A DNA stretch of 64,000 bases, taken from contig NC_080569.1 of assembly GCF_030253575.1 (NCBI RefSeq), forward strand, positions 4,899,501 through 4,963,500, given 5' to 3'. A model generated the notes under the pieces. It was not told where the DNA came from. It worked only from the letters and a program-made list of their open reading frames with translations, and did no database searches. The DNA comes from Rhododendron vialii. Lineage: Eukaryota > Streptophyta > Magnoliopsida > Ericales > Ericaceae. Position 1 is the first letter of the stretch. Each line of letters opens with the position of its first letter. This document shows, one piece after another, positions 1 through 64,000 of this stretch. Position numbers and translations under genes: made by a program.

Positions 1-342
1 GTTTGGGGCCTAACGGATGGCCTCAAGCTTGCAAAGAATTGCAATTATTCAAATGCTGTTGTTTGCACTGATGCTTTGGAAGTGATTAATCTTATCCAGG
101 TCCAAACTGAAGCAAGTGTTCATCCGTTGAGTAATTTGATTGCTGATTGCAGGTTTTTGTTAGAGGGGTTCGCGGCGGTGAGCCTCAAGCCTTGTCTATC
201 GAGGATTCGAGAGGCTAGTCGATGTGCCGATTTGCTGGCAAGGAACGTGTTGGCCCAAGAGTTGGGCATTATCTCTTTTAATGTTGGGTTTGAGGGAGGT
301 CAAAGGCTTTTGATGTTGGGTTTTGTCCTTGACGGGTATTAA
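1..342 (+). pseudogene. LINE RNase H domain fragment
   Basis: The frame is open from the first base of the window to a stop at 340-342, so the fragment is cut by the window edge. The translation matches the plant LINE RNase H fold (RVT_3 type): WGLTDGLKLA helix, CTDALEVINLI strand and helix with an acidic residue, and a C-terminal RCADLLARN helix carrying the last conserved Asp. In non-LTR retrotransposons this domain follows the reverse transcriptase and removes RNA from the RNA-DNA hybrid. A closely related copy lies on the opposite strand at 58.9-59.3 kb. No reverse transcriptase is visible in this piece, so it is a relic or the 3' end of an element that begins outside the window. Confidence 0.75.
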
Positions 343-702
343 TTATCAAAATACATCTTTAGCCGTCATTTTCCCTTAAAATTTAGCTCTAGGCCCACCC
401 CGATTCCTATGGGTTGGGATTGGGTTAGAGCCTGGGTCTATTCATAACCCGTCCCGATGGGCTACGAGAACTCGCCCTGTCCTAAAAAGTCCGAAAGTTT
501 TGGGAAAATGATGGTTAAGGACGTGTTTTGATAATTAATACCCGTCAAAGACATTTCAGTATTAACAAATATTCTTAGCTTGTCCTTGGCGGATATTAAT
601 TATCAAAACATGTCATGGGCCGTCATTTTCCCAAATTTTAACAGGCTCCAGGCCACTAGGCCTAGCTTACACCCCTTGCCCGAGCTAGTTTACAGGAGTT
701 AG
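343..702 (+). other. LINE 3' flank-like repeat sequence
   Basis: No gene is seen. The sequence carries two copies of a motif around CGTCATTTTCCC with nearby GATAATTAATACCCGTC. The stretch near 375-500 reappears inverted near 59.83-59.95 kb, and the stretch near 636-702 reappears in direct orientation near 59.95-60.01 kb. This indicates a rearranged family of LINE-associated 3' sequence. Confidence 0.45.
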
Positions 703-912
703 AGTTTTGTTTACCCTCCCCTTAAGAGGGTGAACATTACCCTTCTTCCTATTGATTAAAATTGTGTGAATGCCACTTCAAAGTAATGTCATGCTTACTA
801 AAAATTGTATTGCATGATAAGCATGACATCATTTTGTGGTGAGATCCACATCATTTTAACCAATAGAAATGACAGTAATGTCATCATTTTTTAAGGAGGG
901 TGGACAAAATTT
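703..912. mobile_element. Foldback MITE with (T)TTACCCTCC-type ends
   Basis: The left end (GTTTACCCTCCCCTTAA, then CATTACCC, then TTGATTAAAATTGTGTG) pairs with the reverse complement of the right end (AAGGAGGGTGGAC, TAATGTCATC, CATTTTAACC). The centre holds AGTAATGTCATGCTTAC facing AAGCATGACATCA. The whole ~210 bp folds on itself and encodes nothing. A related but truncated copy lies at about 60.01-60.17 kb. Confidence 0.6.
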
Positions 913-1525
913 CACTGAGTTTACGCCCCTTGCCCAAACTAGTAGTCCTTCAAGCAACAGACTAAACTAGTTTTCGACCAGCCAGAAAATGCAAATATTA
1001 TATATAAGAAAACAGTACAATTAAAGGGACACTACCAATCCGAAAATACAGAAACAACAAATAAAAACAACAAAACTAAAAAAGAAAAGCCACCTGGAAC
1101 CATGACGCTGGAGCTGGACCCGTCGAACACACTCGTGAAGAGGGGTTGGAGAGGCCAAAGTTGAGAGGCCAGGTATGAACACAGAGCAAACCCTCCTAGA
1201 TGACCCGTCGCACCAACTCGAACTCTTCCCGCCGCAGACTGAAGGCAGAAGCCGCAGTAGACGCCGTCTTCGTCGCCGATGAATTGGTTCCAAGAAACCA
1301 GACCTAGAATCGTAAATCTGGCTCTTGAGTCCAATAATGATGGGAAGAATGGGAGGTCTCAGAAGAGGAACCTTACGCAAATATGCATTGTGGGGCAATT
1401 ATTGGTAAGTCAGTAGTTATTTTGAAGTCGTCAGTAGTTATTTTAAAGTCACATCCTATCTGTGAAATGTTCTTGAAAAGAAACCGTAACATTTGAAATT
1501 GCAAGTTAATTTTTGCAATTTACTT
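913..1525. other. Gene-free stretch with an uncertain minus-strand reading frame
   Basis: A minus-strand open frame of about 100 codons (1032-1334) gives GVYCGFCLQSAAG followed by a hydrophobic tail. I recognise no family, and a second minus-strand frame over the same bases is also open, so coding status is unsupported. Otherwise the stretch is AT-rich and unremarkable. Confidence 0.25.
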
Positions 1526-2051
1526 TATATTTGCATTAACCCCAAGAAAAAATGAATATAGAATGCCTGAGGATGCTAAGAGAATCAACATAAGCTAAAT
1601 AAAATATAAAACAAAATCAGACAATCCCCACCGAAAAACAACGTAACACAAGGACAAAAGCCGAATGAATCATCCAACTATGCTTGTGCTTTGACAAGTT
1701 ATTTAGTCCTCCAATAGGGGCAAAACAACTCCTAGTCCTTTAAAAATGAAAAACTGGCCCGATGATGCCAAAGAAAGACCATTTGTAGGATTTACTTGCG
1801 TAATACATTTTACTATTCCACAATAAGGAGGCTGTGGTCCCGCATTAATAGAAAAGAAGTACAAATATGAACAAGAGCATACCCTCCAAATTACAAAAGA
1901 AAAGAGATAAAACAAAGCCTAAGATTAGCAAAGCAGCTAGGACAGAAAAAAGACAGTTTTTATAGAGGAATAAGCTTGTTTTCTACAGAGTAACTCCATT
2001 GAATTGAACCCAAAGGTGCCTAAGCAAGTAAGCATGGCAATGTGGTTCCAA

Positions 2052-2282
2052 TCAGAAATTACTGATACTTAAAACGCCTTCATTCTTAGGAGTTAGGTCT
2101 ACTAATGACTTCCCAAGCAACCTCATTGAATCATGGTAATTCTCAGTTCCTGTCCACATGAAATTTCCTAGTACTTTCTCAATATGATGAACCACTGATT
2201 TTGGCCGCATAAAATGCCTAGTTCGGTGAAACTTGGATGATAAATAGGACTCCTTTAGTGATCTGAAATCTCCTAGGGTCAA
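2052..2282 (-). pseudogene. LINE reverse transcriptase C-terminal fragment
   Basis: Read on the minus strand, the protein contains PKSVVHHIEKVLGNFMWTGTEN, which fits the plant LINE pattern (helix, then IEKxxRNFLWSGxEN) that follows the reverse transcriptase palm and thumb. After a frame change PKNEGVLSI matches the family's PKxEGGLGI. A 1-nt indel near the middle breaks the frame. The fragment is antisense to the adjacent kinase exon, as expected for an element that jumped into the last intron. The same fragment is in copy B, so insertion preceded the segmental duplication. Confidence 0.6.
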
Positions 2283-2694
2283 GATAAAGTTCTACTAGCC
2301 TAGTTTTTCACTTTAGCAAGCAATCACTCTCAGAAAACTTTGCTTTAGAGCAATAGATTAACAAATGTGTCTTGCCCCTTTGAATAATGAACAAGAATAT
2401 GCAATCAGCCACAGACTTGCGGATTAGAAAGGCAGCTTCTAGGAATAATTCTTGCTTGTTAAAGATGTATGACCAATTCAAATGTTCATCAATGCCGAAA
2501 AACCTAGAGAATAGTAAGCTCTAACCTGTATATGCATGTCCAAAACCACTTTTTATCCAAATGGTTGGATACTTTAAGCCAATTCTGATTTGTGCTACTG
2601 AGTTCATTCTTTGTTGGAAGCAATCAAACAATCGTAAACAGTAAACCTAACTAGGCGTTTGTTTCAAGTTAATTTCTATTCTTCATCCTGAACT

Positions 2695-2892
2695 ATGGAT
2701 GTAGGGGGAATTTTGAAGAATACTCTTCGGCCCCCTATTCCTGAAAGGTGTGATCCGGAGTGGAGGAAACTGATGGAAGAGTGTTGGTCAACTGACGCTG
2801 AAGCACGACCCTCATTTACAGAGATTACAAACAGGTTGCGATCTATGTCTGTGGCAGCCCAAGAAAAGGGACAAAGTAATCTAGCAAGATAG
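2695..2892 (+). pseudogene. Terminal exon of a Raf-like MAPKKK (isolated, open)
   Basis: The exon begins at a GTAG acceptor just before GGGGAATTTTG and encodes [20 protein letters not shown], then the RKLMEECW helix, [12 protein letters not shown] and a short tail ending LAR-stop. This is kinase subdomain XI of plant PB1/Raf-like kinases, with the conserved CW and the ARPSF arginine. The frame is intact, unlike the second copy at 51.44 kb. The activation loop and the other kinase exons are absent upstream in the window, so on its own it cannot make a kinase. It may be a duplicated 3' end or the tail of a gene disrupted by LINE sequence. Confidence 0.75.
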
Positions 2893-3619
2893 ATGATGCC
2901 TAGCATCTCCATGTAAATTGCCAGAGTTGTATTTAGTTTTGGTCTTCTTCTTCTTCTTTTGGTGTGTAATTAATCTAGCTTTTCCATTTATTAATTCTTT
3001 TGCAAATAGAGAAAAGCTCAAGGTCATGGTATTGTTAGGTTATGAACAAGCCATCTACGGTTTTAGTGATCAGATTGCTGTGGATGTTTTTGTTTATGTG
3101 AACACACCAAGTAATGGGAATTTTGTTTGGTTTTTGTGATTTCTCTATGAGCTTTTTGTGGCTGTTTTTAAGGTGTGTATGGATGCACATGCAGAAGAAA
3201 CATTCATAAGAAGTAACAGCTAACACTCGATATCTAAGATCCACAACATGGCATAAGTCTCTCATATTGGGAATTATCTTCTGCATTTGTGATGACTTCG
3301 GCTTGTTCAAAGGGTGGTTTGGTCTCTAAATTGACCCAAGTTTTGAAGACAATGACTGGGGCTTGTTAGGTGTCTGGACTTACATAATTTGAGAAGTCTC
3401 ACAATAGTAGAAGAAGCAGCATCAGCAGCAGCAGATTTCTCTTTTGATAGCAACACCATCACACACCAAACCTCCCCCAAAATTAAATGGATGGAAGAAG
3501 ATGGACACTTGAATATAAGATGTTTGACACTGTCGCTAGACGAGTTAGGCTTTTCACTTTCATTTGGTTGCCAAGCTTCCAAGGTTCATGCGTGGCCGTA
3601 AAACTCATAATGTCCAAGT

Positions 3620-4005
3620 TAGGGGTGGGAATTTCCGACCCAACACGAGAACACGACACGAAGTTAGTGGGTTAGGGTCGGCTATTTCTGACACGGAATA
3701 CGAATATGACACGACACGATAACACGAAAAGTTAAACAGGTCGGGTTAGGGTTGACAAAATTCTAACACGAATATGAGATGACATGACATGAACACGATA
3801 CGACACGAGAATTTATGAAATGACACGATAACACAACATGAACCCGACACAAAGTTAGCGGGTTAGGGTTGGTTATTTTTTACACGAAACACAAATATAA
3901 CACGACACGATAACATGAAAAGCTAAATAGGTTGGATTAGGGTTGAGAGAATTCTGACACGAACACAATATGAGATAACACGACACGACACAATGCCCAC
4001 CCCTC
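3620..4005. mobile_element. hAT-type MITE with exact 8-bp target duplication
   Basis: The direct repeat GTCCAAGT lies at 3612-3619 and 4006-4013. Between the copies the ends are inverted: TAGGGGTGGGAAT at the left and ATGCCCACCCCTC at the right. An 8-bp duplication with TAGGGGTGG-type ends is the hAT superfamily signature. The interior is made of diverged ACACGACACGAACACG repeats and has no coding capacity, so it is non-autonomous. Confidence 0.85.
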
Positions 4006-4147
4006 GTCCAAGTCAATAGCTCTCAACGTGAGTCCTCACATTAATTAGCACTATTTAGTAATTGGTAGTGTCAAGTACCAACTATTCTGCATGGGTCCCG
4101 TACCGCTACGAGGATCAAATGATTCGATAAGAGTGATCATCACCTTA

Positions 4148-4377
4148 CCCCAAGGGATTGCCGTAGTGGTCAATGCTTGAGACTTGGAAGTTTGCTCCCT
4201 TTCAAGATCTCAGGTTCGTAATCTCTTAGTGCTATCAACTCATTTGGGGCCAGTTCATACGAAATTTTGCTCTGGCTATTAGTGGGCCCCCTGCTAGTGG
4301 ATTGTGAGCTTAGTCTCTTGGGATTAGCCGAGGAGCGCACAAATTGGCCCGGACATCTAGTTATCATAAAAAAGGGA
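4148..4377 (+). mobile_element. tRNA-derived SINE
   Basis: An A-box-like TTGCCGTAGTGG near the start and a B-box-like GGTTCGTAATC about 55 bp on mark a Pol III internal promoter. The body ends with GGATTAGCCGAGGAGCGCAC, a GGCCCGGACAT block and a short A-rich tail. The flanks GATCATCACCTTA (4135-4147) and GATCTTCACCTCA (4378-4390) form a 13-bp target duplication with two mismatches. A second, 5'-truncated member of the same family lies in intron 1 of the thiolase gene at 6.7 kb. Confidence 0.75.
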
Positions 4378-4649
4378 GATCTTCACCTCAAGTTTTACAA
4401 ATGGTTAGTATTTATTGTAAGATTTGGTTGAACATATTCTAGTTACATAGGTATAAAACTTGGAGTGCTTTTTTTAACATGGAGAGTGAGAATCATTACC
4501 CTTGCAACTTTAGTCCAAAGTCCAAACCAACGGGGGATGAGTGCTGGATTTTGAATCTTAACTGGCCAAACCACAAGGAGTAAAGTGTAATTACCCTTTC
4601 TACGCATCATGTTAAAATATGGTCGGTTTACCAAACCAATTTAAACTAT

Positions 4650-4960
4650 CAATAAACTATAGGGGCCCAACATGTTTCATTGAATTGGGAGATGGTACTG
4701 TGCAATGGTGTGCGCAACATGGGGCTGCGCACTTTCGAGCCATCAGATCGTGCATCCGACGGTTCTGATCTCATTTCGGCAATGAACAACTTTCGATCGT
4801 TGGTTGCTAAGATGAGATCTGAGCCATTGAATACACAATTCGACGGCTCTAAAGTGCCCAACATGATGCTGTGCGCCTCACTATACAACACCAATCCAAA
4901 GTCCTGTTTCATTAGACCAATAAAAAAACATGTTATTAGCATAGCAACAGGGTAACACTA
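4650..4960. mobile_element. Palindromic foldback MITE
   Basis: The two halves are reverse complements over most of their length. The left half has GGGGCTGCGCACTTTCGAGC and GACGGTTCTGATCTCAT. The right half answers with ATGAGATCTGAGCC, GACGGCTCTAAAGTGCCCA and CATGATGCTGTGCGCC. Similar open frames appear on both strands simply because of the palindrome. No transposase and no certain target duplication were found. Confidence 0.6.
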
Positions 4961-5825
4961 GACTTTTAAAATGTTTTCCTAACTACTCTTTCACCGTTTC
5001 ACATGAGTCTTGACCTTGGCACAATTAAAATGTTTTGAGAAAAACTTGTTTATGGAGCAACCCGAAAATAAAATTTGCGGCGCTCAATTGCATGAGTCCA
5101 AAAGTATTTTTTGACGGTCCAAATTGAAAACTAATTTTGGCCGGTAAAAATTACTGTAATTGTTACCGGTCAAAATTGAAAAGTAGATTTCAAACCATTA
5201 ATTGTCGAAATAGACGGCCGAAATTGGCTCTGCCGTGAATAAATTTCTCTCTAAAATGTTATCCCATAAACCATGCCCAAGCAATTGGGTTGTTAACCTT
5301 GTACTCTTCCAATTGAGTTGTAGTATGAATTGATTAATGTTTTCTTTTAATTATCATTGAATTTCTTGTGCCTTTTCCTATCAAATTTGAAGCCCTTCCC
5401 TTTGCTAACATTTTTTTCCCTAACATTTACTTCTCCCTCTGTAATTCTTCACTCTCTTTCACATAAAGCGAGACAAAACAAGATGATAAATTTCTTTCCG
5501 CTTTTTGTTCTTAAAGACAACGGTTTGCACTATTCCGGATATCTATGCACCTTTTACGTATATTAGTGTAATTTTTTTGCACATCAATCATTTCCCACTA
5601 AGCTGAAATTAGCATTTTCCAATATCATTGCGAGCACTGGAAGTTGCAAAAAGTAGAGCGCACGGAGTAGTAACCCCATTGAATTTTTGGAAACTTTTTC
5701 TTCGAACTTTCCATGCAGTCACAAGGCTTTTACTCCAGTATAGAAGTAGAAACGTGTGAGAGCTTCCACTGAATTCTCTGTGTGTGTGTGTGTGTTTACA
5801 CTCACCTAATCTGTGCGCTGTATTC
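4961..5825. other. Upstream intergenic region of the thiolase gene
   Basis: No gene is seen. It holds a small inverted repeat (ATTTTGGCCGGTAA facing TTACCGGTCAAAAT near 5132-5177) and a short (GT)n near 5783-5796. It presumably includes the ancestral promoter of the downstream gene. Confidence 0.4.
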
Positions 5826-5834
5826 TATATAAAA
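5826..5834 (+). promoter_or_regulatory. TATA box of the thiolase gene
   Basis: TATATAAAA lies about 76 bp upstream of the thiolase ATG, a normal plant spacing for a TATA box with a short 5' UTR. A GA-rich leader follows. No other core element is clear. Confidence 0.5.
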
Positions 5835-5909
5835 TAACAGACGGAGTGCATTAATTCCAAGAGGGAACTCCATAATCATCAGCAAAAGAGAGAGAGAACT
5901 TGCGTTAGA

Positions 5910-8900
5910 ATGGAGAAAGCTATCAATAGACAAAGAGTTCTGCTGGATCATCTTCGTCCCTCTTCTTCTTTATCCCATCAAACCCATGAATCTTCTCTCT
6001 CTGTAAGTCCATACTTTTATTTTCCCTCCAACCCTTTGACTGTGACCAGGGCCGCCGGCTTTGAGATTCTCCTAAGACTTGAACCATATGCCTCTTAGAT
6101 AGAGAAATTTAGCTTTTCCACTAAGCTAGCTAGTTAATTGTTATATAAGTGCGAGATTAAAAATATATTACATATCTCGCTATACTTATCTGGGGCTCTA
6201 ATTTTGATCCAAAATTCAGGGGTTAAGTTTGTCGCCTTGCTCGTCTCGGCTCAGACCTGGCCTTGACTATGACGTTCTTGATTTCCATTAGTAACATTTT
6301 TGTCAGTCTGTTCAGCAGAATTTTTTGTTTTTTTTTTTCACTTTCTCTTGGTAATATAGTATCTCCTCTTGTTTGGCTTTGCAATTGATTTCTTGTGCAT
6401 TCCTTACCCAGAAAAAATTGCCCAGAAATTTCACCTAGAATTGAAGTAGTAATTTGTAGTTTTGTACTAGAAATTTCACAACTTCTAGGGAAGAAAGCTG
6501 GGTACCTCAAGTAATTGTTCCAATTAAACCAAGGATACAAAATATTGGAGTAAATTTTCGCAATTGGGATATCTTTTTTCTGCATATCAATGGCTTACAA
6601 ATGCTTTTTTTTCTTTTCTTTTCTTGTGATTTGCGAAATACAGGACTGCAAAGTTATTGTTTCCTAACATTTGATGATGTTTAATTGGGACTCCACAAGT
6701 GGGCGGTGGGATTGGTCCCTACTCCTAGGATTAGTCAAGGCGTGCAAAAGTTGGCTCGGAAACCTGAGTTACAAAAAAAAAAAACATTTGATGATGTTAT
6801 TAAGAAGATGGGAAATAGTTGGATTGAGTAATTTTGCGGATGTCCTCCACAAACTGCGTAGAACATTTACATTTGACACCAAGATGATCTCACTTTTCAA
6901 TATTTTTGATTTACCTAGTAAATTATTCCCAAGCATACCACGGCGACATAGGATAAAGATCTTTTTTGGTCAATCTGCGGGAGAAATTTACAATTGGATG
7001 TACATTTTATATCGAATTGATGGGTTCATACATGCACGAAAATGGAAACAGCACGCATCCATATTATTTTAGTTGATCAGGAACATGTGGCTCTTTTGTT
7101 ATTGACCAGGCTTCAGTTTGTCTGGCTGGGGATAGAGTTGCTTATCATCGAACAGCTGCTTTTGGAGATGATGTTGTGATTGTGGCGTAAGTTTGTTTGT
7201 AACATACGTTGTTCTACTATTAGGTTCTACAGAAATTCTGCTCTGTTCATAAGTACGTAACATGTGTAACTGAACTACTACTATTTTGTTGTTTGAAAAT
7301 AGTCCTTTCATGTCATATCGTCATTCATTATCCTTATCTTTTAATGTTGTTTTGCATGGATTGCTGCTAATAGTGCATATAGGACTGCCATTTGCAAATC
7401 AAAACGTGGTGGTTTCAAAGATACCCTTCCGGATGATCTACTCGCATCTGTTCTGAAGGTAGATTGGGGATAATGAGTTCTTATGGTACTTCGGTTGGTA
7501 TGAGATAGAAAATTGGATTTTTATGCACTTAAGGCTTACCTTATCCCCCTTTCTAGCTTGTCATGAAATTTTTCCGCGCTGTAGGCGGTGGTAGAGAAGA
7601 CAAATCTGAACCCTAATGAGGTGGGAGATATAGTTGTTGGTACGGTTTTGGCGCCAGGTTCAGAAAGAGCAATAGAATGCAGGATGGCTGCATTCTACGC
7701 TGGTTTTCCCGGTACTTGATCATTGTGGTCTTTCCTTTTATTCTTGTTTTTTCACTATAATGCTTTATTTGGTGGCACATTCTTCCTTTGTGATTCTGTG
7801 GATCTGTAGGCACCAAATAGAATTGACATAGTTCTGTTGCAATGTCATTGTATGTTGTATTTGGTGATCATATACGTCAGAATTCTCAAAATAATTTAAT
7901 CAGAAATAACTTACACAAAATAGAAAATTCTAGGACATGGTTTGTATCATATGTAACAAGTTTTGCTACTTATCTTTCTTGTGGTCTATGCATCTGAAGT
8001 AAATTGTAAATATTTCACCCGGAAACTGTGCCCCTCAGAACCGTCAACAGGCAATGTTCATCTGGCCTTCAAGCAGTAGTTGATGTTGCCGCCTACATAA
8101 AAGCTGGATTTTACGACATAGGTAAGAGAAAATCTGGTAAACAACTACTATGAATGTCTCCTCCACGTTTTGCCTTGATGTTTGTTCTTTTCATGACAGG
8201 CATTGGTGCTGGAGTGGAGTCCATGACAGTAAACCAGATCAGCGGGGTCCCCAAAGTTAACCCAAGAGTATGCATAAGCTCATCATATCTGAATGTTTTC
8301 TGATTTTGAGTGGTTCATAAGGCTAGATGTTGTGGTGTCATTAACAGGTGGACAAATTTGCACAAGCGCGAGATTGCCTTCTTCCTATGGGAATTACTTC
8401 TGAAAATGTTGCACAACGTTACGGTGTTACAAGGCAAGAGCAGGACCAGGCTGCTGTGAGTGCCAAGCTTCTATCGATGTATTCCATATCTTCAGTGCAG
8501 AAGTTCGTCGAAAGCAGTTTTAACCTTTCAGTTTAATGTAATAGGTTGCATCTCACAAGCGCGCTGCAGCAGCAGCTGCATCTGGAAAATTCAAAGATGA
8601 AATAATTCCAGTCTCTACTAAGGTACATTACTGCTAGATTCACTAGCGTAATAGATACTTTTTCCCTGTCAATTTCTAACTTTTGAATATTCAAAGATTC
8701 TGGACCCCAGAACTCATAAGGAGAAGCATGTTGTGATATCCGTGGATGATGGAATTCGACCAGACGCAAATCTAACAGATCTGGCAAAATTGAAGCCTGC
8801 ATTTAAGAAGGATGGTTCCACTACTGCTGGTATTCAATAACGGCGTGCTTCTGAAATGAATAATTTCTAATTCAGGCATTTTCTGGATGCAATATGTTTG

Positions 8901-10603
8901 TATTTTGACCTGAATTACCGCCGCTTCATTTTAAAGGGACTTCTAGCCAGGTGAGTGATGGTGCTGGAGCAGTCCTGCTCATGAAGAGAAGTCTCGCTAT
9001 GCAAAAGGGACTGCCAATTCTTGGGGTGGTCAGGTATAATGCATATTTCTAACTGTGAGAAAGTCTCTAAGTGATAAGAAACCGTGGATTTTTTGGTTTC
9101 TGCCTGCTCATAAGCTTTTGGTTTAAACTTTTTTCATTTGATGGTAATAGGTGCTCTCGTATGTCTTGATTCTTGTTTCATTTGACTTAAAGGTTAGGGA
9201 AAATAGTTGGAAAGTGAGAGGAGCACGATTACTAGCATCCCTAATCTTTCCCCCTTTTGATTGGTTTACGTAAGAAGTAAGAACGCTTTGCTAATTAAAC
9301 AATAGCAGCATATAATGGCTGAGCTTTAGCTTGATAAAAATGTTGGTTTCTTTTTCTCTTTGTCCGAAACCTCTTTCGTATCCTCCCTGCATATCTGCAT
9401 ACCTGATTTGTAGGGCATATCTACGTATCTGATTTTTCTCAAGAAAGAAGAAATCCGCATTATTTTTTTATTTCGATCAATGTTATTTGACATGCTGCAT
9501 TGTGCCGCACATGCAGGAGTTTTGCTGCAGTTGGGGTGGATCCCGCCGTTATGGGCGTTGGCCCCGCTGTTGCAATTCCAGCTGCGGTGAAATCCACTGG
9601 TCTTGAGCTTGATGATATTGACCTCTTTGAAATAAACGAGGTAGTGTATTCTCTTCATCACCAAATTTTCCAAGTTCATTATAATCGCAGGAATTTGCGG
9701 AGCGTTATGCCACTGTTCCTTCTGCAGGCATTTGCATCTCAGTTTGTATATTGCTGTAAGAAACTGGATCTTGACCCGGAAAAAGTTAATGTCAATGGCG
9801 GTGCGATGGCTCTTGGTCATCCTCTGGGTGCTACAGGTAATTACAGTAAGATCGTATTCAAAAAGCTATATTTGTTTACAACATGGCTTTGGGAAATGTC
9901 TATCTCATCCGTGCACGTCCTTTAAATAGAGCTGAATATATTTGTGTTGTTTCGAAACAATCTACACTGCCCAAAGCATCATTTATCTAAGTGCTCAATG
10001 CTCAATTTTGGGCATAATAAAGATTGGCATTTGATATGTTCAGACATACAGCCAAGATAGGCTCTCTCCTTCATTTTTTTACATTAACTTTTGGGCCTAT
10101 ATCAACCAACTTCTATTACAATTATTTGCATTTTCTTGTGTAATCTTCTGCGAATGGAGCTGCAAATGAAGTAGTGGAATGGTGTTTGAACATTTGTTGT
10201 ATTCTTTATGCTGGGCTCCAAAAAATTTATATGACGATTTTTTAAGAACTATATTATGCTGGATTCTACCATCTGGGAGACTTTTTTTGGGAGGGCATTG
10301 CTACAGCATGCCTTTTGTTTCAGGTGCCCGGTGTGTTGCGACTTTACTGCATGAGATGAAGCGCCGCGGAAAGGACTGTCGTTTGGTGTAGTTTCCATGT
10401 GCATTGGTATCTACCTTTTCCTCGCACCATTTTCGTTGTTTTCTTCCTCGGTGACAAGATTTGTTCTAAATGTATTTGCATCATGGCCTACAGGCTCAGG
10501 CATGGGGGCTGCAGCTGTTTTTGAACAAGGCGACTGTGCCGATGACCTGTGCAATGCTCGAACAGTCAGAGATAACAACCTTTTATCAATGGATGCCCTT
10601 TAG
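5910..10603 (+). pseudogene. KAT2: Peroxisomal 3-ketoacyl-CoA thiolase, near-intact pseudogene
   Basis: Fourteen exons: 5910-6002, 7110-7186, 7374-7458, 7585-7711, 8023-8121, 8200-8267, 8348-8455, 8545-8622, 8697-8829, 8937-9033, 9517-9640, 9728-9836, 10324-10406, 10494-10603. Together they would encode about 463 residues, the usual length of plant KAT2/PED1, which performs the last thiolytic step of fatty-acid beta-oxidation and jasmonate synthesis in peroxisomes. Visible features are the PTS2 signal RQRVLLDHL at residues 7-15, the nucleophile motif [15 protein letters not shown] with the catalytic His, and GSGMGAAAVFE. Two lesions stand out. The exon-5 acceptor reads GG instead of AG at 8021-8022. 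In exon 13, one T is missing in the CGTTTTGGTGTA context, so the frame reads CRLV-stop and loses the SMCIGSGMG segment with the second active-site Cys. Other junctions are GT-AG. It could be a sequencing-error-affected functional gene, but two independent lesions favour a recent pseudogene. Confidence 0.9.
6683..6783 (+). mobile_element. 5'-truncated SINE with perfect 15-bp target duplication
   Basis: ACATTTGATGATGTT occurs at 6668-6682 and again, unchanged, at 6784-6798. Between the copies is the 3' part of the SINE family seen at 4.15 kb (GGATTAGTCAAGGCGTGCAA, TTGGCTCGGAAACC) with a ~13-A tail. The internal promoter boxes are missing, so only the 3' portion was reverse-transcribed. It lies in intron 1 of the thiolase gene, and the perfect duplication indicates a recent insertion. 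Confidence 0.85.
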
Positions 10604-11734
10604 GTTTGTTCAGTTAAAAAGACGGACATGGACGTCAAAATCATCATTCATGGTTGTTAAAGTTAATAAAGCAATCTACAAAAGGTACACATTGTGGTGT
10701 TCTGAATTTAGGTTTCCGATATGGCGAGCATATAGATCATGTAAGTTTATGGTCAATTGCCTAAATCTCTTTGTATTGGGAGGTTGATAGAATTGTCGTC
10801 AATGCATAAAGTTCATCCAGCTTGCCTGAAGAGAGTTGCCTTCTATCAGTTTTCTCCATCTTTCTCATTGGGAGGATGTACTCAATCCATCAACGGGTAC
10901 TTCAACCACATGGTCGGATCCTAGATCACGCGAGACGAATTCTGAAGCTACCGAACAAAGATCAGCGCATTCAACAAATGTCTAACCATTTGATGTGTAC
11001 TAGATTTTCCAGAAAAGTCTCGGAAATACATTAAGTTGGTAAAATCGCAAGGGAGATCACTTCCGTTGGATTAACAATTTGGTTTGTATCCAAATCCAGC
11101 TAACAGTCCATTAAAACGGGTACTAGATCCGCTCAAAATAATGCACGTTGATCTTTAGTCTTAGAACCTCTTCGGGTGGCTGTAAATTACTCCTAGGACC
11201 TTTATACCACAATGGGAACTTTGGAAATCGATCTGCAATAATTTCTCCGTCGGCTCTCTAGAATTGAATTCTTAGCTCCGTCCCTGTAAGAGAATTTGAG
11301 GTGGGCGTCGGCATAATGGTTTCCTAGCAACAACCATGCAAATTAATTATTTGTTTCGATGAGAAAAATATCCGTAAAGTATTTTAATATGGAGAATAAA
11401 TTCTTTTACATCGCGCCACGTTGCAAAACAGTGGTTCTAATCAATCGAACATGCGACGTGGCGCAATATAATTGATTTGAAAGAAACAAATGTTTACACC
11501 GCCGGTGTAAAAAATTTAATCTCTAAAATATGAATCTAAATTGTAAAAATAACACATAAGAAGAACAAATGACATCTTTTTAAAAATCTGATAATGATTT
11601 TTGTGTTAGGTTCTGATCACCAAGACGAATGGTTAAACTAAAAAAAAATAAACATAATCCAATAGAGAACGATCCAATAAAGAACGATTAGAAATAGGTA
11701 TTACCAGTGCATGCTTTGGAACAAACATTTGTTA
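10604..11734. other. Intergenic region downstream of thiolase
   Basis: No supported gene. Short open frames near 10.82-11.03 kb have no recognisable domain. An inverted pair (GCGCCACGTTGC near 11414 and GCGACGTGGCGC near 11452) could form a stem. Confidence 0.4.
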
Positions 11735-12378
11735 GAGCATCTCCAATCCAATACTCTATTTGAGAGTATCAAAATACTCTATTTTATTCATAAAGTGATT
11801 TTAGAGGAAATCGTTGTTCCTATTTACTCCAACCACAAATCCTCTATTTTTCCCTCTAAAATTTTCCTCCAAAATTAACCTCTACCAATTCCCTCCAAAA
11901 TCACCCTCCAAAAATTCCCTCCAAAATTAACCTTTGCCACAGCAAAACAAGTTCCCCTCCTGTTTTTTACTCCAGTTTTGTAGACCCCATGGCTTCCACT
12001 ACATTTCCCCCTCCCTCCCATTTGTAGAAGTTAATGTTGCTGTAGAAGTTAATGTTGTAGAACCTGTGAAATGTACTAGAAGTTAAGCACAAGTCCTGTG
12101 GAATTAAGTTGATGTTGTAGAAGTGTAGACAGTGTTAAAAAGTTGACATAAACGTACAAGGGTGAAAGGATATGGTTGACATAAACAAAAGCTCATAAAG
12201 ATACAAATGCCATTTTAAAAGGTGAATAGTGTTATAGAGGGGATCCTCCATATTTTCTCCCATCCTCTAAATATGAATGATCAAAATCCAATCCTCTCAA
12301 ATAGAGGAGGCTTGAGAGGATGGGTGGAGGAATTCAATACTCTCAAATGGAGGAATAGAGCATGGATTGGAGATGCTC
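11735..12378. mobile_element. PIF/Harbinger-type MITE flanked by TTA
   Basis: The ends are GAGCATCTCCAATCC and its exact complement GGATTGGAGATGCTC, each bordered by TTA (11732-11734 and 12379-12381). A 3-bp TTA duplication with GAGCATCTCC ends is typical of Tourist/Harbinger elements. Subterminal blocks (ATACTCTATTTGAGAG and CAATACTCTCAAATGGAGG) are also inverted. The interior has no transposase. Confidence 0.8.
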
Positions 12379-12884
12379 TTACGTCGTGCCAATTCTGTCA
12401 TTGAATGCATGAACCGTTTTTTCATTTGTCTTCAATTTCAAAAAAAAAAACTTCTACGAGACAAGTCTTAAAGCAGTTGAAAAAACGTTATTTATAACTA
12501 ATTAAACGGATTTGGGGTTTTTATTGTGATTTTACTTTTTAGTGAATCGTTTAATGAAAATGGTTTTCTTATTTTTACATCTTATAACCCAATAATAGAG
12601 GCCAAGGGCAGCATCGTAAAAAACTAACCCATAATTCATTTTCATCATCTCTATTATAAAACAGAAGGGTGTGGGGACAAGTTGTTGGAACGACTTAGAT
12701 TCATTTGATCCAAAGGCTGTAGTGCATCCTCTCACTTCCCGGTTAAGTGCCCATGGTTTTCACCTAAATCACACAACTGTCATCCCCTTCCAACTGGAAT
12801 GCCGTAGGCACGGGCTAGCTCTAGTTCATCTATAAAACACTATACTGTTTCAAAATACATTCTTCAGATAGCTCCTAAACACGG
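12379..12884. other. AT-rich intergenic stretch
   Basis: No gene, RNA or clear element is seen. It is A/T-rich with one poly-A run. Confidence 0.4.
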
Positions 12885-13085
12885 ATTCGGAAACCCCGTG
12901 CACTACACGGTGTATAGTGCAGATCATAGCCGTCCATGAGTGTTTTTGACGATCCAGATTTAAATAAAACTTTTCCGGAAAAAAGTTTAGCTCTTCCCTG
13001 GAAAAGTTTTATTTTAAATCTAGACCGTTGAAAGCTTGTTTGGACGGTTATGATCTGCTCTACAGAGCACCTTGCCGGCAGGATC
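12885..13085. mobile_element. Foldback MITE
   Basis: The left arm (GTGTATAGTGCAGATCATAG, CCGTCCATGAG, AAATAAAACTTTTCC) pairs with the right arm (GGAAAAGTTTTATTTTAAAT, TTGGACGGTTATGATCTGC, CAGAGCACC). The structure is nearly a full palindrome of about 200 bp. No target duplication was settled. Confidence 0.55.
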
Positions 13086-13317
13086 CCTAGACCTCAAACA
13101 CTACTACCATACCCACAAACACATTCTGACAATAATTCATAAAGCTAAAAAGGCAAAAAGCTAAAAATGAAAAACTAAAAAGTAAGCTCCCAAACGCCTC
13201 CTATTACTAGGGCTACTAGTACAAAGCATCAAATGTGATGTAGAACACGTAGAGCTCCAATTTCATGAGTAATTGGACCGGTCGAAGCCTCGGAAGCCCA
13301 AACTATCCGATTTGGCA

Positions 13318-13441
13318 AATTTTGGACGAGCTCGAATTGGGCCCAAACTTAGTAGGCTGACTTATTTTCGTATTGGGATAAATTTTGGACAAGCTCGAAT
13401 TGGACCCAAACTTGATGGGATGACTTATTTTCGTGTTATGG
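13318..13441. repeat. Two-copy tandem repeat, 62-bp period
   Basis: AAATTTTGGAC(G/A)AGCTCG, then AATTGG(G/A)CCCAAACTT and GACTTATTTTCGT, occurs twice in tandem with a few mismatches. It yields parallel peptides on both strands that have no independent support. Confidence 0.7.
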
Positions 13442-13802
13442 TCAAGATTCACGACCTTAGATGGTGGATTTCTGCCTAGTTCATCCGAGGCCTTCAATTT
13501 GATAATTTTGCCAATTTAGGAAAAATTTCGTTCGTTAATAATTCTTAGACTATAATTCCATTTTCGTTGATTCTTTTTGGAAAAGACTTATTTTTCTTTC
13601 CTTTTTCTAATTTTATTATTTTTCTCAATTTTTGGAAAACTTCATTTTTAAGTTAGGGTTTTATTAGTTTAGGGTTACGCAATTTTTTTTATGAAAGGCC
13701 TTTAACTTCGTTATCTAAACAACTTTTATTCAATAGTATTCAAACTTTGTCTTTTACTCTTGTGGACTCGAGTTTATCGTTCGTAACTAATCTCATTATG
13801 AA

Positions 13803-14744
13803 GGAAAAAATTCAAAATACCTCCCAACCTTTACTCTAAATTTCAATTAGATTCCCAAACTTTCAAAAAAATCGATTTTACTCATAACGTTATCTTCTAT
13901 TAATCAAAACGACCCCTTTCGTCCAAATAACTAATGGATTTTGTTAAAGGCCCCGTTAAATAGCGTCCCGATCGAATTTCGATGATCTGAGCCGCTCAAT
14001 GTTTTTCAGAATGTGATTTTCATGCTACCTGCAAGAAATCAATAAAAAAATTACTGAGAAAGGCTTCATTTGATCAATTTTTTATTGAACAATTCAATAA
14101 AAAACTGCTCAAATGAAACCTTTCCCGGTCATTTTTTTTGCTAATTTCTCGCTGGTATCTTTAAAATCATGTTTTGAACATATTGAATTGCTCGGATCAT
14201 CAAAATTCGATCGAAAAAGAGGAGGTGCGGACCAATCCGGATTTTGTTTAAGTTAGGGCGTCCGGATTTTGCTTCGGTCCGCACCTCCCCTTTCCCGATC
14301 GAATTTCAATGATTCAAGCCGCTCAATGTGTTCTGATCAAATTTCAATGATCCGAGCTATTCAATGTGTTCAGAACATGATTTTAAAAGTATTCGCGAGA
14401 AATCAGCAAGAAAATTGATAGAAAATGGCATCATCCGAATAGTTTTTTATTGAACTGTTCAATAAAAATTGCTCAAATCAAGCTCTTCCCGGTCTTTTTT
14501 TCTTTTTTGATTTCTTGAGGGTACTCTTAAAATCACGTTCTGAATATATTGAGCGGCTCAGATTATCGAAATTCAATCAGGACACTATTTAATAGAGCCT
14601 TTAACGAAATCTGTTAGTCATTTAGACGGAAGGGGTTGTTTTAATTAACGGAAGATAACGTTGGTAGTAAAATTAATTTTTTTAAAAGTTTGAGAGTCTA
14701 ATTGAAACTTAAAGTAAAAGTTGGGGGTATTTTGAAAATTTTCC
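13803..14744. mobile_element. Non-autonomous MULE with exact 9-bp target duplication
   Basis: CATTATGAA is present at 13794-13802 and 14745-14753. The element's ends are long inverted repeats of about 180 bp or more, starting GGAAAAAATTCAAAATACC on the left and GGAAAATTTTCAAAATACCC on the complementary right. A 9-bp duplication with long terminal repeats identifies a Mutator-like element. The interior is itself palindromic and repeats a motif around GAATTTCGATGATCTGAGCC. No coding sequence is present. Confidence 0.88.
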
Positions 14745-14833
14745 CATTATGAATTTCGCTGCGTCTATATTTTGAGGTGTTTCGCTTTTGTAAGTGGAGT
14801 ATCTCCGTACAGAGAACTACAAGCACATTATTT

Positions 14834-15125
14834 GGATCGGAACTTGTACAAGAAAAACAGATTTGAGAAGGGTATGGAAGCAAAAGGTTGAAATTATACT
14901 TTCCCATATTTTGATCAAAAGTGTAATAATTGTGTTCTCCTAAATAGTTAAAGACGTAAAAAACTGGAAACGGATAGAGTATAAATTTAGAAGAGGGATT
15001 TCGCTGTGGGTGCACATTACTAGTGCTACTACATACAAAGCATATCATATGAAAGAGGGGTTTCGCTTCTGTAAGTATCTCCCTACAGAGAACTACAAGT
15101 ACTGTATGTGTAGGCAACTGATCAC
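14834..15125 (+). pseudogene. 5'-only remnant of a third Deg-like gene copy
   Basis: This stretch matches the upstream region and first codons of both Deg-like genes: TATAAATTTAGAAGAGGG, GTGGGTGCACATT, CTACTACATACAAAGCAT, GGGGTTTCGCTTCTGTAAGT, then ATGTGTAGGCAACTGATCA. The frame reads MCRQLIT and stops, where the intact copies continue HLISVWP. An extra ~22 bp (TCTCCCTACAGAGAACTACA) sits just before the ATG, and a related block also occurs at 14.78-14.82 kb. No later exons follow. It appears to be what remains of an additional cluster member. Confidence 0.75.
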
Positions 15126-15269
15126 CTGAGACACCTTACATTTTCACACAAGAGTTTAAACTTTCTGAGTTGGATATAAAAATTCTACACAAGACATCAT
15201 TCAAATATCGAACCCAAGTTTAATCACTTGAATTTAAAATGAAAGTAGTATATATACAAGACATCATTG

Positions 15270-15447
15270 AAATATCAATAATTCTATCACTATACCCAAC
15301 TATACACCCAAATACACACCCGCACTCACAATAGGGTAGGTCCCACACACACTAGGTGTGTAGTGTGTGCGGGCTCCTCCACTCTATTGTGAGTGTGAGT
15401 GTGAGTGTGTGATTGGGTATGTAGTTGGATGTGGTGGTAGAATGATT
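15270..15447. mobile_element. Palindromic MITE rich in CACAC/GTGTG
   Basis: The left arm AATTCTATCACTATACCCAA with CCGCACTCACAATAG pairs with the right arm CTATTGTGAGTGTGAG with GGGTATGTAGTTGG and GGTAGAATGATTG. Short related sequences flank it (ACAAGACATCATT and ATCACTTGA motifs). Similar CACAC-rich foldbacks occur upstream of Deg copy 1 (17.15-17.27 kb) and in intron 1 of copy 2. Confidence 0.55.
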
Positions 15448-15823
15448 GTTAAAATATTGACCCCAAGTTAATCACTTGAGTAACACTGAGTATTTTAGTT
15501 TTGGTAATGGGTGAAGAGAGAAATAGGGTAATGATTGAAAATAAGGGTGATGAGTGGAGAGAGATAAAAAGAGAAATAAAATAAATAATTAGAGAAATAG
15601 GATAATGATTAAAAAATAAAATTAAAACAAAATAAAATATCAAAATGAAGAAAGCCAGTCTTTTTTTCCTTTTCCGTCTTAAAATCCAATGCTATCGCAA
15701 ATGTTTTCATTGACCATAAATTCCAATTCAACCCAAAAACTTCTTCCTTGGCTGATCCCAAACCACGTTCATTAACTACCTTTACTTCTTTTAGAGAAAA
15801 TTTTTCTCAGCTGGCCGATAGTT
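15448..15823. other. AT-rich intergenic stretch
   Basis: Purine-rich near 15.5-15.6 kb, with no recognisable gene or element. Confidence 0.35.
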
Positions 15824-15962
15824 AATGCCTTGTTTGTTTTACTTTTTGAATTTTTTTTAAAAAGATTCTGTCTACTTTCAATCATTTTTCTCTTTCTACT
15901 TATTACTTCTACTACTCTCATAATTTTTTTTTAAAAAATTCATCCAAACACAGCATTAAATT
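15824..15962. mobile_element. Short inverted-repeat MITE
   Basis: The ends TTAATGCCTTGTTTG and CAAACACAGCATTAAA are inverted with a mismatch or two. They are followed inward by GAATTTTTTTTAAAAA facing TTTTTTTTTAAAAAATTC. Length and ends resemble Tourist-like MITEs. No duplication is certain. Confidence 0.5.
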
Positions 15963-16211
15963 CTTTATTGAAGTCTTCTCACAGTCGATGCCAGCTGCTA
16001 ATAGCCTATTTTGGTGGGTTTCCAATTTTCAGTGAAAGTAATGTCCTTTGCCTGCTGCGCCTCTGATGAGATGAGACCCATTTTTAGTGTGAAATCCTCA
16101 TGCTGCTTTTAATGTGGAAGATCATGTCCTTTTGTCATCGGATCCACTATGATGCCTCAGTTCGGTTTTGGGAGGAGGCTCCATCCAATTATTTTAGTCC
16201 AGTTTTCTGTC

Positions 16212-16365
16212 AAATTTTGGCCTTTATGGGCCCCATTGCGGACTCACAAGAATTATCGAAATCGTTCATTTTATAAAGTTCGGCGAGTAAATTTTGGCCT
16301 TTATGGGCCCCCATTGCGGACTCACAAGAATTATCGAAATCGTTCATTTTATAAAGTTCGGCGAG
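16212..16365. repeat. Two-copy tandem repeat, 77-bp period
   Basis: A unit starting AAATTTTGGCCTTTATGGGC and ending AAAGTTCGGCGAG is present twice, nearly identically, head to tail. The high identity suggests a recent local duplication. Confidence 0.85.
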
Positions 16366-16567
16366 TTTGTTGTTCATACAAAAAATTAGTTTGATCGAGC
16401 ATCAATAAATACGTAATTGAAATAGATTTGCAAAAAAAAAAAAAGGGATGAAAATAAATAATTGAAAACTTGAATATTACTTGAAAAAAAAAAAATTTCG
16501 GATCGAAACTTGTATACAAGAAAAACAGATTTGAGAAGGGTATGAAAGCAAAAGGTTGAATTATACT

Positions 16568-16727
16568 CGGGCCGACCCATTCACGTGCCTCCACAGTTCT
16601 GCAAGTATTTTTCTGTCTTTGGTTATGCTTTCAAGCACTGTAAAACAAGTTTTGCCAGTTTCTATTACAAAGATACTCATCTTTGACTTTCCATGGGGTT
16701 TGCTGACACAACTTCCACGTACCCCAT

Positions 16728-16758
<31 letters not shown>

Positions 16759-17042
16759 CACATGGGCTTATGATTGGGCTTTTTTTTTGTTATTGCAACT
16801 TCAAATGAAAGATTTTAAACCGGAAAAACTACATTCAAAATACTTTGCATTTGAACAGTTAAATTAGACCTACATAAATTAGGACTTTTCATTTATTTTT
16901 TCGTTAAAGTTCGGGATATATCTTTTGATTGTTCGAAAAAATTGGTCCTTGCACAATATTGCTTCATTTTAATTTTTTGTTAAAATTGTTAATGATATAT
17001 ATGTGACCCCACTTGGTGCAAATTCTAGATCCGCCAACCACT
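16568..17042. mobile_element. Insertion bordered by 9-bp direct repeat AATTATACT
   Basis: AATTATACT lies at 16559-16567 and 17043-17051. In the 5'-only remnant at 14.83 kb the two flanks are joined directly: the AAAAACAGATTTGAGAAGGG block, then TTATACTTTCC, then GTGTAATAATTGTG. The 475 bp here are therefore an insertion relative to that copy. It includes a (TC)n run and lacks obvious inverted ends. The left edge of the tandem-duplicated unit falls 15 bp inside it. Confidence 0.55.
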
Positions 17043-17126
17043 AATTATACTTCTCCGTATTTTGGAAGTGTAATAATTGTGTTCTCTTGAATAATTGAAG
17101 ACAAAAAAATGGAAACGGAAAGGGAG

Positions 17127-17133
17127 TATAAAT
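17127..17133 (+). promoter_or_regulatory. TATA box of Deg-like copy 1
   Basis: TATAAAT sits about 190 bp upstream of the ATG. The equivalent box in copy 2 is about 100 bp upstream, because copy 1 has a CACAC-rich insertion between TATA and start. The box is also conserved in the remnant at 14980-14986, which supports a real promoter element. Confidence 0.45.
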
Positions 17134-17315
17134 TTCGCAATTATTCTACTTCCACACCCAAATACATACCCATTTACACACACAATAGAGATAGAGCCAA
17201 CGCACACTACACATTCAATGTGTGTGGAGGTGGGAGTGTATAAATAGGTGTGTGTTTAGGGCTACTACAGACAAAGCATCGTACGAAAGAGGGGGTTCGC
17301 TTCTGTAAGTACAGT

Positions 17316-20300
17316 ATGTGTAGGCATCTGATATCAGTCTGGCCGTCCCGTCGTCTCTTTCATTCCAAGATTTTGGCTGCTTCTTCTTCTCCGATCGCTA
17401 ATCCTCTCTTTTGTAATAAGTTTGATAAGTCAATCCACAGCGATTCCAAGAAATCCGTACGGTTGCCGTCCGTTGTTTCTTCTCCTGCCTCCAAACTCCA
17501 CACAAGTTTTCAATCTTTCCTCTCAATTTCATCATCGTATGAAGATCGGGTCGACCATTGTGCTCTACTACGTAAATGTAATAGTAGCACTACCGTTATT
17601 AGGTCTTTCTCCTCTCGCGCCTTTGTCAGGGACATTGTGAAGGAACCGGTAGTCTGTGATAATGATCATGAAGAAGAAGAACCTGATGATGGTGATTTTG
17701 AAGAATGCGGCCGGGAGGAGGATATGGTGAGTTTGATTAATAATAATTAATTGTCCGCGCTCTCTAATGGTGAAAAAAAAGAAAGAAAGAATCGAGATGA
17801 AATAAAAAATGATTCTTTATTGGTCTATTTCGTTTCTTAGACTCCGTTTGTTAAAATATTATATACAATGTAGAATATTTTCAGCTATTAAAAAGAATTT
17901 ACTTGCATCCATGCCAGATTAAGGTTGGTTATGCAAAAATAAAAGCAAAAAGTAAGGGTATGCTAATTATTAAAAGGGTTATGCATTATTTAAGATTTCT
18001 TCTTAGATAAGATAGCCGTTTCATTGGAAGTTATATTGTTTACCCATTTCGGTGATCATGCGGAACACCACAAAAGTAAGGGTATGCTAATTATTGGATT
18101 CTTTTTCCAGCCACAATGTGATGCAGTTGTCGGGGTACTGTGTACTGTTGCGGATGCGGATGTGTATTCCCCGTGGAGAAGGAGACAAGGGCCGTCTTTG
18201 GGTGCTGGATTAATCTTGAGTGGGAGAAGAGTGTTAACTACTGCTCATTCAGTGGATCAATACACTCAATTGGAAGTCAGGAAAGAGGTCTGGGGTGGTC
18301 CAAAGTGTACAGCTACAATGCTTGCTGTAGCACCTGAGTGTGATCTTGGTATGATTTACCTTCCTTTCTCTCTGCATCATTTGATGCACCACTTTTTGTA
18401 TCGCTAAATCTGGCAAAAATATGAGATTTAGGCAAACATTACTTCCTTTTTTATATAAAAGTGTTACAAGAAATCCGATTTGACTTTTCTAGCCCTTGAT
18501 TAGATGCTCTGCTTTTACAATAACGATATGCTTTGCACTTATATACCGTTGTGTTTTAAATATCCCTATTGGAAAGGTAATATGAACAACTGGGTTAGTG
18601 CTGCTTTGTGTAGTAGCTGGGACATTAGAGGGTGAATTTTTCCTAACATAGGGATTTGATTATGTATCTCCAGCTACGGGCATTCTTGAGTAGTTTGTTC
18701 TTATTTGTATTTGATTTGATTTGTGGTCATATGTCGGGCTTTCTTAGTTCTTACATGTTTGATTCTCGAGTTTAAACAAATCTTTATTTTTTATTTTTGT
18801 AGAATTTAGGTGAATGGTCAAATAATCTATTTGGTAGTGTTTGTTTGTTTTTGATGTTTTCGTTTGGATTGCTAGAGATCTTGCTCAATTCAAGATAACA
18901 TATCTCAATGTTTGCATGCATAGTGGTTAAAAACCTACTGTACAAGATATTTATCATATGATTCATATAGTCTCCTTCAAAAAATAATACGTTTCCCATT
19001 CCATATCCATTTTGTATAGAAATCCTAAATTATATATGTGTGTCCCCATTCAGTACGTATTCTATGATTACTTATTGGAAAAAAGTTGGACCTTATTTTT
19101 AGAGCAGAACCCCAAACGCATTATTCAAACTTGTTTAAACTTTGATGTAATTATGGCGATGTGCAATTAATTTCAAAGAAACCAACCTCGATATAGGGCT
19201 TGAGTAGAAGAAAGAACCATTATTAGATCGTGTTTTTTCTGAATCATGTAAGGGCTCTCCTTTTCTTTTCGTGACTAAGGTAGTAGGAAGCCTGAATGTG
19301 ATAGATCCCACTTCAGGGAGTTAAAGTTTTGCATCTTAAATTCTTTTCTTTTTTTTATGAATATGTGCATAGTTTGTTGGTGTTATCAGGTACGATACAC
19401 GTTACATATCCCAATGGGAATTATAAAATGAAAAAAATTTGATACACATACGTATCTATGTAACGTATCCCGATTTGGAAACACGAAATTGCAACAAATA
19501 AGGCTTGGTTTGTCAAAAAAGAAGCAACATGGACTTTTGATCAATTTTTCGATAAAAACAATTGGGTGATATTATATGTGGTGATTTGCATGCAGCAATT
19601 CTAACAGTCCATGATGATGAATTCTGGAATCAAGTTAAGCCAGTGGAATTTGGGGATATGCCATCACCAGGAGATAAAGTGATCATAGATCGCCTTCGAA
19701 AAGGTGGAGCGAAGCCTTTGGTGACTGCTTGTGTATTGGGATCGGGCATGACACGTTATTCATTTTGGGGCACCAAACTTCTGGCCTTTCGGGTATGTTG
19801 AAGGGAAAATTTCTGTGAAATATTGTTCTTAGTACTACAAATCATATGATTGAGTCCCTCTTCTTTTTTAGGAGTTTAATTTTAGAAATCTCCAAATTAC
19901 TCAAGAAAACCTCCAATTTTTATAATAATAATTATTATCCTCCAGTTCGCAGATAGATTGTGTCATCTTTGTTGTAAATTTTTGTAATAGCGCCATGGTG
20001 TAGAGTAGTTACTTAATGTCTCAAATACTTTTCTCACCCTATTTTCTCATAACTATGAAATTGCAAAATGTGGGTACATCATCAAAGATGTAGAAACAAT
20101 GGAGTTAATGAAATTTTAGTTGATAGTTAAGCTGGTTCCAAAATGACAGCGAAGGTATATCAGACTTACCAGTTGTTTAGCCTTACCTCTTAAAAAGGAA
20201 ATAGAACTTCAAATTAGCTTTCCAGCCCAATTTGAATTGCCTCAAATGAATAAACCAATGTAAATTTATGGTCAAAATACCGAAAGTTGTCCTGATTCAC

Positions 20301-23300
20301 TTCCAACTTGGGATTCAATCAAACTCTTGCTTTTTCTTTCCAAATTCGATTGGTGCATATTTTGTTGAATAATTCTGAATATTCATGACTTCTAAACCTT
20401 CTAGGATTTTTTTTTTATTCTTCACTTGGACTGTAACAAGTTGCAACCCGGTCCGTCTTTGTGTCCTTAAATCTCTAAATTAAATTCCAATTCATGCAAA
20501 CGGCTCCTCGGTGACCCATAATAACAAAATAGCCCAAAGTAATTCAAGTAACATGTATTAAGAACTTAAAAAATATAAATTAAAGGGCCCCCAATGTATC
20601 GGCACTTATCAAACCCTTGTCCAATACATCTTTTTCGTGTCCACAATTAGGAAATAAAAATCTTAAATTAAACACATGTGCGACACTCTTTCTGCAACGT
20701 GTCCTGCAACCTGTTCTGCAACTTGTACAAAACTTCTTTAATGTGAATGACTAAGAAATACGTGTGATTGGCAATTTTGTGTCCGTGCTTCTTGGCACAT
20801 AAGCAGTGTTTGCTGCAGTGTCAGTGTTGCAGCTTATGAGTTTCCCGTGTCAGAAGTTTTGTGCTACACGCAATGTCTTTAAATCTAAACTGTTAAGTGA
20901 TAAAACCGGAGAAGAAAATGCCGGCTGACATAGCAAACCTATAAAACCGGTCGTGGGTCAAAAAAAATTGGGCCTTTTGTTTTTGGCAGTAGATATAACT
21001 CTACACTGCCGCTCAAATTATTATGGACTAGAGTATCCAGGCAAGTTTTTAACTTCTCTAGCATATGTGGGATTGTAAGAGTTTTGGGGAGTGCTTTTAT
21101 AGAACAAGAAAGCCTCACTTGTTTGGTGCTTATTGATGTGGGATTTTGGTGCAGTAACTGTAAATTTAGAGCGTGTTTTTTGTCCTTTAGCGTCCTCTAG
21201 TTTTAGTAGGGTCCTCCAGTCTATGCATGGGTGTCTAGAGTCCTTGTTAGGTAGTTTTTGATCATTTTGAGAAAGATATTTGAGAGGTTCCCTAATTGTA
21301 ATCAAATCACTGATCCTCCAAACGGTCGTCGTCCCCAACCACCAAAAACTTGGGAATCCTTTGATGGTACCTGAACAGCTGCATATAAAGAATGTCTATC
21401 AATCACATATTATGGACAATAAACAAGACAAGTTATTTGTATAAGTGCACCTAATATCTGTAGTATTTATTATCTTCAACAAGTTTGTGACATAATTATG
21501 ATGTCATGTTTCAATTCTGGTTGAATTGTCTGGTTTTTCAAAATTTGGCTATTCTCTATGCACAGTGTTCGAACTGTGGCTCATATGTTAAGTATGAAGA
21601 GATATTAAGGAGTTTTAGAGAGAAGTTCGTACAAGGGTATTTTTGGGATACGGACCAAATACCAGGTTAAGGTTAGATTAGAGTCGTTATAAATACTATA
21701 TGTTGTAAATCCTATTTCATAACTATGATAATAAGAATAGCAGCCGCTCTCGCTCTTGTGGACGTACCCGGTTTTGGGGAACCACGTATATTGCTGTGTC
21801 GATTTATTTACTATTTTATACTCGTAAATCGTGTGCGTGTGTGTGACGATCCTAACACAGCTTCTTTATGCTTTTGTGTCGAAAACAACTTTTGAAAATA
21901 ATGAAGAGGCTAATTTCTTAGTATGCTTTTTGAATTTCTTTCTTGATGTTGAAAAGAAAATTCTGCTTTTTATTAAGCAACTTTACCATAAGTGCGGCTG
22001 CAACAAACACCTGCATATGTTATTATCTTTGATTTCCGATACATCGATGGGTTATCAATTTAAGTATATATAGTTGGCAGCGCGTTTGAGTGATACTCAA
22101 TCATACATCTTGTATTAGCTAGGACTTGTATCAAATGTCAAACCGAATTTGCCAATTCAGTAGGGATGACCCTATATTTTTGGGCTATACAACGAAATTT
22201 AAAATGATAAAACTTAAGGGCTAAGCTATGATCTGATCAATTCCAACTTTGGAAAGTTATGCTCTGGAGGGAATTATAATTACTACTCTGTTTTTCAAGT
22301 AATGCTTACATTTGGCGAACAATTGTCCATTGATGATCCTTCTAATTAATTGAGCACTTGTATTGGTCATTTATTTCCTTTGTAAAACTTATGTCCATTG
22401 GCTTTTAGTATGTTCTTATTGGTACGTTGGAGGGTATGGGAAACAAACTCTTGACCTCTAAGTGGGGAATGAAATTCTAGCCATTGGGCTAGCCATAATG
22501 GTTAATAGATTCTGATTATCAACTATAAACATTAAGTAGATTTTGGTAAACTTGATATCAATTGAAGCCCAAGAGAAATGATATGTTACTGTTTTGGCAA
22601 GGATTATGGTTATTCCTAAGTGGGGCTTCCATTTTTTGGTCAAAATTTGGGAGCCCAAAGCGACTACATTGGTCTTTGCAACTGTATGGGTCTGTTTTTG
22701 GTTCACCAAATCCAAATACTTTGCTTTCATTTAACAGATCAATGTAGGCCGGAGGGGAGCGACTCTCAGTGGACCTGCTTTTGATGAAAGAGGCAAATGT
22801 GTAGGATTGCAGCTTCAGTACCAAGGCTACAAAAGTGGTGATTTTGTACCTGCAGAAGTTATTAAGCACTTCATTCAAGACTATGACAAGAATGGAGCAT
22901 ATACTGGTATGCTTGGATTTTGCAACTTCTTGTAATGGGCAACCCTAATGTATATTCTATCTTCTTTTTCATAGTCAACAAATTGCAGTGACTGTACTAC
23001 ATTGCCAACCATGTAATTCATGTATTGTTGCATACATGTTTGGGCACTGTCTCGTTGATTGGCTTGGTGAAATAGATTTCTGTGAAGATGCGGACTACCA
23101 ACTCCTAGACAAAAAGAAAGGCCCATTGTTCGAGTCCGCATAGACGTGATAGGTAGAAATTAAATTTAAAATAGCCCTATAATTTAAAGAATCTTCAATC
23201 AAAACATAAAAGCTCTTAAAAATCTGTACGGTTGAATAAAACTTTGATTGAATAAAATGAGGAACCTCTTATGTGGTTTAAGTAACAAATGCGGGAAAAG

Positions 23301-26300
23301 CCTTTCTTTTCCTTGCTCGCTCTCACAGACGTTGCGATACTCTCAGAGCGTGTGGAATACTCTCTTTCTTAGTTTTTATCTCAAGTATTTTGGCGTTTGA
23401 AACTTCCCCAGAGTAATCAAACGTAACTAGCTGGTTCAATCAAAATGGATTCTTGGTAACATGGGGGCTAAAGAAAGAAAGAAATGTACAAATTCATATT
23501 AGATTAGGTGCGTAATAATATTTTTAAAATCTTAAATTAAATAAGTGAAATGGAAAAACCTTTATTAATTCGCTTATTCCATTGGATATTACGAAGCCTC
23601 CTCATGTATGACATGATTTGGATCTAAGCACATAAGAGATTCTCTCTTAACTATTCTATCCTTCATACGGTTTTTGCACGGACGGTAGTTGGAATTAGCG
23701 GCTCTCCTAGGTTCTCTCATCTGGGATCCCTAGGGAAGATGATCAAGTTGGTCCTTGCTTTTTGAGAAGCTGCTTTTATATAATTTAGGCAATAAGGGTG
23801 GAAAATTCATGGACCAGCACCATATAAAAGCCAATTTACTCGCCTTTTGAGATAAAATTCTATTCTCTCCTATCTCCCTATACGCTCTTCTGGCCTTCTT
23901 GCCTTAAAAGTCGTGCCACCCTGCCCCTCTAATTAACATCGACTCTCAACGCAGCTTCCTCCATGTTTTTTTAGATATTCTATTGTGAATTATATGATGA
24001 GTATGACTTATATATTTTTCTTTGATGTGGAAACGTAACAGTGGTTATATTGTCTTTATAAAATCGGCCCTTACGATTCATAATCAATCATACTTAGATA
24101 TTCTATTGTGAATTATATGATGATTATGACTTATGTATTTTTCTTTGATGTGGAAACATAACAATGGTTATATTGTCTTTATAAAATTGGCCCTTACGAT
24201 TCATAATCAATCATACATAAGATTACAAGATTCAGCCATCTAGAGTAATAAGATTTCCATTTGGGCTCACCGTAGGCACCTTATCGGTTAGAATGGGATG
24301 GATGTGCTTTGTCTAGACCTTACTGGGAGGATGGTGTCAAAATCGCTCCCATGTCTAGCCTGACTCTACTAATAAGCGGCTTTAGGGCCGATCAAATAGC
24401 TTCTGGTCCTTTGGCCTCTATATGAAGGTCCACCTTTTACTAATACTAAGGGTTTAGTGATCCCATCTATCTATTTGTATCTAATGCCAGCGTTGCTACA
24501 CCTTATTTCTTTGTTCCTTCCCTTAAATCGTGTGTTTGGTTCTTCAAATTCTTAACAATCTAAGCATCCCCATTTGTATCTTCAAAATACAGGACTCCCA
24601 CTACTTGGCATCAAGTGGCAAGAGATGGAAAATCCTTATCTGCGTATGTTAATGAAGATGGAACATGATGAACAAGGCGTCCTTATTACAGAAGTCAGTC
24701 CTAACTATCCAGAATCTGTGGTTCTAAAACCAAACGATGTTATTCTCAGCATCGATGGGATTAACATTAATAATGATGGAACAGGTAAATCTTTTGTCCT
24801 GTTTTCCCCTTTGTTTTATGCAAGATTTGATCCTTAAACAACATCTCTATATTTATGCTCTACTTGCAATTAATTTTCAGTTCCATTTTTAAGAGGACAG
24901 AGGATAGAATTCAGTTATCTCATTGGAAAGAAATATGTTGGCGATAAGATTGTTATTAAAGTACGCCGAGGTTCAGAGATATGTGAATTCACTACAGAAC
25001 TTGCAACACACAAACAATTCGTCTCGGCCAACATAATTGGGAGGCCTCTTCGGTATTACATTATTGGAGGATTTGTTTTCACCACTCTTTCTTTTCCATG
25101 TATGAGAGTTATGGTGAGTAGTTCACTTAGATATCTTGTGGTAGCTCTTTTGATAAAACTTAGAATATTATTTCATTGATCGGTTTTGCTTTATAATTGG
25201 TATGGAATGTTCCTAACCTTGTGCTTTCTTTTCTTGTATTTATTAAAAACTTATTACACTAGGATGATAGGTACTACATTGATAATGAGAGGCCAGACGA
25301 TGACAAGCTTTTATTCCAAGCTCTATACGAAGAGCCTGTTGTGCTTCTTAAGGTCTCCTTCTGTTCATTTCTGATTATTATTCTCATGTGCTGTGAAAAT
25401 TTATTGTATTCACAAATTGAATCAGAATGCATTTAGGGGAGAGAGTGGCTGAACCCATAAGGACTTCTGTTGTGTAGCAAAATGACGTCACTTTAAAGAC
25501 ACTAACCGGCGTGTCCCCGTGTCCCCATGTCTATTAAAGTTAATTATTTTATAAGGGGACACAACGGAGACCTGTATAAGGACCCAACAAAGGTTAAAAC
25601 ACAATTATTTTAAATTTTGGGGGGTAAATGTTGAATTACTCCAAATATTGTGGTTTAAAAGTGTAATATTATTTGTATACAATGTACATGTGATGCTTGT
25701 TTATGTATATTAATGCTTTATGCTTCTATCGATACCTATGTTTCCACTGGTATAAAAAATAATTATTGCTTTATTGTTGTTGTGTCCCCTACCATGTCCG
25801 TGCCTTAGTGTTTGTATCCGTATCCGTGCTTCATAGCATGTGATGATGAAAGATATCAAAATTTGACATATTATGATAGTTCTTACAATTATTCATGTTA
25901 AATTCGAATTCGTTAAGGATTTCTTAAGGATTCTGAGCCATGTCCATGTCTTGTCTTTGAAGGATTTCTTGAGTGCCACACACATATGGGACTGGTTCTA
26001 CCCACACAAATTTTGACACAATGTCAATCATTTATATCAATGGTCGAGATTAGAAAACACTCTCTCCTCCCTCCCCATCTCCTCACCTAAATCCCTCCCT
26101 CTCTCCTTCCCCACCGCACAACCCCCCCCCCCTTCCTTCTCAGAGCATCTCCGGCCAGCTCCTCCATCTCTGTCGACTCCCTCTGTAGACAATGACCTCA
26201 TAGTTTGGAGCCTTTCGGGTCATATTTTGATGATCTAAACCGTTCAACTTGTTTAAAACATGTTTTTAAATATACCCGTGAGAAATCAACTCAAATATAT

Positions 26301-27521
26301 ACACACACGTACATGGCAATAGAGTTATATATATGGGATTGAACCTATCCTCAACGTATCGCTGTCCTATTTTTTGGATAAATAACAAATCAGCGTGTCC
26401 ATGTCATATTCGTGTCTCGTGTCTGTATCTGTGCTTCTTAGCCTTTAGCCATGAGCTTGTAGTCTAGTCCAAAGTTTTGTAGCTACCAATTACTTAATAA
26501 CCCATCTAGGCTAGCCAACATGTGGGTCATGCAAACCATATGCATTGACAACTTTGCTTGACGATATATTAGCAATTATCATCTTTTCTTTCATAATCAA
26601 CAATTGTGTGCGGATCCAATAAAACAAATCAACAATTGTGTGTGGATGTCAAAAAGATAATTATATTAACGTATCAAGCACTACTTAAGAACCTAGAAAT
26701 CAATTTGGGACATAATTATCAATTATTATGCTTATTAGGTAGCTTTAGTGGCACAGTGGTGCTAAGCCATACATATTGCTCATCCTTAATCGTTTTTAAG
26801 GTATTGGCGCGAATATATTTCTTTAGGGTAAGCAAGCATGAATATGTTGGTCTGTTGTACTTATTTTGGAGTGTGAATATGTTTGTCAGGTGCTTAAAGC
26901 TGACATCAATGCTGGGTATGAGACGGAGTGTACACTGCAAAATCAGGTTTGGAAATTTGTGTCACTTTCAAATTATGAATGAAACAAACCCATTGATGCT
27001 AATTTGCTTATAAATGCGTCTTTTGCTTATTTCAATGTAGGTTCTCGTCACTTTCAATGATAAGCCTGTTGAGGGACTAAATAGCTTGGTCAGTATGGTA
27101 GAGACTTGTAAGGAAGATTTCATGAAGTTCACATTTGCAAACAAGAAGGTGGACCACTTTCCATTTTTGTTCTTAGTTTTTCAGCGGAGACCTCCTAATT
27201 TTATCATCAATTTTTCATCTTTTGGATTTTTTTCCTTTCGGTGAGATCAAGAAACCGGAGGTATTGTTTTGTCTGTGTCATTCTTGTTGCCATTTTTGTG
27301 TTTTGACAATTGACAACCCTATAATTACCATATCCGTGACTAATTGTTGATCTTGATTTAACCATCTTATTAACGGTGGCAAGTTTGTTTTGGTCATTTT
27401 TGTGCAGACTATGGTATTGCCAACAAACATTGCCAGATCAAGAACTCCGGATATCCTTAAAGCACACTCTATAAATTGTGCTATGTCTGATGATCTGAAG
27501 GAATTAGTGAAGTTGACTTGA
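17316..27521 (+). CDS. Deg/HtrA-like S1C family protein, copy 1 (catalytic Ser lost)
   Basis: Ten exons: 17316-17726, 18111-18348, 19596-19792, 22738-22906, 24593-24784, 24881-25113, 25263-25352, 26890-26946, 27041-27148, 27408-27521. All introns are GT-AG and in phase, giving 602 residues. The Arg/Ser-rich, acid-poor N-terminus (RRLFHSKIL) looks like a mitochondrial presequence, as in Arabidopsis DEG10. A trypsin-like domain (about 140-340) keeps His183 in VLTTAHSV and Asp215 in ECDLAILTV. Where the family has INPGNSGGPAF, this protein has ATLSGPAF with Leu292 at the serine position. The substrate loop is also degenerate. PDZ1 follows ([14 protein letters not shown], about 339-425), and a PDZ2-like C-terminus ([16 protein letters not shown]) ends in KLT-stop. 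The reading frame is fully open, so a non-proteolytic role is possible. Start chosen at the ATG shared by all three copies. Confidence 0.88.
21566..21857 (+). mobile_element. Copia-like solo LTR in intron 3 of copy 1
   Basis: The insertion begins TGTTCGAACTGTGGCTC and ends GATCCTAACA. CACAG lies immediately before it and again at its right edge (21856-21860, overlapping the last two LTR bases). Unit 2 has the uninterrupted site ATGCACAGCTTCTTTATG at about 35.93 kb. The internal GTTATAAATAC box, AATAAGAA and GAACCACGTATATTGCTGTG block resemble copia LTR promoter, R and U5 parts. No internal region remains. Confidence 0.8.
22410..22505 (-). mobile_element. Possible tRNA-like SINE fragment, minus strand
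   Basis: Read on the minus strand, ATGGCTAGCCCAATGGCTAG resembles an A box and GGTCAAGAGTTTG a weak B box about 35 bp on. The same sequence is in unit 2 near 36.49-36.59 kb, so it predates the duplication. There is no clear tail or target duplication. Confidence 0.35.
23973..24218. repeat. Tandem repeat in intron 4, 123-bp period
   Basis: A unit from AGATATTCTATTGTGAATTA through ATCGGCCCTTACGATTCATA is present twice, nearly identical. The counterpart in unit 2 (38029-38291) has a 4-bp deletion and an extra partial repeat. Confidence 0.85.
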
Positions 27522-28489
27522 GGCGAAGAAAGTCCCATATATATCTGAAATTTGAATGGTTTTGAGTGGTAACGTTGTTCAGTTACCATTCAGTGCATTC
27601 TTTTCAGCAATGCTTTCCAGTTCCATTCTCTTTAAAAGGTTGAGCTAACTTGTGGTGGCAATATCATATAGGAGTTAGTCAAGTTGTGAGATGTTGCGGG
27701 TGGTTGTTCTTGGATGACTTTTGGTTTTTACTACGGCATGAGATTTTCCAAAATACGCATAACTGCATTGGGCGTTGACTATCCACCCTTGTGAACATAA
27801 TTTAGATTGCCTGTGTATATTCATCTCAAGACCGTCATTGTATCTGAAAGTTGCTTGATGGTTCGGTTTTAGAAAACGGGCATCTGTGATTTTAGGATAT
27901 GCTTCTGGAAGTGGGGTAAGTTTCTGGTTGTATGACTGTTTGCAGTTCCGATAGTATCCTGGGAATTATTTCTATCTCATCCTTGCCACTTTAGGCATAG
28001 TTGGAGATGGCATGGGTGCATATGTTACTTTTGACAAAATGTGCAGACTAGTATTGAGACCGAGTTACTTGATACTGAGTTGGTAAGTAGACTACATAGC
28101 TCCTTGTTCGCGTACTTGTTAACGTGCCTTCACAGTTCTGCAAGTTTTTTTCCTTCTTTGGTTATGCTTTCAAGCACTGTACAACAAGTTTGCCAATTTC
28201 TTTTACAGAGATACCCATCTTTGACTTTTCAAGGCGTTTGCTGACATACTTTCCACGTACCCCATGGATCTCTCTTCACAATGGCTTTTGATTGGGCTTT
28301 TCGCTATTGGAACCTTTTTTTTTTATTGGATAAATATTGCTATTGCAACTGCAAATTTAAGATTTTAAACTTAAGAAACTACATTTTCTTACATCCAAAA
28401 TACTTTGCATCTGAACAATTAAATTAGATCTAGATAAATTAGGACTTCTCATTCATTTTTTCGTTAGAGTTCGGGATATATCTTTTAAT

Positions 28490-29811
28490 GGGAAAAAAAC
28501 CAAAATGGTCCCTGTAGTTAAGTGTTTGTGTCAACTTGGTCTCTGTAGTTTTAATTGGCTCGATTTACACTCTGTACTTTTTATTTTGTTCCAATTTGGT
28601 CCAATTGCTAACTGCCGTTAGTCCGCCGTTAAGTCTTTTTAACAGCAAAATCAAATGGATGTAGAGGTGGAGGTAGGGGTCGAGGCAGAGATGGATGCAG
28701 AGGTGGAAGAAGAGGCAAAGGAAGAGCCAGAGGTAGAGGAGGAAAGGCAATGATCAGTAACAGGCCATTGTTACCAATGTGGGACTACTCAAAACTTCAA
28801 CATTCCTAGTTAGGAATCAGTGCATGTGCCAAGTGTAGGAAAATGAATGGAATGACAAGGCACTAGTTTTTGTAACCATTTGGGTTGTTAAGTTAGATTT
28901 ATTGTAACCTAGTTGAGTGTTTTGTTATGTCTATGTATTAAGTTATGACTTACTAAATTTGGAATTGAGTAGGGATGGCAATGGGGAGGGTCGGGGGTGG
29001 ATACCACTATCCCCGAATCCAAATCCCTCCCCATCCCCGCCCCAATCCCCACTGGGGATTTATTTTTACCTTCCATCCCTGCTACCTCTAGGGCGGGGCG
29101 GGGATCGGGCGGGTACTACCTCATATCCACCCCCTACCCGTTCCCCACTTTTTTTTGAAAATTATCCCCATACCCTACCCGATCCCCAAATAATCTCCGA
29201 ATCTCCTACCCACTTGGGGCGGGGAACGGGGCAGGTTGGGTCGGGTCGGCTGGAATTGCCATCCCTAGAACTGAGTTTATATAATATTCTGACTTTTGGA
29301 CATAGTTTTTTATTATATTGTGACTTTTGGATCTATATCTTGTTGTGACTTTTGGACATCATTCTATATGCATTTTCAGTACTATGCAAAAAATAAGGCA
29401 TCTCAGTATTTGTCCACAAGTTGAACAGGTAGACAATATTAGTGGTTATGTTACCTCATGGCTGATCATAAAAATGCTGAATTGGAGGACAATTTTTTTG
29501 CAGAAAATTATAACTAAATTTCTTCTCAGGTGCCTCCTTATCAATGGATTATGGAAAAATGAGCTGTATTTTGGTTTAGAGGTATATTAGGGCAAGAGGA
29601 GAATGAGAGAATTACTGTTTTAACTCCAAAAAAGGGGGCCATTTGATTTTGCTATTAAAAGAACTAACGGCGAACTAACGGTAGTTAGTAATTGGATCAA
29701 ATTAATTGGAACAAAATAGAAAGTACAGAGTGTAAATCGAGCCAATTATAACTATAGGGACCAAGTTTACACAAACACTTAACTATAGGGACCATTTCAA
29801 AATTTTTTCCC
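28490..29811. mobile_element. MULE carrying a nested hAT MITE
   Basis: Inverted ends of about 160 bp begin GGGAAAAAAACCAAAATGGT on the left and, complemented, GGGAAAAAATTTTGAAATGG on the right. Both continue through TAGTTAAGTGTTTGTGT and TTGGCTCGATTTACACTCTG. TCTTTTAAT (28481-28489) and TCATTTGAT (29812-29820) form an imperfect 9-bp target duplication. Unit 1 lacks the element. A plus-strand frame near 28645-28810 encodes an Arg/Gly-rich tail (GCRGGGRGRGRDGCRGGRRG) ending LQHS-stop, like the basic tails of Mutator transposases. No transposase core is visible. Confidence 0.82.
28970..29267. mobile_element. hAT MITE nested in the MULE
   Basis: Ends TAGGGATGGCAAT and ATTGCCATCCCTA are perfectly inverted. 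GAATTGAG (28962-28969) and GAACTGAG (29268-29275) form an 8-bp target duplication with one mismatch. The GC-rich interior consists of GGGGCGGGGATCGGGCGGG-like blocks and their complements, with no transposase. It inserted after the MULE. Confidence 0.85.
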
Positions 29812-29944
29812 TCATTTGATATATATGTGTTCTCACTTGGTGTAAATTCTAGGTCCGTCACTGATTACATTTTTCTATATTTTGGTCAAAAGTATTATGT
29901 TCCCATAAATAGTTGAAAGACATAAAAAAATGGAAACCGGAGAG

Positions 29945-29951
29945 TATAAAT
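29945..29951 (+). promoter_or_regulatory. TATA box of Deg-like copy 2
   Basis: TATAAAT about 95-100 bp upstream of the ATG, in the context GGAGAGTATAAATTTAGAAG that is also present in the 5'-only remnant. The MULE ends only ~130 bp upstream of it, so distal promoter sequence has been displaced. Confidence 0.5.
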
Positions 29952-30045
29952 TTAGAAGAGGGGGTTTCGCCGTGGGTGCACATTCCTAGGGCTACTACAG
30001 ACAAAGCATCATACGAAAGAGGGGTTTCGCTTCTGTAAGTACAGT

Positions 30046-33000
30046 ATGTGTAGGCATCTGATCTCTGTCTGGCCGTTCCGTCGTCTCTTTCATTCCAAGA
30101 TTTTGGCTACTACTTCTCCGATCGCTAATCCTCTCTTTTGTAATAAGTTTAATAAGTCAATCCACAGCGATTCCAAGAAATCCGTACGGTTGCCGTCCGT
30201 TGTTTCTTCTTCTTTTTCTTCTCCTGCTTCCAAACTCCACACGAGTTTTCAATCTTTCCTCTCAATTTCATCACCGTATGATGATCGGGTCGACCATTGT
30301 GCTCTACTACGTAAATGTAATAGTAGTACTACCGTTATTAGGTCTTTCTCCTATCGCTCCTCTGTCAGGGACATTGTGAGGAAATCGGTAGGCTGTGATA
30401 AATATCGTGAAAAAGAACCTGATGATGGTGATTTTGAAGAATGCGGCCGGGAGGAGGATATGGTGAGTTACTGAGTTTGATTAATAATTAATTATCCGCG
30501 CTCTCTAATGGTGAAAAAAAAGAAAGAAAGAAAATCATGAAATAAAAATTCTACACTCTTTTTTTTTTTGACATTTACACCCCTTTTTTTGAATTTTAGC
30601 GTTGAAAGTGTACGTATTTTTTTGCTAGAAGACAAAAGTGTTGAATGTGTGTGTATTTTTTTGCTAGATGACAAAAAAAAAAAAAAGGTATAGATGTCAA
30701 AAAGGGACCGTAAAATTCAATTTCCAATAAAAAAGGAATCTCTATTGGTCTATTTCGTTTCTTAGACTCCGTTTGTTAAAATATTATATACAATGTAGAA
30801 TATTTTCTTCTGTCTTTTTCTAGCCAAACATCAAAAATTAAATAAAATATTTCAGCTATTAAAAAGAATTTACTTGCAGCCATGCCAGATTAAGGTTGGT
30901 TATGCAAAAAGAAAGAACAGAAATGACACAGGTACTGAAGGTGGCATAGGGAAATTGTACCTACGGCGAGTCTCCGGCCACCTCCAAAAATTCTAAATAA
31001 AAAACCAAGGGGGCCTACGCAGACACACAGACACAGGAGTCAACGGCATTCGATGTGTGTAGGGTGATTGATTTAAATACTCTATTCATACACAAAAATA
31101 GGGTGTTTGGTATTTAGATAAAGAGGATGCTTATCTAAACACCCTATTTTTCGTGTATAAATAGCGTGTTTAGATCAAACACCCTACACACATTGGATGC
31201 CATTGATTCCCACGAAGGCCTCTAAGTTTTTTTTTTTTAAGAAATTTTGGACGGCTCGGATTGGCCGTCCGGTGTCCGGAGGCAGCCCGGCACGGCCGTC
31301 GGTACGATTTCCCTACGGTTTTGGTCGGTACTCATAGCAGTACTCGAACACCACAAAAATAAGGGTATGCTAATTATTGGATTCTTTTTCCAGCCACAAT
31401 GTGATGCAGTTGTCGGGGTACTGTGTACTGCTGCGGAAGTGGATGTGTTTTCCCCGTGGAGAAGGAAACAGGAGCCGTCTTATGGTGCTGGATTAATCTT
31501 GAGTGGGAGAAGAGTGTTAACTACTGCTCATTCAGTGGATCAATACACTCAATTGGAAGTCGGGAGAGAGGTCTGGGGTCCAAGGTATACAGCTACAATG
31601 CTTGCTGTAGCACCTGAGTGTGATCTTGGTATGGTTTACATTACTTTCTCTCTGCATCATTTGATGCACTACTTTTTGTATCGCTAAATCTGGCAAAAAT
31701 ATGATATTTAGGCGAACATTACTTCCTTTTTTACATAAAAGTGTTAAAAGAAATCCGATTTGACTTTTCTAGCCCTTGATTAGATGCTCTGCTTTTACAA
31801 TAACTATATGCTTTGCACTTATATACCACTGTGTTTTAAATATCCCTATTGGAAAGGTAATATGAACAACTGGGTTAGTGCTGCTTTGTGTAGTAGCTGG
31901 GACATTAGAGGGTGAATTTTTCCTAACATAGGGATTTGATTATGTATCTCTAGCTACGGGCATTCTTGAGTAGTTTGTTCTTATTTGTATTTGATTTGAT
32001 TTGTGGTCATATGTCGGGCTTTCTTAGTTCTTACATGTTTGATTCTCGAGTTTAAACAAATCTTTATTTTTTATTTTTGTAGAATTTAGGTGAATGGTCA
32101 AATAATCTATTTGGTAGTGTTTGTTTGTTTTTGATGTTTTCGTTTGGATTGCTAGCGATCTTGCTCAATTCAAGATAACATATCTCAATGTTTGCATGCA
32201 TAGTGGTTAAAAACCTACTGTACACGATATTTATCATATGATTCATATAGTCTCCTTCGAAAAATAATACGTTTCTCATTCCATATCCATTTTGTATAGA
32301 AATCCTAAATTATATATGTGTGTCCCCATTCAGTATGTATTCTATGATTACTTATTGAAAAAAAGTTGGGCCTTATTTTTAGAGCAGAACCCCAAACGCA
32401 TTATTCAAACTTGTTTAAACTTTGATGTAATTATGGCGACGTGCAATTAATTTCAAAAAAACCAACCTCGATATAGGGCTTGAGTAGAAGAAAGAACCAT
32501 TATTATATCGTGTTTTTTTTTGAATCATACAAGGGCTCTCATTTTCTTTCCGTGACTAACGCAGTAGGAAGCCTGAATGTGATAGATCCCACTTCAGGGA
32601 GTTAAAGTTTTGCATCTTAAATACTTTTTTTTATGAATATGTGCATAGTTTGTTGGTGTTATTAGGTACGATACACGTTACATATCCCAATGGGAATTAT
32701 AAAATGAAAAAAAATTGATACACATACGTATTTATGTAACTTATCCTGATTTGGAAACACGAAATTGCAGCAAATAAGGCTTGGTTTGTCAAAAAAGAAG
32801 CAACATGGACTTTGATCAATTTTTCGATAAAAACAATTGGGTGATATTATATGTGGTGATTTGCATGCAGCAATTCTAACAGTCCATGATGATGAATTTT
32901 GGAATCAAGTTAAGCCAGTGGAGTTCGGGGATATGCCATCACCAGGAGATAAAGTGATCATAGATCGCCTTCGAAAAGATGAAGCGTATTTGCCTTTGGT

Positions 33001-36000
33001 GACTGCTTCTGTATTGGGATCGGGCATGACACGTTATTCATTTTGGGGCACCAAACTTCTGGCTTTTCGGGTATGTTGAAGGGAAAATTTCTGTGAAATA
33101 TTGTTCTTAGTACTACAAATCATATGATTGAGTATCTCCTCTTTTTTAGGAGTTTAATTTTCGCAATCTCCAAATTACTCAAGAAAACCTCCAATTGTTA
33201 TAATAATAATTATTATACTCCAGTTCGTAGATAGATTGTGTCGTCTTTGTTGTAAATTTTTGTAATAGCGTCATGGTGTAGAGTAGTTACTTAATGTCTC
33301 AAATACTTTTCTCAACCTATTTTCTCATAACTATGAAATTGCAAAATGTGGGTACATCATCAAAGATGCAGAAACCATGGAGTTAATGAAATTTTAGTTG
33401 ATAGTTAAGCTGGTTCCAAAATGACAGCGAAGGTATGCTAGACTTACCAGTTATTTAGCCTTACCTCTTAAGAAGGAAATAGAACTTCATGCTAAAATAT
33501 GGGTATAGCAATAAGCAATCCATACAGCAAACTATTGAAAAACTCTAATGTAGAACTATCATTATGCATATTTTGCGGAGAAGAAATTGCACATTATTAT
33601 GTTGGTTTGGGTTGGACACAGAGGAAACTAATGGATTGTGGTCCTATCATGTCTGACTGGCTATTGATATGACTTACACTGCAGCTAAGCTGATAAGCAC
33701 AAACACTTAAAAGCTGGTAGTGTGTCTTTGTCCGACATGTGTCGGACACCGACACTCCTCGTACACTTCTGGACACACGTTCATTAAGTTTTTTTTTTTT
33801 TTTTTTCATGTCCACAATTATGGAATAAAAATCTTAATTCAAACACATTCGACACTGTTTCTACAATGTGTCCTGCAAGCTGTCCTGCAACGTGTCTGAC
33901 ACTTCAATGATGCGAATGACTAAGAAATAAGCGAGACCAGCACTTCTGTTTCGAAGCCACCACCACTGCATAAACACGTTAGGTATAAACCTAGCTTACT
34001 ATTCAAATCAATTAAGATTACTGCGAGGGCTTGCAATCCCCATCAATAATCACCCAGGGGATTATTGGGACTCATCGCTCGTGTATTTGTATAGACTATC
34101 TTAGGCTTGGCAAGAATCGTCTTGTCGGCACGACTGGTCCATCCTAACATAATCTATCTCATTCACTCGAATCGCAATCTAAGAAAACCATTGCATGAGT
34201 ATACTTCATAGCGCGAATATAATACAAAGATAGGTAGGAAATATTCAAACCAATTCATATAATGAAAGATTCGTTGTCATACAATCGAATTCAAATAGTA
34301 AACTTAGAATCAATTCAAGAGCATAGTTACTTGAATGGTTGCTTCTTCTACACCCTAGAGATTGGTCTAGCCACTCATGATGAGACGAGTCTTTGAAACT
34401 TCTGTCCCTCTATTCCTTACCCCAAATAATGAATGTGGTTATGTATTTATTGGAATAGGAGACTTCTTTCCAAAGATGCTAGGGTTTCAAGATATAACAG
34501 AGAAATTCGTGTAGAATTATTTCCAGCTCTTTAGGGTCATCTTGTGAGGCTGTTTTGACCTAGTCAAAATTGGGAAATTACTATTTCACGCAAAGTTGTA
34601 GCTCTTTAAATTAGCTTTCCAACCCAATTTGAATTGCCTCAAATGAATAAACCAATGTAAATTTATGGTCAAAACACAGAAAGTTGTCCTGTTTCACTTC
34701 CAACTTGGGAATCAAACTCTTGCTTTTTCTTTCCAAATTCGATTGGTGCATATTTTGTTGAATAATTGTGAATATCCATGACTTCTAAACCTTCTAGGAT
34801 TTTTTTTATTCTTCACTTGGACTTTACCATGTTGCAACCCGGTCCGTCTTTGTGTCCTTGAATCTCTAAATTAAAGTCCAATTCATGCAAACGGCTCCCC
34901 GGTGACCTATAATAACAAAATAGCCCAAAGTAATTCAAGTAACATGTACTAAGAACTTAAAAAATATAAATTAAGGGCCCCCCATGTATCGGCACTTATC
35001 AAACACTTGTCCCATACATTTTTTTCGTGTCCACAATTAGGAAATAAAAATCTTAAATCAAACACTTGTGCGACACTCTTTCTGCAACGTGTCCTGCAAC
35101 TTGTATAAAACTTCTTTGATGTGAATGACTAAGAAATACGTGTGATTGGCAATTCTGTGTCCGTGCTTCTTGGCACATAAGCAGTGTTTGCTGCAGTGTC
35201 AGTGTTACAGCCTATGAGTTTCCCGTATTAGAAGTTTTGTGCTACACGCAATGTCTTTAAATCTAAACTGTTAAGTGATAAAACCGGAGAAGAAAATGCC
35301 GGCTGACATAGCAAACCTATAAAACCGGGTCAAAAAAAATTGGGCCTTTTGTTTTTGGCAGTAGATATAACTCTACATCGCCGCTCAAATTATTACGGAC
35401 TTAAGTATCCGGGCAAGTTTTTAACTTCTCTAGCATATGTGGGATTGTAAGAGTTTTGGGGAGTGCTTTTATAGAACAAGAAAGCCTCACTTGTTTGATG
35501 TTTATTGATGTGGGATTTTGGTGCAGTAACTGTAAATTTAGAGCGTGTTTTTTGTCCTTTTAGCGTCCTCCAGTTTTAGTAGGGTCCTCCAGTCTATGAA
35601 TGGGTGTCTAGAGTTCTTGTCAGGTAGTTTTTGATCATTTTGAGAAAGATATTTGAGAGGTTCCCTAATTGTAATCAAATCACTGATCCTCCAAACGGCC
35701 GTCATCCCTAACCACCAAAAACTTGGGAATCCTTGGATGGGAACTGAACAGCTGCATATAAAGAACGTCTTTCAATCACATATTATGGACAATAAACAAG
35801 ACAAGTTATTTGTTTAAGTGCATCTAATATCTGTAGTATTTGTTATCTTCAACAAGTTTGTGACATAATTATGGTGTCATGTTTCAATTCTGGTTGAATT
35901 GTCCAGTTTTCAAATTTTGGCTATTCTCTATGCACAGCTTCTTTATGCTTTTGTGCCGAAAACAACTTTTGAAAATGATGAAGAGACTTATTTTTTAGTA

Positions 36001-39000
36001 TGCTTTTTGAATTTTTCTTTCTTGATGTTGAAAAGAAAATTCTGCTTTTTATTTAGCAACTTTACCATAAGTGCGGCTGCAACAAACACCTGCATATGTA
36101 TATTTTTTTGATTTTCGATACATCGATGGGTTATCAATTTAAGTATATATAGTTGGCAGCGTGTTTGAGTGATACTCAATCATACATCTTCTTGTATTAG
36201 CTAGGACTTGTATCAAATGTCAAACCGAATTTGCCAATTCAATAGGGATGACCCTAAATTTTTTGGGCTATACAATGAAATTTAAAATGACAAGACTCAA
36301 GGGCTAAGCTATGATTTGATCAATTCCAACTTTGGAAAGTTATGCTCTGGAGGGAATTATAATTACTACACTCTGTTTTTCAAGTAATGCTTACATTTGG
36401 CGAACAATTGTCCATTGATGATCCTTCTAATTAATTGAGCACTTGTATTGGTTATTTATTTCCTTTGTAAAACTTATGTCCATTGGCTTTTAGCATGTTC
36501 TTATTGGTACATTGGAGGGCATGGGAAACAAACTCTTGACCTCTAAGTGGGGAATGAAATTCTAGCCATTGCGCTTGCCATGATAGTTAATAGATTGATT
36601 ATCAACTATAAACATTAAGTAGATTTTGGTAAACTTGATATCAATTGAGGCCCAAGAGAAATGATATGTTACTGTTTTGGCAAGGATTAGGGTTATGCCT
36701 AAGTGGGGCTTCCATTTTTTGGTCAAAATTTGGGAGCCCAAAGCGACCACATTGGTCTTTGCAACTGTATGGGTCTGTTTTTGGTTAACCAAATCCAAAT
36801 ACTTTGCTTCCATTTAACAGATCAATGTAGGCCGGAACGGAGCGTCTGGCGGTGGACCTGCTTTTGATGAAAGAGGCAAATGTGTAGGATTGAAGCTTCA
36901 GTCCCAAGGCTACAAAAATGGTGATTTTGTACCTGTGGAAGTTATTAAGCACTTCATTCAAGACTATGACAAGAATGGAGCATATACTGGTATGCTTGGA
37001 TTTTCCAACTTCTTGTAATGGGCAACAGTGACTATACTACATCGCTAACCATGTAATTCATGTATTGTTGCATACATGTTTGGGCACTGTCTCGTAGGTT
37101 GGCTTGGTGAAATAGATTTCTGTGAAGATGCGGACTACCTACTCCTAGACAAAAAGAAAGGCCCATTGTTCGAGTCTACATAGACGTGATAAGTAGAAAT
37201 TAAATTTAAAATTGCCCTATAATTTAAAGAACTCTTCAATCAAAACATAAAAGCTCTTAAAAATCTATACGGTTGAATAAAACTTTGATTGAATAAAATG
37301 AGGAACCTCTATGTGGTTAAGTAACAAATGCGGGAAAAGCCTGTCTCTTCCTTGCTCGCTCTCGTAGACGTTGCAATACTCTCAGAGCGTGTGGAATACT
37401 CTCTTTCTTGGTTTTTATCTAAAGTATTTTGGCGTTTGAAACTTCCCTAGAGTAATCAAACGTAACTAGCTGGTTTAATCAAAATGGATTCTTGGTAACA
37501 TGGGGGCTAAAGAAAGAAAGAAATGTACAAATTCATATTAGATTAGGTGCGTAATAATATTTTTAAAATCTTAAATTAAATAAGTGAAATGGAAAACCCT
37601 TTATCTATTCGCCTATTCCACTGGATATTACGAAGCCTCCTCATGTATGACATGATTTGAATCTAAGCACAGAAGAGATTCTCTCTTAACTGGTCCATCC
37701 TTCATACGGTTTTTGCACGGACGGTAGTTGGAATTAGCGGCTCTCCTAGGTTCTCTCATCTGGGATCCCTAAGGAAGACGATCAAGTTGGTCCTTGCTTT
37801 TTGAGAAGCCGCTTTTATATAATTTAGGCTATGAGGTTGGAAAATTCATGGACCAACACCATATAGACGCCGATTTACTCGCCTTCTGAGATAAAATCCT
37901 ATTCTCTCCTATCTCCCTATACGCTCTTCTGGCCTTCACAAGCTTCTTCTCTCATTGCCTTAAAAGTTGTGGCACCCCGCCCCTCTAATTAGCATAGACT
38001 TTCAACGCAGCTTCCTCCATGTTTTTTTAGATATTCTATTGTGAATTATATGATGAGTATGACTTATGTATTTTTCTTTGATGTGGAAATGTAACAGTGG
38101 TTATATTGTCTTTATAAAATCGGCCCTTACGATTCATAATCATACTTAGATATTCTATTGTGAATTATATGATGATTCTGTTGTGAATTATATGATGATT
38201 ATGACTTATGTATTTTTCTTTGATGTGGAAACGTAACAGTGGTTATATTGTCTTTATGAAATCGGCCCTTACGATTCATAATCAATCATACATAAGATTA
38301 CAAGATTCAGCTATCTAGAGTAATAAGAATTCCATTTGGGCTCACCGTAGGCACCTTATCGGTTAGAATGGGATGGATGTGCTTTGTCTAGACCTTACTG
38401 GGAGGATGGTGTCAAAATCGCTCCCATGTCTAGCCTAACTCTACTAATAAGCGGCTTTAGGGCCGATCAAATAGCTTCTGGTCCTTTGGCCTCTATATGA
38501 AGGTCCACCTTTTACTAATACTGAGGGTTTAGTGATCCCATCTATCTATTTGTATCTAATGCCAGCATTGCTACACCTTATTTCTTTGTTCCTTCCCTTA
38601 AATTGTGTGTTTGGTTCTTCAAATTCTTAACATTCTAAGCATCCCCATTCGTATCTTCAAAATACAGGACTCCCACTACTCAGCATCAAGTGGCAAGAGA
38701 TGGAAAATCCTTATCTGCGTATGTTAATGAAGATGGAACATGATGAACAAGGCGTCCTTATTACAGAAGTCAATCCAAACTATCCAGAATCTGTGATTCT
38801 AAAACCAAATGATGTTATTCTCAGCATCGATGGGATTAACATTAATAATGATGGAACAGGTAAATCTTTTGTCCTGTTTTCCCCTTTGTTTTATGCAAGA
38901 TTTGATCCTCAAACATCTCTATATTTATGCTCTACTTGCAATTGATTTTCAGTTCCATTTTTAAGAGGACAGCAGATAGAATTCAGTTATCTTATTGGTA

Positions 39001-41895
39001 AAAAATATAAGGGCGATAAGGTTGTTATTAAAGTGCGCCGAGGTTCAGAGATATGTGAATTCATTACAGAACTTGCAACACACAAACAATTCGTCCCAGC
39101 CAACATAATTGGGAGGCCTGTTCGGTATTACATTATTGGAGGATTTGTTTTCACAACTCTTTCTTTTCCATGTATGGAAGTTATGGTGAGTAGTTCACTT
39201 AGATATCTTGTGGTAGCTCTTTTGATAAAACTTAGAATATTATTTCATTAATCGGTTTTGCTTTATAATTGGTATGGAATGTTCCTAACCGTTGTGCTTT
39301 CTTTTCTTGTATTTATTAAAAACTTATTACCCTAGGATGATAGGTACTACAATGATAATGAGAAGTTCGAAGATTGTAATGAGAGGCCAGACGATGACAA
39401 GCTTTTATTCCAGGCTTTATACGAAGAGCCTGTTGTGCTTCTTCAGGTCTCCTTTGTTCATTTCTGTTTATTCTTCTCATGTGTTGTGAAAATTTATTGT
39501 ATTCACAAATTGAATCAGAATGTATTTAGGCGAGAGAGTGGCTGAACCCACAAGGACTTCTGTTTTGTAGCAAAATGACGTCACTTTAAAGACACTAATC
39601 GGCGTGTCCCCATGTTGATAGGGGGACAAGGAGACACTCCGAGGACTCAGGCAAAAAACATATGTCTATTAAAGTTAATTATTTTTTTAAAGGGACACGG
39701 CAGAGACCTATATAAGGACCCAACAAAGGTTAAAACACAATTATTTTAAATTTTGGGAGGTAAATGTGAATTACTCCAAATATTGTGGTTTAAAAGTGAA
39801 ATATTATGTGTATACGATGTACATGTGATGCTTGTTTATGTATATTAGTGCTTTATGCTTCTATCGATACCTATGTTTCCACTGGTTTAAAAAATAATTA
39901 TTGCTTTGTTGTTGTTGTGTCCCCTGCCATGTCCGTGTCTTAGTGGTTGTATCCGTATCTGTGCTTCATAGCAAGTGATGATGAAAGATATCAAAATTTG
40001 ACATATTATGATAGTTCTTACAATTATTCATGTTAAATTCGAATTCGATAAGGATTTCTTAAGGATTCTGAGCCATGTCCATGTCATGTTTTTGAAGGAT
40101 TTCTTGAGTCCCATGACAGCTATATTCTTCATAACTTATCTTATCTTATCTATTATATAAGTTGGGAGGTATACTTGTGGATATATATATATCAGTCTGT
40201 ATCCCATGAGGGGTCCTCATTTTAGTTAAATTGCGGTCCTCCACATTGTAGTTAAAATGCGGTCCTCATCCGTGTGTGTGTGTATATATACACACACACA
40301 CATATGGGACTGGTTCTACCCACACAAATTTTTTCACAATTTTTGACACAATGTCAATCATTTATTTCAATGGCCGAGATTAGAAAACACTCCCCCCCCC
40401 CCCCCCCCCCCATCTCCTCACCTAAATCCCTCCCTCCCTCCTTCCCCACCGCACAAACCCCCCCCCCCCCCCACCCCCGGAGCATCTCCGGCCAGCTCTT
40501 CCATCTCCGGTGACCTCATAGTTTGGAGCCTTTCAGGTCATATTTTGATGATCTAAAAACATTTCAATTTGTTTAAAACATGTTTTTAAATATACCTGTG
40601 AGAAAACAGCTCAAATATTTGTATATAATATATATATACACACACACGTACATGGCAATAGAGTTATATATATGGGATTGAACCTATCCTCAATGTGTCA
40701 ATGTCCTATTTTTTGGATAAATAGCAAATCAGCGTGCCCATGTCGTATTCGTGTCTCGTGTCTGTATCTGTGCTTCTTAGCCTTTAGCCATGAGCTTGTA
40801 GTCTAGTCCAAAGTTTTGTAGCTACCAATTACTTAATAACCCATCTAGGCTAGCCAACATGTGGGTCATGCAAACCATATGCGTTGGCAACTTTGCTGAT
40901 AGCTTTGACGATATATTAGCAATTATCATGTTTTCTTTCATAATCAACAATTGTGTGCAGATCCAAAAAAACAAATCAACAATTGTGTATGGATGTCAAA
41001 AAGATAATTATATTAACGTATCGAGCACTACTTAAGAACCTAGAAATCAATTTGGGACGTAATTATCAATTATTATGCTTATTAGGTAGCTTTAGGGGCA
41101 CAGTGGTGCTAAGCAATACATATTGGTCATCCTTAATCGTTTTTTAAGGTTTTGGCGAATATATATCTTTAGGGTAAGCAAGCATGAATATATTGGTCTG
41201 TTGTACTTATTTTTGGAGTGTGAATATGTTTGTCAGGTGCTTAAAGCTGACATCAATGCTGGGTATGAGACGGAGTTTACACTGCAAAATCAGGTTTGGA
41301 AATTTGTGCCACTTTCAAATTATGAACGAAACAAACCATTGATGCTAATTTGCTCATAAATGCTTCTTTTGCTTATTTCAATGTAGGTTCTCATCACTTT
41401 CAATGATAAGCCTGTTGAGGGACTAAATAGCTTGGTCAGTATGATAGAGACTTCTAATGAAGATTTCATGAAGTTCGCATTTGGAAACAAGAAGGTGGAC
41501 CCCTTTCCATTTTTGTTCTTAATTTTTCAGCGAAGACCTCCTAATTTTATCATCAATTTTTCGTCTTTTGGATTTTTTTCCCTTTTGGTGGGATCAAGAA
41601 ACCGGAGCGATTGTTTTGTCTGCGTCATTCTTGTTGCCTTTTTTGTGTTATGACAATTGACAACCCTATAATTACCATATCCATGACTAATTGTTGATCT
41701 TGATTTAACCATCTTATTAACATTGACAAGTTTGTTTTGGTCATTTTTGTGCAGACTCTGGTATTGCCGACAAACATTGCCAGATCAAGAACTCCGGATA
41801 TCCTTAAAGCACACTCTATAAGTTGTGCTATGTCTGATGATCTGAAGGAATTAGTGAAGTTGACTCGAGGTGAAGAAAGTCCCATAAATATCTGA
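30046..41895 (+). CDS. Deg/HtrA-like S1C family protein, copy 2 (catalytic Ser lost)
   Basis: Ten exons: 30046-30462, 31394-31628, 32871-33070, 36821-36989, 38668-38859, 38953-39185, 39336-39446, 41237-41293, 41387-41494, 41755-41895, giving 620 residues with all GT-AG junctions in phase. The architecture equals copy 1: presequence, trypsin-like domain, PDZ1, PDZ2-like end. His185 (TTAHSV) and Asp216 (ECDLAIL) are kept. The serine motif reads ASGGGPAF, with Gly294 at the nucleophile position and a Ser one residue earlier. Differences from copy 1 include small serine-rich indels near the N-terminus, a 7-residue insertion in exon 7 (EKFEDCN), and a C-terminus longer by 8 residues (RGEESPINI) because the copy 1 stop TGA is CGA here. 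Both copies being open suggests selection or very recent duplication. Confidence 0.88.
30925..31340. mobile_element. Insertion in intron 1 of copy 2 with foldback core
   Basis: Absent from the equivalent position of unit 1. The core (about 31040-31210) is palindromic: GGCATTCGATGTGTGTAGGG faces CCCTACACACATTGGATGCC, and AATAGGGTGTTTGG faces AAACACCCTATTTT. The GC-rich right part contains GGCCGTCCGGTGTCCGGAGG. The exact borders and duplication are not resolved. Confidence 0.55.
33491..34604. other. 1.1 kb of intron 3 present only in unit 2
   Basis: Unit 1 joins AATAGAACTTC directly to AAATTAGCTTTCC. In unit 2 about 1.1 kb intervenes, ending AAGTTGTAGCTCTTTAAATT just before the shared AGCTTTCC. 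The right-hand sequence reads smoothly into the shared part, which suggests unit 1 lost the segment. It contains a second copy of the GTGTCCTGCAA-type motif also found at 20.69 and 35.08 kb. No gene is seen. Confidence 0.55.
38029..38291. repeat. Tandem repeat in intron 4 of copy 2
   Basis: Counterpart of 23973-24218, with the same AGATATTCTATTGTGAATTA unit, a 4-bp deletion between repeats and an extra GATGATT(C/A)TG-type partial repeat. It shows that the array keeps changing length after duplication. Confidence 0.75.
40110..40300. other. Segment in intron 7 present only in unit 2
   Basis: Unit 1 passes directly from CTTGAGTGCC to ACACACATATGGGAC. Unit 2 has about 180 extra bp holding two GGTCCTCA-type direct repeats with GTTAAA(T/A)TGCGGTCCTC, a TATATATATA run and a (GT)n/(AC)n palindrome (TGTGTGTATATATACACACA). 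Long C runs follow in the shared part (near 40393-40410 and 40458-40472), and they are longer than in unit 1. Confidence 0.5.
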
Positions 41896-42472
41896 AATTT
41901 GAATGGTTTTGAGTAGTAACGTTGTTCAGTTACCATTCAGTGCATTCTTTTCAGCAATGCTTTCCAGTTCCATTCTCTTTAAAAGGTTGAGCTAACTTGT
42001 GGTGGCAATATCATATAGGAGTCAGTCAAGTTGTGAGATGTTGTGGGTGTTTGTTCTTGGATGACTTTTGGTTTTTACTAGGGCATGAGCTTTTCCAAAA
42101 TATGCATAACTGCATTGGGCGTTGACTATCCACCCTTGTGAACCTAATTTAGATTACCTGTGTATATTCATCTCAAGACCGTCATTGTATCTGAAAGTTG
42201 TTTGATGGTTCGATTTTAGAAAATGGGCATCTGTGATTTTAGGATATGCTTCTGGAAGTGGGGTAAGTTTCTGGTTGTATGACTGTTCCCTGCAGTTCCG
42301 ATAGTATCCTGGGAATTATTTCTATCTCATCCTTGCCACTTTAGGCATAGTTGGAGATGGCATGGGTGCATATGTTACTTTTGACAAAATGTGCAGACTA
42401 GTATTGAGACCGAGTTACTTGATACTGAGTTGGTAAGTAGGCTACATAGCCCCTTGTTCGCGTACTTGTTAA

Positions 42473-44375
42473 ACATTATTTCGTCTACCAAAAAGTGTTA
42501 CTGGTTCATGAACTTGAATGTTTTTCCCATGACGAATGCATGCACAAACTTCTTTCTAGGCTTGCACTGCCTATAATTTTCTTGCATGTATCTCTTGCAA
42601 TTTTGTTATATTTCTTATTTTCATTTTTGTTGTCCTTGACAACAATTTTGTCTATTGGAGGCCTTGTTATGCCAATGTGTATTAATGTCCGGAAAGATTG
42701 ATGCTTTTATAAATGCAGTATGTTTTTCCATTTTCATTTATGTATAGCCTATGTATCTAGGAATAGATGCGGTATTTAACTTCTTTATTTCCACACCTAT
42801 ATATAAGGAGTTAGCCAAGAAGGCTTCCCTTTTGCCCAAAATCGACAAAAGTGCCCCTGGGTTTTTGAGACTAGTGTTGGCTGTTCAGGGGTACTGTGGA
42901 CTTTTCATGTTTTCTGATTGAGTCCACAAAAGTGCCCCTGGGTTTTAGAGACTAGTGTTGGCTGTTCAGGGGTACTGTGGACTTTTCATGTTTTCCGATT
43001 GAGTCCCTTTTCTGTGTTTGTTTTGTCAGAGTCTCGAAGGGCATTTTGGGCAGACAAAAAAATGGATATGAATGTTTACTGTTCTTGTGGCATGAGACTG
43101 TTCTTGCGGCGTAAACAGGTACATATTCTCAAAGAAGAATGAATTTCTAGTTTTCGAAATCTCATCGCTCATATGGAGGAAGAACTGAGTAAAAATCATG
43201 TCTCTTGGCAAATCAATGGCTTCCGAGTAAGACCTCGATGACGGCGAAGATGACAACGACGAAACAGTGTTGAGCGAGATCGATTTGGATAAAGAGTTTG
43301 TCTTCAAGAGCCCTCATCGAGTGAGTTCTTGGTCCACATCTATTTCTCAATCTAAGGCTAAGTTTTTATTTTTAGTTTTTGCATCACAGCGAAAGCAATT
43401 TGAGTCGATCATTAACATTGGTTCATCCGAATTAGAATTCCCAGCGCAAGCAATTTTAATGTTTATCGGCTTTTCATTTTGAGTCAATTATTAACATACA
43501 TGCCAATTTGGAAAATAACTTAAATTACTCTCATCATACTAGGCTTATCTTGCAATACCTGTTTTGACGTCGCAAAACATACGAATCAAAAATTTCTATA
43601 TCAGACAAAGTTGTGGCACTTGGAATTTACTTTCTAATAACTCCACTTAAATCAAATCAAACAAATAGCCAAGTAGATGTCGCACTCTGAATCTCCCCCA
43701 TGAGACGAAGGATTAACGGAAGAAAATTTTCATTTATAGTGCGACGAAAATGCCATTTTTATTATCAAACTGGATTAGAACAACTGAGACTAGCTTTTTA
43801 AAGATTTAAGAGTTGCCACTTAACATGAAACCAGGTGTGTTAAGTCACCTCCGAATGCAAAAAAGTATGCATTCGGCGGGGGGGTTTGCTTTTGAAAATA
43901 TTTTGCTTTGCCATGCCAAAATGTGACTCTTCTTGCTTTTGGTTTGTGAAGACAAAGATTGAGTTCGGAAATTTACTATTACGTGTAAAGTCGAAGGTGA
44001 CACCTTACCCCGCCCTTTCGGTACTAACTTCTCAATCTTAACATTTTTAAGAAAACAGGCCCTGTCGGGAAATGAAAGGTAGGAAATATATTAACTGGTA
44101 CGAACAGTGCAACGAGAGATATGCTAAAAATCAAAAGAAAAAGTTCACTAATTGAATAAAGCTAGAATTTTGATAGCAGATAAGGGGGAGCCTATCTGAA
44201 GATACTACATCACTAATTTATGTCACTGAATCGAAATATACTAGGCTCAACTTTATCAAATTATCAAAGATAGCAAAGCTGGCATTTTGAGGCACCAAAT
44301 AAAGGGAGTTGATGATGGCTCAAACCATACCCAAGTCCAATACCCCGTTTGCTTCAAAATACTAATTAAATTATT
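42473..44375. other. Region after the tandem array, with an exon-like fragment
   Basis: No complete gene is seen. An 81-bp tandem duplication lies at 42845-43006. Near 43214-43320 a plus-strand frame starting ATGGCTTCCGAG meets an immediate TAA, then stays open through an acidic DLDDGEDDNDETVLSEIDLD segment to CATCGA followed by GTGAGT. It could be a broken first exon of an unrecognised gene. The rest has repeat-like blocks (GAGTTGCCACTTAACATG) without a recognisable frame. Confidence 0.35.
42845..43006. repeat. Two-copy tandem repeat, 81-bp period
   Basis: ACAAAAGTGCCCCTGGGTTT through GTGGACTTTTCATGTTTTC is repeated head to tail with one deleted T and one substitution, indicating a recent duplication. 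Confidence 0.88.
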
Positions 44376-45275
44376 GGGCAAATTTCAGTTTGACCCCTCG
44401 TGGTTTGGGCCGGGTGCGGATACACCCCTCCCCCTTTGAATATCACCACATAACACCCTGTGGTTTGTGGACTGATATGCACAGTTAGAGTTCCCATCTA
44501 ATTTAACGGGAGGTGTGATTCACTCGCCTATTTTGAGAGTGATTGTGAGTATGACAATAATTTTAAAACAAAACACCCTAACCTATCCCCAAAATTACAC
44601 AAGTGCCATCCTACCCACCTCCATCTTCTTCATCTAAACTAGTGTAAACCCAAACCCTTACCCCATGGACCAACATCCACACCACAACAGCCAGCAGCAA
44701 CAGCGGTCGGGTAAAGAGAACCACACCACAACAGCCGCTTGATAAATCCTAAGCCATTAGGCAGAAGACCGGTTCCACCCAGGAGAGCAACCGACGGGTA
44801 ACCAAAACGCCCAAACATCTCCCCCACCTGTCGCCGAGATCCACCAAATTAACAAATTAATCTTGCAATCCATCATTACACGCCAAGTCCAAAATTAGAG
44901 AACTCATTAATACTGCAAATCTATACATGACACGCCATTATATGCCTAATTAATTCAGCTGTAACAAAAATATTCTCGTAAATTACAGTGAGCGCCAAGA
45001 ATCTACGCAGTGATCTCAAATCAAGAGGTCAGTGGCCCGAGTACATTTCATATCGTTTAGCTCCGGCTACACCATCGTTCTTGTGGTGAACCGGGGACTG
45101 GGTATGACCATGGCGATGATGGTGATAATTTCCAGGACTCTGTTGGTGCCTCTGGGCCGTTTGCTTCTGCTTCGCGCTGGCTTTCAACTCCTTGGGAGAA
45201 ACTTATCCCGAAGAGAGTGATCTGTTGAATTCAAGAAATTGAGACAGTGGTGTGGAACGGAGAAGCAGACTGAGT

Positions 45276-45361
<86 letters not shown>

Positions 45362-45530
45362 GGGGTAGTGGTGGGATGAGGAAGCATTATAATCATTTTA
45401 CAAGTTCTGTTAACAGAGTTAGATGTGCACATCAGTCCATAAACCACAGGGTGTTATGTGATGATATTCAAAGGGGAGGGGTGTATCCGCACCCGGTCCA
45501 AACCATGAGGCGTCAAACTGAAATTTTCCC
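44376..45530. mobile_element. MULE with exact 9-bp target duplication, possible captured sequence
   Basis: TAAATTATT lies at 44367-44375 and 45531-45539. The ends are inverted: GGGCAAATTTCAGTTTGACC on the left, and GGTCAAACTG-like GCGTCAAACTGAAATTTTCC on the right. The arms continue inward for over 100 bp (GGGTGCGGATACACCCCTCC, CACCACATAACACCCTGTGG). The unique middle (about 44.64-45.23 kb) has a plus-strand frame GYDHGDDGDNFQDSVGASG ending KRVIC-stop, which could be a captured gene fragment of unknown origin. No transposase is visible. Confidence 0.87.
45280..45358. repeat. (GA)n microsatellite
   Basis: About 39 uninterrupted GA units inside the MULE at 44.4 kb. On the minus strand it reads as a poly Ser-Leu frame with no support. 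Confidence 0.95.
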
Positions 45531-45668
45531 TAAATTATTTAACGTATTGCATCCCAAAAGCGAGACATCGGAGCGGCTGACTTAGCAACTTACATACCTA
45601 ACCCCGATACTCACAATCTTTTTATGGATGCTAACGTTGTTATAATAACCCCGGACATTTTGAGAACT

Positions 45669-45814
45669 AGGGGCTGGGGCACACGCGATGCGTGTGCAAA
45701 TCGAATTTTTATAATATTTGTGAAAATTTGATCAAACAATAAGTGAAGAGCATTTTACAAAAACGTTGTGAAAATCCGACTTGCACACGCATCGCATGTG
45801 CCCCAGCCTCTAGT
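45669..45814. mobile_element. Short palindromic MITE with nested palindrome
   Basis: CTAGGGGCTGGGGCACACGC at the left and GCATGTGCCCCAGCCTCTAG at the right are inverted. Within each arm GCACACGCGATGCGTGTGC is itself a near-perfect palindrome, so each end can form its own hairpin. The centre is AT-rich. No coding sequence. Confidence 0.65.
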
Positions 45815-46689
45815 CTCTTTTATTTTTCAATTCAAAATTTCACCATGTTGCCCGAAATTTTGACCCAACTTCACTAACTCAGTTCCAAACCAAACACACT
45901 CTCGAGTTAACTCACTTTCACCTCCACCGTCGATGCCGCGGACCACCATCACCATTGACTCCCGCGTCCACTCTTTGCACTTGTCCAACAAAATTGAAAT
46001 CACTTATTTTTCCAACAAATCTTCCCCAAAAACAATTTCCTATAATACAAAACAGTTTGCTATGAAACATTGAAATTAGATGCAAGTTTCTCATGCTGAT
46101 GCATAAAAAGTTTCTCATTCTTCACTGCATAGTCACAATAATATCACGGAATCAACAACAATAAAAGTAAGGCAATCGATCAATCACGAATATTCTCAAT
46201 TATCGGATTGCAACGAATATCGAATTGTCAATGATAGATTGGCTCAAGAGGATTTCAAAAAAAGGGATCACATGCTTAACCACTCACCTCGATCGAAACA
46301 AATGGATCACCAAAATGCAATCCTCACGTACTCTACTAATCTGAATCACAATGAAGGTAAAATGCATAAGTATAAGTACTTACATTAAAGACTATCAGAT
46401 AAAATGCTACTGTACAGCTACTACTAATATGTCTAATAACAATTATGTACTGTACTTTATAAGTCTGCCTCCCAATAAGTCATGACCCTACCAAGCCCAT
46501 CACCCACGCACACACAGCACCACCACTTCTCACAGCACATGCACACGCCACACATGCTCTCTCTCTCTCTCTCTCTGTGCACTATCAAACAAAGCCCACT
46601 GATTCACTTTCTAAAGAAACAAAACCCATATAATAGAAGACTTTTTGCTGAACCATGTTAGTTGCCACATAGCATTTGACTACTGCTTT
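45815..46689. other. Intergenic stretch upstream of the kinase remnant
   Basis: No gene is recognised. It contains short CT runs (46557-46576) and otherwise unremarkable sequence. Confidence 0.35.
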
Positions 46690-46802
<113 letters not shown>

Positions 46803-47889
46803 AATACCTTAATTGGAACAGAGCAGGTTTTGCATTGGAACAGTCGAAAGAGTGGTGAAATGAATGAGAGGGATCGAACTGCTGGAGACGGAGCAGTTGA
46901 AGGGAAAAGGGTGGTAACTATTTTTGGGAGTTTTTTTGTGCGGTAAAATGTCTAATATATCCCCAAAACTAACTATTTTGTTTTGTGTGGTTTTTCTCTT
47001 TAGAACCCAGAACATTCAACAGGAGAAGGCCCCAGATGATCTTATGGCTGAAGGCCAAAGATCAACATCATGTTTCAACTGCAGTAACAGACGGTGAAGT
47101 TGGAATTGGCATACCATGGGCCAACAACTTGGAAGTTTCAGGCCTGTTTCAAGTTTACCAACAACCCAGGGATGAAAATTCTCTGGCTGATTTACTCTAT
47201 GGTTTAAAAGACGGCCTAGTTTCTCATGAATCCTCAAATCCTTACCCGTCTGCAGCTTTTGACAATGCTTCTATTGGGGGAAAATTCACATAATTTTCAT
47301 ACAAAGCAGAAACCTGGTTTTAGGAGAGAAGTATCTCTATGATGATGATTTCGATTACCCTGATCAGACAGTTGCAAAGTCAGACATTCTGGGATGCCCT
47401 GATGACAAGGAAATGCCAGAAAAAATTTCACCTAATGTGTGTTATGAGCAAAATATGCTGGATCCCATGATTTTTGTTGAACAGGCGGCTGATAGCTTAT
47501 TTCCCGGAATGGATACTTTCTCCGCAACTGTCCCTCATGCAGTGGATGCAACTGGTGGAGCAATTCTATCTTCCAATGTTGCGGAGCATGAAAGCATACT
47601 TGAAGAGTCCGACCCTGAGGTTATATCCTCTTCCTATTTTGTTTTCCAGTTCTGGTTTATTAACTTTGGTTCTGGCTGTAGTTTGAGATCATACTTGGTT
47701 CTGTGTAGAGTGACAAAGGTGGTGATGGAGATAAGGGCGAATCGATTACTGATGCAGTGATAGCTGAATTCGAAGCTGACATTTACGGTTTGCAGGTTTG
47801 CACCTGCTATTTCAATTCCTGCCTGGTTTCTATGCTTATTTTTCTCAGTTAAAATGTTGTGGTACTGTAGCACCCTTGAAAGAATAGAA

Positions 47890-47891
<2 letters not shown>

Positions 47892-47920
<29 letters not shown>
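47892..47920. repeat. (GA)n microsatellite in kinase intron
   Basis: About 14 uninterrupted GA units in the intron before the glycine-loop exon. Confidence 0.85.
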
Positions 47921-47923
<3 letters not shown>

Positions 47924-48999
47924 CTTCTCTTACCTAGCTTACCTCCAATTCCTATGGTCTTGCCATCTAATGGCTTACTAATGATATATGGGTTGGCAGG
48001 CTCTGTGTAGAATTTCCTTTATCTCCATGATGGGAGCTTTGCTAAACATGAGAACTAACGTTTTTTGTCCTTAATAATTCTTAAAAAGTCTCACTGCGCA
48101 GGCATGCCTGGCCCTTTTTCCTCAATAGTTTTTCCACGGCCATTCATTATATAACTTACATTTCTTTCCATGGCCCTTTCCCTCAATAATCTGGTTCTAT
48201 ATTTCTATTAGGAGTTAAGTTGCCAAAGAAAATGTATGTAGTGTTTAGGTCATTGTTTTTGTTGATATTTTCTGGGTCTTGCTAATTAACTTTGGTCCTA
48301 AATTTTAGCCACTTAAAACAACTGAACTTCCTCATGCTGATATCCAAATTATAAAGAATGCTGATCTTGAAGAACTGCGAGAGTTAGGATCTGGTACATA
48401 TGGAACTGTTTATCATGGGAAGTGGCGAGGATCAGATGTTGCTATCAAGAGAATTAGAAGTAGCTGCTTTTCTGGGAGATCATCAGAGCAAGAGCGGTTG
48501 GTGGGTGGCCCTTTTCTCTTCCCATTGTTTCTTCTGGAGCATTTGCCGTTTCTTTCTTTGCTTACAGATTTTTTGTCTGTTAAATTGATGTTTTTTTCCC
48601 TGTATTAGACCAGAGACTTCTGGAGAGAGGCACGCATCCTTTCTAATCTTCATCATCCCAATGTGGTTGCTTTTTATGGGATGGTACCAGACGCCGCTGG
48701 GGGAACCTTGGCAACTGTAACTGAATTTATAGCGAATGGCTCACTAAGGAATGTCCTAGTTAAGAAGGATAGGTGAGTTAGCCTCCTTTTTCTATTCTTC
48801 AGAGTAATTTTGGTTATTTTAACGGTGGGTTGTTGGGATTCTATTTGCAGATCACTTGATCGCCCCAGGAAGCTTATTGTTGCCATGGATGCAGCTTTTG
48901 ACATGGAATACTTGCATTTCAAAAATATCGTCCATTTTGATCTTAAATGTGACAATCTACTTGTCAATCTGAGGGATCCACAACGACCCATATGCAAGG

Positions 49000-50292
49000 T
49001 AATCTCAAACCACACATCTTGTAAATCCATGCAAGGGTACAGATAGATGCAACTCTGAGAGCTTCCACTGAATACAAGGGGTGCATGTACAGTTTAACTT
49101 AGTTTTCAATATTTAATCAATAAAGATTGCTTTCTACAAGGAACCAGGGAGTTAGCATGAAAGCATTGAGGATCAACTATGACAACCATTTTATGACAAA
49201 TTTTAGCATGTTTTAACATGACACATTTTGGTACAAATCAGTCAACAATCAGTGAGAATCAACTATGACAACCATTTTATGACAAATTTTGCAAATTCAG
49301 CATGTTTTATCATGACACATTTTGTGACAACATCAGAACAATCAAAATTCCGAAGTACCCAAAAAAAAAAAAAAAAAAAGAATCACGAACAATCAGAATC
49401 CATGGTAAGTTGAATCAATATGATTCCAACAATGGTTCCTTTCAGTCCCCAAAGAAACAAAATGCTTTAGCTTTTTCGATGGAAACCCAAAAGATTTGTA
49501 ATTACACGAACAAAAGGAGAAGGGAAAATTAAACCCATGAATGAACCAAAGAACATGAACAATATTTCCATTTCGTTAATGTTCAAATAGCTACCATAAT
49601 CATCAATCGACGACAACGTATTTGTGTGTTCTTCCATCGCCAGTCGACTGCGGCATCGCTCCACAAATTAACCAATCTCGGCTTTATACCACTTCTGGTG
49701 GCGGAATAGAGGCTTATGCGAGAGAAATTCGACAATGGCCCGGAATAACCAGATCTGGTTTGGTGGAGAAGCTATTCCATTGTTTTGGACCACCAACTAG
49801 AAATTCCATGATTCCAAAACTCTTTCTAGGGCAATGGCAGCGAGGTTGTAGGACGGCTGGACCGACGACAATCGACGGCGGCGGCGAGGTTACAGTGTTG
49901 TGTCATTGGTTCGTGGGGGGGGGGGGGGGGGGGGGGGGGGGTGGGGGGTGGGGGGGTTAGGGTTTTTGGTGAATTGAAAGCCGAGGGAAGAGAGAGCGGA
50001 GATAAAGAGGAGAGAGAGTTTTGTGTGATTGTGGCACAAATCATGGGATTGCGGTTTTAAATAGGGGTTTAATGCATCAGAGAGAGGAGTTAAATGATCC
50101 AAGATTTTCGGCTACAATTTCTTCTTCTTCTTCTTTTATTAAGGGTTAATCAGAAACAAAATAGTTTATCCATATTAATTAAGGGTGTTATTGACATTTT
50201 TTGAATGTCAGGATGGAGACTTAAGTATTCAAATCACTTAGGATGGAGACTTAAGTATTACTAGGGGAGAGGACTCCTATTTAACTACCCCA
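49000..50292. other. Sequence replacing the missing kinase exons
   Basis: This stretch occupies the place of the activation-loop exons. It holds a two-copy tandem repeat around CAACTATGACAACCATTTTA (about 49.17-49.33 kb), poly-A runs and a G-only tract. No frame resembling kinase subdomains VII-X was found on either strand. A TTCTTCTTC run lies near 50122. Confidence 0.5.
49914..49958. repeat. G-tract (poly-G) repeat
   Basis: A G run of about 27 followed by T-interrupted G runs, able to form G-quadruplexes. It produces proline- or glycine-rich frames that are artefacts of composition, and exact length is prone to assembly error. Confidence 0.85.
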
Positions 50293-52159
50293 ATATTTGC
50301 ATTAACCCCAAGAAAAATGAATATAGAATGCCTGAGGATTCTAAGAGAATCAACATAAGCTAACTAAAATATAAAACAAAATCAGACAATCCCCACTGAA
50401 AAAAAAGGAACATAAGGACAAAAGTCAAATGAATCATCCAACTATGCTTGTGCTTTGACAAGTTAGTCCCCCAATAGGGGCAAACCAACTCCTAGTCCTT
50501 TAAAAATAAAAAAACTGGCCCGATGATGCCAAAGAAGACCACTTGCAGGATTTACTTGCGATGATAATACATTTTACTATTCCACAATATGGAGGCTGTG
50601 GTCCCGCATTAATAGAAAAGAGGTACAAATATGAACAAGAGCAAACCCTCCAAATTACAAAAGAAAAGAGATAAAACAAAGCCTAAGATTAGCAAAGCAG
50701 CTAGGACAGGAAAAAGGCAGTTTTTATAGAGGAATAAGCCTGTTTTCTACAGAGTAACTCCATTGAATTGAACCCAAAGGTGCCTAAGCAAGTAAACAGG
50801 GCAATGTGGTTCCAATCAGAAATTACTGACACTTAAAACGCCTTCATTCTTAGGAGTTAGGTCTGCTCATGACTTCCCAAGCAACCTCATTGGAATCATG
50901 GTAATTCTCAGTTCCTGCCCACATGAAATTTCCTAGTACTTTCTCAATATGATGAACCACTGATTTTGCCCGCATAAAATGCCTAGTCCGGTGAAACTTG
51001 GATGATAAATAGGACTGCTTTAGTGATCTAAAATCTCCTAGGTTCAAGATAAAGTTCTACTAGCCTAGTTTTTCACTTTAGCAAGCAATCACTCTCCAAA
51101 AGCTTTGCTTTAGAATAACAGCTCTGTTATTGTCTTTCCCTTGAATAATGAACAAGGATATGCAATCAGCCATAGACTTGCGGATTAGAAAGGCAGCTTC
51201 TGGGAATAATTCTTGTTTGTTAAAGATGTATGACCAATTCAAATGTTGATCAATGCCGAAAGCCCTAGAGAATAGTAAGCACTAACCAGTATATCCATGT
51301 CCATAACCACTTTTTATCCAAATGGTTGGATACTTTAAACCAATTCTGATTTGTGCTCTTTGTTGGAAGCAATGAAACAATCGTATACAGTAAACCTTAC
51401 TAGGTGTTTGTTTCAAGTTAATTTTTGTTCTTCATCCTGAACTATGGATGTAGGGGGAATTTTGAAGAATACTCTTCGGCCCCATATTCCTGGAAAGGTG
51501 TGATCCGGAGTGGAGGAAACTAATGGAAGAGTGTTGGTCAATTGACCCCGAAGCACGAACCTCATTTACAGAGATTACAAACAGGTTGTGATATATGTCT
51601 GTGGCAGCCCAAGGAAAGGGACAAAGTAATCTAGCAAGATAGACGAGGCCTGGCATCCATCTCCATGTAAATTGCCAGAGTTGTATTTAGTTTTGGTGTT
51701 CTTCTTCTTCTTCTTCTTTTGGTGTGTAATTAATCCAGCTTTTCCATCTATTAATTCTTTTGCAAATAGAGAAAGGCTCAAGGGCACGGTATTGTTAGGT
51801 TATGAATAGGCCATCTACGGTTTTAGTGATCAGTTTTCTGTGGATGTTTTTGTATATGTGAACACACCAAGTAATGGGAATTTTGTTGGGTTTTTGTGAT
51901 TTCTCCCCGAGTTTTTTGTGGTGGCTGTTTTTATGGTGTATGGATGCACATTCATAAGAAGTAACAACTACCACTCAATATCTAAGATTCACAACATGGC
52001 ATAAGTCTCTCATATTGGGAATTATCTTCTGCAGTCTTCTAATTGTGATGACTTCGGCTTTTTCAAAGGGTGGTTTGGTCTCTAAATTGACCCAAGTTTT
52101 AAGGACAATGACTGGGGCTTGTTAGGTGTTTGGACTCATAATTTGAGAAGTCTCACAAT
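50293..52159 (+). repeat. 1.9 kb segmental duplication, copy B
   Basis: Collinear with 1526-3408 and in the same orientation. It contains the antisense LINE fragment, the broken terminal kinase exon and its 3' flank. Similarity ends after AGAAGTCTCACAATTGTA. This copy lies downstream of the other kinase exons, which makes it the likely ancestral location, although its last exon is the more damaged of the two. Confidence 0.85.
50826..51047 (-). pseudogene. LINE reverse transcriptase C-terminal fragment, copy B
   Basis: The minus strand encodes SVVHHIEKVLGNFMWAGTEN, followed in frame by DSNEVAWEVMSRPNS, the IEK-FLW-GTEN-VAWE pattern of plant LINE reverse transcriptases. It pairs with the copy at 2052-2282 and keeps a longer correct frame (NEVAWE). 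No intact LINE surrounds it. Confidence 0.6.
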
Positions 52160-52773
52160 TGTATAATTCTGAGTCGAAACTCGTCAAGGTCTGGTGATCG
52201 CATCCTTGAAATCTTATGCTGATAGATGTGTTTCACTCCACAAGTACCTTTCGCGGTGTAAACACTTTTGTCATTTTCTTGTTGGTGTTTTAGGATTATA
52301 AAGCGACGCGCGACAAACTGTGAATGATATTTGGCAATGCAACCTCTTCCTTTGAAAGTCCATTTCAATCAACAAGTAGTACCTTTTGCTGGCGAAATAC
52401 TCGTCATTCCTGTTACTTTAGAAACAAAAAACAAAGAACTTCAACCAAAGAAGAGAAAAGAAGCAGCATCAGTTGATCTTTCTAAAGGGATCTTGTATTG
52501 ATGTTTTACATACAATTCAATAGACAATATATATAATCTTCCTTTCCTTTGTCTTGTAATAAATATAATCATTTTCTCTCTCCCCTTCCATTTCGTGCAT
52601 GTATACCCAGTCTACTACTTTTAATCGGTTCAACTGAATTGAAAATTGGAGCAATATATAAACGATGTATTTATTCCGTTTGAATCGGAAATGTTCAAAT
52701 TTTCATAGATAAACGGTGTATATTTATTTATTTATTATTCATTATTAAGACAAATTAAAATAATATAAAGTTC
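52160..52773. other. AT-rich intergenic stretch
   Basis: No gene supported. A minus-strand frame at 52153-52368 has no recognisable domain. Confidence 0.35.
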
Positions 52774-53119
52774 TTAGGCCCCATTCTCTTGAACTTAACT
52801 TAAACTTTATTTAAATCTAAAAATTGTCCTTATTTGATTTTTTTTTTTTTTGCATTTGTTAGTTTTGCGCCAAACTTTTGTGGGTTATTGAATCATCTCG
52901 ACGAGAAGAATCGGAAAAACAATTTTTTTTTACTTTTACCCAAGTATTTTGCTAAAAAGTGATTATTTCTCAAGATGCTTGGGTAAAAGTAAAAAAAAAA
53001 ATATTTCTTCAATTCTCCTCGTTGAGACGAATCAATAACGCAAAATAATAAATGCGAAAAAATTCAAATAAGGACAAAGTTTCCAAATTTAAGTTAAGTT
53101 CAAAAGAATGGAGCCCTAA
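52774..53119. mobile_element. Foldback MITE with TTAGG...CCTAA ends
   Basis: The left end TTAGGCCCCATTCTCTTGAA pairs with the right end TTCAAAAGAATGGAGCCCTAA. Inner arms (GTCCTTATTTGA and TCAAATAAGGAC, CATCTCGACGAG and CTCGTTGAGACG, TTTTACCCAAG and CTTGGGTAAAA) fold through the centre. A diverged, 5'-shortened member lies at about 61.79-62.13 kb. The target duplication is not clear. Confidence 0.72.
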
Positions 53120-53689
53120 ATATAAAGTCAAATTTTAATGTAAAAAACATATTTTAGTTAAAAATATTATTTGAGTTAACCAAATTAAAATTAAATAAGT
53201 AATTAAGATAATAAAATTAAGGAATTAAAAAAAATTAGTAAAAAGAGTGGAAATTATGGGCATTTTGGTCTTCTTGGCAAGAGAGAGAAGGGGGTGGGAA
53301 AAGCAGCTCTCGGGAAGCAATTGACCATTTTAAAAGGGAGCGAGTGAGAGCCTGAAAAAGAGTAACACAGAAATACAGAGGTAACCCATAAATACAGAAT
53401 AGAGAGAGACAGAGCGCTAGAGAGCAAATACAGAATATAGAGACAGACAGAGAGAGCGAGATAGAGAGCTAGAGAGCAAATACAGAATAGAGAGAGAGAG
53501 TAAAGATGAAGGGGTTGAAACAACTAGGCCTGCCTGTCTGGATTCCTTACCATTTGACCTCTCTGATATCGTGTTCCTCTATGTTTGGCTCCCAGCATGC
53601 CCTTGAGTTGTTTGTCTCTTTCATGCTTTGCTCAAAGAGAATGGACAGTTCAGATTTATTATTGATTAGTAAGAATTTGAGCCGTCCAT
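53120..53689. other. AT-rich then GA-rich stretch
   Basis: AT-rich to 53.25 kb, then a block of AATACAGAATAGAGAGAGA repeats (about 53.37-53.51 kb). Part of it, ACACAGAAATACAGA through TAAAGATGAAGGGG, recurs inside the inverted-repeat element at 54.31-54.35 kb. No gene. Confidence 0.45.
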
Positions 53690-55521
53690 TTTTTTTTTAT
53701 TTGTAATCACCAACATTGTGACACATCAAGACAAAGAGTGTACACGTAGCTTACATCTATTCTTGTGATTAATTATTTTATATGTTTAAAATTTTTATTC
53801 ATGTTGTGTAATGCTTGTGCTTTTTTCGTGCTCGTACTGTGCATGTGTAATGGTGTGACACTCTTAAACGTGTTGTACCTATGCGGGATGTCTGTTGCGG
53901 CAACGAACTTTGTATCATACCTTCAAGATAGAAAATCAAACAACATTAAAAAAGATAAAGCGGTAAGCATATAAAAGAAATTGATTATACATTGCCTACG
54001 TCAGGAGCTACTCCCTGGGAAGTTCTATCGATCCGCATGTTCCCCCTTTCCAAACAATGGAACACAAAAGTCCAAAGTGATAAAGCTAAGACTACTACTA
54101 CCAACAAAATGATGATCGTTATCAACAGTGCCACCACGGAAGTTGATATATATTGCAAAAGTATTAACGACTTACCTCAGCTTATCTAGTAAAATGAGGC
54201 ATCTTCAATTGCATTCGGCTCTTTCATATCATTAAAAAGAATATGCCAAACACTCCTTAAGGCCAAGAAGGACACTTTTAAAGAGTGAGAGAGAGTGTGT
54301 GAGGTAACACAGAAATACAGAATAGAGAGAGAGAGAGAGTAAAGATGAAGGGGAGACAACTTTGGTGCGCAGCTCTTTTTTGCTGCCGTAGGACTGTAGG
54401 AGTTCCACTCAAGCTGCATTGCCAGTGTTCCAGCAATACACCAGCACTTCCGTTCCGCCTTCGCCGCTCTCCATTGCCGCCACCACTCCGTCGCCGTTCC
54501 ACCGCCACTTCGCCTCACCACTCCCATCCGGCCACTGTCTCTTAACTTGGTCGATCGATAAAGCAAAATGAAGGGTCAGTGTTAGACAGAATCATTAGTT
54601 TGTATGTAATCAATAATTAGTTTTTTGTTGTAATTATTTTAGTGATTAAATTGATCATTAGTTAAGTCGGTTGGGGATCTGAACTATAAAAGAGATTGTA
54701 CGTCTTTTGTTGACATTCAGTTGAGAAAATAGAATTATCTGTCACTCTCGTCTCGATAAAATTAGGGTTTTCCTTCATGGTATTAGGAGTCTTACTTTTC
54801 TCTATCTACTTTTTTTTTTGGTTATAGAGCGGTGTAAGTGACCTTTTACGGCCGAGGAAAATAAGGGTAAAAAAGAGGCCCTAAAGAATACATTAGCTTC
54901 GTTCGAGAGGAAATGCATGCCGGCAGCTGAAAAACTACAAAAGGCAAAAGAAGAGAAAAAGAAAGGCATTCATTGGAAACGCGGCTCCCCTGCATGGGAG
55001 AATGAGAAGCAAGATTGAGCACAAAAGATGGAGAAGGCAAAAGGCGCATGGGCAACAATTGACACAAAAATATCATAAATCAAAAAAAAGATTGTGGACT
55101 GATCATCATTTTGTTGTCAGTAGTAATCTTAGCTTTATCACTTTGGATTTTTGTGTTCCATTGTTTGGGAGGGGGGAAACATGCTGATAGAACTTCTAGG
55201 AGAGTAGCTCCTTACGTAGGCAATGTATAATCAATTTCTTTTATATGTTTGCCGTTTTATCTTTTTTAATGTTGTTTGATTTTTTATCTTGAAGGTATAG
55301 TGCAAAGGTCGTCGCCGCAGTAGGCATCCCGCATTGGCACGACACGTTTAAGAGTGCCACGCCACGACACGTGCACAACACGAGCACGAAAAAAGCACGA
55401 GCATGACACAACATGATTAAAAATTTAAACATATAAAATAATTAATCACAAAAGTAGAAGTAAGCTACGTGTACACTCTTTGTCTTGATGTGTCACAATG
55501 TTGGTGATTACAAATAAAAAA
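53690..55521. mobile_element. Long-inverted-repeat element, ~1.8 kb
   Basis: Arms of about 420 bp (53690-54120 and 55100-55521) are reverse complements. TTTGTAATCACCAACATTGT faces ACAATGTTGGTGATTACAAA, TGTACACGTAGCTTACAT faces AAGCTACGTGTACACT, and AACAATGGAACACAAAAGTC faces its complement near 55.15 kb. The loop holds a C-rich plus-strand frame (54345-54545, ending HPATVS-stop) with no recognised domain. The long arms suggest a MULE or foldback element, but no target duplication was found. Confidence 0.7.
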
Positions 55522-55872
55522 GTGCTACATTCATTTTTAAATTTGCAATTGCTTGTTGATTGATAGTTGAGTATGAGCTAACTTAGTTAAAATGTACTCA
55601 AACTATAGTGATGCAACTTTTACCTATTTACATTCATTGTATTACGAAATTGCAATTTTCCATAATATTTTGTATTTTTTCAGTTTAATTGTTTTATTTT
55701 AGTACTTTTATGCAGAATTGGTCGCATATTTTATTTAAATTCTTTTGGGAGCATAATTTATGAAAAACATAATTAAGTATGGAGTAGTAGTGTTGCTATT
55801 TTTTACATTTTTGAGTTTTAATATATTCACGTTGTTATTAACTAATCAATTATTTAGTTGATTGACTGCCTA

Positions 55873-55876
<4 letters not shown>
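55522..55876. other. AT-rich stretch
   Basis: No features seen beyond low-complexity AT. Confidence 0.35.

Positions 55877-55958
<82 letters not shown>
55877..55958. repeat. (TA)n microsatellite
   Basis: About 41 uninterrupted TA units, capable of cruciform extrusion. Confidence 0.95.
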
Positions 55959-55962
<4 letters not shown>

Positions 55963-56156
55963 CCCCTTGTTATTTTCACTCTCAGCTCATGAGGTCTACA
56001 TGAGCTGGAATGCTGGATATGGCCGTGGACCGCAGTGGTTGTCTTATGGCCAAATTGTGTTTGAAAGATGTGCCTTATTCCTGATTGCCTAGAAAAGGGA
56101 AGAAAGAAACAGAATACAGTAGTAGTTTTTGTCCCTTCTCTCTCTCTCTGTGACGG

Positions 56157-56395
56157 AGGAGAAGTTTTCAGTGCTGGGTGCGTATGGGCCACGTGGTGCC
56201 GAGCACAATCTCGGCCATCCAAATGTGTTTTGGACGGCCCAGATTTGTTTGGATAAATTTAAGTGTAAAATTATCAAAACACACCTTCAAGCCCAAACAG
56301 ATTTGAACCGTTCAAAACACATTTGGACGGCCAAGATGCGTGTTTGGCACCACGTGGTGCGTGCCCACCCGGCACTGAAAAATTTCTCGTGATGA
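56157..56395. mobile_element. Palindromic MITE, ~240 bp
   Basis: The left arm TTTTCAGTGCTGGGTGCG, GCCACGTGGTGCC, GGCCATCCAAATGTGTTTTG pairs with the right arm CAAAACACATTTGGACGGCC, GGCACCACGTGGTGCG, CACCCGGCACTGAAAAA. Matching open frames on both strands follow from the palindrome. No coding. Confidence 0.65.
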
Positions 56396-56557
56396 AGGTT
56401 AGCAAGACACAAATAATGAATATAATAACTCTCCTTTTGTTCCTAGGCTCACAGTGGAGAAGGATATCTGAACAATTAAAAGAAGGGCATTTTACCTATA
56501 GATCCAAAAAATAGAAAATAATTCTCATCGGGTCTCCTCTAATTAACGAAACACTAA

Positions 56558-56970
56558 AACCCTATAAAAGTGCCTAAAATTCTAAACACTGAAAGTGCCT
56601 AAAGCCTAGGGCACCCTATGAAAGTGTCTAAACTTTAGGGTACCCTATAAAAATGCCTAAATCCCTAGGGTACCTTATGAAAATACCCAAACCGCTAAAA
56701 CCCTTTAATAGGAAAGTGCACTCTAAAACCCCTACGAAAATGCGTAAACCTAAACCCTAGGGCTCTATGAAAACGCCTAAACCTAAGCCTTAGGATACCC
56801 TAAATCCCAGGGTATCTTAAATTCTCAAATCTTATGGTACCCTAAAACTCTAGGGTACCCTAAAACCCTAAAATCCTAGGGTACCCTAAGATTTTTGGGT
56901 ACCCAAGGGTACTAAGATATCTACTAGGGTACCATAAAACCCTGGCATACCCTAAAATCCTAGGGTGACA
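56558..56970. repeat. Degenerate CCCTAAA-like repeat block
   Basis: About 400 bp of irregular units combining CCCTAGGGTACCCTAAAA, AACCCTA and AAAATGCCTAAA. The CCCTAAA core equals the plant telomere motif, but spacing is irregular and units are interleaved with the palindrome TAGGGTACCCTA. It is an interstitial telomere-like or minisatellite block. Confidence 0.6.
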
Positions 56971-56999
56971 CTTCAATTAATGGTAAATATATTTTTGTA

Positions 57000-57591
57000 A
57001 AAGTGAACCTAGTGGAAATTAAGTATTTCATCTCTCTTTAATGAGAATTAAGTATCACTTTTTTTGTACTTTAGGTAAAAAACTGTTAAAAGAATCTCTC
57101 TTGTAGCAAAGAATAATAATTCCCACGTTAGAGCCCAATTTAAAAAGAGGCCCATTAAAGAATTGTCATAGTTGTGAGAAGAAAAAAAAACAAACAAAAA
57201 TGAAGACTTGTTTTTTTTATCGGCAAAAAAAAGATTCATGAATGCATAGCACAAAATACAGAGCTAATAGAGTCTTGAATACGCCAGTTTGACCACCCAA
57301 GAACCTCATCTCCTAACCACATGGAGGTATTAATTTAGACCTAACAGGCTGAGTCCAAATCAAAAGGAAAAAATATCTAACAGCCCAAGGTTGGTAAGGA
57401 ACCAACACACAAACCTAAAAGAGTTAATTCTGGGCTAGTTCTAATATTGGATTTCATAGCCCACCAAGTCTTATGGGATAAAAGTGCAATGCTCACTAAA
57501 TCCTGTGGGTGTAATTTTACTTGTTTACCCCTTTTTAAATAGCAACAAGTAAACACAGCCCATCATTTAGGGTTTCAAATGAATGCAGCTC
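57000..57591 (-). other. Possible LINE 3' end on the minus strand
   Basis: Read on the minus strand, 57440 down to 57210 ends in TTCATGAATC, TTTTTTTTGCCGAT and an A-rich tail, a pattern common at plant LINE 3' ends. No coding part is attached here, so the call is tentative. The remaining sequence shows nothing. Confidence 0.3.
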
Positions 57592-58812
57592 ACCCCCACC
57601 ACGCCACCGCCGCCGCTGCCGCCACCACCACAATGACCACCGCCACCACCACAATGACCACCGCCACCACGCCACCTTCACCGCCCCCATCACCACGCCA
57701 CCACTGCCGCCGCCGCCACGTCGATCACCGCTGCCGCCGCCGCCACGTCCACCACCACAACTGCCGCCGCCGCCGCCACCACCACTCCACCATCACCACA
57801 ACGCCACCACCACCACTACCATAATGCCGCCACCACAACCACCACCATCACTCCACCATCACCACTACACTGCCACCACAAAAATCACCACCACGCTGTC
57901 GCCGCCACCACCACCACCACAATTAACTGTGTTAATTTTTGTCTAAATTAACAGTGTTAATTTTCATATAAATTCACACTACAATTAATAATATTAATTA
58001 ATTTCTATATGAATTAACAATGTTAATTTTCATATAAATTCACACCACAATTAATAGTGTTAATTAACAATTGACCCATATAACCTCTTACACCACCACT
58101 CCACCACCACCGCCACGATTAACAATGTTAAATTCTATCTAAATTTACAATTAACAGTGTTAATTTTCATTTAAATTCACACCACAATTAACAATGTTAA
58201 TTTTCATTGTCTTAATTTTTTAGCCAATTATCAATTAAGGAAAGGATAATATATGGAAAAATCTGCGGTACACATCCCTGTATATGAAGGATCTTAAATT
58301 TGGACAAAATTTAATACTGCTAATTATAAATTTAGACAGAATTTAACACGGTTTATTATGGCGGTAATGGTAGTGGAGTGATAGTATAGGAGGTTATATG
58401 GTCCAACTGTTAATTTACATTGTTAATTTAAAGAGAAATTAACACTGTTAATTTAGATAATTTAGATAAAAATTAACACTGTTAATTGTGGTGGTGGTGG
58501 CAGCAGCGGCATGGTAGTGGTGATTGTGGCGGCGATGGTGGTGGCAGTGTGGTGGTGATGGTAGAGTGGTGGTGTAGGAGGTTGTATGGGTCGACTGTTA
58601 ATTTAAACAAAAATTAACACTGTTAATTGCGGTGGTGGTGGTATAGGAGGTTATATGGGTCGACTGTTAATTTAGACAAAAATTAGCACTGTTAATTGTG
58701 GTGGCGGTGGTGTTGGTGGCACGGTGGCGATGTGGTGGCGGTGGCGGTGGCAGTGGCAGGGGTGGTGGTGGCGGTGGCGGCGGTGGGGTGGCGTGGTGGT
58801 GGTGGTGGTGAT
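57592..58812. repeat. Large CAC/GTG inverted repeat structure
   Basis: The left 330 bp are (CCACCA/CCGCCG)n and the right 325 bp are the complementary (GGTGGT/GGCGGC)n. Between them AATTAACAGTGTTAATTTT recurs many times, first in one orientation and then inverted (AAAATTAACACTGTTAATT). The whole ~1.2 kb could fold into one long hairpin. His/Thr-rich and Pro-rich frames here are composition artefacts. Confidence 0.75.
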
Positions 58813-58930
58813 TGGATCGTCTCTCTCCAATCTCTTTTTTTTTTACGAGGGATATTTTTGTCAATAAAATAATGAAGAAAACTTACTGGGCTATAGGCTC
58901 TTTGGATAGGACCTAGTAGACTATTCTTCA

Positions 58931-59340
58931 TCTAGACAAGACCGACCAGGAGCAAAACCCTACATCAAAAGCCCAAAACCTCCCCCAAACCCAACATTAA
59001 AAGAGATAATGGCCAACTCTTGGGCCAACGCGTTCCTTGCAATCAGCAATCAAATTACTCAACGGATGAACACTTGCTTGAGTTTGGACCTGGATAAGAT
59101 TAATCACTTCCAAAGCATCAGTGCAAACAACAACATTTGAATAATTGCAATTCTTCGCAAGTTTGAGGCCATCCCTTAGGCCCCAAAGCTCCGCTGCCGA
59201 CACCGAACAAGACCCAATCTGCCTCTGAAATACCAGAATAAAGGCCCCATTGTGATCTCGAATGAGAGCGTCAGACGCCACATTACCATAAGATGCTGCA
59301 TTACCGAAGCACGTTCGGTAAACTAACCAGAGGCAACTTC
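58931..59340 (-). pseudogene. LINE RNase H domain fragment, minus strand
   Basis: The minus-strand protein runs SYGNVASDALIRDHNGAF, then SAAELWGLRDGLKLA and CTDALEVINLIQVQTQ, the RVT_3-type RNase H strands with acidic residues. It matches the fragment at position 1. About 90 bp encoding the C-terminal helix are deleted between short GCAAGGAACG/GCAGG contexts, so the frame ends GPRVGHYLF-stop. The 3' flank (CCAACATTAAAAGAGATAAT) also matches. It is an inactive relic, roughly 59 kb from its partner and in the opposite orientation. Confidence 0.75.
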
Positions 59341-59830
59341 AATTGGTGGAATTTTCTACCGTGAATATATATCAAGAACTGGACATATTTAACTAGTATA
59401 TTTTCCTGGGCTATAATTATAGTAGTACATTTTCCCATATATACACTAGTTAATTATCAACTTTCTTTGAGATTACTATAGGAAAAAATAATTGATTAAA
59501 ACTAGTACTTTTTTCTAGTAAACAAACTATGAATGGGCAGATAAATAAAACTATGAATGCTGCATTATAAAATTTTCATAACTAACAAAAGTGCATAAAA
59601 TATTTTTTGCACATAAAATCACTCCCAAGTACCAGCATAGGACACTGTGTATGATATTGGGCATTCTACTTCCGAAATTCGAAGTTTGGACTTCACATTT
59701 GGACTGTACAGTACAGTTTGGATTTTAGATTAAGAACATTAATTTGCTTTAGACATTTAAATATATGAATTTATATATGTATATATATATTACTGATGAA
59801 AGGCTTTAATCAAGCTTCCATGATCTAAAA
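59341..59830. other. AT-rich stretch
   Basis: No gene or element recognised. A short TATATATGTATATATATA tract lies near 59775-59792. Confidence 0.35.
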
Positions 59831-60175
59831 TTTTCGGACTTTTTAGGACAGGGCGAGTTCTCGTAGTCCAACGGGACGGGTTATGAATAGAACCGGGCTC
59901 TAACCCAATCCCTACCCATAGGAATCGGGCTGGGCCTAGAGCTAAATTTTAACAGGCTCCAGGCCACTTGGCCTAGTTTACGCCCCTTGTCCGAGCTAGT
60001 TTTATAGGAGTTGAGTTTTGTTCACCATCTATTTAAGAGGGTGAACATTATCCTCCTTCTTATTAGTTAAAATTGCGTGGATGCCGCCACAAAGTGATGT
60101 CATGCTTACTAAAAAGTGTATTGCGTAGTAAGCATGACATCACTTTGTGATGAGATCCACATTATTTTAACTAGA
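59831..60175. repeat. Rearranged copy of the 0.36-0.86 kb repeat
   Basis: The first ~115 bp (GGACTTTTTAGGACAGGGCG on) are inverted relative to about 375-500. The remainder (TTTTAACAGGCTCCAGGCCA on, then the TTAAGAGGGTGAACATTA foldback) is in direct orientation to 636-850. The right end is cut off where TAGAGGTGATAAATGGG begins. Confidence 0.65.
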
Positions 60176-60545
60176 GGTGATAAATGGGTGGGTTGAAAAG
60201 AGTCGTGGGTCAAATATGGACGGGTCAGATACGGGATCAAATAGTGAACGGATTGAAACGAATCGGGTCAAATATGGGTCAAGTCAAATCCAAACCTACC
60301 CGACCTGACCTGTTTTCTGTTCTCCCCCCCCCCCCCCGCGTTTCCCTCTTCCTTTTTTTCCTTCTCTATTGTCTTCCCCCGACATGGGTTGAAACGCGTT
60401 CACTAATAAGCCCCCCCCCCCCCCCCCCCCCTATCCCTGTTTCCCTCTTCCTTCTTTTCCTTCTCTATTGTCTTCCCCCGATATGGGTTGAAACACGTTC
60501 ACTAATAAGCAAAACTCCGGAGGGTCTTTCGGCTATTTAAGCCAA
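60175..60545 (+). repeat. TAGAGGTG-type repeat, copy 1
   Basis: Starts TAGAGGTGATAAATGGG, continues through GGGTCAAATATGGGTCAAGT and a pyrimidine-rich block with two long C runs. A second GATATGGGTTGAAACACGTT block lies near its end. TAGAGGTGGCAAATGGG is a common hAT-type end, but no inverted right end was found. Its partner is at 61.40-61.69 kb. Confidence 0.5.
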
Positions 60546-61398
60546 TTTTTAATTTTTTTTATTTGTACGTTCTGCATCAATTTTTTTGTAGATTATTGGT
60601 TCTATTCAAAGAGATGAATCAAAAAAGAAAAACAATGAACAAAATAACCCTCCCCTTTTTTCCCTTCCTTCTTTTCCTTCATACTTATAAAGTCTATCAA
60701 ATTTTGCAAAAAATGGTCCATTTTTTTTTCATTCAAAATTTTCATCCCTGAATTTCGTAACGTGTCACAATGGTACCCTCTGTTGATAGTGCTCCAAATG
60801 AGCCGAATTTGAAAATGTTTGAGCTCGGTTTGTTCACCGGGTACATAAATTGGAGCAGAGCTGCGACTACTTTGACATCGACTCATTTATTAAACAAGTC
60901 AAAAATTTTGCTTGAGTTCAACTATTTTACTAAACAAACAAATCATCTAGTTTTTCATTCAAAAAACCGAGAGAGAGAGAGAGAACCAGGACCATTTTTT
61001 GCAAGATTTGATCGACTTTATAAGTGGATCCGGATCGTAACTGTACGTGGCACTTCCCCTGCTAGGCTGATCCTGATAAAAGTTAGAGAGAGAGATAGAA
61101 AAAAAGAAGAAGAAGGAGGAGGAGCATGTGTTTTGTGACTGTCCTTTGTATTGATGACAATTTTATAATTAGCTTGGCCTTTACCTTCCGTGTTTTGTGT
61201 TTCCTTCCTTGTTTTATGGAGTAATGGAAAACAACGGGCTGTGGGTGTTTTAGTCCCAAACTTATATTGGGCCCATTTTTAAGCCATCTAAACTCATATA
61301 AATATAGGTTAATATGAGTTCAACTCATGTAAACCCATTATATAACATGAGCGGGTTGGATTGAGTTATAAGTGGGCGGATTATGTTCACTTAAATTA
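60546..61398. other. Stretch between the two TAGAGGTG repeats
   Basis: No gene recognised. It includes AG-rich runs near 60970 and 61087. A minus-strand frame at 60602-60886 has no known domain. Confidence 0.35.
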
Positions 61399-61690
61399 GA
61401 GGTGGCAAATGGGCGAGTCTGTGCAGGTTTGGACAGGTTGAAATGGATCGCGGGTCAAATATGGGTCAAGTAGTAAACGGGTTTAAAACGGGTCGGGTCG
61501 AATATGAGTTAGTTCAAACCCAAACCCGCTCGACTCGACCCGTTTTCCTCTCTCTCTCTCTCCCCGTTTCCCCCTTCCTTCTTTTCATTCTCTACTGTCT
61601 TCCTCCGATATGGATTGAAATACATTCACAAATTGACAAAATTCCGCGGGATCTTTCAACTATCTAAGCCAATTTTTAATTTTGAAACTC
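61399..61690 (+). repeat. TAGAGGTG-type repeat, copy 2
   Basis: TAGAGGTGGCAAATGGGCGA start, GGTCAAATATGGGTCAAGTA, a CT run and CTATCTAAGCCAATTTTTAA end. It matches copy 1 in direct orientation but without the long C runs and the internal second block. Confidence 0.55.
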
Positions 61691-61789
61691 TGTCGACCAA
61701 ACCCACTTCAATGTCTAGATACTCGAAATAGTAACATAACTTAACGTGGAGGATTGCCAATTTTTAGGCAGTTGTTTTGAACCTGAAAA

Positions 61790-62125
61790 AATTGGCCAAT
61801 TTTTTTTCGTATTTGTTAGTTTTGCTCCAAATTTTTGAGAGTTATTGATTCGTCTCGACGAGAGGAATCAAAAAAGTAAGAATTTTTTACTTTTACCCAA
61901 GTATTTTGAGAAAAATAACCATTTTTTAGAAAAAAATGTCACTAAAAAAAGTGGTTATTTCTCAAAATATTTGGGTAAAAGTAATTTTTTCTTATTTTTT
62001 TGATTTATCTTGTTGAGACGAATCAATAACCCATAAAAATTTGGCACAAAACTAACAAATGCGAAAAAATCCAAATAAGAACAAAATTCACAAATTTAAG
62101 TTAAGTTCAAAAGAACGCAGCCTTA
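61790..62125. mobile_element. Diverged relative of the 52.8 kb foldback MITE
   Basis: Shares TTTGTTAGTTTTGC, GATTCGTCTCGACGAGAGGA, TTTTACCCAAGTATTTTG with its inverted counterpart, GACGAATCAATAACCC, and the right end AAGTTAAGTTCAAAAGAACG, GCAGCCTTA. The left terminal repeat is not recognisable, so it is truncated or degraded there. Confidence 0.6.
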
Positions 62126-62519
62126 GGTCAAAATGTGGTGGACTGATAGTCAAAGAGAGAAACACAAGAGAGAGATGATTAGCTGATCGATCGAATAATG
62201 AAGTTTGGAGTAATCGGGACCTTGGGTATAATCTAGAGGTGTTGTTTGGGAGGGGATGTCATTAGAAATTATTGTTTGAGGTTATAAGGATTAGAAATTT
62301 ATCAGAATTCGCAGCGAAAGCGTGGTTATAATTTTTATAGGCTATTATCTAGAAGATGAATTTGAGGTTATTAGGACAATGGTAGAACTTTGAATTTATT
62401 TTTGACTTATTTCCTTTCAAAAAAAAAAATTCTTTTGCAAATTGTATGATACTTTGATTATATGATTTTGACTACGTATATTTTAATTTCGAGGACGAAA
62501 TTATTTTAAGGGGGTAGGT
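62126..62519 (+). mobile_element. 3' internal remnant and polypurine tract of a gypsy-type element
   Basis: Just before the LTR are AATTTCGAGGACGAAATT and TTTTAAGGGGGTAGGT. Plant Ty3/gypsy elements of the Del/Tekay type end their polyprotein region in this way, followed by the purine tract that primes plus-strand synthesis. The rest of the internal region is missing or unrecognisable. Confidence 0.55.
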
Positions 62520-63834
62520 TGTAATGACCCGAATCTCGGGCCAAATTTTTCTGAATAAAATTAAACATTTTATTGAAGTATTTTTGTAGATATAATTGAT
62601 TTTGTTAATTGATAAATTTAAACCTAGACTTTCTAGGAAACCCTAGCCCTACTTCATAATCCTAAAAATCTAGGATAAGATTAGATTGGATTAGGATAAG
62701 ATTAGATTGGATTTGATTAGATTAGATTAGATTAGATTAGATTAGATTGGATTAGATTATGATAAGATTTTATTGGATTTTATTAGATATTATATAGATT
62801 TTGTTGGATATTATTAGATTATATAAGATTTGATTAGATATTATTAGATATAGTTGGATTTTCTTAGATTATATAAGATTTGATTTAGATATTATTGGAT
62901 TTGATTTAGATATTATTAGATAGTGGTAGATTTCTTTGGATATGATCAAGATACACTAAGATTTTACTAGCCTCCTATAAATAGGCCTCCCTTCCACCTA
63001 CAACATCACACCACGCCTCACTTCTTGTTTCTTTGATTGAGTTTTTATAGAGAGAAAAAAAAGAAGTGAGAGAGTAGTCGGCAAAAGAAAAAGAAGAGAA
63101 AATAGGGGAGGAGCCGAGGTGTTTTACGATAGACCGAATTCAATTGGCGTGGAGTAGTGGTATTCGGTTATGCATATGGTTCACAACATATTTTGAGGTA
63201 ATCCGGAGAGTATACGATATGCTTCCCACTTCCGGAATCCTTTCTTCACTCTTACCTTTGTACTCCTTTTGATTATCTCGTGATCTGTGTTCAATCTTGT
63301 GGATATCATTGAAAAGTGGAATAATTGGTATCGAATATGATATTATTGGCTGAGTACTATAGAACTATTTAGTACAGAGATCGAGTGAACTCATGCACCA
63401 ATAGCCTATCCAATATCCAGGATGGGTCGAGGATGACTCGGTGAGGAAGGTATTGGGGGAGTGTCACGGGTCATGTACTGAGGAGGACATAGTATGAGGT
63501 CCCTTGTGATTGTTGCTTCGACTTGTTGGTTGATTATCGTTTATTGATTCCACTTGAACATGAGCTTTGTTATTCTGTTGTATCGTATACTTCCCGGATA
63601 ATTTCTTTTTCAGGTATGGAGATGGATTAGTGGAAATTGAATCGGAGCATATAAGGATTAATTTGGAGAGGTATTGGAAGAGTTGATAATTTTGAAGCAT
63701 CTAGAAGATTATTTAAAAGGTAGCTTAAGTTTATTTTGGTGATATAATTTATTTATGGAGAAAATTAGGGCTTAGAAGTGTTTGAAATACAAAGTATTTT
63801 GGAGTTTATTTTTAGAAAATAGCGGGGCGTTACA
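62520..63834 (+). mobile_element. Gypsy-type LTR (3' LTR)
   Basis: Starts TGTAATGACCCGAATCTCGG directly after the polypurine tract and ends GCGGGGCGTTACA, typical TG...CA ends with TGTAA/TTACA inversion. It includes a CCTATAAATAGGCC promoter box near 62974 and a long GATTA-type repeat. Length is 1315 bp. Because the polypurine tract lies on its left, it is the 3' LTR of a plus-strand element whose 5' portion is not in the window. Confidence 0.78.
62660..62935. repeat. (GATTA)n-like repeat within the LTR
   Basis: Runs of GATTAGATTAGATTA degrade rightwards into GATATTATTAGATTTGATTA-like units. It lies upstream of the LTR TATA box. Confidence 0.8.
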
Positions 63835-64000
63835 GCCATGGTGGGGGTTGCCCAAGTCCGAAATCTTGTGGAGCTTATCTCAGAGCCGGCTCTGTGCTAA
63901 AGATTCAGACATACATAATATTACACAAACAGTTGCACACACACTCATAACAACCAAGGGATCCACACACAATAGTGCACTGTGAGGGAGGGGTCTATTG
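63835..64000. other. Flank beyond the LTR
   Basis: No feature recognised in this short terminal piece. Confidence 0.3.

Follow-up and report, generated by a model that had tools for sequence, protein, structure and literature searches.

A tandem pair of DEG9-derived genes without the catalytic serine belongs to a larger family of putative pseudoproteases in Rhododendron vialii

Two neighbouring genes of Rhododendron vialii encode proteins with the domains of a Deg/HtrA protease, and the catalytic serine is absent from both. From which protease do they derive, when was the serine lost, and may proteins of this kind have a task that does not require cutting? The window, that is the whole stretch of 64,000 nucleotides analysed here, corresponds to bases 4899501-4963500 of contig C13, in an assembly of 532,647,506 bases and 13 contigs. 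Copies 1 and 2 lie in it head-to-tail, within DNA blocks that are 90-96% identical, introns included. They span positions 17316-27521 (602 amino acids) and 30046-41895 (620 amino acids), each with 10 exons and a frame open to the stop codon (Table 1). The nine introns of each copy are all of the GT-AG type, with phases matching between copies, and the two proteins are identical at 538 of 599 aligned residues. Pfam recognizes Trypsin_2, PDZ_2/PDZ and PDZ_3 in both copies, in the order protease-PDZ-PDZ; the Trypsin_2 scores, 28.1 and 32.3 bits, are barely above the cut-off of 27.6. The ten-exon open frames and the PDZ domains described in a first-pass annotation of this DNA are thus borne out by the gene models and by Pfam. 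Among NCBIfam models, nothing was found above cut-off, and distant HtrA models appeared only below it. A promoter scan gave no match with a bacterial model, which is unsuited to a plant.

Table 1. Exons, nucleophile codons and possible TATA boxes of the two copies (positions in the window)
Feature	Position	Strand	Remark
TATAAAT, possible TATA box, copy 1	17239..17245	+	77 bases 5′ of start codon; motif match only
Copy 1 exon 1	17316..17726	+	start codon; Ser-rich, basic N-terminus and acidic linker; donor GTGAGT
Copy 1 exon 2	18111..18348	+	protease domain; His183, Asp215
Copy 1 exon 3	19596..19792	+	protease domain; VGYPxGGD loop replaced
Copy 1 exon 4	22738..22906	+	active-site exon
Copy 1 nucleophile codon CTC	22765..22767	+	Leu292 replacing Ser
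Copy 1 exon 5	24593..24784	+	PDZ1
Copy 1 exon 6	24881..25113	+	PDZ1 end, PDZ2 start
Copy 1 exon 7	25263..25352	+	gene model
Copy 1 exon 8	26890..26946	+	PDZ2
Copy 1 exon 9	27041..27148	+	PDZ2
Copy 1 exon 10	27408..27521	+	stop TGA
TATAAAT, copy 2	29945..29951	+	101 bases 5′ of start codon; motif match only
Copy 2 exon 1	30046..30462	+	gene model
Copy 2 exon 2	31394..31628	+	His185, Asp216
Copy 2 exon 3	32871..33070	+	gene model
Copy 2 exon 4	36821..36989	+	active-site exon, INVGRNGASGGGPAF
Copy 2 nucleophile codon GGC	36848..36850	+	Gly294 replacing Ser
Copy 2 exon 5	38668..38859	+	PDZ1
Copy 2 exon 6	38953..39185	+	gene model
Copy 2 exon 7	39336..39446	+	exceeds copy 1 exon 7 by 21 bases
Copy 2 exon 8	41237..41293	+	gene model
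Copy 2 exon 9	41387..41494	+	gene model
Copy 2 exon 10	41755..41895	+	stop TGA; exceeds copy 1 exon 10 by 27 bases

Both copies keep the catalytic His and Asp, and the serine of the GNSGG motif that characterizes active Deg/HtrA (S1C) endopeptidases is absent, its position being occupied by Leu292 (CTC) in copy 1 and Gly294 (GGC) in copy 2. This assignment, already made in the first-pass annotation, holds in a gapless alignment: INVGRNGASGGGPAF of copy 2 corresponds to the DEG9 motif IDAAINSGNSGGPAF, and phmmer places no gap across the active site between copy 2 and Arabidopsis DEG9 (5il9). In addition, the distance from the start of exon 4 to the Pro of the motif is 12 codons in all 15 genes compared (see below), with a CAG acceptor in 14 of them and TAG in DEG9b, the exon 4 starts of three genes (PG, PH and PI) having been set by hand at the CAG border. 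Because this distance is the same everywhere, the serine register is fixed rather than arbitrary. The VGYPxGGD loop, which the same annotation had described as altered, is indeed replaced: from the loop up to the exon 3/4 border, DEG9b shares only 7 of 37 residues with copy 1 and 5 of 38 with copy 2. Elsewhere, copy 1 agrees with DEG9b at 16 of 28 residues in the initial segment of exon 3, at 5 of 15 in the serine motif and at 3 of 12 in the loop after it, which is also four residues shorter. Further on, the figures are 14 of 18 for the last part of exon 4 and 40 of 63 for PDZ1. The divergence of copy 1 from DEG9b is concentrated around the active site. Both copies are predicted to be pseudoproteases.

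Among solved structures, Arabidopsis DEG9 (5il9; 416.8 bits, E 1.3e-123) is the closest to copy 2, followed by DEG2 (4fln) with 242.4 bits. With copy 1 as query, a whole-assembly search scored 73 of 122 candidates and yielded at least 82 exon matches. Grouped by position, these matches define at least 12 family genes in the 3.62-4.94 Mb interval of C13. Outside C13, one family gene (PM) is found on contig C6, together with a fragment (PN) without a recognizable exon 4; the fragment is excluded from the 13 family genes counted here. Two more distant genes lie on C8 and C10, and C5 has a single match. Those on C8 and C10 are DEG9 itself (DEG9a and DEG9b), with His-Asp-Ser, GNSGG and VGYPIGGD all kept. 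The C5 locus is DEG10, and its exon layout is different. Single-exon Trypsin_2 genes also matched the exon queries of the DEG9-derived family, weakly. As to the tandem pair reported at the outset, the adjacency of the two genes stands and their isolation does not, since they are two of at least 12 related genes on C13, with one more on C6.

Several observations place this family within the DEG9 group of clade II Deg/HtrA proteins, which have one protease and two PDZ domains. The borders between exons 2 and 3, 3 and 4, 4 and 5, and 5 and 6 are common to the family and to DEG9a and DEG9b, whereas the exons of DEG10 differ. The window genes share 46-47% identity with DEG9 over exons 2-6. Identity with DEG10, which falls outside the clade of family and DEG9, is 33%. 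A DEG tree, proposed beforehand as a check, was built from 13 of the 15 genes, all but PG and PH, with DEG10, AtDEG9 and AtDEG2. It places the family inside the DEG9 clade, apart from DEG10 and DEG2, with support of 96.9/97, and leaves the order of genes within that clade unresolved; the window pair groups with DEG9 and not with the mitochondrial DEG10. DEG10 and DEG2 are ruled out as parents by this grouping, DEG10 by its exon layout as well.

The residues of the triad vary widely among the family genes. Five of these genes (PG, PH, PJ, PK and PL) were read only partially; exon 3 of PH is cut by the locus end, and exon 6 of PG, which carries a frameshift, was excluded from alignments. At the serine position, Ser is found in DEG9a, DEG9b, PJ, PK and PL, Val in PG, PH and PI, Cys in PC, PE, PF and PM, and Tyr in PD. 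With Leu in copy 1 and Gly in copy 2, Ser is therefore absent from 10 of the 13 family genes (four Cys, three Val, one each of Tyr, Leu and Gly). The three genes that keep it have altered flanks, GISGG in PJ, GTSGS in PK and GVSGA in PL. His is replaced in PF (by Arg), PG and PH (Gly), PI (Ser) and PK (Gln), and Asp in PE (Gly) and PI (Asn). Hence, the full triad remains in only two of the 13 genes, PJ and PL, and PI is without all three residues.

In the protein tree, computed after trimming columns with more than half gaps, the 13 family genes are grouped together with 100/100 support. PJ, PK and PL are basal, in a weakly supported order; PG-PI, PM, PD with PF, PE, PC and the window pair then follow. 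The pair, and the pair with PC, are each supported at 100/100, and two inner nodes at 78.5/79 and 92.9/89. Within the clade of seven genes that contains the pair, Cys occupies the serine position in four, including the deepest branch and the sister of the pair, PC. The simplest history, read by eye as parsimony on one alignment column, would therefore be a single change from Ser to Cys, followed by changes from Cys to Tyr, Leu and Gly. Since PC, PE, PF and PM have Cys and PD has Tyr, the loss of Ser is older than the duplication of the pair. Loss before duplication had been suggested from the two copies alone; these relatives push it well further back. The Leu and Gly of the two copies would most simply be later changes from a shared, inherited Cys and not two losses of Ser.

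The N-terminus also separates the family from its parent. DEG9a starts with MGDNKRKRGRKPK and DEG9b with MVESNKKRGRKPKK, with stretches of the KRKRGRKPK and KKRGRKPKK type, and in both no intron lies between this N-terminus and the protease domain. AtDeg9 was found to be nuclear by GFP, and several other Degs mitochondrial (PMC4130198). The nuclear-type KRKRGRKPK stretch is absent from the window genes, whose first exon is different. Among the family genes with a first exon read (copies 1 and 2, PC, PD, PE and PF), this exon is separate, Ser-rich and basic. In PC, PD, PE and PF, the start Met is likely at or beside the Ile of the KILA motif of the window copies; in these copies, the start must be placed 18 residues upstream of that Ile, otherwise the stretch is lost. 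Over their first 40 residues, the copies carry net charges of +5 and +6, compared with +3 to +4 for PC, PD, PE and PF, and +1 and +2 for DEG9a and DEG9b. The corresponding hydrophobic moments, 0.20 and 0.31, 0.29-0.49, and 0.30 and 0.36, overlap, and this measure therefore does not separate the copies from DEG9a and DEG9b. Although basic and poor in acidic residues, the N-terminus of the copies has a hydrophobic moment no higher than that of DEG9a and DEG9b, and the mitochondrial presequence that had been considered likely is not established. It is possible that the family was retargeted to mitochondria or plastids.

Taken together, we favour, with moderate confidence, the view that the pair represents recent tandem copies in a lineage-specific family of DEG9-derived proteins that would bind through PDZ domains, or act as oligomer partners, without cutting. 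As judged from its sequence, the pair has kept the DEG9 core, the intron positions, both PDZ domains and the reading frames, and has lost the catalytic Ser and the surrounding loops. Another explanation is that of a decaying family. The copies would then have little or no function and be turning into pseudogenes, the Ser having changed as nothing preserved it. The divergence of the pair in exons (5.1%, 92/1800) indeed equals that in introns (4.7%, 375/7989), and its overall omega, a comparison of the copies that had been recommended, is 0.80, with an interval (0.48-1.51) that spans 1. The active-site exon 4 alone gives an omega of about 2; the interval starts at 1.0 and extends to 3, which is the upper limit of the grid over which omega was obtained from likelihoods. 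Frameshifts occur in exon 6 of PG and in exon 10 of PM, near the gene end, and PN is a fragment. However, the indels that separate the exons of the pair (3, 12, 3, 3, 3 and 21 bases) are multiples of three in six cases out of six, as compared with 7 of 43 for intron indels of up to 30 bases. No stop was gained between the copies, whereas 3.2 would be expected without selection (P = 0.039 under neutrality; 5000 simulation runs starting from copy 1 with the intron substitution spectrum). In addition, splice sites are canonical in those exons of the other family genes that could be modelled.

Constraint is better seen at the scale of the clade. Over the seven genes, omega is 0.9-1.0 (0.8-1.2) in the protease exons 2-4, the value being 0.9 on the finer and 1.0 on the coarser grid, and 0.6 (0.5-0.7) in the PDZ exons 5-9, where 2dlnL against 1 is 14.8. 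Separate values for the two parts fit better than a shared one (2dlnL 5.96). For the pair and PC, the same comparison is not significant (2dlnL 3.66) and the interval of the PDZ omega, 0.4-1.0, includes 1. The relaxed selection at the site proposed in the first-pass annotation is thus recovered in the seven-gene clade, and not as a significant contrast when the pair is taken with PC. Pairwise values, which share branches, show a strong contrast between protease and PDZ exons for copy 1-PC (0.96 versus 0.37) and copy 1-PM (1.04 versus 0.31), and a weak one, with overlapping intervals, for PC-PE (0.69 versus 0.58) and PD-PF (0.64 versus 0.43). DEG9a-DEG9b give 0.05 and 0.07, and constraint is thus much weaker in every family pair tested than in DEG9. 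The clade with Val, devoid of both Ser and His, behaves differently: its dead protease domain is constrained, with omega values in the protease exons of 0.28 (PG-PH) and 0.37 (PH-PI) and a 2dlnL of 21 against 1, as compared with only 3.17 for the 86 PDZ codons that could be tested. No other single observation argues as strongly for a non-catalytic task as this constraint in PG, PH and PI, the frameshift in exon 6 of PG notwithstanding. Because the pair itself is only weakly constrained, slow decay stays the main rival, although we regard it as rather unlikely.

The remaining explanations concern the nucleophile. Chymotrypsin-fold viral proteases with a Cys nucleophile exist, and four of the 13 family genes have Cys at the serine position, in two of them (PC and PM) in combination with the original His and Asp. 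It may be imagined that PC and PM are cysteine-type Deg proteases and that the pair lost activity later. In the gapless alignment, however, the Gly of the oxyanion hole is replaced by Ala (PC, PE and PF) or Val (PM), exon 4 is 4-5 residues shorter after the site, the VGYPxGGD loop is replaced, and PF and PE, which also carry Cys, have lost His and Asp, respectively; a changed nucleophile thus appears very improbable. One could also propose that copy 2 regained a Ser nucleophile, because its GASGG fits GxSGG literally; three adjacent changes, TCT GGC GGT in place of ACT TGC AGT in PC, spell ASGG. This Ser is one residue out of register. Its use would require one residue fewer before the motif and one more after it than in the other 14 genes, and the surrounding loops of copy 2 are as degenerate as those of copy 1, which makes the proposal hardly credible; an off-register alignment is ruled out by the exon borders. 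Finally, an error of the gene model, whereby another exon or junction would restore GNSGG, might be sought in the long intron 3 (2945 bases in copy 1), but it is scarcely conceivable, as 13 other genes have the same exon with the same start-to-Pro distance and a scan of the three plus strand frames of both copies for GNSG, GDSG, SGGP and G.SGG matched only copy 2's own GASGG.

Coming back to a family of DEG9-derived binders, binding without cutting would be the best-supported mechanism, by analogy with MamO and with the dead domain of Deg7. Beyond what can be read from the genes, we infer the following steps. Ser would have been replaced by Cys in the ancestor of the seven genes and later by Leu, Gly and Tyr. 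A new first exon would have replaced the nuclear-type N-terminus of DEG9 and may direct the protein to an organelle. The PDZ domains would bind C-terminal or exposed hydrophobic peptides without cutting them, and the dead protease domain would serve as a fold for oligomers. Such a protein might act as a substrate-holding chaperone, or might join active DEG proteins and tune them; titration of active Deg oligomers, put forward in the first-pass annotation, would be a hypothetical role. A bolder and rather improbable extension may be envisaged, in which, within one plant lineage, the nuclear DEG9 gave rise to a cluster of a dozen organelle-directed pseudoproteases with a new first exon that lost Ser via Cys and Val, the dead fold being selected in some; these would be mixed PDZ adaptors that bind and tune active DEGs, each former active site having become a new binding pocket.

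Known systems offer several points of comparison. DEG9 (Protease Do-like 9, At5g40200; 5il9) has its domains, four intron positions and clade in common with the window genes; it has His-Asp-Ser and the nuclear-type N-terminus, whereas the window genes are without Ser and have another first exon. In Populus, PtDeg17.1-17.3 likewise form a species-specific Deg-like set with inactive protease domains, two of the genes having neighbouring locus numbers (PMC3473262, Table 2). Compared by description, they differ in having one protease and one PDZ domain in 298-364 amino acids (one is a fragment), and no Arabidopsis relative is named for them (PMC3473262). AtDeg6, AtDeg16 and OsDeg-like 1, 2 and 4 are likewise reported to be inactive, owing to truncated domains or a mutated triad; AtDeg6 is truncated and AtDeg16 has no Asp, whereas the window genes are full length and without Ser (PMC3473262). 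The second protease domain of AtDeg7 is also degenerate, with a reported role in trimerization (PMC3473262); it shares its chain with an active domain, whereas the window proteins would be wholly dead. MamO of magnetotactic bacteria is likewise an HtrA-family pseudoprotease with a degenerate site, and it activates an active relative (PMC4794232). It differs in being bacterial and metal-binding, and its profile matches copy 1 only weakly (21 bits, for a cut-off of 800).

Inactive Degs are on record in Arabidopsis, poplar, rice, moss and Chlamydomonas (PMC3473262). Therefore, a dead plant Deg is not new. Until now such proteins were known singly, and they were omitted from the published tree (PMC3473262). 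Searches among open-licence papers brought up no full-length, DEG9-derived cluster that has acquired a new first exon and carries six different residues at the serine position. Here, a single genome provides a series that runs from intact DEG9, through relatives with a complete triad and others that have lost one or two of its residues, to PI, in which none of the three remains. This series lets one ask in which order the parts of a protease are lost and why a dead fold is kept. It also offers a way to test whether, in plants, pseudoproteases of the HtrA type control their active counterparts.

In both tandem pseudoprotease genes of the window, the position that carries the likely start ATG in the siblings whose first exons were read (PC, PD, PE and PF) encodes isoleucine: in copy 1 it is occupied by ATT (Ile19, window 17370-17372), and an Ile is likewise found at the equivalent position of copy 2, whereas the siblings have the ATG. 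Thus, translation of the two window copies is predicted to start at an ATG located 18 codons upstream.

Elsewhere in the DEG9-derived family, frameshifts are observed in the members PG and PM, and a further member occurs as a fragment on contig C6. These features are collected below with the other domains encoded in the window, among which the reverse-transcriptase-like stretch probably derives from a retroelement. The window also contains another duplicated segment (1527-3412 versus 50293-52166; 91% identity over 1914 aligned bases).

Damaged or partial family members and other domains of the window (L077, L078 and L089 are loci; L077 and L078 positions are their own)
Feature	Location	Strand	Remarks
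Family fragment	C6:3061000-3063800 (L089)		matches limited to exons 5, 6 (part) and 7
PG, exon 6 frameshift	L078 446-668		
PM, frameshift close to gene end	L077 922-1028		
Thiolase C-terminal domain, part encoded	window 9491-9925	+	103 bits
Kinase-like domain, start	window 48309-48608	+	single exon, scores under Pfam cut-offs
RVT_3, reverse-transcriptase-like domain	window 58997-59338	-	55.4 bits

At the genome scale, Trypsin_2 matches lie within long open frames in several clusters, at positions 1399-2127 (minus strand) of the locus L001 and on contigs C1, C2, C4, C5, C7 and C12. The members of these clusters are apparently single-exon genes; the one frame read from them (242 aa, 82.8 bits) carries GASGGP. 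The Trypsin_2 clusters are a second expanded trypsin-like family of this genome, besides the DEG9-derived one.
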